Assembly: GCA_947579605.1 (NCBI GenBank)
Contig: OX388317.1
Coordinates: 26,121,384-26,185,383 of the forward strand
Source: Athripsodes cinereus
Taxonomy: Eukaryota > Arthropoda > Insecta > Trichoptera > Leptoceridae
Reading direction: 5' to 3'
Length of the DNA stretch: 64,000 bases
Each line of letters opens with the position of its first letter. Position 1 is the stretch's first letter. Shown here piece after piece: positions 1 through 64,000 of the stretch. The notes under the pieces are model-generated. The model worked only from the letters and a program-made list of their open reading frames with translations, was not told where the DNA came from and did no database searches. Both the position numbers and the translations under genes were made by a program.

Positions 1-244
1 ACGAATATTCAGAATACTGAAATAAGTTCCTTTATGTGTGTAAAGCTTTTAAGCACGATAAATAATAACATATTCTCGTTGAACTACCATAAAAATTGAC
101 GGAATTTATCGCAACACCTGGTTATAATAATATATTTAACTAGATTTACGAATTATTTGTAGTTTTAAATCAGGTATCTACGCTTAAACTTAAAGCTACA
201 TTACATTTTACATAATATCATATCTTAAATGGACAAACTATCTT

Positions 245-330
245 TTTACTCCATCACTGCATATCTCCAAAGTAGTGTAACCAGCAGATTAAGTGCCAGT
301 AGTAAAATGCAAAAGTGCTCTCCGTGCATA
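245..330 (-). repeat. R1 retroposon fragment
   Basis: A degraded piece of the most frequent interspersed family here, called R1. Read on the plus strand it runs CCATCACTGCATAT, then a CCAGCAG word, then CTCTCCGTGC. R1 sense is taken as the minus strand because the complementary end resembles the 3' end of the LINE at 17461-18118. Confidence 0.5.
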
Positions 331-431
331 CAATGAATAATTCGCATGCAAATTGATGTAGTCCAAAACTACGGTATGGATCTAGTATTATGGGACGCGA
401 CGACACGTACTATCACAAGATTAGTTTATAG

Positions 432-612
432 CGAAATAAATAAAACAAGCGTTTTATTCTACTATTGATTTATTCAACGAGAGAGACGTCTTTCGACAAT
501 GTCCTAATAAGCCGAAAGACGTCTCTCTCGCCGAATAAATCAATAGTAGAATAAAACGCTTGTTTTATTTATTTCTATATGGAATTCTACTACCTAAACA
601 CCGACACAGTGA
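432..612 (+). mobile_element. Hammerhead foldback element, family A, copy 1
   Basis: Two 62-bp inverted arms (434-495 and 513-574, 60 of 62 positions matching) flank a 17-base loop, followed by a one-sided 3' tail GGAATTCTACTACCTAAACA. The element is bounded by a perfect 12-bp direct repeat, ATTAGTTTATAG, at 420-431 and 613-624. The right arm begins CGAAAGACGTCTC, which reads as the 3' half of a type I hammerhead: GAAA, stem III GAC/GUC, then UC. The preceding GTCCTAATAAG looks like stem II. The CUGANGA box itself has decayed to a GACAAT-like sequence, so catalytic activity is doubtful. The target duplication and one-sided tail argue for retroposition rather than a cut-and-paste MITE. Confidence 0.75.
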
Positions 613-678
613 ATTAGTTTATAGGCTTATTTGATTTCTGATCTGTACATACATTAGTAAGTAGTTAAAATACAATTA

Positions 679-1164
679 GAGGATTCGATCCCGGCCCTTT
701 TCTCTAATTTCCGGATTATCTACAGTAAATCCCGGGATAGTCCTGGGATTGTATTGGTAATGAAAAGTGGTGAAAAAGTCAATAAACTAAGTAAATATCA
801 GTTTTTTATTAATCTTTTGGCAATGTATTTAAGTTTGAATTTATTTTTCTATTGAATTAATCACAAACGGCTAAGTGAATACCTACCATGTGCAAAACAA
901 ACATGGTACTCTGCATTAACATGTTTACCAACCTTCAGCATATAGCATTTGTACCATCAGTCATTTTATTGCCACAATATCGGTATCTAGTGAGATATCG
1001 AACTCAGAAAGGTGCTTTTTTAAGATACGAACACAAGTTTCGGCTGTCAGCGATTCATTAATGCGAATGAGTCCCATATTCCTTACTTTTTTTATAAATC
1101 CCGAGATTCGATTAATTGAATCCCAAAAATTTCGGGACTAAAATACGACCGGGATCAAATCCAC
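679..1164. mobile_element. TA-flanked MITE with long GATCCCGG terminal repeats
   Basis: Terminal inverted repeats of about 70 bp start GAGGATTCGATCCCGG on the left and, read in reverse, GTGGATTTGATCCCGG on the right. A second matching block (AATCCCGGGAT against AATCTCGGGATT) lies further in. TA occurs on both sides (677-678 and 1165-1166), as for mariner/Tc1-type insertion. The 486-bp interior has no coding capacity. Confidence 0.55.
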
Positions 1165-1744
1165 TAAATAGAATGTACAGTGTGCGAATTCATCGCAATA
1201 TTACGATCTCTCAGAGCAAACCCAACTACATAGATCGATATAATATTCTCAAAGCATTTTTATAGCGAAATTGTAGAGCGTAACAAAGTAGTCAGGTACT
1301 CGTAGCTTCTGTAGATATAATTTATATTTATGTGTGTTAGGTAGAGGGGATGAGTATAGACGAAAGCTCTTGGGAATTATTCCAGGTGGGGGAGGATTGT
1401 AAAAGCGAGGGATGACTTGAAGATTGAGCTTGTATTTAAGTATTTGTCATAACAGAATTTCGCTATTATTTATTTATTCATTTATTTCAAACAGCTCATC
1501 TCGTTTTGAATAGCGTGATGAAATATTGCCTCAAGCGAGGGCAGCTTTTGTCGAGGGCAAATTTTTCAAATGAAAGTAATTTGCCAATTTATTTACATTT
1601 GAAAAAAAATTAAAATCTAAATATGATTAATTATTGTAACTCTGTAATATACATTATTTTTTTTTATTTGAGAAATGGAAAATATAAAAAAAAATCAGGT
1701 ACACATTGATATCTCATTATAGAAAAAAATAATTCATTCATACT

Positions 1745-1985
1745 ATTAAGGCATTTCCCGCACGTGGTGTTGGCAGCAGAACAAACTGCATGTACCAAAT
1801 ATCATTTTTTTCATTTGTGGCACTAAAAGTTAAGACATTAAGGAGGGGTAGCACACCTCATCGTTGAACTGAAGATGTTTAATGTCTTAAACGTGATGTT
1901 TCACGAATAATTTTCTTTTACAGGACACTGGAAAACTAACAGATAAGGGTGGGAGATATATTCTTTACCAGCGACTCTACAGAAT
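1745..1985 (-). repeat. R1 retroposon copy
   Basis: A near full-length but diverged R1 copy. In plus-strand order: GCATTTCCCGCACGTGG, a CAGCAGAACAAACTGCATG block, TGGCACTAAAAGTTAAGACATT, CACCTCATCGTTGAACTGAA, then TTTACAGGACACTGGAAAAC and CTTTACCAGCGACTCTACAG. It has no open reading frame. Confidence 0.65.
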
Positions 1986-2353
1986 ATTTCGATGCGATGA
2001 AAAATTACATACGAGAATGTGAATGTATTTATTTTTAAACCAAAAACTGATTCAATTAAATTCTAATAATATTTCATTGAAAAGAAAAGAATGATAAAAA
2101 ATATTAAATATACCTACGTCTTTTCATTATCAGAGAATTTGAATTAAATATTTAACAATATAATATTACTAAACTACGAATTCTATCTAAAATAAAACAA
2201 ACAAAAGGTTTCATTTTGATACGAAAACCAGTGCAAACGACAGGTTAATGGATTTGATTGTTTTGGTCACACGCATATTATTTTGATATTGTTTTCATTA
2301 CAATAAGAAGTAAGCATTATTGTTATTTTAGTCGCAATCCATGATTACTACAT

Positions 2354-3031
2354 ATATGAGGGCTTTAGATGCAAAAGCACATTGATTCTAGAGTATTGAA
2401 AACGAGAAAACAACACATTTTCTACTTCTATCTATAATATTTTAAATAATGCTTTGAAAATGTTTTTGTTTGTATGAATATTTATTTAAATCATTACAAT
2501 AATCTACTGTTAAACTACAAAACCATTAACATATTTTAAAATATACAACCAAATTTTAGTGTTGATCGAAATGAGTTTACAACTCATTTAAGTCAAATGA
2601 CAGTTGATCAAATACTAGGCGTTGAAATGACTTGCTAACTTTTAGTGTAATCTGCCTTATTGGAAAAATCTAAATAATGACCTGTGATTGGTTCAAATAG
2701 ATTGAGATGTTTCCGCTTCTTAATTAGTTTATTTAGCCGGTTTTTTTTTTAGGAAAGATGTGGATATTCATCGTATTGATTTAACTGCATTGTAGCTAGC
2801 AAAAATATGAACATTTCTGCACTGATAGTAAAATATTTAAATGATCTAGAGTTTGTGTGTTCACATTGTGAAAAGACATTTTAAACATATTTGATATCAA
2901 TAAAACACTGTTTTACTTTTCACTATTAATTTATTAATACTCAAGCGCTTTCGTCAAGTTAGCTTGACGTGAGTGAGTAAAATATTTGTTAATAATGGAT
3001 AGATGTGCCTTTGCATCTAAAGCCCTTATAT
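2354..3031. mobile_element. DNA-type element with GGGCTTTAGATGCAAA terminal repeats
   Basis: The left end GAGGGCTTTAGATGCAAAAG is repeated in inverted form at the right end (CTTTGCATCTAAAGCCCTT). The match covers about 28 bp with one or two differences, and ATAT lies outside both ends. The roughly 680-bp interior is noncoding and contains a hammerhead-like foldback remnant at 2895-2990. Confidence 0.5.
2895..2990 (-). ncRNA. Degenerate hammerhead-like foldback remnant
   Basis: On the minus strand, stem CGTCAAG/CTTGACG is followed by AAAGCGCTTGAG. This fits stem II, a GAAA-like box and a self-complementary stem III (GCGC). The terminal motif AATAAAACACTGTTTTAC is shared with the other hammerhead foldback families. 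The CUGANGA box is not intact. The upstream words TCTAGAGTTTGTGTGTTCAC recur at about 60685. Confidence 0.4.
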
Positions 3032-3954
3032 AGAATACAATTTATTGTTAACCGCTTGGAGTATTCTGAACAATTTAATTCAAAATTCTACTGTAAATTG
3101 AAAATATCAAATAATGAACTACTCTTCTACTTCTATTCCATCACGATATATTCCTCAATTGGGGTAGCATGCAGGCCAACTGCACTTCATAAACATGTAA
3201 GATGTTTATTATTTTATGTCGTATTAGTCGTATTGTGAAAAGAATTCATAAACTCGTTTCATCCCCATGATCACGTGTGAAACTTAAAGGATGAACATAA
3301 TAATATTTCTCATAGTATAATATTACATAAAAAAGTTTTTCAAAGCAGACTTTAATGTTATAAAAGTGTATCATGTCAAGAGGTACGTTGCAGGTTTAAG
3401 TTAACAAGAAACTTCCAAGTTAAATAATATCTTTAACGAAAGCTCCCTGAAGAAAGCAAATAAACTTCACGATGCGAGCACTTCAAGTAATGCGATCTTG
3501 TTTTATTTTCTCCTATCCTCTCCTTTACTATCTTATTTTAAGTATTTTTTTCTTGTTTTATTGTATTTTCTTTCTATTTGCTTCAAGAAAAGGACTACAG
3601 CCTCGTCTTTCAGCCGTCTCCTTCTATAATTGCATAAAGGATACCTACGGAAGGAAAATGGAATCTCGTTGAAATAAAATGATGTTCTAAAGCAGATTAA
3701 ATTCCTCGAAGAAAAAGGAATAGTCTTTTGATAAAGTAAACTTATATACTACGAACTTGAAAAGTAAACAAGTTTATAAAATCATAATGTTTGTGTTATA
3801 AATTCTATGAATTTTATCTTTTGAAATGCAGTAGTTTTAAACTTCCACTTTAAAACATTTTGGATAAATTTATTTTATTAATCTTTCATAATATAATCTA
3901 TCAGTGAGTATTTCAAGTATAAGCTTAATGCAAGGAAAATTTTGCAATCATTAT

Positions 3955-4085
3955 CACGCCACTTCCCTTTCGGGGTAGAAAGAATCGAGCGTCATTTTTT
4001 TCTATCCTTGCTTTTTGACTTTTCGCTTCTGTTGGTTTCATACAATTTCTCATGCGTGCTCTTCTTTTCAATGTGCCCAGCAAAT
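3955..4085 (-). pseudogene. LINE reverse-transcriptase C-terminus fragment
   Basis: Conceptual minus-strand translation gives pieces such as STLKRRARMRNCMK, closely like RNRRACMRNYMN of the LINE at 17461-18118 and RRACMRNCM of the 56.7-kb copy. It ends near a CCGAAAGGGAAGTGGCGTGAT sequence matching that LINE's 3' end. Frameshifts are present, so it is a dead fragment. Confidence 0.55.
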
Positions 4086-4109
4086 CTATTTACTGGAGGA
4101 TCTAGTTTA

Positions 4110-4280
4110 TATTGAGTTTGTCAGTAGTTCAGAGGTATAGTCTCGGCCTCGTGCACAACAAGTGAGCGGTTCGATCCCAGATGCCGGCAAACACCTTTCA
4201 CTAGACAAGCTTTTAGTTTTTATTGTGAAAGGTGTTGTATTTGGGTTTGTAACAAAGTTTTGATATATTATTAAAAAAAA
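4110..4280 (+). mobile_element. tRNA-derived SINE (family S1), plus strand
   Basis: The head carries a pol III B-box-like GGTTCGATCCC and an A-box-like TAGTTCAGAGGTATAG, followed by GCCGGCAAACACCTTTCAC, a TTTGGGTTTGTAACAAAG body and an A-rich tail. Other copies lie at 20912-21087, 29508-29664 and 57675-57842. Confidence 0.75.
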
Positions 4281-4594
4281 ATCTTGCACTTAAATCTTCC
4301 AATGACCACGTTTCTTAGCATCAATCCTCTTAGCCATGTATATTTTCTACAATCCATTATCTTAATTTTATTTATTAATTCAGAGATGATATTATCAGTA
4401 TGCCACCTATTCTGAATATTTTACTTTTTGCAACACAGATAAGACGACCTGTATATTCATTATATTCAGAAGTTATTCCACTGGCTACCCTAAATGTGGA
4501 AACACTATAATCGTCTAAACAGACGGATTGCTTATATTAAAAATTAATTAGTTTCCTAGTATAGAATTCTCTTTTTTGCATTGCACATTATGCG

Positions 4595-4690
4595 TTTACT
4601 TCTATATATACATATACATATATACACATATATATACATATACAATATCTATATATTATTGTATACATATATTATTGTATTTATAACAAT
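4595..4690. repeat. TATACA/CATATA microsatellite
   Basis: An alternating TATA/CATATA low-complexity tract. Nothing else is seen in it. Confidence 0.7.
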
Positions 4691-5261
4691 CTAGATACCA
4701 ACATACTTAAAATAATGAAAAATAAATATAAATATTTGTTTTTTGTATGATTGTAGTTTAAGAAATACTTTACCAAAAACTCAAGAGCTATTTGATATAA
4801 TTTTTAAATAAAACAATCTGTTTTTTTTTTAAGTATATCATCCCCTTATGACAAAGGCACTTGACTACCTGCCCTCACTTCACTTCACTACTCAGTCAAC
4901 TCCGTACCGATCAATGAAAAAAGCTTCATCGTGCACAACCTTTTGAAGCCCTTTGATAGAAGCTGTCGCAGACAAGTAGTCTCCCTTTGTTCTCTGTAAT
5001 GATTTTTATATTGAACTTTTGTCACCCTTTGTGGGAAGCTTTTGTACTTAAAAGTTCTATATTATTTTACCATTATAAATACAAAATATTAAACATTTAT
5101 TGCATCTTTTTATAAACTGTGAAAAATTTTGAATAATTTTCATGACAGCTGAATATAGATTTCAAATAAATCTGAATTTTAGTAGGATCTAAATTCTGAT
5201 CTACCGATTAAAAGTTTTAAACTTTATCATTCAGTATAAATGCTGCTGCTACTACTACTAT

Positions 5262-5345
5262 ACCATCACTGCATGTCTCATAAGTGAGGTAAACAGCGAA
5301 ATTTAATAACATTTTGTTTTTCGAATGTTTCGTGATTAACACTGT
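5262..5345 (-). repeat. R1 retroposon fragment
   Basis: CTGCTACTACTACTA precedes ACCATCACTGCATGTCTCAT, the usual (TAG)n-tailed end of R1 seen in reverse. Confidence 0.55.
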
Positions 5346-5444
5346 GGAATCCCATATTTTTTTTTCCTTAATTTATGGCATAGCATTCTACGAGGATGAT
5401 TTGTGCCAAAAACAGTCTCCAAGTATAGTTTCTATATTTATTAT

Positions 5445-5645
5445 AAATTTAAAATAAAAGAAACTTTGTACTTTCCACTAGAATAACTTTAATCAGTTAA
5501 AATTGATTAAAGTTATTCTAGTGTTGTTGTTCCATCATCAGTAACAGTATTGTTACTGATGATGGAACAAGTAGTTCCGAAAACGTTTTAACTGATTAAA
5601 GGTATTCTAGTGAAAAGAACAAAGTTTCTTTTATTTTAAATTAAT
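5445..5645 (+). mobile_element. Hammerhead foldback element, family D1
   Basis: Outer inverted arms (AGAAACTTTGTAC...CTAGAATAAC and its complement) enclose inner paired segments. On the plus strand CTGATGA (5556-5562) is followed by stem II TGGAAC-AAGTA-GTTCC (5563-5578), GAAA (5579-5582), a minimal stem III ACGT, then TT and TAAC. TAAC can pair with the GTTA just 5' of CTGATGA to form stem I. The core is intact, which makes this one of the best hammerhead candidates in the window. No clear target duplication was found. Confidence 0.72.
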
Positions 5646-5684
5646 AAACATTTTGTATTTCATTTAATAAACATGAAATTCGTC

Positions 5685-5890
5685 CTCTCCGTGCCATTAA
5701 AAGTAAAGACATTCAAAGTGGCTGGCATACTTAATCGATGAATTGAAGGTGTTCTTTTTGATCTTTGGCGAGGACTTCATGGAGAATGTTGTGTATCTTA
5801 TCCTAAAAAAAGTGACTTGACTTCAATAATTTAAAATCGTACTGAATTTTTACAATAGTTCTGTGGAGTCCCCGATAAAGAATAGGTCTC
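5685..5890 (-). repeat. R1 retroposon copy
   Basis: The mid portion of R1 (CTCTCCGTGCCATTAAAAGT, AAGTGGCTGGCATACTTAAT) is followed by a diverged end, CTGTGGAGTCCCCGATAAAG. Confidence 0.5.
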
Positions 5891-6186
5891 CAACAATTTT
5901 CTATTAGTTGTCTAGTATTAGATAAAAAGTAGGTATTCGTGAAAAATCGTGTTTAAGATATTTTACAACTTGTAGTTGGTCTGGAGGCTACCCCACCAGT
6001 GGCAAAAATCGTGATGGTATAAATGAATAACATAACATAACATAACATGTATAGACAATTCACACAAACCGAGCTAGTCCCAAACTAAGATATGAATCTT
6101 GTATCATGGGTACTAACACGACGATACACATATACAATGCACTGAACATATATACATGTAACACCCAGATCCACGATAATTTGAAA

Positions 6187-6282
6187 AAGGTCATTCTTCG
6201 TTTTGCCCTGGCCGGGAATCGAACCCGGAACCTCGTGACTCAATGGCAAGTGCGCCTCCGCGCCACACCGGTCGTAATGAAT
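6187..6282 (-). mobile_element. tRNA-like SINE head
   Basis: Read on the minus strand, a tRNA-like segment has A-box TGGCGCGGAGG and B-box GGTTCGATTCCCGGCC, ending in a GGCCAGGGC-like acceptor. It is short of a functional tRNA: no clean acceptor stem or anticodon loop was found. It probably represents a SINE family different from S1. Confidence 0.5.
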
Positions 6283-6289
6283 GAATATA

Positions 6290-7035
6290 AAATTCCTGTT
6301 ACTGCTATAAATTCAGAAAAGGAATTTGATTTTGTAAACCTTTTATACAAAAACAGTAAAATGAGAAATAACAGATACATATTTAGATTTGAATAAATCT
6401 ACAAATAAATATGAACAATGAAAGTTTTCTGCAAAGATAAATAGAGTAATTTTAACATTATTCATCCCCTAGCCCTTTTGTATTATATATCGTAACATCC
6501 CTAAATATCCAATACCACCCTAACCTGCAATGTTAGAGCTTTACACACACACACTACTACCCTTACAGTTCGTGGTTTATCGAAATAAATCCAATTAAAT
6601 GCTTTTGTTAATTCTTCTTATTGTTTGAACAATGAAATAATAATAATAAATGCTTAACGCTTTTATTTATTCAAAGCTATTGGTAAAACAACGAACCGTT
6701 TTAAGCTTTCATTAAACTTTTATGAAAACTTTGAACAAAATCTTTTAAATATTATTTTAAATAAGAATAGGAAACCTATTCCTTACCGGGGATCTTACTA
6801 AAAATTTACATACATATGATTTTAAAATTAATTAAACAAAAAAGTTATTAAAATTACGATGGCATCCTGTAGCGAATTTATTTTATTTTATTTCAATTAT
6901 ATTTTTTATTTTATTTCATTCATATTCATTTATGTTATTTTATTCACAGTTAAAATTTATTAGATTCAAGATAAACATATAAGTAATAACAATGAAAATA
7001 ATATTTAAACAAAACGTTAGATAATTTTACATATA
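6290..7035. other. No gene seen
   Basis: AT-rich sequence with T/A runs and small inverted words. No supported exon or recognisable repeat was found. Confidence 0.6.
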
Positions 7036-7039
7036 TACA

Positions 7040-7165
7040 AAAAAAGAGAAATTGACGTGCGTGTTTAAGAAATTGTGTGAATGCGAAGAAGCGAAAGATG
7101 AATGTAAGGATAAATCTATGTGGCGTTTCGTTCTCTCTGCTTACCCCACTCATGGTGGTAGATCT
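7040..7165 (+). pseudogene. LINE reverse-transcriptase C-terminal fragment
   Basis: Translation of the plus strand gives CECEEAKDECKDKSMWR followed by VLSAYPT. This matches the MNVEEAKEVCKDRSVWRSVL end of the 17461-18118 LINE. It is 5' truncated and no longer functional. Confidence 0.6.
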
Positions 7166-7463
7166 GTTAAATCTACTCAGTGAATAATACTTAATTGTAG
7201 GTTTCAGTAGCGCAAAAATTATCTTCTGCATAACGTTTCAAAGTACTTATTTTAAAATTAGTTGAAAATTTAAAACTTAATAAACACTTTAAACTTTTCA
7301 GACGTAACTTGAGCTTTAAAGATCTCGCAGTTTAACATTTAATATTATAAGATATATCAATATAACAATTTAAAAATGTTGTAAATGTCACAAACATGCG
7401 AAAATTTCGATGTTGTTGATCGAAGGTACTTGTTGGAAGTCCGTTTCATGATAAATTGAAAAA

Positions 7464-7545
7464 ACACAGTAAAATGACTTTTATTAACTTCGCGTACTAG
7501 TATTTGGAAAATCTTGATTCCATCATCAGGCGATTAGTAAAAAAC
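7464..7545 (-). ncRNA. Hammerhead-like motif, family D2, minus strand
   Basis: CTGATGA on the minus strand (plus-strand TCATCAG at 7523-7529) is followed by stem II TGGAA-loop-TTCC. An AAA box then replaces GAAA, with a self-complementary ACTAGT stem III. Bases GCGA after stem III can pair with TCGC just 5' of CTGATGA as stem I. G12 appears lost, so activity is uncertain. The outer sequence AAAACACAGTAAAATGAC matches the family's terminal signature. Confidence 0.5.
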
Positions 7546-7863
7546 AGAGACAAACAGTATTTATATAGAAAGTAATTTTAATTCATTGATAAAAAAAAAC
7601 TATTGGAAAGTGATCCGCTGTGGACGGATTTAAAAGAGAAGAATTTAAAGTAAAATACTAAATATCTACCTTTTCCGGTATTCACCTTATTGCGAAATTG
7701 GGAAAACACAGAAAATCAAAATCAGAGAAGAAGGAAACTAAAAGATTATCAACAAAATATTACGTTTCTCAAAGTAAATAATATGAATCAAATATTATAT
7801 AGGGAAAAAAAGAAATAGTAAGCGACTAACAACAAATAACAAAAAGATACAGTTCAACATGAG

Positions 7864-8126
7864 TACACTGAGAAAAATACTCAAAACGAATCATTGGTAC
7901 GGTACTATCAGATTAGGACCAGAGATCGTACAAACGATTCATTGGTATAAATCTATAATATTAACTCTTCGCAAACAAATCATTGGTAAATTTACCAACA
8001 ACTTGTTTGCGAAGAGTTAATATTATAGATTCGTACTAATGAATCGTTTGTACGATCTCTGGTCCTAATCTGATAGTACGTACCAATGATTCGTTGTGAA
8101 ATTTCGTTAGTATTTTTCTCAGTGTA
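7864..8126. mobile_element. Long-hairpin MITE (ATTCATTGGTA family)
   Basis: A nearly perfect foldback. TACACTGAGAAAAATAC at the left is mirrored at the right, and the arms continue for about 120 bp through CGATCTCTGGTCCTAATC. The word ATTCATTGGTA or a close variant recurs three times in the left arm at about 60-bp spacing. There is no coding capacity and no hammerhead box. Confidence 0.7.
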
Positions 8127-8454
8127 CATTGCCTTTAATGTTGTAAAAATGATGTAAAATATTTGATTGTATTTCAAACTAAATAATTATTCTAATAATG
8201 ATTGTAGAAACATAGAGTACAGGTAAGGTGCTGAGTTGGAATAAGCAGATCGATGGTTTAAAATGATAGCTACTAAGGTTTATTTCTATTATTTATTTAT
8301 CACCTTTCTCACCTTAATTCAAAATGGAATGTGAACATTTTAGCAATTTTCTTATACAAATATCATCTAGTTATTTATATCAATGTAGGTGACACTTTTC
8401 ATTAGCGTGTTTTTCATTTAAAATTAAGCTCTATTGACCTGTAACCTGAGCTAC

Positions 8455-8640
8455 AAGCTCAAGCACTGGAGAGTATCTCACGTACTCTTGCTTCAGGGCA
8501 TCACATCCTCCAACCTCCTCAAAAACCAACCCCGATCGACATCCACCCTATGTAATATAGATATACATCCAGGTGTGTAGGCTCTCAGACAAATTCACCC
8601 CAACCTCAGTCAACCAAATGCCTCGGGGTTGTTACACGTG
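8455..8640. other. GC-richer unassigned stretch
   Basis: About 190 bp noticeably richer in C than the surroundings (CCTCCAACCTCCTCAAAAAC, CACCCCAACCTCAGTC). No convincing exon boundaries or known repeat were seen. It may be a LINE remnant. Confidence 0.3.
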
Positions 8641-8704
8641 AAAAGTGCTTTTATCGAAATATTGAAAAGTAATTATTTTAGATAAAAACACATCTACTAC
8701 TACA

Positions 8705-8945
8705 TATACTATCACGGCATACCCCACAAATGGGGAAGCCAGCACATCAGTTCCATATAATAAACATTTAACTGTATTCTTCGTGACAGAAAAAATAAAA
8801 TATTCAAGATAGATGGCAAACCTTGTCGCTGAATTTAAAGTGTAAAATTTCTTTATTTTTTGAACACCTACACTCTACAAGATAGTTGAAAACTTGTGGA
8901 AAAGAATGGGAGACCAAGTTTCACCGGGTGTTCCAAGAAAATTAA
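8705..8945 (-). repeat. R1 retroposon copy
   Basis: Starts after CTACTACTACATATAC with TATCACGGCATACCCCACAA, continues through GTAGCCAGC-like words and ends near AGTTTCACCGGGTGTTCC. Next to it, 8985-9060 resembles the body of the S1 SINE (CTTCACAGTAAGCAACATT). Confidence 0.6.
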
Positions 8946-9221
8946 CACATTTTGAGATTATAAAATAAAATCTGAGTTTGTAAAAGACCCGAATACACCC
9001 CAAACTCCTTCACAGTAAGCAACATTATGCTTTTGTTATGAAGGGGAAGTAGATCTGTAATGCAGAAAATCAAAGCTGGGATTTCTTCATTTATTTTTTT
9101 ATTTCTTTTAGAGTCTAATCCACATTTAATCGTGTAATATTCTCTTGATGTAAGTTAGAGTAGGGTTAGTAGAAGGATTTACATGAAATTTTATACATTC
9201 GAGAATAATAATGATCAGTTT

Positions 9222-9479
9222 CAAATAAAATATTTAAAACTTGAATCACTATGTTTATTTGTTACATTAATTTAAATTACGCTATCGCGATTTCAGTGCA
9301 CTTGCACCATTGACGAGCTTTTCAAGTCTTGAAAAGCTCATCAATGGTGCAAGTGCACTGAAATCGTGATAGCGTAATTTAAATTAATGTAACAAATAAA
9401 CATAGTGATTCAAGTTTTAAATATTTTATTTGAAAATGTCTCGTAATTGTTACATAGTCAATGCCTCTAAAATAAGTGA
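9222..9479 (+). mobile_element. Foldback element with 15-bp target duplication (family E1)
   Basis: Arms of 108 bp (9219-9326 and 9329-9436) are almost perfectly complementary. A one-sided tail GTCTCGTAATTGTTACATAG follows. The direct repeat AATAATGATCAGTTT is perfect over 15 bp at 9207-9221 and 9480-9494. The right arm has stem II GTGCA/TGCAC, then GAAA, stem III TCG/TGA (TCG/CGA in the other arm), UA and GCGTAATT, which fits a hammerhead 3' half. The expected CUGANGA reads CTCATCA, so the ribozyme is probably inactive. The long target duplication supports retroposition. Confidence 0.7.
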
Positions 9480-9689
9480 AATAATGATCAGTTTTATTTC
9501 TCGAGATATCGATTTGAAAATATGATAATATTATTTACCTATCACGTATTTCAAAGTAATAAAGATGGGCACGTAGAGATAACATGAGGGGGTGGAAATA
9601 GGGAAGGGAATGTCTCCCATCAAATCGATAACTTTACTTCACATCGATAGATGAAAAAGTATTTCTTTATATTGATTGAAACTAGGTTT

Positions 9690-9750
9690 TTTATTTATTT
9701 ATTTATAGAAATATAAACGGCAAGAAGCCTTTTACATGTTTACACAAATA
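9690..9750 (-). repeat. LINE 3'-tail fragment
   Basis: TTTATTTATTTATTTATAG followed by GGCAAGAAGCCTTTTACATG is the reverse complement of the LINE tail TGTAAAAGGCTTATTGCCG seen at 16440 and 39590. Confidence 0.5.
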
Positions 9751-9904
9751 AAAAAACACAAAGGCAACAATGACATAACAATGGTATATAAAAATACTAG
9801 TGTCGAAAAATCAAAATCAGGTTTTATAAGATCTCTGAGGTCACTGACAAAGAATGGGTGTCCTACTCTTCTTCATATTTTTTTAAGTACCTTACAAATA
9901 CCAG

Positions 9905-10115
9905 CAGGGCTACTCTTGACAAAACTAAACACGAGCTTAATCTAGTCTTGATCTTGATCATACGACGCACGAAGTGACTATTGGCCAAAAATACACGCTA
10001 ACCGATCACGCGTTAGCGGTAGTGCGGTGTTTTTGACCATAGTCCCTTCGTGCGTCGTATGATCAAGATCAAGACTAGATTAAGATCGTGTTTAGTTTTG
10101 TCAAGAGTAACCCTG
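9905..10115. mobile_element. 211-bp hairpin MITE, copy 1
   Basis: Terminal inverted repeats CAGGGCTACTCTTGACAAAA and GTCAAGAGTAACCCTG, flanked by CAG on both sides (9902-9904 and 10116-10118). The arms fold along nearly their whole length around a loop containing ACGCTAACCGATCACGCGTT. A second copy of identical length is at 60410-60620. It is noncoding. The superfamily is uncertain; the 3-bp duplication is suggestive only. Confidence 0.75.
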
Positions 10116-10299
10116 CAGGTATTCATAAAACGTCACAAAACACGACATAAGAAAAACACCAAATAAGAAAAAAACATTTTCGTTTTATTATCAGCACCTA
10201 GAGAAAGACCTGTATACATTATATTACATACAGTTTTCGTGCTGGTGCAGAGAAGGCGGAATTATTTCTATATGATAATTAAAAAAGCATCCTTCAACG

Positions 10300-10460
10300 A
10301 TACCATCAAATATATCCCACAAGAAAGGTAGCCAGCAGACCAGCTGCATGTAAAAAACATACAAGCCATCTTCTTCGTGCCGACAAGCAGTGAAGAGTTT
10401 AAGATGTAAAATGTATTAATTATTCTTTTAACACCTGCTTTTACAGGACACTCGAACAGG
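10300..10460 (-). repeat. R1 retroposon copy
   Basis: ACCATCAAATATATCCCAC, GTAGCCAGCAGACCAGCTGC, TTCGTGCCGACAAG, then ACCTGCTTTTACAGGACAC. Another fragment follows at 10835-10915 (CTCTCCGTGCCAATAAAAAT). Confidence 0.65.
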
Positions 10461-10914
10461 AATCGTGAAAAACATCCTCACTTTTCTAATAATTATTCTA
10501 TCACTAGATTTCCAACCCTCAGGCCAGTATAATAATGTAGGTATATACCACTGTAATATTATTATTTCTACTTTCTGTTTTATGTTTTCCCTCACTCTCT
10601 TACCCCCGAGCGCCGTTATTATTATTATTCAGAGGGCTCGTGCTGAAAACAATGCGGTATTCTGTATACATGCTACAACCAACAATATCAACAGTAGGTA
10701 CCTACATATATATCAGTGGCTCCCAATCAGTGACCCAAAGACCACCACGTATGTAGAATTTTATAATTCCTTAAACAATCTTGCATTTTATTAAACTAAT
10801 ATACCAAGTCGAAAACATAAAGTCCCATATTGCAGATTGTCCTCTCCGTGCCAATAAAAATAAGACATCCAGGATGGATGGCATACCTCATCGTTGAGCT
10901 GAAGATGTTAATCG

Positions 10915-11005
10915 TCTCGCGATCAATAAAATATAGTGGAAAGAAACGCTTGTTTCACATTACCCAATGACATAATTCTACTACACGTGCACCGACACAA
11001 TTAAT
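10915..11005 (+). repeat. Family A foldback 3' fragment
   Basis: CGATCAATAAAATATAGTGG, GAAACGCTTGTT and the tail ATAATTCTACTAC...GTGCACCGACACA match the right arm and 3' tail of the 432-612 element. The left arm is missing. Confidence 0.5.
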
Positions 11006-11089
11006 ATTTACCAAAAGTTTTCATGACCAATATGGATTATAGATTTTGATGGCAGCCTTCTGATGCTGGGTGATAGTTTTGCTGAATCA

Positions 11090-11257
11090 ATATGATGAAC
11101 GACATCAAAATAGCCAGCAACTTCAGCTTCTATGACGAGGCTTTTATGTGGCGGAACCGCCATCATCTGGAATCCACTCCCCGAGGACCTTAAAAGAGTC
11201 AACCATATTTTTTTCAACAACGTTCTTTCTTTCACGTTCTTTCTTAAACGAAGCTAA
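11090..11257 (+). pseudogene. CR1/jockey-like LINE ORF2 C-terminus
   Basis: The frame ending at 11257 gives TAIIWNPLPEDLKRVNHIFF followed by an Arg/Lys end. This is the familiar (L)WN.LP.DL..v....F...L C-terminus of arthropod CR1/jockey-type ORF2. Upstream the frame is broken. Confidence 0.6.
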
Positions 11258-11814
11258 AAAAATCATTCGTCCATTCATTCAATAATTCACTAATTATAAC
11301 AAGAGTAAAAATATCGAGATGTTATACCTTTATACTTTGAATTATAAGATACACCAAAAATTATACGTGTTTTTATCAAAAACATCAATGAAGGGTTACT
11401 CTGTAACATCATTCTAATAATAATAATATAATTCATCCCCTGTATGGGTAATTGCAGCGGAGGTAGTCAGCGATAACACCCCCTAATGAGTGATTCGCTG
11501 TAAAGCATCCGCATGATAAGATCTTCCCCTCTCTGTAGGTACATGTTATAATATTATTTAAGTAACTTTCTGTTCTATGTCTTTTCATAATTTTCCCATT
11601 CATTTGTACAGAATCATTGCATTGATCTTATCAGAGAACATTAGTATAATTACGTTTTAATTAATTACTCGAGATTATTTTGATGCTGGGTCGGGACGAT
11701 AGAACTTTGGCGCGAAAAAAGTATACCTATATTAATTCCAAAAAAGAATATATTATTTGATATAAATAACAACATGAATAGAAATTTACAATTATTCCAT
11801 GTTGTAGGTTCTGT

Positions 11815-11985
11815 GACACATAAGGATCGGTGATTAATTGTGTCGGTGCACACCTAGTAGAATTCCACAATTAGGTAAATTAAAACAAGTTCTACTTTTT
11901 ACTACAGATTATAGATCTGAGAGAGAAATCATTATATTAATAATAACCTGATAAGTCAAAAGATGTCACGATCAATAATATATAT
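11815..11985 (-). repeat. Family A foldback fragment, minus strand
   Basis: TGTGTCGGTGCACACC and TAGTAGAATTCCACAATTAG are the reverse complement of the family A tail, followed by a diverged arm. Confidence 0.45.
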
Positions 11986-12004
11986 ATAGTAGATAGAAAC
12001 AGAG

Positions 12005-12115
12005 AAAAGATAAGACATGTGGGGGAGCTGTTTCGGGTCGCGCAAGATAGAGAAGCCTTCGCCAGAGTGATTGCCAACATCGGGGGGACATGATACGGCA
12101 CGAGAAGAAGAAGAA
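12005..12115 (+). pseudogene. LINE fragment (VAQDREAFARV type)
   Basis: Translation gives ELFRVAQDREAFARVIANIG followed by a stop and an AGAAGAAGAAG tail. This is a typical C-terminus of an arthropod endonuclease/reverse-transcriptase LINE, 5' truncated. Confidence 0.6.
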
Positions 12116-12194
12116 AGAAACACTAGTCTCAATTTACCTAATTAGGGACAGTGATCCTGGCTACCATTGTAATTATGGTAATTCCACTCGAAAT

Positions 12195-12250
12195 ACTATC
12201 ATGAACTTCCACCAAAGGCAACTATCAGTAAATAATGTTAACATCTACAA
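12195..12250 (+). repeat. Family B 3'-tail-like fragment
   Basis: CATGAACTTCCACCAA followed by CAACTATCAGTAAATAATG resembles the conserved 3' tail of the family B hammerhead elements at 23690 and 44560. Confidence 0.35.
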
Positions 12251-12299
12251 AGCGAGAATCGTACCCCTAGAAATGATTCTGGGTATGACTGTCGACACT

Positions 12300-13135
12300 C
12301 CTCGACCCATCTAATTTGGGGTAGTGTTTCTAAATGCCACGATTGCTGCATACTTTAAGGTATTCGTGGATGTGTGGGTCTCAAGGAGGAATCTGCTACG
12401 TTAGCCGGGTCTTCCGCCCACTGACATTGTAAGGTCAGAAATGCTGATACTGGCTAAGTGGTACTTTTTGACATGAGAGACTTTAAAGAATTGTCACTTA
12501 TCATTAGCTCAAACGGATAAATAGGAATCCTTGGACTCCTGAAGTATCCGAGAAAAGAAGTTATTTCAACATAATAACATCTACAGCGAAAGCTTTTTTC
12601 ATTAAATACAAATAAAATTCTTCACTTATTAAGCGAGACACAACACTTATGTTAAAATTTAACAAAACTTTCTTGTGATATCGGTTGTAAAACAGCTTCC
12701 GATAGAATATACCTAAAAGCAATATGCTTTGTTCCAGAAGTGTAAATGGGATATTGTATAAAAGGGACAAGATATGAATCAACAAATCATAAAACACTAA
12801 TAATCCCATGATTTGAACTAAACATCCCTTCAAGGGGAAGCAGGAAGCCTCCTCAGCTAATATCCAAAGATATCATCTCAGAATTAAATCATAAATAATT
12901 CTGCTATGAACGTACACTGTGACTCAAAAAAATATTACAAATATACATTTATTTTAATACGATGCATATTTAAAAAAAATAAAACATTGATCTTGTATTA
13001 TGGGAACTAACACGACTATACATATATATACAAAGCACTAAATATAAATACCAACAATATACGTCATGTAACAAGTTACACAGATTGAGCTAGTCCCAAA
13101 CTTAGAAATAAATATTACCTAAATATTTAATGACT
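12300..13135. other. No gene seen
   Basis: Mostly unassigned AT-rich DNA. The stretch around 12340-12560 is more balanced in base composition but has no supportable exon. Confidence 0.5.
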
Positions 13136-13144
13136 ACCAAAGCG

Positions 13145-13290
13145 ACGATACCATCATCGCATACCATCACAGTAAACAGTAAACAAAATGTTATAAACAT
13201 GCAAATCGTCCTTTCCATGCCAATAAAAGTCAAACATTCAGAATAAATAGCATACCGCATCATACAAATCAAAATCATACAAGCCCTGAC
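13145..13290 (-). repeat. R1 retroposon fragment
   Basis: ACCATCATCGCATACCATCA, GTCCTTTCCATGCCAATAAA and a CATACCGCATC-like end. Confidence 0.45.
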
Positions 13291-13902
13291 CCAAAATCAT
13301 AACCGGGTGGTAAAAAATGTTCACAAATTATTCAATCGAATGTATTTTTTTGGCCACCTTACACCTACAATGGCAATATATATAAGATCAGAGTTGCCAG
13401 ATAAGGAATGATGCGTGCTGCAAGTAATAAAATCGCCCTCTGTACGTGTTATGCAGAGGGTAGTTCTATTGTTAAAGTACTCTGATGTTCTGGTACAGCC
13501 CCTAATATGTTCTAATCATCTGGTTGTATCTAGTATACCTACTGTTTTGTTCTTTGCATGATGCTTTGCACTTTGAAACATTTTTCTATGAAACTTTAAG
13601 AAGCGAATGAAGAATGAATGAATCAATCTATTTGGCAGAGCTAGCGTTATTTCTTGTATGGTAAGCAGAGAGGAATAAAATGGAGAGGATCTGAGAGGAG
13701 CGTTAAGGGCGATGATAATGATGTAATGAAAAGTAAACAAGTAATAATAATAAAGTAATATAATAAATAATTAAGTTGTTTATTTGCTTATAATAAAACC
13801 TTTTAATTTTAATTACCATTAATTTGTACCTGTTTGCACTGTACAAAATCATGTAAGAATATACGAGTATATATTTATATTTCGAGAACAAAATTTTGTA
13901 TT

Positions 13903-13990
13903 AGGTTAGTTTGAAAAAGACATAACATGTGGAAACCTGGTCACTAAATAAAAGTACATCGTAAAACTCTACAAAGTTTTTTGTTTTTAT
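13903..13990 (+). ncRNA. Hammerhead-like motif, family C (single arm)
   Basis: The plus strand reads TTAGT (stem I), TTGAAAA in place of CUGANGA, stem II GACAT-AAC-ATGT, GAAA, stem III CCTGG, TC, then ACTAA, which pairs with TTAGT. The downstream AAAACTCTACAAAGTTTT matches the outer arm of the copy at 17320. The core variant TTGAAAA recurs in other family C copies. Confidence 0.5.
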
Positions 13991-14734
13991 TTACATTAAA
14001 AAAGTAATAAAATGTTTTGACGTTTGCATCAATATCTCCATTCATCGGTAAGTTTGGAGTTTGCTTAGTTCAGATCATATGGAACTAATTGCAATATATA
14101 TGTAATTCTCTAGATATAAAATTTAATTGCAATTTATATGTAATTCTCTCTATACAAAGCTGGCATGTTTGTAAATCCATTATCAAAAGATGACTCAGCC
14201 AGAACCCTCAATAATTTAGCATCATTTAATAGAGGTTGTATGTAACGATTTTCTTAGGATGTTTTTGTAGGTAGGTAAAGCACCCCCTCGTACACGAGGC
14301 AATTAAAATAAAACCGTGATGGATTGACCGCAGGTAATAAACTCACCCTACTTCCTACCATCTCCGCACACACTCCCATCCTTCCTGCTGCTACCACCTC
14401 ACCACAAACCACCCCCTTCTACGTTGTATCATCCCTTTGTTCTAGAATTATCTAAACGCGTTTGTTTTTCTTTCATGCACGACTTTAAAATATCCTTTTT
14501 ATATCTAGCATGTTAATTACCATTCTATAGTCTATATTTATGGAACAGAGAAAACATTTTGTGCAAATATATTTTCTTAACGCTTTGTTAAATTTATTAA
14601 GTTTGGATAACTTCATAAATTTGTTAAATAATTAAATAATTTTATTAATGTTTTTTTTTCAAACTTGTGTAATTATGTGAAAAATGAAGGTAACTATATA
14701 TCTAACACTAAGATAATTACCACAACTATACCAA

Positions 14735-14935
14735 TACGGCATATTCTACAAATGGGGTAGCCAGCAGACCAGCTGCATATAATAACCATGCATCATTTCT
14801 CCTTTGTGCTAAAAAAAAATAAGTCATTCAAGATTGCTTAAATCCTCATGGCTGAATTTTTAGATGTAACATCTGACTTCTACAGAATACTCGAAAACCT
14901 GCGAAAATTTCACACATTTAGAGAAAAACAAAAAT
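14735..14935 (-). repeat. R1 retroposon copy
   Basis: ACGGCATATTCTACAAATGG, CAGACCAGCTGCATATAATA, CTCCTTTGTGCT and CTCGAAAACCTGCG. It is followed by an S1-like SINE body fragment at 14955-15015 and a second R1 piece at 15020-15175. Confidence 0.6.
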
Positions 14936-15639
14936 AACCTGCGTTTGCAATAGAACCAAATACACCCCAAACTTTTTCACAGTAAGCAATTTTATGCTTG
15001 TGTTACGAAGATGAAGTGGAATGGGTGGCAAATCTTTCCACTGAATTATTTAATATGTAAAATGTCTTCATTTTGTCGAACACCTGTCTATTATAAAACA
15101 TTCGGAAATTTACGGAAAAAAGTGGGAGACCAATTCTATGCCAGGTGCTCCAGGATTAGGTTCTCAGCAGCTGACATCTCATATTCACAACCCTACAAAT
15201 CATTCCGACTCTTCAAATATTTGTAGAGAATAGTTCTAGTGGTTGGAATTATAAAAAATAAACCATCTTTTAAATACATATTTCAGTGCTCAATAATGGC
15301 TTTACTTAACCATCTGTTTTTAGAAGTAAACTATAATATTCGCATACTCTCTATGTGTCCCTTAAAGGAGTGTTAGAGGGCGATAAAATAGACCTTAAAT
15401 ACAATATTGTGTTGCAAGGATATTTATCAGGATATACTGCATGTCCCCATATTATTTCTTTCTGGTCAATTTGTTCGATTGACTGGAAGAAGTGGCAGAC
15501 AATTAATCATTCCACACCCCTTGCAAACTATTCACATGGTGTACGTAAACGATCTTAGGATAAAGATATCAACTCATGGGTGAAGCGTGCCGAGTTGGAA
15601 GAAATCGTTAAGGACGAGTATATCTGTACTCAGTTACAT

Positions 15640-16110
15640 AGTAAATGTGAATAGTTTCGTCACAGCATTGTACATCTTCACCTGAATTTCAGACAGAGCA
15701 CTGGCACAGAGAGGTTAACAGGATTTTAAGAATAATGATTTAAAAAAAATTGATGTATATATCTACTGTGACTATTGGGTTTTTGTTCGGTTTGGCTGTT
15801 GGGTCGCCTCTCTGACATATTCTGTTTTTTCATTCATCTGGCTCTTTCGTTGACTCAATTGCGAGCTCGCTCACTGACTCACTCCCTCATGACATACATA
15901 ACTTATTTTAACTATCTGCACAGACTGACATACTGATTCACTTGTTGTTTATTTTTGTTATTGTCTAACATGATAAGTTTTTTGTTTCTTTGCCACAACA
16001 CAGCCTTATGGATAGTGTGGCTGTCATATTCTTATGCATACTTTAATGTCTTTTATTTGTAAATTTATGTAATTGTGAACAATATTATTTCAGTAAAGAA
16101 TTATTATTAT
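15640..16110 (+). repeat. Probable LINE 3'-UTR with AATTATTATTATT tail
   Basis: A long open-free stretch with CTCACTGACTCACTCCC-type words, ending CAGTAAAGAATTATTATTAT. This is the kind of short-motif tail seen on the other LINEs here. Assignment rests mainly on the tail. Confidence 0.35.
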
Positions 16111-16139
16111 TCGTGAAAATAAGAAGTTTACAAAATTAT

Positions 16140-16325
16140 CAATCAATATGCGCAGTTCGAAACGTTCGCAGCCTCTTTCACAATACACCGTTCCTATGAC
16201 AACGATATCAGAACGCAAGGAATGTCGTGGAAAGAGGTGACGCAATTGGCATAGAGACGCTCTGAATGGAGGAGGCTGGTGAGAGGAGCGTTGAGGGCGA
16301 TGATGATGATGATGATGATGATGCG
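16140..16325 (+). pseudogene. LINE fragment ending in (GAT)n
   Basis: Translation yields GMSWKEVTQLA and RSEWRRLVRGALRA before a GATGAT tail. A related fragment (GMSWEEVTQSLRR) is at 53570-53650. It is a 5'-truncated LINE remnant. Confidence 0.6.
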
Positions 16326-16434
16326 CAGTTCGTACAGAAGTAGTGTATACATGAAGTTATATTTTACCTATATTATAAAAAAAACTAAAATATTCATTCA
16401 ATTCAAGATTTGTCTATGTATATTTTTTATTTAT

Positions 16435-16615
16435 GTAAACATGTAAAAGGCTTATTGCCGTATATGTTTGGGTAAATTGGAAGGGATCGCGCCTATGCGA
16501 TAAACTCGCCCTCTATATATTGATTGTATTTAATTTGAATGTATGCCTTCAATGAAATTGTATGTAATCAACGTACAGAAAAGAATGAATAAATAAATAA
16601 ACAAATAAAATAAAT
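16435..16615 (+). repeat. LINE 3' tail (GATAAACTCGCCC family)
   Basis: TGTAAAAGGCTTATTGCCG, then GGGATCGCGCC, GCGATAAACTCGCCCTC and TTCAATGAAATTGTATGTA, ending GAATGAATAAATAAATAAA. A second copy lies at 20660-20795. Confidence 0.65.
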
Positions 16616-17319
16616 GTCGAAATCTCTCATAAGTGATGATAAACAATTATTTACTTTCTACAAGATGCTCTAAAACTTACAGAAGAAAGTGGAAGACCAA
16701 TTTAGCCGGAACCTTCATGGAAGTTAATTTATGCATGATATATTATAGGTAGCTTTTTAAAATCACACTCCTTTGATAGTACTATGTGACACGAAATGGA
16801 AGGTTTGATCTTAGATAGAGCTTAAAAGCGGTACTATGTAAGTGTGTACTTATGTTAATAAAACTTTTGCTTTCTGATCTTTGCTTCATTTGTATTCATA
16901 ATGTGATTCTCCCATCTCCTCATTCCTCGTTAGGATTAGGATAAAAATGTTGAATCTGTACGTGCCATGTCCTGAAAGAAGGAATCTCTACGTGACGTCT
17001 CAGCAGAGAACTGATTCTAGAATAATTCAAGATCTCAATGTTGATCTTAAGGGAGACAGAGTGCATGGATTACTATCGAATCTCTCCGGAATTACCTAGT
17101 TTTATCATTTGACATGTACAACTAAATGTGATTCAGGCGGTTACGATATTTCTGGCTATGTCATGCTTGAAAAATGGCCATGATAGACAAAAAACCAAAA
17201 AGAGCACCACATATTTTTCTCGCAGAAGTTTTCGATGCCATAAAAGTCGCTCTTTATTAAAGCACAATAATATTATCATCATCGTTTTCTTTTACTGTTT
17301 ATTTTGTACAACTCCATAA

Positions 17320-17460
17320 TTTAAGGTAAATTAAACAAAAAAACTTTGTAAAGTTTTACGATGTAGGATGTATTTTAGTGACCAGATTTCGACATGTTAT
17401 GTCTTTGTCAAACTCGAACATGTCGAAACCTGGTCACTAAAATAAAAGTACATAATTCAA
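17320..17460 (+). mobile_element. Hammerhead foldback element, family C
   Basis: The left arm (GTAAAGTTTTACGATGTAGG... CCAGATTTCGACATG) and right arm (CATGTCGAAACCTGGTCACT) are complementary. The right-arm core has GAAA, stem III CCTGG, TC and ACTAAAATA; the left arm in reverse reads TTGACAA, stem II GACAT/ATGTC, GAAA and TCTGGTC. Its right end is interrupted by the LINE insertion at 17461. Confidence 0.6.
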
Positions 17461-18118
17461 GTAAGTGAGTATGTATATTTGGGAAGTATGTTTACGAGGG
17501 ATGGAAGATGCGATAGGGACATTGAAAGAAGGAAAGTGGCCGGTGCTAGAGTAAACGGTGCACCTCGACCCATTGTCAGCAATGACAATGTGTCGAACAT
17601 GGCTAAAATGCTGGTGCACAATACCATTCTGGTACCGTCACTTACGTATGCAAGCGAGACATGGACGTGGTTGAAGAAGGACGAAAGTGGAATAAATGCA
17701 GTAGAGATGCGATCGTTGAGAAGAATGGTTGGTAAAACGCTGCGTGATAGAGTGAAGAATGAGGATATTAGAAGAATGAGCGGATGCAAGAAGACTGTTG
17801 TGGACAGAATGCGTGTAAATAAATTGAGATGGTTTGGTCATGTGGAACGAATGAAAGAGGAAATAATGACAAAGAGGATATACTTATCTGAAAGAAAGGG
17901 TGTGAGGAAACGCGGGCGTCCGAGAACCACGTGGCTTGATCACGTGGACCAAATTCTCAAGGACGGCCGCGTGTTGAGTAAGAGGAACCGACGTGCGTGT
18001 ATGAGGAACTATATGAATGTGGAGGAAGCGAAGGAAGTGTGTAAAGATAGATCTGTTTGGCGTTCCGTTCTCTCTGCCTACCCCACTTGGGACACGGCGT
18101 GAGGGTATAGTATAGTAT
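17461..18118 (+). mobile_element. 5'-truncated LINE with 14-bp target duplication
   Basis: The insertion is bounded by a perfect direct repeat AGTACATAATTCAA (17447-17460 and 18119-18132). It encodes the C-terminal part of a reverse transcriptase, open from the truncation point (SEYVYLGSMFTRDGRCDRD...) to the stop at 18100-18102. Recognisable pieces include VPSLTYASETWTW, VNKLRWFGHVERM and the end RSVWRSVLSAYPT. The catalytic palm upstream is lost. The tail is a short TATAG repeat. An intact 200-codon frame and perfect target duplication imply a young insertion. Related fragments are at 3955, 7040, 39096, 56590 and 63360. Confidence 0.85.
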
Positions 18119-18132
18119 AGTACATAATTCAA

Positions 18133-19020
18133 ATAACATAAAAAAATGTTAGGCTTTTGATAAGTTTGTTTCCTCTTCATATTTCAAAGCGGGACAGTTA
18201 AATACAAAACGATAATAGGAGTGTACGCTATTTATCAAAGCAATATTTCATCTCAAGACTGTTCATACATACCTAGTATTTCGAATTATAGTCAGGGTGA
18301 AAATGTACCCACAAATGTATGAAATATTATTATTGGTTTCCACTCCATTAGATTTGGCCCATCTGTTAGCACCATTGCAAAACCTGCCTTCTTTATAGTG
18401 TCTACAGAATGTTCATCTTTCTATTATATAAATACATAGATACATACAGGCATACTCGGAGAAAGAGAAAAATACTAATCATATTACAACTTCACCCTCA
18501 TAGAGATATTAGTATTTTTTTACTTTATGTCTTAATTATTCCCATCATTAACGACGATTTAGCCTTTTATATTTAAGATAATTATATTGACATTACAATG
18601 TGTTTGGTCGCAAAATTTGATTGTCGCATTTACAATTTTGCTTTTGAATTTCTGTTCTAGTCTATACTATATTATAAGTAGATGTTTGGTAATGGTATTT
18701 TGTGCATTATCTATAACATAATACAATTTTATCACTGTTAGTTTTTGATAAAAAATTAATACTTAAATATATTGTAACGGTATCATACTACGATAAGATA
18801 CTAAAATTATCAATTGAATTTATAGCTATCAGTTAAGTGGTCAAATACTGTCTTGTTTATATCAAATATGCAGTTTAGATTACGAAATTATTACATTTTA
18901 TCAGAGATAGTATTGAAAATAGCAGCATTTATGTACGAGAGGTTTATAATTATTATTATCATTATCATAGAAAAAGTACACAGATTTTGACTTGAAGAAT
19001 GAATGAATATGTAATGCAAT
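18133..19020. other. No gene seen
   Basis: AT-rich intergenic sequence. No exon, tail or inverted repeat could be supported. Confidence 0.6.
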
Positions 19021-19021
19021 A

Positions 19022-19195
19022 ATGAGAAGGATTGTTAATCATACTTTTGAACCACTCTAGATAAATCATTCCAATTGATCACACTCACCAATAGTCAACC
19101 TATTTCAAAAAGTATTAATTAGGTAGGTATGTTGTATATAACACATATACATATGTGAACTTTCTTTGCGATTGCATGACACAGAGTTTCGACGT
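19022..19195 (-). repeat. Dispersed repeat, inverted partner of 32955-33150
   Basis: About 170 bp including TTGATCACACTCACC, ATAGTCAACCTATTTCAAAA, TAGGTAGGTATGTTGTATA and ACACAGAGTTTCGACG. It matches 32955-33150 in reverse complement with only scattered differences. The family is unknown. Confidence 0.7.
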
Positions 19196-19759
19196 TTATA
19201 AATTTTCATATTTATTATATAAATAGAAGACAAGCCATAAATATGTATTTATTTTATTTATGTTTGAGTTGGCCACCCGATATATTGTAATATAAATAGT
19301 CATAAACTCTTGAAACCGTAATATAGTGAGGGTGAAAGAAGGTTGACAAATATAATATTTTATAATATTAGGGGTTGAAAGTTGTCTGCAGAAGCTATGT
19401 GTATGAAATATAAAGAAGGGATGGTTATGATCATAATGATGCTTGTTACAATATTATGATTATTGCAGGGTGCGGGTGGCAAGAGGGATGAAAACTATAA
19501 AATATTTTGCGAGGATATAATATTTGAGGATATAATATTTGTAAATTTAACACATGAAACTATCATAGCTTAGAAAAGAAAATGTCACCTCATTCGATAG
19601 TACTTCGGATAATACTTAAACCCACAATCCATCCTTTTAGCAAAGTATGCCATGCCCAATATTTCTATACATGATGTTGTCATTGGGTTTATAAGGGAGA
19701 ATATTGAAGCCTTCAACATTTCGCTAGGTAGCTTATTTGGAAAAAGCACACCTCTTGAA

Positions 19760-19910
19760 AAGCTTAGGTTCGGGTTCAAATCTCGTCCGGTGTACTACCG
19801 AATAAGGCGACATTGTCTCTTCTAAGCCATTCATGTTGAATTGACATATTTTGTGAATTTTGTTTGAACAATAAACTATTTCATAAGGTCACATCTTATG
19901 TTAATTTTAC
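19760..19910 (+). repeat. SINE-like repeat with GGTTCAAAT box
   Basis: GGGTTCAAATCTCGTCCGG, CCGAATAAGGCGACATTG and TCTTCTAAGCC. Related copies are at 44635-44725 (plus) and, reversed, at 19565-19600 and 20055-20100. The GGTTCAAATC word is B-box-like. Confidence 0.5.
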
Positions 19911-19924
19911 ATATGAATCTATCA

Positions 19925-20065
19925 TACAGGAGGTGAATGGAGAGAGTTTTAAAGGAGGGCTGAAGACACACCTTTTTGCTGGGAGTTGATGGATACGAGA
20001 TACGGCGCCCTTGAGGTCATGTTATGAGTAAACGGCGCTTTACAAATTGTCAAAAGGCTTAGAAA
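19925..20065 (+). pseudogene. LINE ORF2 C-terminal fragment and 3' end
   Basis: Translation gives ESFKGGLKTHLFAGS then a stop. The following ACGGCGCCCTTGAGGTCATG and ACGGCGCTTTACAAATTGTC are a LINE 3'-UTR also found at 29785-29840. Confidence 0.55.
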
Positions 20066-20659
20066 AGACAACGTCACCTGATTCGGTAGTTGCTCAGATT
20101 TGACAAAGGTTGGACCAATCACACCTAATGAAAAAGATGAGTTGTGGGTTTATATTCCTTCTGGCGAGCTACCAAATTAGAAAACATTGTTTTTTTTAAG
20201 TTTCGCATAATATTTTCATGATTTAAATGTAAAATACCAACATTATTAAAAAGCACCCGAACGACTGTCATCTTTTTCAGAAAATGTCTAATACCTAATG
20301 TTTAATGAATACGTGCCTTTCACAGTACACTCGAAAACATACAGAAAAGAGAGGTTAACCTTTTTATTCCGTAGAGTCTATGGTCTCAGAAAACATCAAT
20401 CTTATACACATTATTGATTCAGTTGTAAAACTTCATATTATTAGATACTTATGGAAATAAAAAAGAAACAAAAGTTTTGAGTTTTACTGTATTTAATAAT
20501 AGGTGTAGTTACGACTTACAAAGTCATTAACTCCTGTTCAAAAGAGCTTGACAAAACATTTTATCAAAATTTCAAAAATGCCAAGGAAAACTTACTAAGT
20601 TGTTGCAAAACGTTTTTTAGGAGGATGAATGAATTTAAAATGTACGTAAATCTATATCG

Positions 20660-20795
20660 AAGACATGTACATTTGGGTTAGTTGGAAGAGATAGCGCCTT
20701 TGTGATAAACTCGCCCTCCGATTGTATTTCACTAGAATGTATACCTTCAATGAAATTGTATGTAGTCAATGTATTGTAAAGAATGAATAAATAAA
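20660..20795 (+). repeat. LINE 3' tail (GATAAACTCGCCC family)
   Basis: GGGTTAGTTGGAAGAGATAG, GTGATAAACTCGCCCTCCG, ACCTTCAATGAAATTGTATG and AAGAATGAATAAATAAATAA. Other diverged copies are at 26040-26110 and 59305-59420. Confidence 0.65.
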
Positions 20796-20911
20796 TAATA
20801 CTTAACTGTGGTACATGTTTGTGGATGACAGCAGAGTTATGAAGACTTATTTTTGTTTTTGTAAACCATATTTATAGTTGTTGTCTGTTTTGTACTTTTT
20901 ACCAATAATTT

Positions 20912-21087
20912 TTTTTTTTTTAAGATATATCTGGGTTTGTTATAAACCCAAATACAACCTTATACACCTTTCACACTAAGCTAAAAGCTTGTGCCTTGAA
21001 AGGGGAGTTTGCCGGCACCTGGGATCGAACCACGGACCCCTTGTTCTGAAGGCCGAGACTCTACCTCCAGGCTACCGACGAACTCTA
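20912..21087 (-). mobile_element. tRNA-derived SINE S1, minus strand
   Basis: On the minus strand the head GTCGGTAGCCTGGAGGTAGA (A-box) is followed by GGTTCGATCCCAGGTGCCGG (B-box), AAACTCCCCTTTCAAGGCAC and a TTTGGGTTTATAAC body. The poly(A) tail appears as a T-run at 20912-20923. The head abuts the Tigger end at 21101. Confidence 0.8.
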
Positions 21088-21301
21088 ATAAAAATAAATA
21101 CAGTAGAAGTCCATTAGTCCGGCATCCAATAGTCCGGAATGCCCGATAGTCCGGCATCGCTCCGGAGAATTGTAAAAATTTTTGTTTTTTCCAAAAGTAT
21201 GTCTTTAGCAAATAAAAACGCTCGAGAGCTATTCGGAAGTTTTCGGGATAGTTCGGGATCATCCGGAACCGCTCGGTATTATTGTAAATATTGTATTAAA
21301 C

Positions 21302-21460
21302 CCTCAGCCTACTCAAAATCTTGAAGAAAGTGACTCAGATGCCGAAACGAAAGAAAAGGAAAAAATCAGCTGGACAGCAGCTGCAGAATCACTAAATAAG
21401 TTTATCTCTTTTGCTGAGGCTAGTACTAGCTACAGTGCTTCAGAAATTATTGATTTCTAA
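21302..21460 (+). pseudogene. Tigger-like transposase C-terminal fragment
   Basis: The frame contains NLEESDSDAETKEKEKISW, then TAAAESLNKFISFAEAS and ends at a TAA at 21458-21460. The acidic linker followed by a SLNKFISFAE-type segment resembles the extreme C-terminus of Tigger/jerky-type transposases. The DNA-binding and DDE domains are absent. Confidence 0.6.
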
Positions 21461-21566
21461 ATCATTAGAAATAATTTTTTTAAACTAAACACCAAAAGTC
21501 AAGAAAACAAAAAGCCATTCATGACTTTTTTAAATCTAAGTGAAATATGTTTTACAATACGTGTAC

Positions 21567-23413
21567 CAGTGGCGTGCCTTCCATACATGCAAATAAGCAA
21601 AGCATGCCCAAGGAATAAATCTATAATTATCGAAAGAAGTTTCTAAAAAAACGACGAAGTAAGTTTAAATTGATTTAAATTCACCGCCAAACGATAGCAA
21701 ATCTTTTGCAATCTTCAGGTCAATAGCTAACATAGACAAATTTATGTGACCTCTAATGCACCCATAAAGCAAATTAACCTTGATTTAAATTTCGCGCAAA
21801 ATGTCCGCAAACCTTTGCAAACTTCAGTTCAATGGTTACCATAGATACATTAGTAGATATGACTCCCAAAAATAGTTCTGTTTCGTTGCATTATATGAAG
21901 CTTCTATGTTCTCTGTCACACGCAGGGAAAGTACGTTAGTAATAATATTATTTTTTAACACAAATACAAGTCTACATGCATGTGAAGTGGTACAATATTA
22001 TATGGGGTCTAGAAGCTTGCTTTTCGGAAAGGGTTGTATGTATTAGTGCATACTGCATAAGACAGTAATATTATATTTTATTAATGTGTATTGGGCTTCG
22101 GTTGTGTCATTTTTAATAAATTATTTTTGATGAATTGAAGTTGTTCATTTTGAAAATTCGTCTAATAGCGGCAAAATGAAAGGTGTTTATTGAGATACCA
22201 CATTCATGTTAACGCGATATAATATTGAGGTTCAATTTCATTCAATTAGAGGATGCAGATGAAAATCTTGATACTTTTTATATATTTGTCATTACTTAAA
22301 AATTTATTTATATCTTACTTACGTAGGTGTTGTCATTAGTTGTAATATTATTTAATATTTTTCATAACTCAATTCATTTCTTTAATTCTTTTTATATGTG
22401 ATGTTTAATCAATAAGCAGAATTTCTTATAAAATCAAAGACCTACTCTAAAATATTTTATTCGTTCTAGTGAGCGCACAAAAAATTAAGATAATAATTAT
22501 TATTAATTTTATTTCAACACAAACACAAAAAAAATCCATCTATCTCCAAATGTATTGTTTTTTTTTTGGGTTTTAATTTATTTTCAAATTTGCATCTGAT
22601 TGTTGATATTTTTTTTATATATAAGTTTACTATAAATTAGACTTTTTTTGGATAGTATTATTTTCCAATTAAAATTAATTGGAAAATAATACTATCTCAA
22701 AAAAATTAACAAATGTTAATTTTTTTTCTTAACATATTGGTATTTAATAAAAATTGGTAACTTGAAGTTAACAATTATAAATGTGTGTGGTGTATAATTT
22801 TATGATTATAATTATGATACTATTCCACTTTATTTCTTAGAAATACTGTAACAATCTCTAGATATTTTTCTCTAATCCAAACATTTGTAAAATTGTATGT
22901 GTTTCGGATAGTAGAAGTTTAAAATTTATAATGAAAAATAGTATTAAGTACCATAATTAACTCGATTGCGGGTGCCTTGCCTTATGGAAAGAAGGTATTC
23001 AGTTTCAAAAGATAAGGTACATTTAGAGATGCTTTTGATTATATTCAATAGTTATATTTGTTATTTGATTTTTTTTTACAATGAGAATTTCTTAACAAAG
23101 GGACTTTCACCCTTTATAGCTCTTCTTTGGAGTAGGTATAGGGTAGAAATAAGCCTCCCCCGTTCAACGTGATTCTGCGCAAATTGAGTAACTTTTTTTC
23201 ATATAATGATATTTATATTGTTCAAATGTTGGTGTCATTAAAACGGTATATTGTAAAAGAGGGTCATCCAAACTATCTGGATGATTGTGGACAGAAAGTA
23301 AGTTTTGGCCAACAATTGGTTTCTAACATAGGTAGGTACATATTATAATAAATTCTACCTACTGCACCTACACAAACCGCATGCCCTATACCAAAAGTCT
23401 AGTCCCGCCACTG
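21567..23413. mobile_element. Nested hAT element with perfect 8-bp target duplication
   Basis: ACGTGTAC occurs directly before (21559-21566) and directly after (23414-23421) the element. The termini are CAGTGGCG and CGCCACTG. These are the hallmarks of hAT transposons. The 1.85-kb interior encodes no recognisable transposase, so this is a nonautonomous or gutted copy. It contains a 45-bp perfect hairpin at 22651-22695. Confidence 0.85.
22651..22695. repeat. Short perfect hairpin inside the hAT element
   Basis: GATAGTATTATTTTCCAATT and its exact complement are separated by a few A/T bases. It could be a tiny MITE or an internal structure of the hAT element. Confidence 0.7.
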
Positions 23414-23500
23414 ACGTGTACATACATTTTATGAAATGTAAAATAAACTTTGTGGTATGCACACTGTACTTGTAGTTTAATTTATTATTAACCTAATTGT

Positions 23501-23728
23501 GAATTAATTAAAATAAAACACTTATTTGTAGTATATCCACGGTGACTTTTTATTGAACGCGAGCCGGCTTTCAAGAGCTTTTCGCCAGCCTGATGATGAG
23601 AGCGGAAGCTCTTGAAAGCCGGCTCGCGTTCAATAAAAAGTCACCGTGGATATACTACAAATAAGTGTTTTATTTTAATTAATTCAACATGAATTTCCAC
23701 CAAGTACCGTCGGTTGAAAATATCAACT
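23501..23728 (+). mobile_element. Hammerhead foldback element, family B, copy 1
   Basis: A perfect 13-bp direct repeat TTAACCTAATTGT (23488-23500 and 23729-23741) bounds an element made of two inverted arms and a one-sided tail, ATTTCCACCAAGTACCGTCG. In the centre, CCTGATGA is followed by stem II AGAGC-GGA-GCTCT, GAAA, a minimal stem III GCC/GGC, UC and GCG. The inverse arm supplies the same 3' half on the other strand. This is a canonical type I hammerhead core with a very short stem III, as described in Penelope-like elements. Stem I is weak in this copy. No protein is encoded. Confidence 0.8.
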
Positions 23729-24308
23729 TTAACCTAATTGTTCTTATAATTACCGCCCGATAGACCGGAATTTTCGATAATCCGGCATCGAGCCGGTCCC
23801 GAACGTGCCGGATTATCGGACTTCTACTGTATAACATTTCAATCCAGCAATGACGAGGTATGATACTCTATCTAACTGTATTTTTATACCTATGATAGTA
23901 TAATATATACAATAGATAAGATATTGAAGCATAAATTCTTCCTATCAAAAATACAACTATACATATAGTTATTCCTTTCAACATGTTGTAAAACATATTT
24001 TCCTATTATCTTACACACAATACTATTATATATACCTATATAACATGAATGTATGTAGTTCATTTTCTTCTCAAAGATTTTCCCTTTATATTGCAGCACC
24101 GGCCGCCTAACTCTCCCCTCTATTACTCCAGTTAGGGTAGACATTATATTTACGACCTGCAATAGCTTTATTTCCCGCCACACCCCAACATCCCCTTTGT
24201 ATTATTTCTTCTTTTTACTACTGCATAGGGTAAACAGTGCAGTCACTAGCCACAGCCCTACCTTTAAAATTTTCAAGTAGTATTACGAAAAAAATACATC
24301 AATATTTT

Positions 24309-25010
24309 GGTGGCAGGAAAATTATTCGAATCACAATTATTCGAATGGACAATTCTTCGAAAAAACATTTGTACGAATTAACTTTTTTTCGAATGACAAT
24401 TATTCGAATGGCAATTATTCGAATCCACAAATAACAGAAAACACAATTGTTCGAATTTTCATACGTTATATTGATAACGACAATTATTCGAAACACAATT
24501 CTTCGAATTTTTATTATCAAAACAGATAATATTGCTTCTATTTTCGGCGAAAAGTGACGTGCTTGCTAAGTTACATTATATAATACGACTCAGTTTGCAA
24601 TCGATTTATTTAAATAATGTCAAACGTTTGGAAAAATAATTTAAATATATTTATAATTAGGTATGAACGCAATTGCCTAATTTTCTTAAACTTATGTAAA
24701 TAACATTTGTTCCTTATGAACTCGTCCACAGTTGGATGAGTATGGCTGGAGTTTTAAATGAAATGTTTTATAATTGTGGCAATATGACCTGCTTCTGAAG
24801 ATCAAAATAAAATGAATTTAGATTAATATAAAATAATTCGAATAAATAAGGTTTTCTAACAAATGTTAGTCGAACAATTCACTTTCCATGAATTGTAATT
24901 CGAATAATTGATAGTCGAACAAATGTTATTCGAAGATTTGCTAATTCGAATAATTATTTTTTCGAACAATTGTAAATTCGAACAATTGTATTTCGAAGAA
25001 TTTTCATGTA
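24309..25010. mobile_element. Element with subterminal TTCGAA arrays
   Basis: Both ends carry a roughly 65-bp imperfect inverted repeat beginning GAAAATTATTCGAA on the left and GAAAATTCTTCGAA on the right in reverse. The word TTCGAA, usually as ATTCGAA or TTCGAACAATT, occurs about nine times in the left 230 bp and about seven times in the right 190 bp, at 12-20 bp spacing. The middle 330 bp lacks it. An 11-bp direct repeat ATCAATATTTT flanks the element (24298-24308 and 25011-25021). Dense subterminal motif arrays are typical of transposase-binding regions. There is no coding sequence. Confidence 0.65.
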
Positions 25011-25029
25011 ATCAATATTTTAATCTTAC

Positions 25030-27490
25030 GTAGGTGTATAATATGACTTGAGAAATATTTGTATGAGCAAAATCATTACTTATAATTTGAATACAATAAA
25101 TAAATTAATCAAAAAATCTGTATATACCGATTCATTGTGCAGTTGCTTCATCTCCTAATATAAGATTGAGAATTTTTGTTTAGTAAATGAAACAATTGTG
25201 TACTAAATAAAAAGTGTTCTTTAAAAAAAAGTGTTTTCAATTCATTCAATGTGACGGAAAAAGTTAATGTGACGCCAGATGGAAGAAATTACTTTGAAGT
25301 GATAATCTCGCCACTGCATATCATCACAATTTTTCTTATGTTAACTCATTTGTTGATTTTGTTATGTGAATGATGATATGCAAGAATAATACAAAAATTA
25401 AACAAGTATTACAAAACCCAATACAGGTGCATTGTACCTAGTGGGGCAGCAACACCAACGCATTGTTAATTGTTACATAAATAATTGTGGTATTATTTAT
25501 ATAAATGTGAAGTAAATATTTTATGAATAAAGAAATTATGAATTATGAATTAAAAAAATATTTTCTTAATTAGCCAGTTACTGCACGATTTACCCTCCTT
25601 CTATCTTCCCTCACGCTCTATACAGGAAACAAAGTTCGCTCTATTACACAAACTTTCCACAGTCTCCTTGTTTCATTTTCACACGGAATCCTTCTTCTTT
25701 CTCTTCTTCTTCTTCTCCTCCATTATGTTCTTGTTAACGGTTTTATTCTCCTGTAATCACCACATAGCATAGTGGCTATAATATTTAGAACATTTCACTC
25801 AGAGAGCCAATTTAAAGTTTGATACATTGCCAAGTTTTCACGGGTGCTTTGTATGAACTTTTTCTATTTTATATTGCCGTAGCTAGTTATTCTACAACGT
25901 TTTTTTAAGTTCATTTAAAAGATTGGCTTAAAGAAATTCATTCGTAAAATGCAGGTTATTCGCTTTATGGCACATTTCTTGTCGTTATTGTTTTTTTGTG
26001 CTCGTTTCAGCAATGAAGTTTCATCTATTTATTTTATTAGTTTTGGGTTAGTTGTAAGATATTGCTCTTCTTTGATAAACTCACCCGTTGCACAAAATCA
26101 TTTCATCCGTATTAGACATGTTGTTTTATGTTTTTTTTTTTTGTTTATATTATTTACAATGATTTTTCTCATTATTTATTACACTAAAAAACGTTTCCAA
26201 ACGAGAAACAGTCGGAAGCTATTTGATAAGGGTTCTTCAATATTTTTTCATTTATCCAGTACCTATCATGATTATAAAATCTTTGAAAAATCATTGAGGG
26301 ATTCCCCCCTTAATCATAAGCTATTATAATTGCTATGTATGTGAATTAGACATTGCTTAAAAATAAACCTTAAGCTCCCATTTAAGACTCAGCTTCAGCC
26401 ATAAATACATCTTAAACTGAAATATTGGCTTCAGTCAGACACTTATTGCTTACATAATAATATAACACATAACTTTTACAACACGAAATTTTGGTAAGAA
26501 AATAAAATTCAACTTCCTTTGATTTCGTGCTAGCAGACTTTTTTATCGTGAAAATAATATGAAAAGAAAGCTTACATACACATCACAAAGTCTCTTGGAA
26601 TGGAAGAGTTTTGAAAAAATCAGTTAGGCTGATTTTACCTTTCTAAGCCCACGCGTATTTCAAATTGTTAGTTAATACAGAACGTTACCTATATTGCCCC
26701 AAGCAAAACATTGCATTGAGGGTTGTATGTTAAGGGTGGAAAAGGTACTCACTTTTTCTACCAAGTTGCGTGTGAATATAACCGCTGGTTCTTTGGTAAC
26801 GACGAACCCTGGACATAATATTACAAAGTTCATATTATACCTGGTAAGAATTCAATGTTAAAAAATCAATAGTTTTCTGTAAGGGAAAAATGGGGTTGTA
26901 TAGAATATGAAAATAAATTCAGATAAATTTATAGGTATATAGAAGCTTTTTAGGCTTACCTGGAGAAAGATTGACATTGACAAAAGTAGTCTTTTTCTAA
27001 AATAAAACATTTATTAGAAGAAAACATTTATTTTTTATTTTCGTTATATGTAAATGTTTTTTCTCCATTGGTTTTCAAATATGACATACCTACTTTTATA
27101 CAAACATAATATGGACAATTCATCTCTTTGTTTAAATACTCCATAAAAAAATTAAGAAGATCGTGTAAGATGTCAAATTCCTAAACCTTTTCAAAAATAT
27201 GAAGAAGGGGAGATGTAAAATGTGTTATGGAAATTATCAAGTCTTGGAATCAGGGAACCCGAAACCTCTTAAGATCCATACTTTAATTTTTTCATTGTAA
27301 AAAATAATAATGTCTCCACCCAGCGGATGGCGATAATATTCTCAAATGTTGGCGATTAAAAAGTTGGACACCAGTGACATAAAACATTGGACAATAGAAT
27401 TTATCAGCGAATTATTATTAATTTTCATAATAATACCAATAACAACTTTATTAACTGAAACAGTGTAACAAACAATATAGGGGACAATAT
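25030..27490. other. No gene seen; scattered LINE tails
   Basis: AT-rich intergenic DNA. A LINE-like tail ends at about 25560 (AATAAAGAAATTATGAATT) and a diverged GATAAACTCACCC tail sits at 26040-26110. Frame-open stretches here are low complexity. Confidence 0.5.
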
Positions 27491-27499
27491 TTACATACA

Positions 27500-27700
27500 T
27501 CGTTCCGTGGAACACCCTGCAAAGAATTAGTCTTCCACTCTTTTCAGTAAGTTTCCGAGTTCTCTGTAAAAGAGAGGTGCTTAAAAAAATAAAGACATTT
27601 TACATCTTAAATTCAGCGATATGGTTAGCCACCCATCCTGAATGTCTCAACTGACAAGTTGCATGTTTATTACATGCAACTTGTGGGATATGGCGTGATG
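27500..27700 (+). repeat. R1 retroposon copy, plus strand
   Basis: TCCGTGGAACACCCTGCAAA, CAGTAAGTTTCCGAGTTCTC, TTTTACATCTTAAATTCAGC, and the usual CTTGTGGGATATGGCGTGAT end followed by a short TAATAACAA tail. Confidence 0.65.
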
Positions 27701-27753
27701 ATAATAACAATAAAATAAACTAGACGATTTTTAAGATGCGCCGTTTTGTAGAA

Positions 27754-28318
27754 GATGAAATTAGGAGGAGGATAATGGCTGCAAATCGTTGTTACTACGG
27801 TCTCCAAAGACAATTAAGGTCAAAACTAGTCAAAAGAAATACCAAAATTGTATTGTACAAAACCCTGATAAAGCCAGTCCTGATATATGCTTCTGAAACC
27901 TGGGTACTAACAAAAGCTCTAGAGAGATCCATTGCAGCATTTGAGAGAAGGATCCTCAGAACAATCTACGGTCCTGTGAGAGATCATAATGGTTGGCGTC
28001 GTCGATACAACAAAGAGCTTTATGACATTTATGGAGAGCCCGATGTGATCAGCTCCATCAAGGTGGGGCGCTTAAGGTGGGCTGGTCACATAATCAGAAT
28101 GGACGACGATAGCCCTGTAAAACGCCTCACACTCCTCACACCACAAGGACGAAGAAGACCAGGAAGACCCAAACTGCGATGGATGGACTCTGTCAGCGCC
28201 GATGCATCCACACTGCAAATAACTAACTGGAAGACAAAAGCAAAGGATAGACGAGAGTGGAAGAGACTACTAGATTCAGCCAAGGCCCACCCAGGGCTGT
28301 CGAGCTCATGATGATGAT
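27754..28318 (+). mobile_element. 5'-truncated LINE with 11-bp target duplication
   Basis: GTTTTGTAGAA at 27743-27753 and 28319-28329 bounds a segment whose frame stays open to the stop at 28309-28311. It encodes the C-terminal region of a reverse transcriptase, with KPVLIYASETWVLTK, KVGRLRWAGHIIRMDDDS and RRRPGRPKLRWMD. The palm domain is missing. The 3' tail is (ATG)n. It inserted into the 3' region of an older, oppositely oriented LINE (28357-28545). The initiator-like ATG upstream at 27736 lies in the flank, not in the element. Confidence 0.85.
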
Positions 28319-28356
28319 GTTTTGTAGAAAAACCCACTGCAAGGGCCCATTCAAGA

Positions 28357-28545
28357 TCATAACACCATCTGAACAATTTTTACAGTCTTTAACTTTTTCT
28401 TGAAAACCTCCACACTCTCCAGAGTTAGCAAATCATAGGGAATTTTGTTCCACAGCAACGGACCAGCCACACAGAAGGCACGGTCAACATAGTTAACCAG
28501 ACCTCTTCTACGAAGCACCACCAATCTATTGACAGAATTTTTATT
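28357..28545 (-). pseudogene. CR1/jockey-like LINE ORF2 C-terminus, minus strand
   Basis: The minus-strand frame gives YVDRAFCVAGPLLWNKIPYD and LLTLESVEVFKKKLKTV before a stop at 28359-28357. This is a typical ORF2 C-terminal end. It is degraded upstream. Confidence 0.65.
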
Positions 28546-28552
28546 AGCAGAC

Positions 28553-28657
28553 CTGCAGCCCTAGTCAAAACACATACTAGGGCTTGATACTTTCTCGCAA
28601 AGTCGTCTATAGCCGAACGACTACATAACGCTAAAATGTGTTTTAACTAGGGGGGCT
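28553..28657. mobile_element. Family F foldback, short copy
   Basis: CAGCCCTAGTCAAAACACAT at the left and ATGTGTTTTAACTAGGGGGCTG at the right are inverted. They match the ends of the longer elements at 61732 and 62213 (GGCCTAGTCAAAACACATTT). Confidence 0.6.
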
Positions 28658-29089
28658 GAGTGATTTTTGTCTTTCCGTGATGGAGTAGTAGTTATATTTA
28701 CATCGTGACGGTATTCAGTCAAATGAAAGATTTGTTTCAGAACAACATCTAAATTGAAAATCGAATCAAAATAAAAAAAATCGTGATAAGCGATTTTTTA
28801 TTTTAAATAATTTCGTGTTAAACGGTATTCATTGTATTTTCTGATATCGAAGAAAAAATATCACGGATATTCAATACGTAATTGAAAAAAATCTTATTCC
28901 AATACGTAAAATTAATTCATTCTCTAAATATTACAGTGGCACTAAACGAATTACGTATTTCAAAATATAACGTAATTGTTCTAGAATAATAATGTTCTTA
29001 TTTCAAATTCCTTTCACAGTATTATTGGCCAACGATTTGTCATTATATTTTCATAGAGTGTACATCGTATAGTTTTCTTTCTCTTTCTG

Positions 29090-29335
29090 ACACAGGGAGG
29101 GTTTTAGTCCCGTCTCCCTCCCATTCCACACCCCGCGAGGTTGATACCAAAAATAACTCGGAGTCTTGCTCGTATATCGATCCGTGTTACCTGTGGTACA
29201 GTCAAGGTAATTGGAAGTTAGTAAATTTTATTATATACAGTCGCGATTTTTTCTATAACTTTCAATATAATCGTATATGTACTACTAGTACAACCGTCTA
29301 CGCGGGAACCGTGCTTTTTATTATGCCGATCCCAA
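29090..29335. other. GC-shifted stretch, possible promoter or 5' exon
   Basis: Richer in GC than its surroundings: CCCGTCTCCCTCCCATTCC, CCCCGCGAGG and GTCTACGCGGGAACCG. A splice-donor-like CAAG/GTAATT at about 29208-29213 would suit a short plus-strand 5' exon. No downstream exon could be linked to it. Confidence 0.25.
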
Positions 29336-29507
29336 ACTCCTGAATAGTTTGTCTTAGGTTTCGCACAGGCCGCAGACTATGATGGTTTCAGGATAAGCTT
29401 GAAGACTTATTAATTTACTAGGTTTTATAGATAACACTTCCCTTAACTTTTTTTTTTTTGACGAAGACTAAATGGCTACCTACTGAATACACATACTTAT
29501 TTGTTTT

Positions 29508-29664
29508 TTTAAGATATATCTGTTTTTTTTTTATTTTCCTAAATGTATACACCTTTCACAGTAAGCTTGTGTTGTGAAAGGGGAGTTTGCCGGCACCTGA
29601 TATCGAACCACGGACCCCGTGTTTACGAGGCCGAGACTCTACCTCCAGGCTACCAACGAACTCA
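29508..29664 (-). mobile_element. tRNA-derived SINE S1, minus strand
   Basis: The same family as 20912-21087: A-box TAGCCTGGAGGTAGA, B-box GGTTCGATATC, then AAACTCCCCTTTCACAACAC and an A-rich tail. Confidence 0.75.
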
Positions 29665-29769
29665 TTATTTACATACATAATATTTAATTAATTGTATCAT
29701 TAATTTTTATCTTTCCAAGGACAATTTTTTTATTGATTTTATGTTATTTTAAAAATGGATGTGGATATT

Positions 29770-29845
29770 GATCCTAGACGTTGTAAGGCGCCCTCGAAGT
29801 GATATTATCACAATACGGCGCTTTATAAATTGTCTCATTATTTTA
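29770..29845 (+). repeat. LINE 3'-UTR fragment
   Basis: AAGGCGCCCTCGAAGTGATA, ATACGGCGCTTTATAAATTG, the same tail family as 20015-20065. Confidence 0.5.
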
Positions 29846-30084
29846 TTTTACGAATTACTTATTTTATTATTTTTTGTGTTGTTTATCATTAATCTCTCAT
29901 TTCTTAAGTTTTCCCTTTTTCCCTCAAAAAATCACATAGTAAAATAAAATACTTGTTTTATTTATTTCATATTCGTAATATTTTACAAACAACACTGTCT
30001 TTTTCAGGACACTAGAAAAGTTAGGTTTTGCAGTTAGGATTCTGGGATATGGTATAGATAGGTAAATAAAATATGAATGTTAAG

Positions 30085-30490
30085 AGTCAATGAAAGACAC
30101 AGATAGATGCTTTCGAGATGTGGTGTTGGAGAAGGTTGCTACGCATACCATGAACGGCCCACAGAACGAATGTGTTAATCTTGACCGAGCTCCAGATAAA
30201 GACTCGACTGTCTGTAATGTGTCAAAGACGTATATTAAGCTTTTTCGGACATATTTTAAAACAAGTGAGTCAGAAAATCTGGAAAAAATATTTTGTCTGG
30301 TGGAATCGAAGGAAGAAGAAGCAGGGGGCGAATACCAACAAAATGGTCGGATTATGTGAGAGATGCTGCAGGGGGTACAATGTATGAGGCGTTTAGGTAG
30401 GCGGAGGACAAGGCGCGGTGGAAGAGCTTGTCTCTTGGTTGGGGTCATAGTGGTCACGATCCTCAGCATTGAAGGACCGACTTGGAAGGG
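30085..30490 (+). pseudogene. Frameshifted LINE reverse-transcriptase fragment
   Basis: Across three frames the segment reads as one LINE C-terminal region: the RLLRIP-type start, TARRTNVSILTELQIKTRLS, MCQRRILSFFGHIL, then an Arg-rich stretch and RWKSLSLGWGHSGHDPQH-like end. Frame changes and stops show it is dead. Confidence 0.6.
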
Positions 30491-30887
30491 AAGAGAAGAG
30501 ATAGATAGATATACAAAAAGAATAAAAAAAAACAGAAAAGAGTGACACATATGTAGGTATTCTTCACCAGAGGCATCATGATGAAATGTTTTGAGTAGGT
30601 ATTCATAATGATCAATCCCTCCCTTATATTATATAGTAGGTATATTATTATTATCGTTCATGTCATTATTATGTATGTTCTTCCTTTTTACCACAACCTT
30701 GTTGTGTGTCGTTACGCCGTTACCAATTATATTAATTGTTCATTCAATTATCCCAAACTACCTCTATTCCCCTCCTATTCTTCTCTTTCTATTTTGCTCT
30801 TCCTGTTTTCCCCTGCTTCCTCTATTCAAACAGAACTTCTCAAACAATAATAAGCAAAGTTGCATATATACCTGTATATATATTTTA

Positions 30888-31090
30888 TCCCGTGGAGCAC
30901 CCGGTAAACAATTATTTGTGTCCCACTCTTCTCCGTAAGTTTTCGTATGTCCAGTTAAAGGCAAGTGTTCGAATATATTATGACATTTTACATCTTAAAT
31001 TCAGCGATGAGGTTTGCCACCCATCCTCAACTTCTTAATTTTATATTGGCACGGAGAAGACGGCTTGCATGTTTATTATATTCAGCTGGT
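30888..31090 (+). repeat. R1 retroposon copy, plus strand
   Basis: CCGTGGAGCACCCGGTAAAC, CTCCGTAAGTTTTCGTATGT, TTACATCTTAAATTCAGCGA and CATGTTTATTATATTCAGC. The 3' end is truncated. Confidence 0.65.
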
Positions 31091-31624
31091 CTGCACATTT
31101 AGCACACTCAACTACCTACAGCGCCTGCACTAAGAGGTGAATAGGTAGATTTTTATTTAATGGTTGTAGTTCTCAGCTTACAGAATTATTCAAATGTCAA
31201 CTCTTGTGTCCTGTTTCCGTCTCCCCATACCATGACTGTAGTACCTTATTCCATTTAATGATATTCAAACATCTTGACAAAAAGGAGCGTGCTCCTCAAA
31301 GGGTCCTGTTTGCTTTGTAAGGTTTTGTTTATTCACTCAGAATTTATGCATTTAAGTTCTTTTTAAATATTTCTTAGTGTATAATAATTATTGTGTACAA
31401 ACTACTCTTACAGAACGTATTTTGAATAACGTTAAATTTTACAAATAATGTGAAAAATCTGTAAAAGGTTGAAATAAATATCTAATTCCATTCATTAATT
31501 TCGAGCAGCATTAAAACATACGTGTCAAAATTTACCATCTAATCCGTGAGGTACGTACCAAGCGAAGAATTTGTCTTCTACTCTTTTGCACAAGGTATCG
31601 AGGGTCCAGTAAAAGGTAGTAGGC

Positions 31625-31757
31625 CTAGTCAAAACACATTCAGGCGTTACGTTTTCGTTTCGTTTTTGTTTCGTTTTCGTTCGAGTGTAAACGACGTTGC
31701 GAGAATTTGTCAATTTTCGTAAACGAAAACCAAAAGCTTAAATGTGTTTTGACTAGA
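31625..31757. mobile_element. Family F foldback copy
   Basis: GGCCTAGTCAAAACACATTC, GTTACGTTTTCGTTTCG and, reversed, AAATGTGTTTTGACTAG. The inner part is shortened relative to 61732-61938. R1 fragments adjoin on both sides (31545-31620 and 31775-31885). Confidence 0.6.
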
Positions 31758-31774
31758 ACTAGTTCGAGAAAAAA

Positions 31775-32075
31775 CTTTTTGTTGTTGTCACGGAGAGGAC
31801 AGCTTTTTATTTTGACAGATGTTTATTACATGCAGCTGGTCTGCTAGCTACTCCGATTGTGAAATATGCCATGATGATATAGTAATAGTGGTAGTAGATT
31901 TATCTTTATATTCATTAATGTAGTTGGTCTTCATATTCCACATCGCAAATAATTCAACCCATCCTAAATGTCCTATTTTTTTTGTTGGCACGAAGAGGAT
32001 ACCTTGTATGTTTATTAAATCTAACTGATCTTTTGGATACCCCACATGTAGGATGTGCCGTGATGGTCAAGTAAT
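31775..32075 (+). repeat. Two R1 3' halves in succession
   Basis: TTGTCACGGAGAGGACAGC, ATGCAGCTGGTCTGC and GATTGTGAAATATGCCATGA, then a second unit with GGCACGAAGAGGATACC and CCCCACATGTAGGATGTGCC. Both are oriented as R1 sense. Confidence 0.6.
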
Positions 32076-32309
32076 AGTAGAAGTGGAGATTTTATAATTA
32101 CGTTTTATAGTTTTAAATGAGTGTGTCATCACGTCATAATAAAATTTGAAGAGTTTATTTGTCTGTATATATTGCTTCATATAAAATATGGAATGATGTA
32201 GGTATGTGATATCAAACTATTTGGTAAAAAATTCATAATTAATATTCAGTTCAGAAAAATGTTCATATTGAAAAAAAAGGAACCATTTTACCCAATTTAT
32301 TTGATGTCT

Positions 32310-32535
32310 CTGAAATAAAACAGGACCGCACTCTTTTCTGTGCTTTTGAAAGTCCTCTAAATTTACAAAACATCACACTTAAAATATTCAATACCTACAG
32401 TTCAGCAATGATGAGAAATGCCACTCATTCTGAATATGTTATTTAAAATAGCATAAAGAGGACGACCTGAATATTCATCAAGAATAATTTGTCTCTTTGC
32501 TACCCCACTTAAGGGATATTCTGTGAGAATATGGA
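32310..32535 (+). repeat. R1 retroposon copy, plus strand
   Basis: TGAAAGTCCTCTAAATTTAC, AGTTCAGCAATGATGAG and TACCCCACTTAAGGGATATT, with diverged spacing. Confidence 0.5.
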
Positions 32536-32954
32536 TACAAACAAACCAGGCAATTTTATTTATGTTTTATTGTTAATAATATTCATTGTTGATGCAACCG
32601 GCGGCTAGTTGAGAAATTCGTTTTGAATAAAAACTTAATATTAACAATGAAAACAGGTTTTTTTTATTAATAAAATAGCTTAAAACTAAAAAAGACAGGA
32701 GTTTTTCATCTGCTTAGAAACAACGAATAAAATTAAGGTTCCTCTTTTCGATCAACGAATTTTCATACATCTTTTCAGTGTTCACAATTGGATGTCAGGA
32801 ACTGGATTTAACTTAATAGAAGTGTAAAAATATCGAGTTGAACTATTATATAAATATACAAAAATCAAAAATTTCAAATCATGTGAAAAGCATGACACAG
32901 AGGAATCAGGAATTACCTAGGTTTAAAGAGTACTCTTAACTAAGCCTTGAGTCG

Positions 32955-33150
32955 ATTCATAAGCGTCGAAACTCTGTGTTGTGCACTCCTAAAGGAAGTT
33001 CACATATGTATGTATGTGTATCATATACAACATACCTACCTAGTTAATACCTTTTCAAATAGGTTGACCATCGGTGAGTGTGATCAATTTGGAATACTCA
33101 TAATTAATCTAGAGTGGTTCTAAAAATGATTAATACTCGGATATAACATA
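32955..33150 (+). repeat. Dispersed repeat, inverted partner of 19022-19195
   Basis: GCGTCGAAACTCTGTG, AAGTTCACATATGTATG, AACATACCTACCTAGTTAAT, AAATAGGTTGACCATCGGTG and CTAGAGTGGTTC. The GTCGAAAC at its start is reminiscent of the GAAA box of the hammerhead families, but no CUGANGA was found. Confidence 0.65.
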
Positions 33151-33763
33151 TATTTTAAAAATAAAATGAAATCCCAAAGGAGTTTCATTAAAATGTCAGC
33201 TAAGAGTGTACTCGCAAGAAATTCTATGAGAATTGCCATCTACGAGTTATGTATCTCCTAATATTCCTATAGTAACTATTGAAGTAATAAAGTGGTTTGG
33301 CACTGTCGATATTAGATGGAATGAAAGATTGCATCTTGAAATAATAAAACTATATTAAAAAAAGTTGATTTTGTATTTTATTTAGGTATTACTTAATGAA
33401 TAACTCGTAATATAATATTGGTCACATCAGGATTTTCAAGTCACTCAATGTATGACACTGAATGGGTTAAAAGTTCGGTCTCCATCAAAGATTCTCTCTC
33501 TAGTACGTAATAAACCAATGCATCGATTTTGGATAGATGCTTCGAGAGAACTAAATTTATGCATAATTTATATAAAGGTATCAAGGTTTTAAACACTTCT
33601 AAACAGATTCGCTGGAAGAGATAGCCTTCAGGCAACAAGCACAACTTACTATTTAATGTTTTTATCATAACAATAAAGTGTTTGTTATGAAAAACTTAAC
33701 TGCTCCATGAATTACGAAAATGCAGAACAAAAATTTGGTATGCGGACATTATATTTTTTTTAC

Positions 33764-33910
33764 CTGTGTCGGTTGGAATAGCAGATCCAATTCGGCTGGC
33801 AAGGCCCCGGACCCCAGCAGCAAACTTCTGGGGCGAAGCACCCAATAGTGCACCCTGCAGCCGGCCCAGTGCTGGGCTCTCGGCGCTACCGGCGCCCTCC
33901 ACCCTGGCTC
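33764..33910 (-). CDS. Candidate GC-rich internal exon, unknown protein
   Basis: A 147-bp island of roughly 60-65% GC in otherwise AT-rich DNA. On the minus strand it is preceded by TATTCAAG (a possible acceptor) and followed by ACACAG/GTAAAA (a good donor). The phase 1-1 frame is open for 48 codons and reads in part ALGRLQGALLGASPQKFAAG and VRGLASRIGSAIPTDT. It is rich in Ala, Gly and Ser with a few basic residues, suggesting a flexible segment. A second frame is also open, so the reading frame is not certain. I do not recognise the family. Its base composition differs from every repeat nearby. It would need partner exons that were not found in the window. Confidence 0.35.
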
Positions 33911-35055
33911 CTTGAATAGACTCTTGTATTAGTAGATGCTTATAAATTCTTAATTAAATATGTATTTTTATATTTATAATTTTTATATTATATTATTTTA
34001 TTTTATATGTTTCCAAAAAGCTTTCAAAAATTCCAGCTTTTTTATTTTATATACATATAAATAGATAAATTTGATATGTTTACGATTTTCAGTCGTAGGT
34101 AACTATTTTAAGGAATTTTCAATTTTGATTTGCAGTGATCTTCAACCAATGGCACTTTTTTTGATGATATGTATTGATTATTTTAAATATGATTCACATA
34201 TTATTATTTATTAATATTTCGTTACACTTTTATTTATTTTTATGATATGTATACGATAATTCAAAGGCAAGACCGAGCTGTTTCTACATAAATACCTGTA
34301 AAAAGAAGAAATTTAAAAAAATTATGAATATACCCTACTCCGCGTTTGATAGGTAAATTTTTGAAATATTTCAAATAAGTATTTAAAAATATTCAAAAAT
34401 ATAAAAGTTAAAAGAAGATATAATTATTTTATACATAATTTATTCTTATTTTAGAAACAGAAGGTTACATAACATTTTTTTCAAATTATTCGAATATTCA
34501 AAATATCGACCAAAAAATTAGTATGGAAATAGGACAACATATTATAATATATGTCATCTCTTTCCAACACAAAATGTGAGACGTATTTGATATACCCCTC
34601 TCTTTCTTACCACCCGAAACTAAGTACCTACAGTTCAAAATTTGCCGAATATTATTATATCAATGGTTTTTAAAGGTAAAGTTGAAATCTGTTTTACCGA
34701 CTGTATATATTCGGCAACATCCCTCCCCCTCGCACTCATTGTGCGCACATATTTTTTGTCTCACACCAACTTCTGTGGTCAAATTACGTAATACAGTGTT
34801 TTTAAATGCGACGTATTATGTAATTTTTGCAGTTTTTATTTTTTTTTCTTTTTTGACAGTTCAGATTAAAAATTTCAACGTAAAGGAAATCATTATATTA
34901 GTTAATATTAATTAATTTTCATTTTAATTTTCTCTATTATTTATTTAACACTACACAAATCCTATTAAATACACTGAAAAATATGATAAAACAATCTAAA
35001 AAAAATATTTGACAGAGAAAAGCTTATAAGTTTATTTAAAAAGTTGAAATGTCAG
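33911..35055. other. No gene seen
   Basis: Very AT-rich sequence without recognisable repeat ends. Confidence 0.55.
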
Positions 35056-35059
35056 GGGT

Positions 35060-35290
35060 TGTAAAGTATAAAACTTGCCACGTGATCGTCGTGTGACGGG
35101 CCGCGCCCGGTCTTACTGCGTGGCTGATCGGCTCACGACTAAGGATTAATCCCAGGCATCAAGGACGGCACGCGAACCGCGCAAGCGTCACCCCTGCCAC
35201 AATTTCTATTGGATACAATCCCAAAGTGACGTCACTAAAGGCTGTACCAATTATTCACATCAATTTTCCCAAAGGAAATTCACGTATCTA
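35060..35290. promoter_or_regulatory. Candidate promoter-like GC island
   Basis: A GC-rich block (CACGTGATCGTCGTGTGACG, GCCGCGCCCGGTC, GCGAACCGCGCAAGCG) is followed by an inverted CCAAT box (ATTGG at about 35208) and a full palindromic CRE, TGACGTCA, at about 35227. It contains an E-box CACGTG. Such a combination is typical of a housekeeping promoter or first exon. Its direction is unknown; a minus-strand gene using the exon at 33764-33910 is one possibility. Confidence 0.35.
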
Positions 35291-35639
35291 CACCGCAATA
35301 TTGCAAAACATTTTCACCCTTATTCTTGAATAATTTTAGTGTGATTTTTGTTATTATTTGTTGTGGTGTTTGATTGTTTTTGCTAATATTTTTATGTTTG
35401 ATATGAATTATTGTTACTGAGCTGATATTATTTCCTCAGTGACACTTGAAGCAGTTGATTGACTAAAGGTTTTTGAAATTCCATTTTATTCGCATTACGA
35501 ACTTCTTACGTAGTTTTATTACCTGCAGTGAAACATTATTTTTATACTGCAAGCCATATTATATTTTATTTTAATTATTGCTTTATTATATATTTTCTAC
35601 CTTTCTTCTTATTTATGTGTCTTGCCGAGCCCCCCTGAC

Positions 35640-35875
35640 ATTGACGATCACCTAGGAGAAATCTTGTCTGTTCTGGGCAGCACGAAACAGCTTCTCCACA
35701 CCTCTCATCCCGGTCCACTTCTGAATGTTCTGAGACCAGGAAGGCCGCTTTCTTCCAACCCCTCTTCGGCCCTCAATCTTTCTTTCTATGATCAGTTGTA
35801 GGATGGCTAATTTTTCTCCTCTCATTATGTGACCAAAATATGAAGTTTTATGGAGCTTGATTGTTGTGAACAATA
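35640..35875 (-). pseudogene. RTE-like LINE C-terminal fragment
   Basis: The minus-strand frame reads KLHKTSYFGHIMRGEKLAIL, QLIIERKIEGRRGVGRKR and WTGMRGVEKLFRAAQNRQDF. This is a common arthropod LINE endonuclease/RT C-terminus. The adjoining 35920-36020 is a further diverged part of the same element. Related minus-strand fragments lie at 37495 and 62931. Confidence 0.7.
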
Positions 35876-36132
35876 AACTTCTCTATGAGCATTTGCTCTA
35901 TACAATACTTCAACGTTACTTGTCATGTCAGTCCAGGATATTCTGAACATTCTTCGGTGGATCCACATTTCAAACGCCTCCAAGCGCGGTTTTTGGTTTT
36001 AACTATGAGGGTCCATGCCTTGATACCATATTATTTTCTATACATGAAATACATTTTCTCGATACCATTATTATTTTCTATATATAAAATAAACTGCCTC
36101 GGCACCATATTATTTACTACTACTACTACTAT

Positions 36133-36380
36133 TACTACTATACCATCACGGCATATCCCACAAGTGGGGTAGCCAGCAGATCAGCTGCACGTAAGAAACA
36201 TGCAAACTGTCCTCTTCGTGCCAATATAAAATCAAGACATTCAAGATGGGTGGCAAGCCTCATCGCTGAATTTAAGATGTAAAATGTCTTAATTTTTTTC
36301 GAACACCTGCCTTTTACAGGACACTCGAAAACTTACGCAGAAGAGTGGGAGACCAATTCTTTACCGGGTGCTCCACGGGA
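36133..36380 (-). repeat. R1 retroposon, best preserved copy
   Basis: Bordered by a (TAC)n/CTACTACTATT tract, it reads ACCATCACGGCATATCCCAC, AAGTGGGGTAGCCAGCAGAT, GTCCTCTTCGTGCC, TTCAAGATGGGTGGCAAGCC, TTTACAGGACACTCGAAAAC, GAGTGGGAGACCAATTCTTT and CCGGGTGCTCCACGG. At about 245 bp this defines the family consensus. Confidence 0.8.
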
Positions 36381-36489
36381 TATACCATATTATTTTCTAT
36401 ATATAAAATGTATTGCCTCGGCACCATATAATTTTCTATACATAAAAGACTAATTACATGAAATGAAGAAAAAGATAAACCTCCTACCA

Positions 36490-36755
36490 CTATTACTATA
36501 CCATCATGGCATGGTAGCCAGCAGACCAGCTGCATGTAATAAACATGCATGCTCTCCTCTCCGCGCCAACAAAAATGAAGAAATTCAGTATAGGCGGCAA
36601 ACCTCATCGCTGAATTTTATATGTAACTGAATTTATTTTTTCGAACACCTGTCTTAAAATTAAGACAGGTGTTGGAAATAGGTGGCCTTTTACAGGACAG
36701 AGAAGAAAACTAACGTAAAAATAGTGGGAAACCAATTCTTATTTTTTATTCTCTC
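36490..36755 (-). repeat. R1 retroposon copy
   Basis: The same order of blocks as at 36133-36380, with an internal duplication around AACACCTGTCTTAAAATTAA/GACAGGTGTT. It ends in GGGAAACCAATTCTT. Confidence 0.7.
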
Positions 36756-37084
36756 TTATCATCCATAGGCCATTGATTTGGCACTTGGAATCGTCAGGCA
36801 ATTATATAGTTTTTTTTTTACAAATGCCAAAATAATCAAATTACATCAATGCAATGAATAAATAAATAAAGAAATTTCATTGAATCAAAGTTTTTCGAGT
36901 GTAAAAGGCCCAAAATAACTTCTCGTCAGTGTATGTAAATAAACTCCAATAAATTGTAAATAAATTCCTCAATAAACTCCAATTTCAAGATAAACCTCTT
37001 TGTGCCTTAAAACACAAAATATTCAGAATGGAAGACTATACATCATTGCTGAATTCTAGGCGTATAATAATAATCATTTTGTAG

Positions 37085-37335
37085 TACTTGGAATAACTTT
37101 GTGAAAGTTTATTTTAATAGAATTGAAATAGATTTAAAATAAAACACTGTATTACTTTCACTATGAATAATATTTGATTCAGAGACCTTTCGGGTAGCCA
37201 CCCATCATCAGTGAGTTTTTATATATAGGTTTCTAATAAAAATTCACTGATGATGAGTGTCCACCCGAAAGGCCTATGAATTAAATATTATTCTAGTGAA
37301 AGTAATGCAGTGTTTTATTTTAAATCAATTTTAAG
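37085..37335 (+). mobile_element. Hammerhead foldback element, family D3, two opposed ribozyme cores
   Basis: Plus strand: TTCACTGATGA, stem II TGAGTG-TC-CACCC, GAAA, stem III GG/CC, TA, TGAATT. TGAATT pairs perfectly with the AATTCA preceding CTGATGA as stem I. Minus strand: CACTGATGA, TGGGTGGCTACCC, GAAAGGTC, TC, TGAATC, an equally complete core on the other arm. The outer arms carry TAAAATAAAACACTG and its complement. This is the clearest pair of complete hammerhead motifs in the window. No coding sequence is present. Confidence 0.8.
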
Positions 37336-37494
37336 AATGTTCAAAAATTAAAAATTCATTGTTAAATTATCAGTTTAAACTAACATCTAAAACAAAGCAG
37401 AGTTAAATAACTGATTCAGTCTGCCCTGGTACTGGATCATGCTCAATTAAGTAGATCTTACCACAAACTTGTACTTCTTCTTCTTTGCGTGTTT

Positions 37495-37650
37495 TATCAG
37501 GTTTCCTCGACGTTGACAATCAACTGGAAGAACTCTTGTCTGTTCTGGACAGCACGAAACATCTCCTCCACACCTCTCATCCCGGTCCACTCTCGAATAT
37601 TCTGAAGCCAGGAAAGCCTATGATATACAATGTTCTCTAAATAGTTGTAA
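37495..37650 (-). pseudogene. RTE-like LINE C-terminal fragment
   Basis: The minus-strand translation RLSWLQNIREWTGMRGVEEM followed by FRAVQNRQEFFQLIVNVEET matches the 35640-35875 fragment. Confidence 0.65.
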
Positions 37651-37704
37651 AATTTAATGTTCATATTATTAATAAACAAATATTAAATATGTAAATAAAT
37701 GGCT

Positions 37705-37775
37705 TTATAAGTGGAAACCTGGTCACAATTTAAGTAAATACAAAGTAAAACCTAAACCTTTGTGTTTTCTTCAAT
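37705..37775 (+). repeat. Family C hammerhead half-copy
   Basis: AAGTGGAAACCTGGTCAC followed by AAATACAAAGTAAAACC matches the 3' half of the family C element at 13903-13990 (GAAA, CCTGG, TC). The 5' half is missing. Confidence 0.5.
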
Positions 37776-38044
37776 GTGTAGTTCTAGCTGTAATTATTTT
37801 AATCATTCATTCTGGGAACTTGAACGTAGGTGTGTAGAACAAACATCTTAAAAGTAATTTGTGAAGTATGAAGAAGAGAAACTATATTTTTTGCTGTCTT
37901 ATTGGCTATATTATCAGTTTAATCCATCAATAGTGGTATTAATCTAGGTATATCAGTATCTGATAAAGAAATTAATTCTACAAATACTTGGATAACAAAT
38001 CGCCACTCGCAGTAACGGTGTGCTCTAGTGAGTAAGTGTTTGGG

Positions 38045-38137
38045 ATGAGCCAGTGAACAGAAACTAAATCAGGATATCCTATATCTTCAAGGGAGACATT
38101 CTCAATCTGTCCCAAGTTACCAATCTATGACTGCGTC
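38045..38137 (+). promoter_or_regulatory. Gene 1 5' leader, homologous to gene 2 leader
   Basis: GCCAGTGAACAGAAACTAAA aligns with GACAGTGAACAGAGACTACA upstream of gene 2 (about 44928). A four-codon upstream frame (ATGACTGCGTCATGA) overlaps the start codon of gene 1, which could reduce initiation. Confidence 0.5.
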
Positions 38138-40086
38138 ATGAGTGCCTGTCACGTTTGTCATAGACGTATCAGTACATGGGAGAATTCAACAATATCAATA
38201 TGTAACACATGCAAAAAGACATTTTGTCCTACATGTTATTTGAAATATGAAGGCAAAAATTTCTGCACTGCTTGCATAGTGAAATATGCAGTAGAAAAAA
38301 AAACACCTGTTAACATTGATTGGGATTCGCTACACGGGGCAAATGTAGACTATTGCTATCACTCGCTCTACGAAAATATGAATGGTGAGTTCATAATTTC
38401 TTAATACATTTTTTTATATTTCTATTTTATAATAGCACCTTGTTTTTTTTATTTCGTTTTGTTATTTTAGTGGAAGATTTCAAGAAGCAGATAGCAAATT
38501 ATATAAAGATACGCTGTGGTCCTGAAACTACACACAACGAAGACATCGTTCAGGTTCCAGAACAACTCACTGGACGGGATTCACTAAGAGATACAGTAGA
38601 CATTTTACAAATGCACAATATTAATGATTCTAATTATGAGCAGGGTGTATCTTCTATCACTGCACATTCGAATAGGGGCACAGACAATCTTACTGACACC
38701 GAAGCTATTGATAGTAATGAGTCTCGAGGGTGTACAGCAAAAAGACTTTATGAAAATTCGAATACTATGGTGGTTCCAGGTACCGCTAATACTCATACAA
38801 CGTCAGTAAATAATCAACCCACAGTATCCGAACACAACCCTACTCCAGATGACCGTCCGTCAGAACAAACTGTTCGGTCTCAACGGACAGAAGAAAGATC
38901 TACAGCGAGTTGTAAGTGTTGTTTTGATAACTTAAACGTCCTTCATTTGATCAGTTTTTAAGGAAATCTTGAAATCTTAAAAAGATATTTTAAATTGACT
39001 TCATATTTCCAACTGTCACTCATTTAAAATGTATGGCTATTTGGTCGAGTGAACAATAAACAATATGATTAATCTTTTAGGCATTTAATATTATACATAC
39101 ATACCATCACGCCGCTTCCCTCGCGGGGTAGGCAGAAAGGATCGAGCGCCACTTCCTTACATACATCTTACGCTTCCGTCACTGTCATACAATTCTCCTG
39201 TTCAATGTGCTCAACACGTGACCATTTAATATTACGATCCATATTTGGTTGTTTTATATAGATGAATAATTAAATTGACTGCAGTAACTTTTTTATTTAT
39301 GTCAATTAATCAAACAAATTTTACACGATGTTTCTGACAACTGATTTTTAATGATATTTTTTATTACTTTTTGCTCATTATTTCATATTGTTATTACAAT
39401 ACATATAATGAGTTACAATCCATTGGATTGGTCTGCAACGATTTTGGACTTTCTTCTCCACTCCTCCCTATTCTCAGCCAGTTTCTTCAACTCCATGTTT
39501 GAGCCACAGTTTATGTTATTATAATATTCTCGGGTTACTGTTTGATTATCGACACCATATTATATCATTTTACACATTGGTATGTCTATGTAAAAGGCTT
39601 ATTGCCGTATATATTTGAATAAATAAATTAAAAAATAGTAAACATGAATCGTTAACGTTTTCAGTCCAAGATACCATCGATGCAGGACCTTCGGGAATGA
39701 CAACTTCAAATCTGGGAAATCCACAACAAGATAATGTTTCAAATGGCAAAATGCTTTTGAAAAATTGCAAATCCATAGCAGACGTAAGGATCCTCGGCGT
39801 TGCTGACCTAAAGAAGATTCTCCAGAGCCACAATATTGACACGAAATGTTTTATAGAAAGAGCAGAATTACTGAACGAAGTTGAGGATTTATGGAATGCA
39901 ATGTCTCAAAGCACAATTAACGAACCACGTAACCAATCTAATAATGATTCGGAATCAGAATCCGACCACATTCCACTTCGACGTTTAAATCGCGATCCGA
40001 ATCACTCCGCTTCTAGAAATGTGTCCCGTGATTCTCGAGATTCTCGAGATTATAATTCCACTTTTGTTTGCTGTGTCATTTTATAA
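38138..40086 (+). CDS. RNF34/rififylin-like protein lacking RING (gene 1)
   Basis: The coding sequence joins 38138-38384, 38471-38911 and 39665-40086 (1110 nt, 369 aa). Both introns are GT-AG and phase 1. Residues 4-46 form an eight-cysteine FYVE-like finger with spacing CxxC-x14-CxxC-x4-CxxC-x9-CxxC (CNTCKKTFCPTC at its centre), as in RNF34/CARP proteins. A block WDSLHGANVDYCYHSL follows. Exon 2 is Ser/Thr/Asn-rich and probably disordered. Residues 264-308 are a SAP-like helical module (CKSIADVRILGVADLKKIL), equivalent to the second such module of RNF34. The usual C-terminal RING is absent; instead an Arg/Asp/Ser-rich tail ends in CCVIL, a possible CaaX prenylation motif. The ATG is supported by a leader alignable with gene 2. 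A polyadenylation signal AATAAA lies at 40496. Function is inferred only: probably membrane-associated ubiquitin or apoptosis regulation without its own ligase activity, or a diverged duplicate with a new role. Confidence 0.8.
39096..39215 (-). pseudogene. LINE fragment in gene 1 intron 2
   Basis: In reverse it reads GTTGAGCACATTGAACAGG, GAATTGTATGACAGTGACGG and ACCCCGCGAGGGAAGCGGCG, matching the 56.7-kb LINE remnant. A second LINE remnant lies at 39405-39505 (minus; NMELKKLAENREEWRRK), and a LINE tail GGCTTATTGCCGTATAT at 39588-39625. Confidence 0.6.
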
Positions 40087-40209
40087 AATTATTGGACTTA
40101 AGGAAAAGATGTGTCACTTCTACTTTTATATTTTTATCTTCTTTTCTCCTTTCATCAATCAAATTTTAGTTTTTGTTTTACTTTTTATATTTATATTCAG
40201 TCGTTAATA

Positions 40210-40440
40210 CTATCACGCCATATTCCACAAGTGGGATAGCCAACAGAAAATCTGGATTCAATCTTTCTCTCCATGTCAATAATAGTTAAGACATTCAGCA
40301 TGGAGAGCATACATTATCGCTGAATTGAAAACGTAAAATGTTAAAACATAATATAATACAAATACCTGCCTTTTACAGGACATTCGAAGACTTACTGAAA
40401 AGAGTGGGAGACATGTTCTTTGCCGGAGACTCCACGGATA
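40210..40440 (-). repeat. R1 retroposon copy downstream of gene 1
   Basis: TATCACGCCATATTCCACAA, TTCTCTCCATGTCAATAATA, CTGCCTTTTACAGGACATTC and GACATGTTCTTTGCCGGAGA. Confidence 0.65.
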
Positions 40441-40504
40441 GCTCTATTTCTATATTTTTGTATATGTTGTTTATTTTCAGATATTTTTAACCAGCAATAA
40501 AGTG

Positions 40505-41290
40505 CATGCAGTTGCAAGTATTGTTCTTTTCTCGATCTTTTTTTCCCGGGAATGAGAGCTGCTGATTTTCTGGGAAATCGAGAATGAAAATTCCCGAAAA
40601 ACACACTCTAATTATATAGAACTTGAACCCATACCATTCAGTTTTCGACTGACAGTTCTAATTTATATACCTTAGTTAAAATCCTATCTGATGAACTTCT
40701 AGTTACTGGTATTGATTTTTTTTTGAACTTTGATAGTTAAATCACGTACTTATACCATACTACGTATTCTGCGTACCTAACAAAAGAATAAATAATGCGA
40801 AACAATTTCAATTCTTCACTTCGAGATAAATTTTCGCCTTCAGGAGAGTAGTGCTCCAAGAAGACAGTGAAACATGCCGTGGAAAAGAGAACCATTACTT
40901 TAATTCATTGTACTTTCCTAGATAGTATCAGACAGTTTATTGCAGTTATGCAGAAAATAACCAATGTTTAAAGAATTGGATAAATCAGCTACCGATTCCT
41001 GTGGTATCTTTGAGGCTTTTGTTGTCTGGTTGGTTTTTGTATATTTTCACTCAATTTAGAGAGAGTGTAGGGAGAATGGTTTCGAATAGGGATATGGAGA
41101 TTGGGACAAAGGGGAGAGTGAGTACCCCCGTGGGAAATATCAAACCTCTTTGTGAGTGGACGAGGGGAACAAGGGTAGTATGCGAGGGGCTAAGGTTACA
41201 ATAGGAGGGTAGAAAGGTAAGAAGGATTCTAAAATGTATGCAGCTTTACTGTGATAAAATTTCATTCGGAAAATATTGTGCCTATGTTTA
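40505..41290. other. No gene seen
   Basis: Mixed AT-rich sequence. A 67-codon open stretch near 41001-41204 has no supporting features. Confidence 0.5.
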
Positions 41291-41512
41291 TATAAGAAGT
41301 TTTTACTCTCTGTAACCCATCCTAAATGTCATAATTTTTATTGGTACGTAGAGAGAAACTAAAGCATGGCTAATACGCTGGCTACCTCACTTATATGAAA
41401 TTCCATGATGGTAAGAATGAATGAATGAATGAATGAATTATATTTGCTGTGTAGTCTCAGAATATGAAGCGAATTACAATTTTAGCAAAATGCATTTACC
41501 TATTCTACGGGT

Positions 41513-41700
41513 CACCCGGCAAAGAACTGATCTCCCACACTTTTTCATAAGTTTAAGAGTGTCCTGTAAAAGGCAAGTGTTCAAGAAATGAAGACATTTT
41601 ACATCTTAAATTCATTTATGAGTTTTGACACCCAGCTTGCATATTTTTTTGCATGTGACTGATCTGCTGGCTACCCCACTTGTGGGATATGCCATGATGG
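41513..41700 (+). repeat. R1 retroposon copy, plus strand
   Basis: GGGTCACCCGGCAAAGAACT, AGAGTGTCCTGTAAAAGGCA, TACCCCACTTGTGGGATATG, CCATGATGGTATTATAGTAG. A second fragment precedes it at 41300-41410. Confidence 0.7.
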
Positions 41701-41884
41701 TATTATAGTAGTAGTAGATGTAAAATAGTATTTTCCTATTGGCTTTAAAGTATTAATGTTTCATAAAAAAATTAAAATTTTGATAGAAAAATATTTTAAT
41801 ACATTTTAATTAACAATTCGTTTACCAAATAAGATTTATGTTGCAAAAAAAGAAATATAAATATTAAGACTACACAATACTTAC

Positions 41885-42115
41885 ATGAATGATATTGAGG
41901 CTTGCAACCCTATGTACCAACGCAACGGGCGCAGATTTGTTATCAAGCGATGTTCGTCCGTCAACTGCTCGTCTGTAGTCATCGCGAATGTATGTAAGAG
42001 ACAACTCGTAAACCCTCACCCCTGAAGATGCCTACATGTGTGTGTATAGGTGAGATTTTGGTTTGAAAATTGCCCTCCAGGCCGCCATCACTCAGCCCGG
42101 AGGAAAATCTTTTTA
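41885..42115. other. GC-richer unassigned block
   Basis: ACGCAACGGGCGCAGATTTG, ATGTTCGTCCGTCAACTGC and GCCCTCCAGGCCGCCATCAC. Base composition is unlike its surroundings, but no exon model could be supported. It may be an old repeat or an exon. Confidence 0.25.
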
Positions 42116-42254
42116 AAAACATGCATCATTTGTTAAAAAATCCATTATTCATATTATGTATGTCTAAAACTATATTACATTTGTGACAGTGACTTATATT
42201 TATACCGTCATTCACTCAATTCTTCCACATTTTTTTAAAAATATTCATTCATTC

Positions 42255-42465
42255 ATTCATACCTTAACAACATTTCTCACAAATGGGGTAGTCAGCGGAC
42301 CAACTGCACTTAACATACATGCAAGATGCCATTCAGGCTAAGTGACATACTTCATTGTCTTAAACGCGATGTTTTCAGAATACCACCCACTTACAGGATA
42401 CTCGAAAACTAACAGAAAATAATGAGAGACCTATGCTTTAACGGTGACCCTTAGGGATTTACCAG
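42255..42465 (-). repeat. R1 retroposon copy
   Basis: CCTTAACAACATTTCTCACA, GGGTAGTCAGCGGACCAACT and ACTTACAGGATACTCGAAAA. The sequence after it (42530-42660, CATTGTGTAAAATTTAATCG) recurs at 59650-59720. Confidence 0.6.
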
Positions 42466-43064
42466 TGACTCTTAGGGTCACGAAAAATATTTAGTCATTT
42501 GTTTCAAATTAATAAAAATTGATCAGAAACCTCGATTGGAGAACCATGTCTACACAATGCAACATTGTGTAAAATTTAATCGGAAGAAGTGAGAGAGGTG
42601 TCCCAACGCTTACGAATTGGGTCTAGGCTGGCTTAAGTGATCACTTTCATTCGGGACAACATTCACCAATTCCACCATTCTCACTGTCACGATTTAAGGT
42701 CCACCAATCGAGAGACGCTTTATGCAAACCTTAGAAGCAACCATCTTTTTGGGATCTCATTTTTCAGATCTCAAATAGATCGCGATCACCCGTCTAAATG
42801 GCGCCGGAACAATTAAGTTCAATACTTTATCGGCTGCTAGTTCGACCAGTCAGCAACAAATGTTTAGAATATTTATTAATTTTTTTTTTGTTTAATAAAA
42901 ATTGCTTCTCTAGACCGAATGTTCTCATAAATACTCAAAAGCCATAAGACAGATATGACCCCTATGTCAATGAAGATTGAACGTTATTCAGCATCATGGA
43001 TCCATCTAAGTAAAATTATATATTATAATAATAATAATAATAATATAATAATAATAATAATAAA

Positions 43065-43190
43065 CTTTATTGTACAAAATATTTTAACAAAAAGAATGAG
43101 ATTACAACATGGTATATACAAATATTTTGCACAATGGGCGAGTTTATCGCAGGGACGCGATATCTTCCAACTAACCCAATAAAGTAAAAT
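43065..43190 (-). repeat. LINE 3' tail, minus strand
   Basis: Preceded by an (ATA)n tract, it reads AACTTTATTGTACAAAATA and GGCGAGTTTATCGCAGGGAC. This is the reverse complement of the GATAAACTCGCCC tail family. Confidence 0.6.
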
Positions 43191-43626
43191 AAGATAAAAT
43201 GTAAACAATGATAAAAAATAAAAATAATTATAAAAAGTCTTTAAAATGATACATAGAAACCAAATTATTAACCATAAATATATAATACATACTCTTAAAA
43301 AATTACCAAAAGAATTAAAAATAAATAACTACATAAATAATTAATATATACATACAAATAGATACTAAAATAAATACCGTAAATACAATACATACATACA
43401 TATAAATAGATACTAAGATACATAGGTACCGTAAATACAGCAATACATATAAGAAAAATAAATAAATAAACAAATTAAAAAAAAAAAATATGTAAATGCG
43501 AAATGCAACACACATGTTGGAGGGGGGGAGGGGGGGGAGGGCTACTCAACGTGAATGAATACACGTGAAGAAGAGAAAAAAAAAAAAAAATGTTAGGATG
43601 AATCTATGTATAAACGTCAAAAATAA

Positions 43627-43760
43627 CTAGCAACCATTGATCTCTCTTTTAAAAGTATAAAAAGACGTACAAGTACGAATTTTTGGTGGAAGCTGGTTCC
43701 ACAATCTGGCCCCATGGACGATTATAAATAACTTGTATGTTTTTTTATCTCTCAAACTGG
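43627..43760 (-). pseudogene. LINE ORF2 C-terminus, minus strand
   Basis: The frame reads IVHGARLWNQLPPKIRTCTS and FYTFKREINGC, then a stop at 43629-43627. It belongs with the tail at 43065-43190, giving about 700 bp of one 5'-truncated LINE. A G-rich run (AGGGGGGGAGGGGGGGAGGG) lies between them at about 43520-43540. Confidence 0.65.
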
Positions 43761-44003
43761 AATACATAAATAGTTTAATTTTAAAAACAATCACAAAAGA
43801 AGATTTTTATTTTATAATTTTTTTAAGAGGAACGCTTGCATTTTTAATTCATGTAACTGGTCTGTTGGCTACTCCAGTTACGTAATATACCGTGATGGGG
43901 TAGTAGTAATACAAGTAAAATACTTAATTATAATACATGGAATTAAGTGGCCTGTGCCTTCTTAAGCTGTTCTACATAAATTTGTTACTCTCAATTAATT
44001 AAT

Positions 44004-44599
44004 AGTAAATTAATTATAAATAAAACACTACTAAAGTATGTAGGTACATATATCCACTGTGACTTTTATTAGCAAAGCCGGTTTGCGTCCAACAAAAGTG
44101 ACAGTGGATATACTAAAGAAGTGTTTTATTTATAATTAATAGTAAATTAATTATAAATAAAACACTTCTAAAGTATGTAGGTATATATATCCACTGTGAC
44201 TTTTATTAGCAAAGCCGGTTTGCGTCCAACAAAAGTGACAGTGGATATGCTAAAGAAGTGTTTTATTTATAATTAATAGTAAATTAATTATAAATAAAAC
44301 ACTTCTAAAGTATGTAGGTACATATATCCACTGTGACTTTTATTAGCAAAGCCGGTTTGCGTCCAACAAAAGTGACAGTGGATATGCTAAAGAAGTGTTT
44401 TATTTATAAATAATAGTAAATTAATTATAAATAAAACACTTCTAAAGTATGTAGGTACATATATCCACTGTGACTTTTATTAGCAAAGCCGGTTTGCGTC
44501 CAACAAAAGTGACAGTGGATATGCTAAAGAAGTGTTTTGTTTATAATTAATTTAACATGAACTTCCACCAAGAATCGTCGGTTGACAATATCAATATTT
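44004..44599 (+). mobile_element. Family B foldback in four exact 137-bp tandem units
   Basis: Units begin at 44006, 44143, 44280 and 44417 (TAAATTAATTATAAATAAAA), so the period is 137 bp three times over. Each unit is itself a foldback: ATATCCACTGTGACTTTTAT against AGTGACAGTGGATAT, around CAAAGCCGGTTTGCGTCC. The central CTGATGA/stem II portion is deleted; only stem III GCCGG remains. The last unit runs into the family B tail CTTCCACCAAGAATCGTCGG. A 9-bp direct repeat TTAATTAAT (43995-44003 and 44600-44608) flanks the whole array, so all four units probably arrived together. Confidence 0.75.
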
Positions 44600-44924
44600 T
44601 TAATTAATATCAAGTTTTTTCAATACAATGTGAGGGTTCAAAACTGGTTCAAGTGCCGTCCGGGGCACTGTCGAATAAGGTGACGTCGTCTTTTCTAAGC
44701 CTAACATGGTATTGTCATGTGTTAAATTTACATACATAACCTCATACAATAGTTAGTTGGAAAAATAACATCGATAATCTATCTACGTTGCTATCTATTG
44801 GGCGCGGCATCTATATCAATGTGATAAGAAAATATAGTCTTCCTACAGTAAGATATCAGCTCACTTAATATCATAGTCGTACTGTTATTGTATTATTGTG
44901 AGGCTGTGTTAGTATGTGTGGTTT

Positions 44925-45018
44925 AAGACAGTGAACAGAGACTACATCAGATTCAAGACAACCTCAATTATTGAGAATAACTGCATTCAGCTGTCTCAGT
45001 TTTAAACTCACTGACAAC
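44925..45018 (+). promoter_or_regulatory. Gene 2 5' leader
   Basis: GACAGTGAACAGAGACTACA and TCAGATTCAAGACAACCTC correspond to the gene 1 leader. The in-frame ATG at 44971 would add 16 residues (starting MRITAFSCLSF), which gene 1 does not have. Confidence 0.5.
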
Positions 45019-48000
45019 ATGAAACCGTGTGATATTTGTAATAAAAAACTTAATTTACGGAATAAAACTAAAAAATGTAAAACATGCAGGAAAAAACTTT
45101 GTTCTAAGTGTTACTTGGACTATAATAAAGAAAAGTATTGTATTGTATGCTGTGTTGATATTAAAATTGAACGGAAAGATGGCAATCCAATCCCATGGAA
45201 TCGACTCCATGCGGCCAATGTACAACATTGCTATAGTTCACTTTTGTTGCACGAAATATATGGAGACTTGCCTGGTAAGTTCAATACTCTTACTACTACT
45301 ATACCATCACGGCTTATCCCACAAGTAGGATAGCCAGGAGACCAGCTGCATATTATAATAAATTGGCAAGCTGTCTTCTCTATGCCGATATAAAATCAAC
45401 ACATTCAGGATGGGTGGCAAACTTCACGCTGAATTTAAGATGGAAAATGTCTTTCAACTGCCTTTTACAAGACAGTTGAAAACGTACGGAGAAGAATGGG
45501 AGACCGATTCTTTACTGGGTGCTCCATGGGATAGATTCAATTTTCTTACATGTTTATAATATAAGGGGTCCAAAGTTTATCGCGAGCATTGCAGCAAACG
45601 AAGATAGTTCTGCATTTCCACGCAATCGCATCTTCTAGCTTTAAACTCGCTCTGTAAATTGCATTATAAATTTGTGTTTTCATCTTTCTATATAAGTTCC
45701 TATTTTGTAACCATTAAAATACAGTGAATAGTAAGAAGAATGATAATAAAGGATCTTTATAACTAAACCTTAATCCTTTAACATCAATAATTTTATAATT
45801 AAACTCGATATATATATAGTTATTCCGCTGTTGACTGTACTAATTTTGCGAGCCGGCTTTCAACAGCTTCCGCTCTCATCATCAGGCAAGGCTTCACTTT
45901 ACTTTTGCCTGACGATGAGAGTGAAAGATCTTGAAAGCTGACTCGCAAAATTAATAAAGTCAACAGTGGAATAACTAAACATCGTGTTTCATTAAGAAAA
46001 TTCTTCCACCAAGAACCATCGGTCGACAAATTAAACTTTATATTTTTATTATTTTAGTAAAAGACATCCAAAACCTTATAAACGATTATATCAAAGATGC
46101 TTGTGACCCAAATAAAGCTGAAACATCCATAAACAGCGGTGGATTAGGTTTTTCATCTGAAGGAAATCCAAATCTGGCAGATCATCATGAAGATGGAACG
46201 CAGCACAATGTGGGGCAATCTAGTCTCCTTAGAAGTAGCCATGAAACAACCTCTGCCACCATACATTCTGATGGAACTAAACCATTATATATAGAAACCA
46301 ATTTTCCCGATACTGGTAAATTATTTTTTTATTAGTCATTCGCTCTACCTATGTGTTTTTTCCTTAAGGGGCCACCCTTTAGCAAAAACGCCAAAACATC
46401 CAATTTTCAACAAGCTTGGTACCTACACAAACTCTCAAAACTTGTTAACCCTACGAACATTTTGATTTGATAAAATATAAAAACAAATATTATTTACCAA
46501 TATCAAACTTTAACTTTAAAAAAAACTCGATTTAAGCTTCATAGTATTCGTTTATAAAAAAGCATATTTCTAAAAATCGAATTCGAGACTGTGTTTGGTA
46601 CATAAATGCACGAGATTCCTACAAATTTCCATATATTTATTTTAATATTGAGAATATTTAGATAGTTATTACAATTATAGAACAAAAAATTTTTTTTTTT
46701 TGTTGTTTTTTTCATGGAAATTGACCGACTTAAAAAATATTTTTTTGACTAAATTTCTCATATTTTGAAACCAAAAATCACCAGATGAACTCAATTTTTC
46801 GTATACTAAAAAAAGTTTGCCAAAATCTATAGTATTTATATGCTTGATAGGATGAATAAAAAATATATATATTTTACAAATGATTTGTAGGTATTTTGAT
46901 ATAACAAAGGGTACCTAAATAAATCTCGTCAGTCTGCGATTTATTTATTTTTTAGTAAAAAACTAATATTGATAATAAATATTTGATTTTTTATTTTATC
47001 AAATCAATATGTTCGCAAGGGTCAACAAGTTTTGGCATTTTTTCTATCAACTTTGTTGAAAATAGAAAATTTTACCGTTTTTGATAAACGGGGAACTTAA
47101 GTGATTAATTTTATCTCTAAATTTTAACAAACTTATGTTTGAATTTTATTTATAAACTAAGATTTTATCTATTCTGTTGGCTTGGCACTGCATATCATCA
47201 CATTTTTTTTTCTTATGTAAACTGATTTGCTGATTTTGTTTTAGTAAAATTTAATAAAATAAATAAATATATTTTCTCTGTCATACAGGGAATATTAATT
47301 TTATGAATATCTTGAGTCGAAGCAACAAACATTCTGTGGTGATTAATTTTATTTTACTGTTACGTGATTTGTTTATGTGTATTGTGTTAATATAATTATA
47401 AATAAAACACTTATTTATAGTATATCTACAGTGACTTTTTATTGGAAGCGAGCCGGCTTTCAAGAGCTTCCGCTCTCATCATCAGGCTGACTTTTCGCTA
47501 GCCTGATGATGAAAGCGGAAGCTCTTGAAAGCCGGCTCGCGTCCAATAAAAAGTCACTGTGGATATACTATAAATAAGTGTTTTATTTATAATTTTAAAT
47601 ATTTGGCATTCTAGGTCCGTTTATATAATACCTTTAGTCATGTCAGCTACAGGGGTAACTCCGAAATCTTTAATAAATAATTTACAAAAATTAGATTTAC
47701 CGGTTAATTTGTATATTAAAATTCAAAAATCTATTATAATAAACACTTGTAATATTGTAAAAAAGTTTTTGAACACAGATATTTCAGGCACAATGCTGGT
47801 ATTTTGATCCCGCGTTTTGAGCCTAATCCTTTGATATCCTGTATATCTGGATAGGTGAATTTTTCCCGGCATTAGACTGTTAAGTTTTTGTGTGACCATG
47901 ACTGATCATATGGAGACTTACCTGGTTGTATAATGCTGAGAAGTGTGGATGGCAATTCTGCCGCCGCGTAAAATAATACCATCACGTAAAATAACACAAG

Positions 48001-50443
48001 AAGAGTAGCCAACATCATTAAAGATTAATTTTAATTTTTGATTGAGATTTGTAAAAATCTTTTAAAAAGTATGTACCTACACAAAATTAATAAAAAAATA
48101 ATATTTTTTATTAGTTATATTAAAATGTTTGCAGAGGCTACAACTCAAAATGGAAAGAGTGAAGGATGCGCATCGCCTGAAAGAGATCCAAAACCAGTGG
48201 AGCAACGAACCAATTATCAATTTCATAGCGTGAGACAAATCAATCCAAGTGGATATGTACATGATCAGAATTTATTCTCCGAGACTCAATTTAGTATTAA
48301 CAATCCTAAAAATACTATAACACCAAGTGGCGTTGAAAAAAAGCAAACCATGAGTGATGTCAATTCACTTGAAGTGTCGGTAACTAAACAACAGGCTTCC
48401 GATCAACAAAATCATCTGATTTTCAAAAACGAGCATAATCCAGATTTGTATTCACGTTATACCGAAATACAACAACAGCTTAATAACCAAAATACAAACA
48501 AAAACCGGAATGTTGAAGATATTATCGAGAACTATGTCAACGAATATGATACTCAACTTCAACTTAAACGGCAAAGATCCGAAAATAATCCTTCTTCAGA
48601 TGTATATTCACAATTTACAAATCAAGACACAAGTAACAAGAAACACAATGTCGATACTTCGTCGGCGTATGTCAATAAGTATAACAATGAACGTCAACCA
48701 AAACAGCATTTATCTCAGTTTGAGTCTTCTTCAAATGATTCTCCATACAATAGAGAGCAAGACACAAGTAATGCCCAAAGTATCGATAATTCTTTCACAA
48801 AATGTACGAACAACCAACAACATACTGTATATCAATCAAACCACCAAGCATCTCAGTATAATTTTTCACCTGATAACTTTTGGCAATACAGAAGCCAAAA
48901 CAAAAGTAACGTCCAGAATAGCGGCAATGCATTTGAGATACAACCAAACAACCAACAAGATGTAGATCAACCAATACAACAAGTTTCTCAGCATAAGTCT
49001 TCTTCTAATGGATATTCGCAATATAAGAACCAAGACACAAATAATGCCCAGAATAGTGGTAATTTATATGGAGCAGTGGCCAAACAAAATGTATACCAAC
49101 CAACACAGCAGATATTCGCCCACGAGACCTCTCTTAATGCACAACTCAGAAACAAAGACACGAACAATGTCCAGAATAGAGGCACTTCATTTGGTGTACC
49201 GGTAACAAAACAAGATGAATATCAACCAATACAGCAAGTATCCCAGCAAAGGTCTCTTTCCAGCTATTCAGAATATAAGAATCAAGTTACCCAGCCCAAT
49301 ATTGCCAGTTTATGTGGAGCACCTGTTACCATACAAAGTATATATCAACCAAAAAAAGAAGTACATCAGCCTCAGTCTCTTTCAGGTGGGTATTCACAGA
49401 ATGCCAATGATTATGTAACACCGTACAAAGACAAACAATTTGGAGATCAGCCAAATGAATTTTCACTAGACAGACATCGCCAAGATAGGCAAAGAGAAGA
49501 ACAACCTAAACGAAATGGTTAGTATCATTGGGTTAGTTACTAAGTTAAGTTACTAAATACTGTCGGGATATGTATGGTGTTTGTTCCTATTCCTCAATTG
49601 GAATATTAGAACCACCAGCCTTTAATGAATTAGATACTTTATAAAAAAGAGTTTGGCTTGTGTTTTAAACAAATTTCAATTACGAATAAATAGAAGATAT
49701 TGATCTTATCAATGAGTGTAATTTGTATAAAGAAAGATTCAAGAATATTTAACAGTATCTATTTTGTTAAATTCTATGTCTATTAACGATATATAAATCT
49801 ATGATTTAAGTTTTAATTGTTTCACATAAAGCCACCTAGGTTTCGACATGCGATGTCGTTTTCAAAATAGAATAGGTTTAGTTTGAAAACGACATCGCAT
49901 GTCGAAACCTAGGTCACTATAATAAAGTAACTAGGAAAACTTGTAAAAAAGATTTCTTTACTCTACTGATACATAACACTGTGTCGGTGTTTAGGTAGTA
50001 GAATTCCATATCGAAATAAATAAAACAAGTGTTTTATTCTACTATTGATTTATTCGATGAGAGAGACGTCTTTCGTCTTATGAGGACATTGTCAATCCAA
50101 GGATTGACATCTCTCTCATCGAATAAATCAATAGTAGAATAAAACACTTGTTTTATTTATTTTGATACATAACATTTTATTTATTTTTTCAGATTACAGA
50201 AGCAACGCAAGGACCTCGGAAACGGTGAATACAAATACAGGAAGAACTCAAGCACAGGAAATTTCAAACATTTCAAGTCTAGCAAACTGCAGGACCATAG
50301 CCGATGTGAGAAACCTAGATATTTTAGAACTTAAGAAGGCACTCGAAAGTCATGGTATCAATTCGAGGACGTATTGTGAAAAGGCAGAATTATTGGAAAA
50401 AGTTGAAGAGATATGGACAAATATATATTTACCGGATATCTAA
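45019..50443 (+). CDS. RNF34/rififylin-like protein with Q/N-rich repeat exon, lacking RING (gene 2)
   Basis: Exons 45019-45274, 46058-46315, 48135-49517 and 50193-50443 join without a stop into 715 aa. All introns are GT-AG, phase 1. Residues 4-44 are the FYVE-like finger (CxxC-x12-CxxC-x4-CxxC-x9-CxxC; CKTCRKKLCSKC), followed by WNRLHAANVQHCYSSL. Exon 2 (87-171) starts VKDIQNLINDYIKD, parallel to VEDFKKQIANYIKI of gene 1. Exon 3 (173-632) is Q/N/S-rich with about eight 40-50-residue repeats. Residues 665-708 are the SAP-like module (CRTIADVRNLDILELKKALE). The protein stops at YLPDI without a RING. An in-frame upstream ATG at 44971 exists, but the start at 45019 matches gene 1. Introns hold R1, a TTAA-type element and three hammerhead foldbacks. 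It is a tandem paralogue of gene 1. The conserved zinc finger and splice sites suggest it is still under selection. Confidence 0.8.
45288..45535 (-). repeat. R1 copy immediately after gene 2 exon 1
   Basis: The ACTACTACTAT tract begins about 14 bp after the GT donor at 45275. It reads ACCATCACGGCTTATCCCAC, AGGATGGGTGGCAAACTTC and CTGGGTGCTCCATGGGATAG. Confidence 0.75.
45806..46028 (+). mobile_element. Hammerhead foldback, family B, in gene 2 intron 1
   Basis: Flanked by AATTAAACT (45797-45805 and 46029-46037). On the plus strand ACTTTTGC, CTGACGA, stem II TGAGAG...GATCTT, GAAA, stem III GCTGAC, TC, GCAAAATTA. The 3' GCAAAA pairs perfectly with the 5' TTTTGC as stem I. The tail CTTCCACCAAGAACCATCGG is family B. 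It ends about 20 bp before the exon 2 acceptor. Confidence 0.8.
46368..47096. mobile_element. TTAA-flanked nonautonomous element in gene 2 intron 2
   Basis: TTAA stands at 46364-46367 and 47097-47100. Inward of these, imperfect terminal repeats of about 100 bp share AGCAAAAACG/ATCAAAAACG, ATTTTCAACAA, CAAAACTTGTTAACCCT and ACATTTTGATTTGATAAAAT. TTAA targets are characteristic of piggyBac-type elements. The roughly 730-bp interior is noncoding. Confidence 0.5.
47393..47595. mobile_element. Hammerhead foldback, family B, in gene 2 intron 2
   Basis: Arms of about 95 bp (AAATAAAACACTTATTTATA...AGAGCTTCCGCTCTCATCA and complement). CTGATGA occurs on the plus strand at 47503-47509 and on the minus strand at 47479-47485. 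Each is followed by stem II GCGGAAGC, GAAA, GCCGGC and UC. The 3' tail with CCACCAAG is missing, so this copy is 3' truncated or a bare arm pair. Confidence 0.75.
48400..49480 (+). repeat. Degenerate 40-50 codon repeats in gene 2 exon 3
   Basis: Recurring protein motif of the type S.Y..Y.NQDTNNAQN.G..., then YQP.QQV.Q. Examples are SSSNGYSQYKNQDTNNAQNS, NFWQYRSQNKSNVQNSGNAF and SLSSYSEYKNQVTQPN. About eight units can be recognised, drifting in sequence and length. The composition is prion-like (high Gln and Asn, few hydrophobics). Confidence 0.7.
49808..49943. mobile_element. Hammerhead foldback, family C, in gene 2 intron 3
   Basis: The arms CCTAGGTTTCGACATGCGAT and ATCGCATGTCGAAACCTAGG are exact complements. 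On the plus strand TTTAGT (stem I), TTGAAAA, stem II GACAT-CGC-ATGTC, GAAA, stem III CCT/AGG, TC, ACTA. It has the same variant core TTGAAAA as at 13903. Confidence 0.65.
49979..50162 (-). mobile_element. Hammerhead foldback, family A, copy 2, in gene 2 intron 3
   Basis: A perfect 12-bp direct repeat TGATACATAACA (49967-49978 and 50163-50174) flanks an element identical in layout to 432-612 but reversed: tail CTGTGTCGGTGTTTAGGTAG first, then the two arms. It ends 30 bp before the exon 4 acceptor. Confidence 0.8.
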
Positions 50444-50715
50444 AATAATATTGATACGCTGTCTACTTGTATATGTTTTCTAAGCCCTGATCAGATGGTG
50501 ATTTCAATTATTATTATTATTACAAAAGATCAACTACAATTGGACATTCTCCATACAGGATCCAGCTAAGACCATCATTTCTTTTGGTTAACAAAGACTA
50601 CAGATCTCTGGTAGACCAACTGTGATTTTCAATTGGCCGCCAACCAACCTGTTTGCAGCTCCAAGAGCAAATTATAAACTGTACTATTCACCAGTGCCCT
50701 TGAGATGGTCTAAAC

Positions 50716-51065
50716 CATGGGTGGCCAACCTTTTCAGCAGCCGGGGCAAATTTCAGAATGAGATTTCCTACCAGGTCGCACAACAATATACCTACTCCAT
50801 TTTTTGGAACTTTTAATAATTTTACTTCACCTTAAAATTTCTACCCCCCCGTCGCCAAAATTTCAAAATGGTATAGGAATTTGAAATGTTACAAAACTCC
50901 TCGGTTTTCTTTAAGAATATTTTCTCGAAATACCTCTTCAAAAAAGTAACGAGTATTTGTACCGACTATTATTTTATATAAAAAAGTATGCATACGCTTG
51001 GCGGGCCGCACGGAGACACCCAACGGGCCGCATGTGGCCCGCGGGCCGCGGGTTGGCCACCCTTG
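50716..51065. mobile_element. hAT MITE with perfect 8-bp target duplication
   Basis: GTCTAAAC lies at 50708-50715 and 51066-51073. The termini are CATGGGTGGCCAACC and GGTTGGCCACCCTTG. The GC-rich right end contains GGGCCGCATGTGGCCCGCGG. This is a typical Charlie-like nonautonomous hAT. The 64-codon open stretch inside is not a gene. Confidence 0.85.
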
Positions 51066-51479
51066 GTCTAAACGGATGACGCTAAAGCCAAATCATTCAG
51101 AATCATCATCATATGGGTCGCCCAACCGCCCAAGAAAACAATAATAAAATATTGAAATCTGATGAACAATAAATTTTCAATGATTAAAACTTTAGTCGAT
51201 AATTTGAAATTGCGAAATACATTCTTAGAAAATGGAAAACAAGTGTTGCCAAACAAACATTATCAAAATATGATATGATATCTTGTACAGGAAGATAAAT
51301 AATTTGATAAAAAAATGTTATCAGTAAAATTAAATTCATGTAATCGCTATGAGTCAGAGTAAATTTAGTAATAATATAACTCATAATGTACATGGGTTAT
51401 TATGATAAATTATTATTATATAAATTTTATAAAAACTATAGATTATATTATTATGTATAGTAACGTAATAAGTTTTCTA

Positions 51480-51667
51480 AGTTTATGAGGGTCCTGCAAA
51501 AGGCATGCATTCGAAAAATTAAAACATTTTACATCTTCAATTCAGCGTTGGAGCTTGTCATTTATCCTAAACGTCTTGATTTTTGTTGGCCCAATGAGGA
51601 AAGCTTTTATGTTTATTACATGCGGCTTGCATACTGTCTACCCCACTCGTGGGATATGGCGTGATGT
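51480..51667 (+). repeat. R1 retroposon copy, plus strand
   Basis: AGGGTCCTGCAAAAGGCATG, CATCTTCAATTCAGCG, CTACCCCACTCGTGGGATAT, GGCGTGATG. Confidence 0.65.
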
Positions 51668-52109
51668 TAATTCCAAAAAACTGCACTGTTTTTGACCACT
51701 TAAGAATTTAAAGGCGCATATATCTCATCACATCATCAGTAAACAGAGAAGATCAAACGCCACTAACTCCAATCCTTACATGGATATTTATTTAAGTGTG
51801 TACCTACATATTATGTGTGTGTCATCCTCGGTGAGAGATTTTCCACCAAGGGAGTATTAATTATCGAGTGGGTTTTGCAAAGGGAAGTCCATAAGGTCAA
51901 CCTCAAGCCCACTCTGATAAAAAGAAAAATTTTGCTCTAGACTGAGTGGATGACATGAGAACTGAAGTTCTTGAAACATCCAGAGGTAAGTGGTAGGAGC
52001 CCATTCCTTAATATGTCCTTGCATTTTAAGTATCCGTTACTGTCTTTAATGTAACCTTACACTTTAAGTATCCGTAACTATCAGACAATTCAACGTGTGT
52101 CCGTCCTAG

Positions 52110-52570
52110 GCCCGTAGTCAAACATATTATTTTAGCGTTACGTTTTCGTTTCATTTTCGTTCGAATGTAGAGACGTTGCGAGAACGCGTCAATTTTCGTA
52201 GCTAAAATTGGTAGCCTAATATCCCCTTCAAGTAACTAGCGATACTGCATAGAGAAGAAGGCATATTCCCATTTCTTCCCTTCCCTTTTTTGCACCAATT
52301 TTTTTTGGTGTGTGGCCGCTAAATCTAGAGTGCTCCCTCGGGGCAGCATTTCTCGCTTTAATGCGACATTAAATCCTGTTTGTGCATGTGTGTGTCGTTA
52401 TGGAGATACATATCTCCAGGTACGGCACGAGGTATGTGGTGGGCGCTGCCCTTAAAAAAAAAAAAAACTAAAATACACAAGTAGCTACGAACGTTCGTTT
52501 TCACAACGTCGCCGTCGTCTACATTCGAACAAAAACGTAACGCTAAAATGTGTTTTGACTAGGCCTACTG
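52110..52570. mobile_element. Family F foldback split by a SINE-like insertion
   Basis: The left arm (CCGTAGTCAAACATATTATT, GCGTTACGTTTTCG) and right arm (AAAACGTAACGCTAAAATGT, TTTTGACTAGGCCTACTG) belong together. Between them, about 52212-52470, sits a poly(A)-ended element with CTCGGGGCAGCATTTCTCGC and TATCTCCAGGTACGGCACGA. Its insertion site is duplicated as CTAAAAT. Confidence 0.65.
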
Positions 52571-53569
52571 TTAGTTCAAATATGAATATGTCATAATTAG
52601 ACCTCTAGTAATAATAAGACTAATAGTACATAGTAGATAGTTAACCTCTAGACATACTTGATGAGATAAATTTAGCCTCCTCTGTATGACGTTCCAAACT
52701 TAATTAAACAATCTAAGTATCTATTAAATAAATTTTGAGAAAATAAAATTTTAGTGTTATTAAATGACAGTATATTATCCTTATCCTTATATCTTATAAA
52801 AATGATTTTTGAATTTACATACTAACGAAGACCGGGCTATACTCGCCCATTTCAAGGAATTTGCGTTCCATTGACCTGACCATTACAAGATGAGGTATCT
52901 ATTTCAAATAAAAACCCACTAAATGCCGTACTTTCTTTTTAAGAAGCGAGAAAAACAGCAAAAAAGAGTGTAAAAAAAAAGTGTGAATGAGATAAAAAAT
53001 ACGGTTTTTGCGTGAGTTTGAAAGAGTGCGAAAATGTTCTTTACCGCCAAAATTGTGTGCCAGAAGATATTGCCATATTAAAATTAATTATGAAAAGTAC
53101 TATAAATATTTATGATTAATTTGTAAAAAATAAGCACAATCAGAATTTTTTTAAGTTCATGCAAATAAAAACATTTAAAATATTTTTAATTTCGTGCAAA
53201 TAAACACATTTTGAATATTTTTTGCGTAAATAATCCAATTTAAAAATATTAAGCACGTACTAATTGAAAAGCCAAAAACAATATGTTATCCATCTGGCAA
53301 TTATTTGTGTCATTATAACATTCCAAAATGGCGATTAATGAACGATGTGTCAAAAAGTACGTTCAATATTTAATTTAACATCACGTGAGTATTAATTTAC
53401 GTTTTCTATCTAATCTATCAAACCTGCTTTACATTTTTATTACTAAAGAGTTAACAGTATATTTTTTTGCAGAAACACAAAACGGTGTATTGCGATCTGG
53501 ATGCTCATTTTTCAATGATGAAATTGATGATTAAGAAATTAGAAATTAAATTGATAATAAATTAATGAC

Positions 53570-53650
53570 AACGACATTATGGCTTTAGGAATGTCGTGGG
53601 AAGAAGTGACACAATCATTGCGAAGAATCTGAACGGAAAAGACTGTATTC
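53570..53650 (+). pseudogene. Short LINE fragment
   Basis: GGAATGTCGTGGGAAGAAGT with translation GMSWEEVTQSLRRI, matching the fragment at 16140-16325. Confidence 0.45.
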
Positions 53651-53659
53651 TCTTCTTTT

Positions 53660-54780
53660 CGTTCTCAGGAAAATCTTGAAGGTTGATCGAGTAGTTGTTT
53701 TATGAATTTTTGATGCAATAAATGAATTAACATAATCAAACTTTCTCTTTTCCTATGATGTTTTATAAAATATGTAGTTGAATAGGAAATTAAGAAAAAA
53801 TAGGTGAGTATCCATTATTTTTTTGCAATGATTATGTTCTGATAAATGATAACATGATTTATATTTTTGCAAAGTATCTTAATTACAAAAAAGGAGAAGG
53901 TATGTATTGTTCTTCTATTTTAATGTTCCCTTTATGCTTTGTGTGGAAAGATGAAAATTTTGACTTATTTTGAAATGCTTTTAAGCCTCAGATTTCAAAA
54001 CTATAGTAGACCTTTAGTATTTGTGGGAATTGGCACAAATATTTGAGCCCGTACATATCATCAACGATGTCCCTAATTTAGGAAAGGCATGTTGAATAAT
54101 AAACTCTATACATGATCACAGACTCCAGGCCAAAAATATTTCAAATATCTTATTTATTGACAAAGATATCAACATTTTAATGAAATTTACTGAAGTAATG
54201 TTTGAAAATTTGACTTCCTGATTGCCGAAATCGTAGACAAAACATTTTCATTATATTGAATTAATTTCAAAATGGAAGTGATAAAAAATACAACTAAACT
54301 GAAACTTAAAGCTTGGAGATTATTTTGGTTTTAAAACATCATGCTTGCACATCATGAAAACTCCTAATTTGTGTAAATTAGAATTGCATAATTTCGGCAT
54401 ATTTTCATTCAATTTCATAGACCACATATGACAGACTAAATATGACACATGAGAAAAAAAACAAAGAAAAATAATTGTGAAAATGGAATTATGAAATTCA
54501 TAGACAATATTGTAGGTATGAGTTTTCCAATAAATACATAGGTAGGTACTTTTCTCAATCAACGAGTAGTATTTATTTTGACCTAATATTTTCATGAGTC
54601 TTTAAAAAAAATCTGATGAAAGTATTTCAATTAAAAATATAATACTTCAGAATATTGAAGAATGTATATTCATTCATCAAGGTTTCTTTTGGGAATACAG
54701 AGAGGGAATGCCTATATAGGAAACATTAATTGTTTCGTTCCTTTTTAAGAACTGTTTTCCTTATATACATATATTTTTTT
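53660..54780. other. No gene seen
   Basis: AT-rich, with short open stretches of low complexity only. Confidence 0.55.
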
Positions 54781-54795
54781 AGGACTTTTATCCAA

Positions 54796-56570
54796 GTAGG
54801 TACCAACCCATTTTTTTAATGATATATGAGCGTGAAAGGTGTCATACTTCTAGATTTTACAATGGGAAGAGGTTTTTAGTACTTTTATCCACATAGGTAC
54901 CTACCCATTTTATTTATTGAAATATGGCCGTGTGTGATGTCAACCTTGATTTTACAATGGAAAAAGGTTTTCAGTACTTTTATCCAGGTAGGTACCTACC
55001 CATTTTTTTTATTGAAATATGGCCGTGTGGGATGTCAAACTTCAAGATTTTACAGTGGGAAAAGGATTTCAGTACTTTTATCCACGTAGGTTCCTACCCA
55101 TTTTTTTATTGAAATATGGCCGTGTGGGATGTCAAACTTCAAGATTTTACAGTGGGAAGAGGTATTCAGTGCTTTATCCACGTAGGTTCCTATCCATTTT
55201 TTTTATTGAAATATGGCCGTGTGGGATGTAAAACTTTACGATTTTAGCTGGTTAGCTTGAAGATATTGCCTCCAGGCAATAAGCTCGCCAATTGCTCATG
55301 ATTTTTTTTTTCTGATTAATAAAGTGTTCTTATTATTATTATTATTTTACAGTGAGAAGAGGTTTTCAGTACTTTTATCCAGGTAGGTACCTACCCATTT
55401 TTTTTATTGAAATATGGTCGTGTGGGATGTCAAACTTCAAGATTTTACAGTGGGAAAAGGATTTCAGTACTTTTTTCCACGTAGGTACCTACCCATTTTA
55501 TTTATTGAAATATGGCCGTGTGGGATGTCAATCTTCAAGCTTTTACAGAGGGAAAAGGTTTTCAGTACTTTTATCCACGTAGGTACCTACCCATTTTTTT
55601 ATTGTAATATGGCCGTGTGGGATGTCAATCTTCAAGCTTTTACAGTGGGAAGAGGTATTCAGTGCTTTATCCACGTAGGTTCCTATCCATTTTTTTATTG
55701 TAATATGGCCGTGTGTGATGTCAACCTTGATTTTACAATGGAAAAAGGTTTTCAGTACTTTTATCCAGGTAGGTACCTACCCATTTTTTTTATTGAAATA
55801 TGGTCGTGTGGGATGTCAAACTTCAAGATTTTACAGTGGGAAAAGGATTTCAGTACTTTTTTCCACGTAGGTACCTACCCATTTTATTTATTGAAATATG
55901 GCCGTGTGGGATGTCAATCTTCAAGCTTTTACAGAGGGAAAAGGTTTTCAGTACTTTTATCCACGTAGGTACCTACCCATTTTTTTATTGTAATATGGCC
56001 GTGTGGGATGTCAAACTTCAAGATTTTACAGTGGGAAAAGGATTTTAGTACTTTTATCCACGTAGGTACCTACCCATTTTATTTATTGAAATATGGCCGT
56101 GTGTGATGTCAAACTTCAAGATTTTACAGTGGGAAAAGGATTTTAGTTCTTTTATCCACGTAGGTACCTACCCATTTTTTTATTGTAATATGGCCGTGTG
56201 GGATGTCAAACTTCAAGATTTTACAGTGGAAACAGGATTTCAGTACTTTTATCCACGTAGGTTCCTACCCATTTTTTTATTGAAATATGGCCGTGTGGGA
56301 TGTCAAACTTCAAGATTTTACAGTGGGAAGAGGTATTCAGTGCTTTATCCACGTAGGTTCCTATCCATTTTTTTTATTGAAATATGGCCGTGTGGGATGT
56401 AAAACTTTACGATTTTAGCTGGTTAGCTTGAAGATATTGCCTCCAGGCAATAAGCTCGCCAATTGCTCATGATTTTTTTTTTCTGATTAATAAAGTGTTC
56501 TTATTATTATTATTATTTTACAGTGAGAAGAGGTTTTCAGTACTTTTAGCCACGTAGGTACCTACCCTTT
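54796..56570 (+). repeat. About 97-bp satellite array with higher-order duplication
   Basis: Roughly 17 units, each with GTAGGTACCTACCCATTTTT, ATTGAAATATGGCCGTGTGG and GATGTCAAACTTCAAGATTT. Unit length is near 96-98 bp. A LINE-tail insert (TATTGCCTCCAGGCAATAAG, GATTAATAAAGTGTTCTTAT) appears at about 55247-55347 and again 1165 bp later. A four-unit block (55414 onward) is repeated at 55800, 386 bp away. The near-multiple-of-three period creates artificial open frames up to 184 codons. Confidence 0.85.
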
Positions 56571-56589
56571 TTTTAATTTAAATATAAGC

Positions 56590-56890
56590 TGAGAAGGATG
56601 TGTGGTAAAAGTCTGAGAGATTGTGTGCGTAACAGTGATATAAAAAAGGAATGTGGAATGAAAGTTGGTGTAATTACAAGGATGAATGTGAATAAGTTAA
56701 GATGACAAGCTCATTTAAATCAAATTCTACAGGACGGTCACGTGTTGAGCACATTGAACAGGAGAGCATGCATGAGGAATTGTATGACAGTGACGAAAGC
56801 GAAATATGTATGCAAGGACAGAAGGAAGTGGCACTCGATCTTTTCTGCTTACCCCGCGAAGGAAGCGGCGTGATGGTTTGTATGTAATTT
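56590..56890 (+). pseudogene. LINE reverse-transcriptase C-terminus, frameshifted
   Basis: Pieces of the translation read GMKVGVITRMNVNKLR, then HLNQILQDGHVLSTLNRRAC and VCKDRRKWHSIFSAYPAKEA. It is the same family as 17461-18118, broken by stops. Confidence 0.65.
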
Positions 56891-57674
56891 AGGTACATTG
56901 TCATAATTATATAATATATACTGTTTAGTCATTCTTACATATTCTATTATCTGTTTCCTACTTTAATGTTACTCTGTGTATATAGTTGATACAAAAAAAT
57001 GTTGCTGCCTAAATAAAATATTTTTTAATTACACATACTTACTGTTTTTTCAATTTTATACATGATTCCCATGCAACGCAGGGTATTTACGCTAGTAATG
57101 TATAGTTTTTGTAAGTTACCTTAAACAGTTGTGCACATAAAATTAACATATTAATTTATATTGTTAATACATATCTAGGCAAATAGTATTTAAATAGAAT
57201 AAATAGTGTTATTTATTAATTAATGTATATTTCTAATAATTTAACATTACACAAATAAAAAAAATATCAAACGGGCTAAAATATTTATGTATGGATTTAT
57301 TATTATATCGAGTATCAAAGTAGGTACAATGCATACAAAATATATTGATGTTGTTTGTTGTTTAAGTTGTGTATGTATCGATTGAGGGTTAATTAAAAAG
57401 TTTCATGGCAACATGGAAAGCTAATTATTTATTGTATATTCATCCGTTTCAAACTTTTAATTATGAAACTTTGAGAATATTCCTGATGCGCAATCAGCTT
57501 AGTACATTCTGTTTATGTAACTTGTTTTGTACAGGGTGTTAAGCAAAACGTTAGACAAACTGATATGGTATATAGAGGAGACCATTAAATTTGGAACATT
57601 TTAGAGACTTAGAATGTATACAGGGGGTGATTTTTTTAGATTACAAAAAAAAAACAAAATTTCCAAAATTTTAC

Positions 57675-57842
57675 GTATTTACATTTGGATTTTGTAATAA
57701 ACCCAAATAGAACCTCATACACCTTTTATAGTAAGCTAAAAGCTTGTGTCGTGAAAGGGGAGTTTGTCGGCACCTGGAATCGAACCGTGGACCCCTTGTT
57801 CACGAGGCCGAGACTCTACCTCCAGGCTACCGACGAACTCCA
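57675..57842 (-). mobile_element. tRNA-derived SINE S1, minus strand
   Basis: A-box TAGCCTGGAGGTAGAG and B-box GGTTCGATTCC are followed by AAACTCCCCTTTCACGACAC. Body TTTGGGTTTATTAC. It is well preserved. Confidence 0.8.
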
Positions 57843-58194
57843 ATTTAGTTTTATTTATCAATGTTTCAGATATTTTTAATATCACAAATGTTTACTTATT
57901 CTAAAAAAGTATTAATCTTTTCTATAAAAGAACGAACAAAAAAATGTTGAGCTTACAAAATACCAAGAATGGGTGGATTAAAAAATTAAGTTCATATTAT
58001 GATCGCATTTAAGAATATTAAGAAAAGAAATAAGTTCTTTAAATCTCCTAAAAACTTCGTTTAATGGCCTACTGCGTGTGTGCAAAGCATCGTTAGATAA
58101 AAAAAAAACACTAATATGCTCTAGAAAACCTTTTCTCTACGTAAATAAGTTCATTTAAATGTGCTTGCACATAAGTCATCCCAGCGATGAGATT

Positions 58195-58540
58195 TTTTTA
58201 TGGGCAGCGCCCGCCACATACCTCGTGCCGTACCTGGAGATATGTATCTCCATAACGACACACACATGCACAAACAGGATTTAATGTCGCACTAAAGCGA
58301 GAAATGCTGCCCCGAGGGAGCACTCTAGATTTAGCGGCCTGCTTCGAACCTGCATCTCCTTAACAACACACGTGTACAAACAGGATATTTTGTCACCGAG
58401 AAATACTGCCCCGAAAGAGCACTCTAGATTAAGCGGCCACACACCAGAAATTATGGTGCAAAAAGGGAAGGAAAGAAACGGGAATACGACATCCTATCTA
58501 TGCATTATCGTTAATAAGTAAATAATTGAAGGGGATGCGA
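58195..58540 (-). repeat. SINE-like family (GGCAGCGCCC), minus strand
   Basis: In reverse it matches the insertion at 52212-52470: GGGCAGCGCCCGCCACATAC, GTACCTGGAGATATGTATCT, GAGAAATGCTGCCCCGAGGG. An internal segment is duplicated (GAGCACTCTAGATTTAGCGG and CACTCTAGATTAAGCGGCC). An R1 fragment follows at 58545-58640. Confidence 0.65.
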
Positions 58541-59944
58541 TGTGCCACCCATCCTAAATGTCTTATTTCGCAGTCTATGTGTTCATTTCATGCAATTATG
58601 ATACTGGCTACCCCACTTATGGAATATTCCGTGAAATGAAAAATATCTTATACTACAAATTGTGTGACAGTTAAGTACACTTAAACTTTCATATATGAAA
58701 AAGATTATGTTCTAAAATGATCCATAAAAATAATTATATTATAACACTTTTTTGATTGAAAAAATCATGAACAATTTGCAAGTTTATTGCCATTGGAGGC
58801 AATATCTTCCAGCTGACCAAAGTAATGTGTGGTATTACGTTGACAATGTGTAAAATTAAAAGATACTAAACTTTACAGTCTAACTGACTTAGTGTATCTG
58901 GCATATTTGAAATGTTTTTTTTTTCAAACGAATACTACAAATGAAAGATTAAGCCAGAGGCAGGAACAATTTAGGATAAAAAGTAAATCCCATTATGGGT
59001 TTTAGATTAAAAGACGAAAATAGCTCTATTATTAAAAAGATGATGGAATTTTTTCATTTAAAATTCCTTTTTTCTTAGTCAACCGCCTTCTCGAGTAATT
59101 TAAATATTGTTTTATATTTTGTAGAAAACAATATCATTTTGCAAAACAAACGTCAAAGAAATGAATTGAAAATTTGAAGTAAATTAATTTTCCATGGATA
59201 GAGGACGTAGTACACAAATTAAGAAGGAATTCTTTCAAGCTATACCATCACGGAAACTCTTGCAAGCAGGGAAACCAGCAGACTACATTACTCCGATTGT
59301 AATATCTGGGTTAGTTGGAAGACATCGCATTCTAGAGATAAACACACCCTCTCTACATTGTATGGTATAACTGATATTTTTATGATACTTTATATTAATT
59401 TGAAGTATTGTAACGATTGTACAGCGAAGAGAAAAAAAAATCAAGATGTCCACTTCCTGTTTTCCTTGAAATGAGACATTAAGGATAGGTGGAATAGGTA
59501 CATCATTGATAAATTGGAGATGTCAATTCTCTTTTTGGTGATGTTTTACAAAAAAAACTGTTTTTTACAGGAGACTCGAAAACTAATAGTAAGGAGTATA
59601 AATGATAGTTGTTTTGAATATTTCCTTTTTTTTCACAAAACCAATCAGATGTAACATTGTGCGAAATCTAATCGGAAGAAATTAGAAAGGCGTCCGAATT
59701 GGCTCTAGGCTGGCTATAGTGATCAATAATAATAGGTAAAGGCAGCTACATAGGTAATGATATATATCTATCTATAATATCACGACTTATTATTACTATT
59801 ACTGACAATAAGACGATTCTTACAAGGATCATTACAGCTGAAGGCTAATGCGATCCCAGAAGAAAACCTTAAACGATAACACAACTACAAGATATCCTCG
59901 GTTTTTCTTATAAATTCTGCATACGTCACGTTAAAGATATCTAC

Positions 59945-60125
59945 TTCTTTAATATCCCACAAATGGGGTAGCCAACAGACACACTGCACGCAATAAACAT
60001 GAAGATATGTTTTTTTTCGTATCAAAGTAAAATAATATACATTTTCAGTATGGGTGGCCAACCTCAATGCTGAATTGTATATTTAACTGTTGATGCTTTG
60101 CGAGTACTTGCCATTAACAAAATAC
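59945..60125 (-). repeat. R1 retroposon copy
   Basis: ATATCCCACAAATGGGGTAG, CCAACAGACACACTGCACGC, AGTATGGGTGGCCAACCTC. A further degraded piece is at 59240-59600. Confidence 0.6.
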
Positions 60126-60409
60126 TCAAAAACAGGTTTGTGTATAATTATAGGCTACTAGAAAATAATATCAAAATATAATCATTATTAAAAAAACATT
60201 ACCTACGTATTTCTGAATCAATGCTTGCATCTCAGTGAAAATAGCGGGGGGTGGTGTGCATCCGACAGAAGGGGAAGGCTGGTTGACTGGAGGAGATTGC
60301 TTTAAAGGGGAAATTTAAAGGTAACTCATTATACATCACCTTCCTTCAATTTACTTTAGAATTTTTTTATTGCACAAAAATATAATTGTTAATAACAAAA
60401 ACAAAACAG

Positions 60410-60620
60410 CAGGGCTACTCTTGACAAAACTAAACACGATCTTAATCTAGTCTTGATCTTGATCATACGACGCACGAAGTGACTATTGACCAAAAATACA
60501 CGCAAACCGATCGCGCGTTAGCGGTAGCGCGGTGTTTTTGACCATAGTCCCTTCGTGCGTCGTATGATCAAGATCAAGACTAGATTAAGATCGTGTTTAG
60601 TTTTGTCAAGAGTAACCCTG
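60410..60620. mobile_element. 211-bp hairpin MITE, copy 2
   Basis: Nearly identical to 9905-10115 and exactly the same length, again flanked by CAG (60407-60409 and 60621-60623). Confidence 0.8.
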
Positions 60621-60684
60621 CAGAATCAACGAAACCTCTTCTTCCAAGAAGTAAGAAATTTAAATTATACAAAATAAATTATCT

Positions 60685-60870
60685 AGAGTTTGTGTGTTCA
60701 CATTGCGAAAAGACATTTTAAACATATTTGATATTAAAACAAAAAAAAACAATGAACATTGTTTTTGGTAATATCAATGTGTTTACACAAAATACTTGGT
60801 AGATCCAATTGTAACTTTCTTAATTTTCACACCGGCTTTCGAAAGATTCCATCAACAGCTTAACAAATTA
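60685..60870 (-). ncRNA. Hammerhead-like motif and shared flank
   Basis: TCTAGAGTTTGTGTGTTCAC at the left repeats the sequence at 2845. On the minus strand CTGTTGA (plus TCAACAG at 60852-60858), stem II TGGAATCTTTC, GAAA, GCCGG, TG. One core base (A6) is changed to U. The stem III GCCGG resembles family B. Confidence 0.4.
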
Positions 60871-61374
60871 TAGATAATAGTGTGAATGTTGTGTGAAATT
60901 TGTGTAAATCAATGAGTGATTGATTCTGAGATGTTTGAATGGAGTGGAATCGTGACATCTTTCTGCTGAAATCGCCTTGGCCAAAAGCAGTTAACAGGGC
61001 AGGATGACATTTTTAGGATACAATAATAATCTTTTGATGTAATGTGCATGATTTGGATGTTTGGTTAATTTTATGAATCTTTTTATTTTGTAGTTAAAAT
61101 CAATTATGATAATAAACATATTAAACATCTGTTTTACATCATGAAATAAAGGAATAAATGAATAAATACATGCATATATTTACTAACAATCTTTCCGAGT
61201 AGCTTTAGGTTATAAAACAGTCATAATTATTTTCAGCAACAATCTTATGTCACGAGAGGGAGGGTATGAATAGAATTGCATGTATAAGCAACCCTTAGCA
61301 GTACCACAACTACTACCCTGAGTTGTACTTCTCTGTTTGCCTGTGAAATAGGAGAGTCGAATGTGTTCACTTGG

Positions 61375-61590
61375 GATAGCTTGACCTGCTGCATGTAACA
61401 GACATGCAAGTTATCTTCTCCATACTAACAAAAAATTAAGACATTCAGGCTGGGTCACAAAGCTCATTGTTAAATTTAAGATATTTAATGTCTTTATTTT
61501 TTCGAACAACTGCTTTTTACAGTACACTTGAAAACTTACAAAAAAGATAGTGAAACTAATTCTTTGCCGGGTGCTCTACGGAATGAGATT
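61375..61590 (-). repeat. R1 retroposon copy
   Basis: GCTGCATGTAACAGACATGC, TTATCTTCTCCATACTAACA, CAACTGCTTTTTACAGTACA and TTTGCCGGGTGCTCTACGG. Confidence 0.65.
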
Positions 61591-61731
61591 AATTTTTAAT
61601 TATTTATTGTGTTCATGCACAAGTAGTAGAATTCCGTAATTAGGTAAATTGAGCGTTTAACCAGAAGTTTAATTGAGTGTTTAAACAGAATTGTACATAT
61701 AGCTGCTAAGGAAACACCAGTCGGTTCACAG

Positions 61732-61938
61732 CAGTGGGCCTAGTCATAACGCATTTAAGCGTTACGTTTTCGTTTCGTTTTCGTTCAAACACGGACGACG
61801 TTACGAGAACGAGTCAATTTTCGGAGCTAAAATACACAAGTAGCTCCGAAAATTGACGCGTTCTCGCAACGTCGTCCACGTTTGAACGAAAACGAAACGA
61901 AAAAGTAACGCTTAAATGTGTTTTGACTAGGCCTACTG
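61732..61938. mobile_element. Family F foldback, full copy
   Basis: Ends CAGTGGGCCTAGTC and GACTAGGCCTACTG. Arms of about 95 bp with AAGCGTTACGTTTTCGTTTC and CGTTCTCGCAACGTCGTCC surround CTAAAATACACAAGTAG. No long target duplication was found. It lies within a fragmented family A sequence (61605-61720). Confidence 0.75.
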
Positions 61939-62109
61939 GGGGCCTAAAATGGCCACATTGAGCAATTCCTCTACAATTCATATTTGGTGAAATATGTATT
62001 TAATATCGAAAATTCGTTTTACAATTCCTATTATGATTAATATAAAGTGGCCTTTTTAACCACCCTGGTCTTCAGCATCACAAGAGGCATCAACTTCCGA
62101 ACTAACAGA

Positions 62110-62500
62110 TCGATGATCTACATCACGAAGAAGAAGAGTGTTTAATTAGGTAGATTAAGTATTTCTTTCTACTATAAATTATTGGTCACGGGGAAGACGT
62201 ATTTTGACTTATCAGTGGGCCTAGTCAAAACACATTTAAGCGTTACGTTTTCGTTTCGTTTTCGTTCAAACGCGGACGAAGTTGCGAGAACGCGTCAATT
62301 TTCGGAGCTAAAATACACAAGTAGCTCCGAAAATTTACGCGTTTTCGCAACCTCGTCTTGTTTGAACGAAAACGAAACGAAAACGTAACGCTTAAATGTG
62401 TTTTGACAGGCCTACAGGTCATTATCAATCTAATAAGTCGAAAGACATTTCTCTCGTGATCAATTATTTATAGTAGAAAGAAGCACTTGTTACAATTTTT
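62110..62500 (-). mobile_element. Family A foldback interrupted by a family F copy
   Basis: The left arm (TTAATTAGGTAGATTAAG, TTTCTTTCTACTATAAATTA) and right arm (GTCGAAAGACATTTCTCTCG, GATCAATTATTTATAGTAG) pair. Between them sits a second family F element at about 62213-62417, with ends CAGTGGGCCTAGTC and GGCCTAC. The loop TCTAATAAGTCGAAAGAC retains the family A stem II/GAAA region. Confidence 0.6.
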
Positions 62501-62930
62501 CTAATAAGGGATTAAATTATCTGATATGCACTTCTAGAAAATGCGGATTTACACATAAATATGTATGTACTTATACGGATTTGACGAATGTTTGGTATCG
62601 CTGATATCTCATCTATTAAGGGGAGCATTGGGTAGATTGTAACCATAGTACGTACCTACACAGATATCAATTTATGAGATTAATGAATGATTTAGCTGTT
62701 ATGCTCGTATGAAGGTGTACGCTGTACGGTCTCCGCTTATTTTACACACCAAGTGATACAAATTCAATCAAATGACAGCGCACCTAAACGTGTACATAAT
62801 TATTCATATTATAGAGGTATTTATATAGAGGTATAGGTAATATAGAGGTATTGGTATTTATGTACATAGAGGTATAGGTAATACGCAACACATTATTTCT
62901 GCATGCGAATGGAAGAAATCGAATCATCCT

Positions 62931-63085
62931 CTAATAACGTTTAATGTATTCTTCTTTTTTATGTGTTTGTCTAGTCCTCCCGACGTTGACTATCAGTTGA
63001 GATAATACGTTCCTATCCTGGGTAGTCCAAAACAGCTCGTCGACACTATATTTCTGTTCATTCGTGTTTGTTATGGAACCAGCAC
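62931..63085 (-). pseudogene. RTE-like LINE fragment
   Basis: The minus-strand translation DELFWTTQDRNVLSQLIVNV then GRTRQTHKKEE matches the family at 35640. Related sequence continues at 63270-63340 (TTCGTCCAGGGTATCCAAAG). Confidence 0.6.
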
Positions 63086-63359
63086 GAATAATAATAATAA
63101 TAGATTTGTAATACTGCACGCCTCTGACACCAGCAACCTTAGTTGCTGTTTTTGAGGTATTGTTTATAATTGAATAAATTGAATAACCAGGAGCATAAGA
63201 CCTAAAAAAGCGCTTTCCGGAGTTGAATATTTGAAATTAGTTCTTTATTCGCTCTGGCTCTTTGGAGTACTTCTGCATTACTGACCATGTTCGTCCAGGG
63301 TATCCAAAGCATTCTTCGATGTTTTCACATTTCAAATAAGTCCTGTAGGATTTGATTTA

Positions 63360-63550
63360 AATGATCTTGCCATTGATCCTCGGACGTCCGCGTCTCCGAG
63401 CACCATTCCTCTCAGCCAAATATATCTTCTTGGTCATTCTGTCCCTATTCACCATTTCCACGTGCCCCATCTTTACTTATTTTCATTCATCCTTGTAATA
63501 ACACCAACTTTCATTCCACGTTCCTTTCGTATATCACTGTTCATAATACA
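63360..63550 (-). pseudogene. LINE reverse-transcriptase fragment
   Basis: In reverse: NSDIRKERGMKVGVITRMN, then a segment with RRRGRPRI-like coding. It belongs to the 17461-18118 family, with frameshifts. Confidence 0.55.
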
Positions 63551-64000
63551 AATATTCAAATATTTTTGAGAATAAAAATAAATGAGGGATATTTTTTTTA
63601 ACATTACATCGTCTTTGTAAAGAGAAATGTACCGAATATGAACAATTGTTTTTTTTTATTTTATTTTAGTGTAAGTAGGTACTGCGAACAAATAGAATTA
63701 TTCAAAAAATAATTCCATGGAAAAATATAACGTTTTCAGCGTCTTTAAAATTAAAAATACAAAATAATAATAAAATCATTTAAAAAGTAATTTTGCTCCA
63801 TTGCGCGCAAAAATACAAAAAGATAAAATAAAAATTGTTAACAAGCAACATTTTCCAGTTCATTTTGTTTCGAAAAGGGGAAAAATTTAACATTTTCATT
63901 TATGCACACCTTTCCCCTATTGTATGAATTCCCCCCAGTCCCCCCACTGTGAATGTATAAACATGTAAATTCCGTTCTCCCGCCGTACAGATGTATTAGG

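Follow-up and report, generated by a model that had tools for sequence, protein, structure and literature searches.

The hammerhead foldbacks in a 64,000-nt stretch of the Athripsodes cinereus genome (contig OX388317.1, positions 26,121,384 to 26,185,383; hereafter the window) are very probably short insertions without an open reading frame (ORF), made by Penelope-like elements (PLEs), in which a pseudo-LTR (pLTR) is joined head to head to a tailless inverted copy. The pLTR would begin a little upstream of the hammerhead and end about 40 nt into the ORF, with flanking target-site duplications (TSDs) in family D, and the hammerhead would arrive as part of it. The hammerhead is confirmed as a real sequence motif in these foldbacks, a candidate for self-cleavage. 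The best reading of families C and D is as pLTR ends of PLEs, and PLEs with open frames occur in the same genome.

CTGANGA boxes were located at 5556(+), 7529(-), 23590(+), 37211(-), 37247(+), 45885(-), 45909(+), 47485(-) and 47503(+). All eight boxes of the original prediction were present, with coordinates off by 0–12 nt (7523 became 7529, 37235 became 37247, 23585 became 23590 and 47479 became 47485), and 45909(+) had been absent from its list. The conserved core CUGANGA...GAAA...UH was found, with family E (U3-A8) and 7529(-) as exceptions; GAA after stem II stands in eight of the nine motifs and fails at 7529(-), where GAAA is damaged.

Family A forms a nested palindrome at 5441..5647 (+; inverted repeat and self-match), with its hammerhead at 5542..5602 (+; core CTGATGA, stem I GTTA/TAAC, stem II GGAAC/GTTCC, stem III AACGTT, U17; 39.9 bits, E 6e-8 under R1, a covariance model trained on four hammerheads, all outside the window). 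The decayed family B hammerhead at 7481..7543 (-; stem I TCGC/GCGA, R1 E 0.14) is not among the 25 inverted repeats listed for the window. The family C foldback, 37100..37334 (sense strand -), has a leftward tail, perhaps reaching past 37100, where the query began, and carries hammerheads in the sense arm (37168..37225, -; stem I TCA/TGA, stem II GGGT/ACCC, stem III AGGTCT, R1 E 4e-5) and in the other arm (37233..37290, +; stem I AATTCA/TGAATT, stem III AGGCCT, R1 E 1e-6). Family D is present as a foldback at 23500..23731 (+), with a one-sided tail (ATGAATTTCCACC...), the TSD TTAACCTAATTGT and a hammerhead at 23576..23639 (+; R1 E 0.1); as a divergent copy with tail at 45786..46040 (+; self-match), with hammerheads in the left (45836..45899, -; stem I TTGC/GCAA, R1 match) and right arms (45895..45958, +; stem I TTTTGC/GCAAAA, R1 E 1e-3); and as a foldback at 47391..47597 (+; inverted repeat, self-match, R1), with hammerheads again in the left (47436..47499, -; stem I AGC/GCT, descriptor and R1) and right arms (47489..47552, +; R1). 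The weak points among the nine are 23590 and 47503, where contiguous stem I is only GC/GC, and the decayed 7529.

Family E, with its U3-A8 core, was missing from the predicted sites. It was found at 49869..49929 (+; site 49883(+), core UUGANAA, stem I TAGT/ACTA, stem III ACCTAGGT), in a foldback at 49834-49914 (self-match), at 13897..13956 (+; site 13911(+), stem I TTAGT/ACTAA) and at 17366..17425 (-; stem I AGT/ACT). No CTGANGA core was present in the foldbacks at 9892-10128 and 60409-60621, which also fall in the range of the prediction. The candidate 2933-2979(-) was rejected as a hammerhead; stems I-III are there and the core is damaged. A further family, F (428-611 and 49977-50167), is a palindrome with a one-sided AC-rich tail plus GAAAGACGTCTC and no CTGANGA.

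A descriptor combining the core, stem II of at least 4 bp, GAAA, stem III, UH and stem I of at least 3 bp matched four sites in the window (5556, 45909, 47485 and 37211); in 4,162 dinucleotide shuffles it averaged 0.015 matches, and never more than 1. Under R1, the nine window motifs were the best nine among 23 listed matches, their approximate E-values running from 6e-8 (A) to 0.14 (B) and a tenth match lying at 0.23; outside the window R1 recovered only 2 of 29 D loci and 0 of 17 E loci at E≤0.1. The predicted type I layout with a minimal, mostly self-complementary stem III proved right. The Rfam hammerhead models gave no hammerhead match over the whole window at the gathering threshold or at E≤10. 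Since the Rfam models used likewise missed, at E≤10, motifs of this kind in five control loci, two or more of which adjoin PLE genes, they seem not to cover this form. The Rfam matches obtained in the window and these loci were mostly to miRNA hairpin families, and were judged to be matches to any long hairpin.

Genome-wide, the bare hammerhead pattern occurred 7,179 times, against 13 for the reversed pattern. Among 49 distinct strings from the first 100 pattern places listed, stem III was self-complementary in 35 (shuffle mean 17.3, maximum 27) and stem II reached at least 3 bp in 43 (mean 7.9, maximum 16). Compensatory change supported all three helices of a type I hammerhead, stems II and III being backed also by these pairing counts. 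The covariation score, from an alignment that leans toward the model, was 0.650 against 0.220 in shuffles (0/500 reached it), and slid versions scored at most 0.121. In stem I, 4/4 pairs were altered on both sides; stem III had 1/2 pairs, the single stem II pair was only GC/GU, and two of five covariation measures (double-change pairs and further pair types) were not above shuffles. The core was only slightly more conserved than the rest (permutation 0.013 in C, 0.078 in D), and selection on the core within families is weakly supported. Predicted folding recovered stems I and II in only one of six single motifs, and one of three dimers was not hammerhead-shaped.

The suggested link to PLEs held: PLEs with open frames and hammerheads are present in the same genome. 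A hammerhead was found in 26 of 30 loci fetched for GIY-YIG matches, some of which overlap, and the L056 ORF had Pfam matches to reverse transcriptase (RT) and GIY-YIG. In a tandem PLE the order was ORF end, then hammerhead, then ORF start. One layout is common to families C and D and the PLEs: a hammerhead core, 89-112 nt and a start codon at which a peptide MNFH(K/S/Q)V or MKCYKV begins, mostly MNFHxV; the core-to-ATG distance and MNFHxV are common to C, D and two PLE types. The peptide pattern was designed after the C, D and PLE tails had been seen, and also yielded spurious starts (L016 at 67, L062/L072 at 93, L079 at 243). A TCAGT initiator motif upstream of the core was read by eye in two of five PLE types, and serves as a lead only. 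C and D each have the make-up of a pLTR derivative, a pLTR with hammerhead followed by an ORF start and a one-sided tail, and D combines an inverted pLTR with TSDs of variable length. Of the families in the window, C and D are the ones traced to an MNFH tail. Between the arms of the window foldbacks there is no room for the RT and GIY-YIG ORF of an autonomous PLE, and five window ORFs gave no Pfam match. No autonomous PLE carrying the C or D pLTR was found; the L046/L062-type foldback, with a PLE counterpart in L108, is the sole type matched to a PLE. The exact D core had 0 matches in viral contigs.

Among 29 bounded D copies (of 30), 23 had TSDs of 10-16 bp; duplications of at least 10 bp occurred in 23/29 own flanks, against 1.2% of 812 cross pairs. 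For C, 3 of 11 bounded copies had duplications of that length, against 0 of 110 cross pairs; another 12 C loci, of 23, were unbounded. The D duplications bear out the view of the short repeats as retroposons. MITE-like DNA-transposon foldbacks, resembling hammerheads by chance or as a by-product of the palindrome, are very unlikely: that reading would account for the long inverted repeats and the lack of an Rfam hammerhead, but stem I pairs the loop region with an arm, which a palindrome does not predict, and the pattern counts (7,179 and 13), the covariation, the variable D TSDs, the one-sided D tail and the same kind of motif adjoining RT/GIY-YIG ORFs all speak against it. DNA-transposon identity was rejected on TSD, tail and PLE layout. 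We consider it improbable that these are retrozymes, non-autonomous repeats whose tandem transcripts the hammerhead cuts and circularises before they are reverse transcribed. Each D copy examined is a lone foldback whose end falls within the PLE ORF start, and 23/29 have TSDs. Tandem repeats that would suit retrozymes do occur, as E units of about 152 bp with U3-A8 hammerheads (L091), as C-related pieces about 120 bp apart on contig 6, and in the window as a 137-bp D-type foldback repeated four times and followed by the D tail (43996..44594, +); the ribozyme core is deleted from this window array, however, and recombination can also produce tandem arrays.

Within the PLE reading, most insertions probably formed their palindrome afresh, through snap-back close to the 5' end of the RNA, because the arms share subfamily variants and most centres are copy-specific. 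Among 15 copies with a readable centre in each family, 11 distinct hairpin centres were found in D and 14 in C. In the two families tested, D and C, 17/24 and 16/21 multi-copy right-arm variants were mirrored in the same copy's left arm, against 1/10 and 2/22 single-copy variants; same-copy sharing was 18 and 18, against shuffled means of 5.4 and 6.5 (0/2,000). The test covered 22 of 30 D and 19 of 23 C loci, since the search patterns did not bound the others, and misalignment at flanks and centres inflates its number of left-arm variants in D (235). By short anchors, with many ties, a copy's own arm was best or tied in 13/15 D and 6/15 C copies. Neighbours within 1 kb of each other formed 20 pairs in the first 100 places matching the pattern; 18 of these stood head to head and 0 converged.

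Possible, but rather unlikely, is that these are SINE-like non-autonomous foldback families, copied as units from master palindromes and mobilised in trans by PLE proteins. The mostly copy-specific centres argue against this, although later deletions at palindrome centres could produce such differences, and the mirrored multi-copy variants, which also argue against it, could descend from a small number of masters that each arose by a single snap-back and were later copied. Unit copying does fit the identical centre in four D copies and the matching further D pair, together with one matching C pair, and the many similar copies (first-look candidates 1,224 in D and 1,343 in C, 40 each scored).

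Formation by fresh snap-back would proceed in four steps. The PLE protein would initiate reverse transcription inside the ORF start, as the shared 3' end here suggests, its action being modelled on the anole PLE. Reverse transcription would cover about 150 nt, passing through the hammerhead and ending close to the 5' end of the RNA. The cDNA would then snap back and prime its own inverted copy, both arms deriving from one template, a step suggested by the mirrored variants and copy-specific centres, and the hairpin would be inserted. Tentatively, and with slightly less than even confidence, we take most hammerhead foldbacks to be 'strong-stop' products: since reverse transcription begins within the PLE ORF, an mRNA of a single PLE unit would give only its 5' UTR, which would fold back on itself at the 5' end of the RNA, next to the hammerhead, and insert as a fresh palindrome. 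If so, the turning point is fixed by the hammerhead and the RNA 5' end, and thousands of insertions in one genome record it. Hammerhead cleavage, if any, probably takes place as a dimer in tandem PLE transcripts, not in folded foldback RNA.

The original prediction of ribozyme-bearing retroposon families that had radiated keeps its retroposon part; radiation of the foldback as a unit is the less likely account, the arms probably mirroring each other by snap-back at each insertion. The ribozyme is indeed shared among families with different arms, but not as their only common part, as the core-to-ORF-start distance and mostly MNFHxV are common to C, D and the PLEs. Structure prediction for a full-length C foldback transcript buries the ribozyme in the hairpin, which leaves 'ribozyme-driven' as a hypothesis. 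Thousands of hammerhead motifs and many short head-to-head insertions make turning points, tails and target duplications readable at scale, and so bear on how PLEs copy themselves and why they retain the hammerhead. Repeats liable to be called MITEs by transposable-element annotators can originate from PLEs, and this hammerhead form is overlooked by the Rfam models that were applied.

PLEs with minimal type I hammerheads were reportedly described by Cervera & de la Pena in 2014 and by Lunse et al. in 2017. PLE hammerheads have a minimal stem III (PMC7761336), and the Anolis PLE PAc has a hammerhead at the pLTR/ORF junction, an RT and GIY-YIG ORF, and insertions that end inside the ORF start, with an optional 30-40 bp tail (PMC11167929). 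The elements here share the junction hammerhead, the ORF, the end inside its start and the optional tail; in PAc the ORF is said to begin at stem II, whereas the matched start codon here lies 89-112 nt downstream of the core (PMC11167929). In Adineta vaga Penelope, the inverted 5' pLTR is shorter than the direct one, the tail is one-sided and the pLTR includes the first codons, alongside 8-10 bp TSDs, head-to-head order and junction palindromes, and self-priming is proposed (PMC3846280). The shorter inverted pLTR, one-sided tail, first codons, TSDs, head-to-head order and junction palindromes recur here; unlike that element, described there as very low in copy number, this genome has thousands of hammerhead motifs and foldbacks without an ORF between the arms. 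Hammerheads are not mentioned in that paper (PMC3846280). Metazoan retrozymes are likewise small type I hammerhead repeats, some tandem, in species-specific families (PMC7229834, PMC7761336); C and D differ in being foldbacks whose tail comes from a PLE ORF start. Family E resembles published core variants in which U3-A8 replaces C3-G8 in natural hammerheads, such pairs being reported active in vitro (PMC3088659). Hammerheads in PLEs, inverted pLTRs and U3-A8 cores are already published and the class is not new; what is new here is the scale and the evidence on palindrome formation.

All eight CTGANGA sites of the original prediction were confirmed, at 5556(+), 7529(-), 23590(+), 37211(-), 37247(+), 45885(-), 47485(-) and 47503(+), and a ninth, beyond that set, was found at 45909(+). 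A descriptor with stems I–III gave 4 matches in the window compared to 0.015 per shuffled window (4,162 shuffles, maximum 1). Among the short foldback families, stem I was GTTA/TAAC in A, AATTCA/TGAATT in C and TTTTGC/GCAAAA in the family D hammerhead at 45909(+); elsewhere it was TAACTA/TAGTTA in the main Penelope-like element (PLE) and GCAC/GTGC in L046, a foldback outside the window. Beside the core of common D copies it was only GC/GC, which is a weakness. Rfam searches returned no hammerhead in the window (E up to 10), nor at five loci with PLE, foldback or E-type motifs, and the silence on the window is therefore not evidence against hammerheads.

A covariance model was trained on four motifs outside the window, of which L060 and L052 adjoin GIY-YIG ORFs, L068 precedes a similar ORF start and L046 is a foldback. 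Its nine best window matches were exactly the nine CTGANGA motifs, with E-values, rough by the search tool's own statement, of 6e-8 (A), 1e-6 and 4e-5 (C), 1e-3 and 8e-3 (D45812), 0.01–0.12 (remaining D) and 0.14 (B). The tenth-ranked match, first after these motifs, lay at 2933-2979(-) (E 0.23), where stem I TACTCA/TGAGTA, stem II and GAAAGCGCTT surround a damaged core. The wider search used 94 of 108 source sequences (the 14 omitted were duplicates, overlaps and GIY-YIG loci without motif) and yielded 95 matches at E<=0.1, including most PLE and C loci, only 2/29 D loci outside the window and 0/17 E loci. In the alignment of these matches, which was fitted to the model's structure and is hence biased towards it, the predicted compensatory changes were borne out by pairing cells (95.1% vs 72.4% shuffled), cells changed on both sides (84 vs 22.3) and the covariation score (0.650 vs 0.220; slid partners at most 0.121), each with 0/500 shuffles, but not by pairs with a double change (5 vs 5.0) or further pair types (16 vs 14.1), neither of which was in excess.

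Across the 716 Mb assembly, the pattern CTGAHGATG-N(6-16)-CGAAANNNNTH, which demands no pairing and misses families D and E, occurred 3,608 + 3,571 times and the reversed pattern 7 + 6 times. Stem tests covered the 100 places that head the list, which all lie on contig 1 and comprise 49 distinct strings: stem III was self-complementary in 35 (shuffle mean 17.3, maximum 27) and stem II had at least 3 pairs in 43 (mean 7.9, maximum 16). Among the same 100 places, 18 of 20 neighbour pairs within 1 kb stood head to head, 46–775 nt apart, the other two being one in each same-strand order, with none converging.

Family E was surveyed with a pattern that ignores the core, at the 13902 site and 17 fetched loci, and 19 rows were obtained from that site and 13 of these loci. 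Read by eye, 15 rows carried UUGANAA (U3 with A8), five of them from one tandem array, and the other four were damaged otherwise, the standard C3-G8 being restored in none, a count biased because the loci had been selected as the best scorers against a U3-A8 copy. The retained features are stem II GACAT/ATGTC, stem I (one copy reads TTAGT/ACTAA), GAAA, ACCTAGGT and C17. U3-A8 cores are natural and such ribozymes active in vitro, according to PMC3088659; the E core is therefore a known variant. Locus L091 (1-921; contig 18:23778880-23779800) holds a retrozyme-like tandem of six units, spaced mostly at 152 bp; the U3-A8 motif is complete in five of them.

In the GIY-YIG search of the genome, 86 matches were listed, and open frames exceeded 800 aa in several of them. 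The descriptor placed a hammerhead at 26/30 GIY-YIG loci (some overlapping); that of L057 was detected by the covariance model, and none was found at L031-L033 by the descriptor, the sole search applied to these three. The L056 ORF matched RT (E 2e-16) and GIY-YIG (E 9e-6). In a contig 2 tandem array, three GIY-YIG matches lie 2,657 bases apart, two with 832-aa open frames, and its locus L108 runs from ORF end through the hammerhead (GCAC-CTGACGA-TGCGAACTCGGAGTCCGC-GAA-ACCGGT-C-GTGC) to the next ORF start, an ATG at 311 whose 97-codon frame is open to the stretch end. A near-identical hammerhead occurs in foldbacks L046 and L062, the latter stopping 41 nt into the L108-type ORF start, with a target-site duplication of 12–13 bp, AGACAAATTGCA (read by eye). 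The core-to-start-codon distance was 89–112 nt in D, C, the main PLE, L016, L108 and L062, with ORF-start peptides MNFHQVPSVE (D), MNFHKVIPST (C), MNFHSVTHIK (main PLE), MNFHSVSSSK (L016) and MKCYKVNADT (L108, L062); the peptide pattern was devised after these tails were inspected and also gave false starts, at 67, 93 or 243, in four loci.

The centre between the arms varied, with 11 distinct centres among 15 readable D copies (30 loci) and 14 among 15 readable C copies (23 loci); under a rival explanation, a few snap-back masters were copied as units, with deletions at their centres afterwards. Variant mirroring was assessed in 22 D and 19 C copies. Multi-copy variants were mirrored in both arms of their own copy in 17/24 (D) and 16/21 (C) cases, single-copy variants in 1/10 and 2/22, and within-copy sharing exceeded all 2,000 reshuffles of copies. 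Centres and mirrored variants fit one template for both arms, shortly before insertion. We read the C and D foldbacks as probable PLE pseudo-LTRs joined by snap-back: cDNA would reach the RNA 5' end and then fold back, giving head-to-head arms, and the observed head-to-head order fits this. PLE self-priming was already proposed on similar grounds (PMC3846280). Of the 29 D copies with set boundaries, 23 were flanked by direct repeats of 10 bp or more (10–16), compared to 1.2% of 812 cross-copy pairs; the remaining six had 5–8 bp, close to the control median of 6. C boundaries were variable, and repeats reached 10 bp in 3/11 bounded copies vs 0/110 cross pairs, a count covering 11 of 23 loci, boundaries not being set for the other 12.

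The C consensus RNA was predicted to form a single hairpin (-185.3 kcal/mol; right arm alone -18.9), within which the hammerhead would be buried. Folded singly (n=6), only the main PLE motif formed stems I and II, and A formed stem II. One of three dimers folded, that of C, took the dimeric hammerhead form, its stem III (AGGCCU) being intermolecular; the main PLE dimer came close to this form, and the L108 dimer paired as an extended duplex. Hammerhead mutants of the anole PLE are reported to leave insertion in vitro unchanged (PMC11167929). Ribozyme-driven foldbacks are therefore not claimed.

Other repeats were also recorded. The family F palindrome (428-611 and 49977-50167, opposite orientations; pieces at 29926-29972, 62430-62513 and 11833-11889) has a one-sided AC-rich tail (GGAATTCTACTACCTAAACACCGACACAGTGAAT) and GAAAGACGTCTC; no CTGANGA was found in its two copies, and it may derive from PLE activity and carry an inactivated ribozyme. 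A two-copy foldback (9892-10128 and 60409-60621), with ends CAGGGCTACTC/GAGTAACCCTG and the hammerhead core absent, looks like a DNA transposon remnant. A near-perfect palindrome lies at 9216-9438 (arms 111 nt, centre 1 nt, 97% complementary), a 97-bp tandem repeat of ~17 copies at 54776-56417, and a dispersed ~90-bp repeat (GTCCTCTCCGTGCCAATA...) at 1817, 5665, 10839, 13193, 31081(-), 36192, 36533 and 40267, one copy adjoining family A. At contig 6:1746712-1747357, C-related pieces at ~120-bp spacing, probably a tandem array, stand beside a C foldback.

Among the matches listed from the open-licence literature (titles and abstract openings), none presents hammerhead foldbacks as PLE products, which weakly supports their novelty. 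The PLE copies have two alternative end points, after TTTTTATTTTAT or ~45 nt beyond, past the ORF start, and these resemble the optional tail of Penelope as described in PMC11167929 and PMC3846280.
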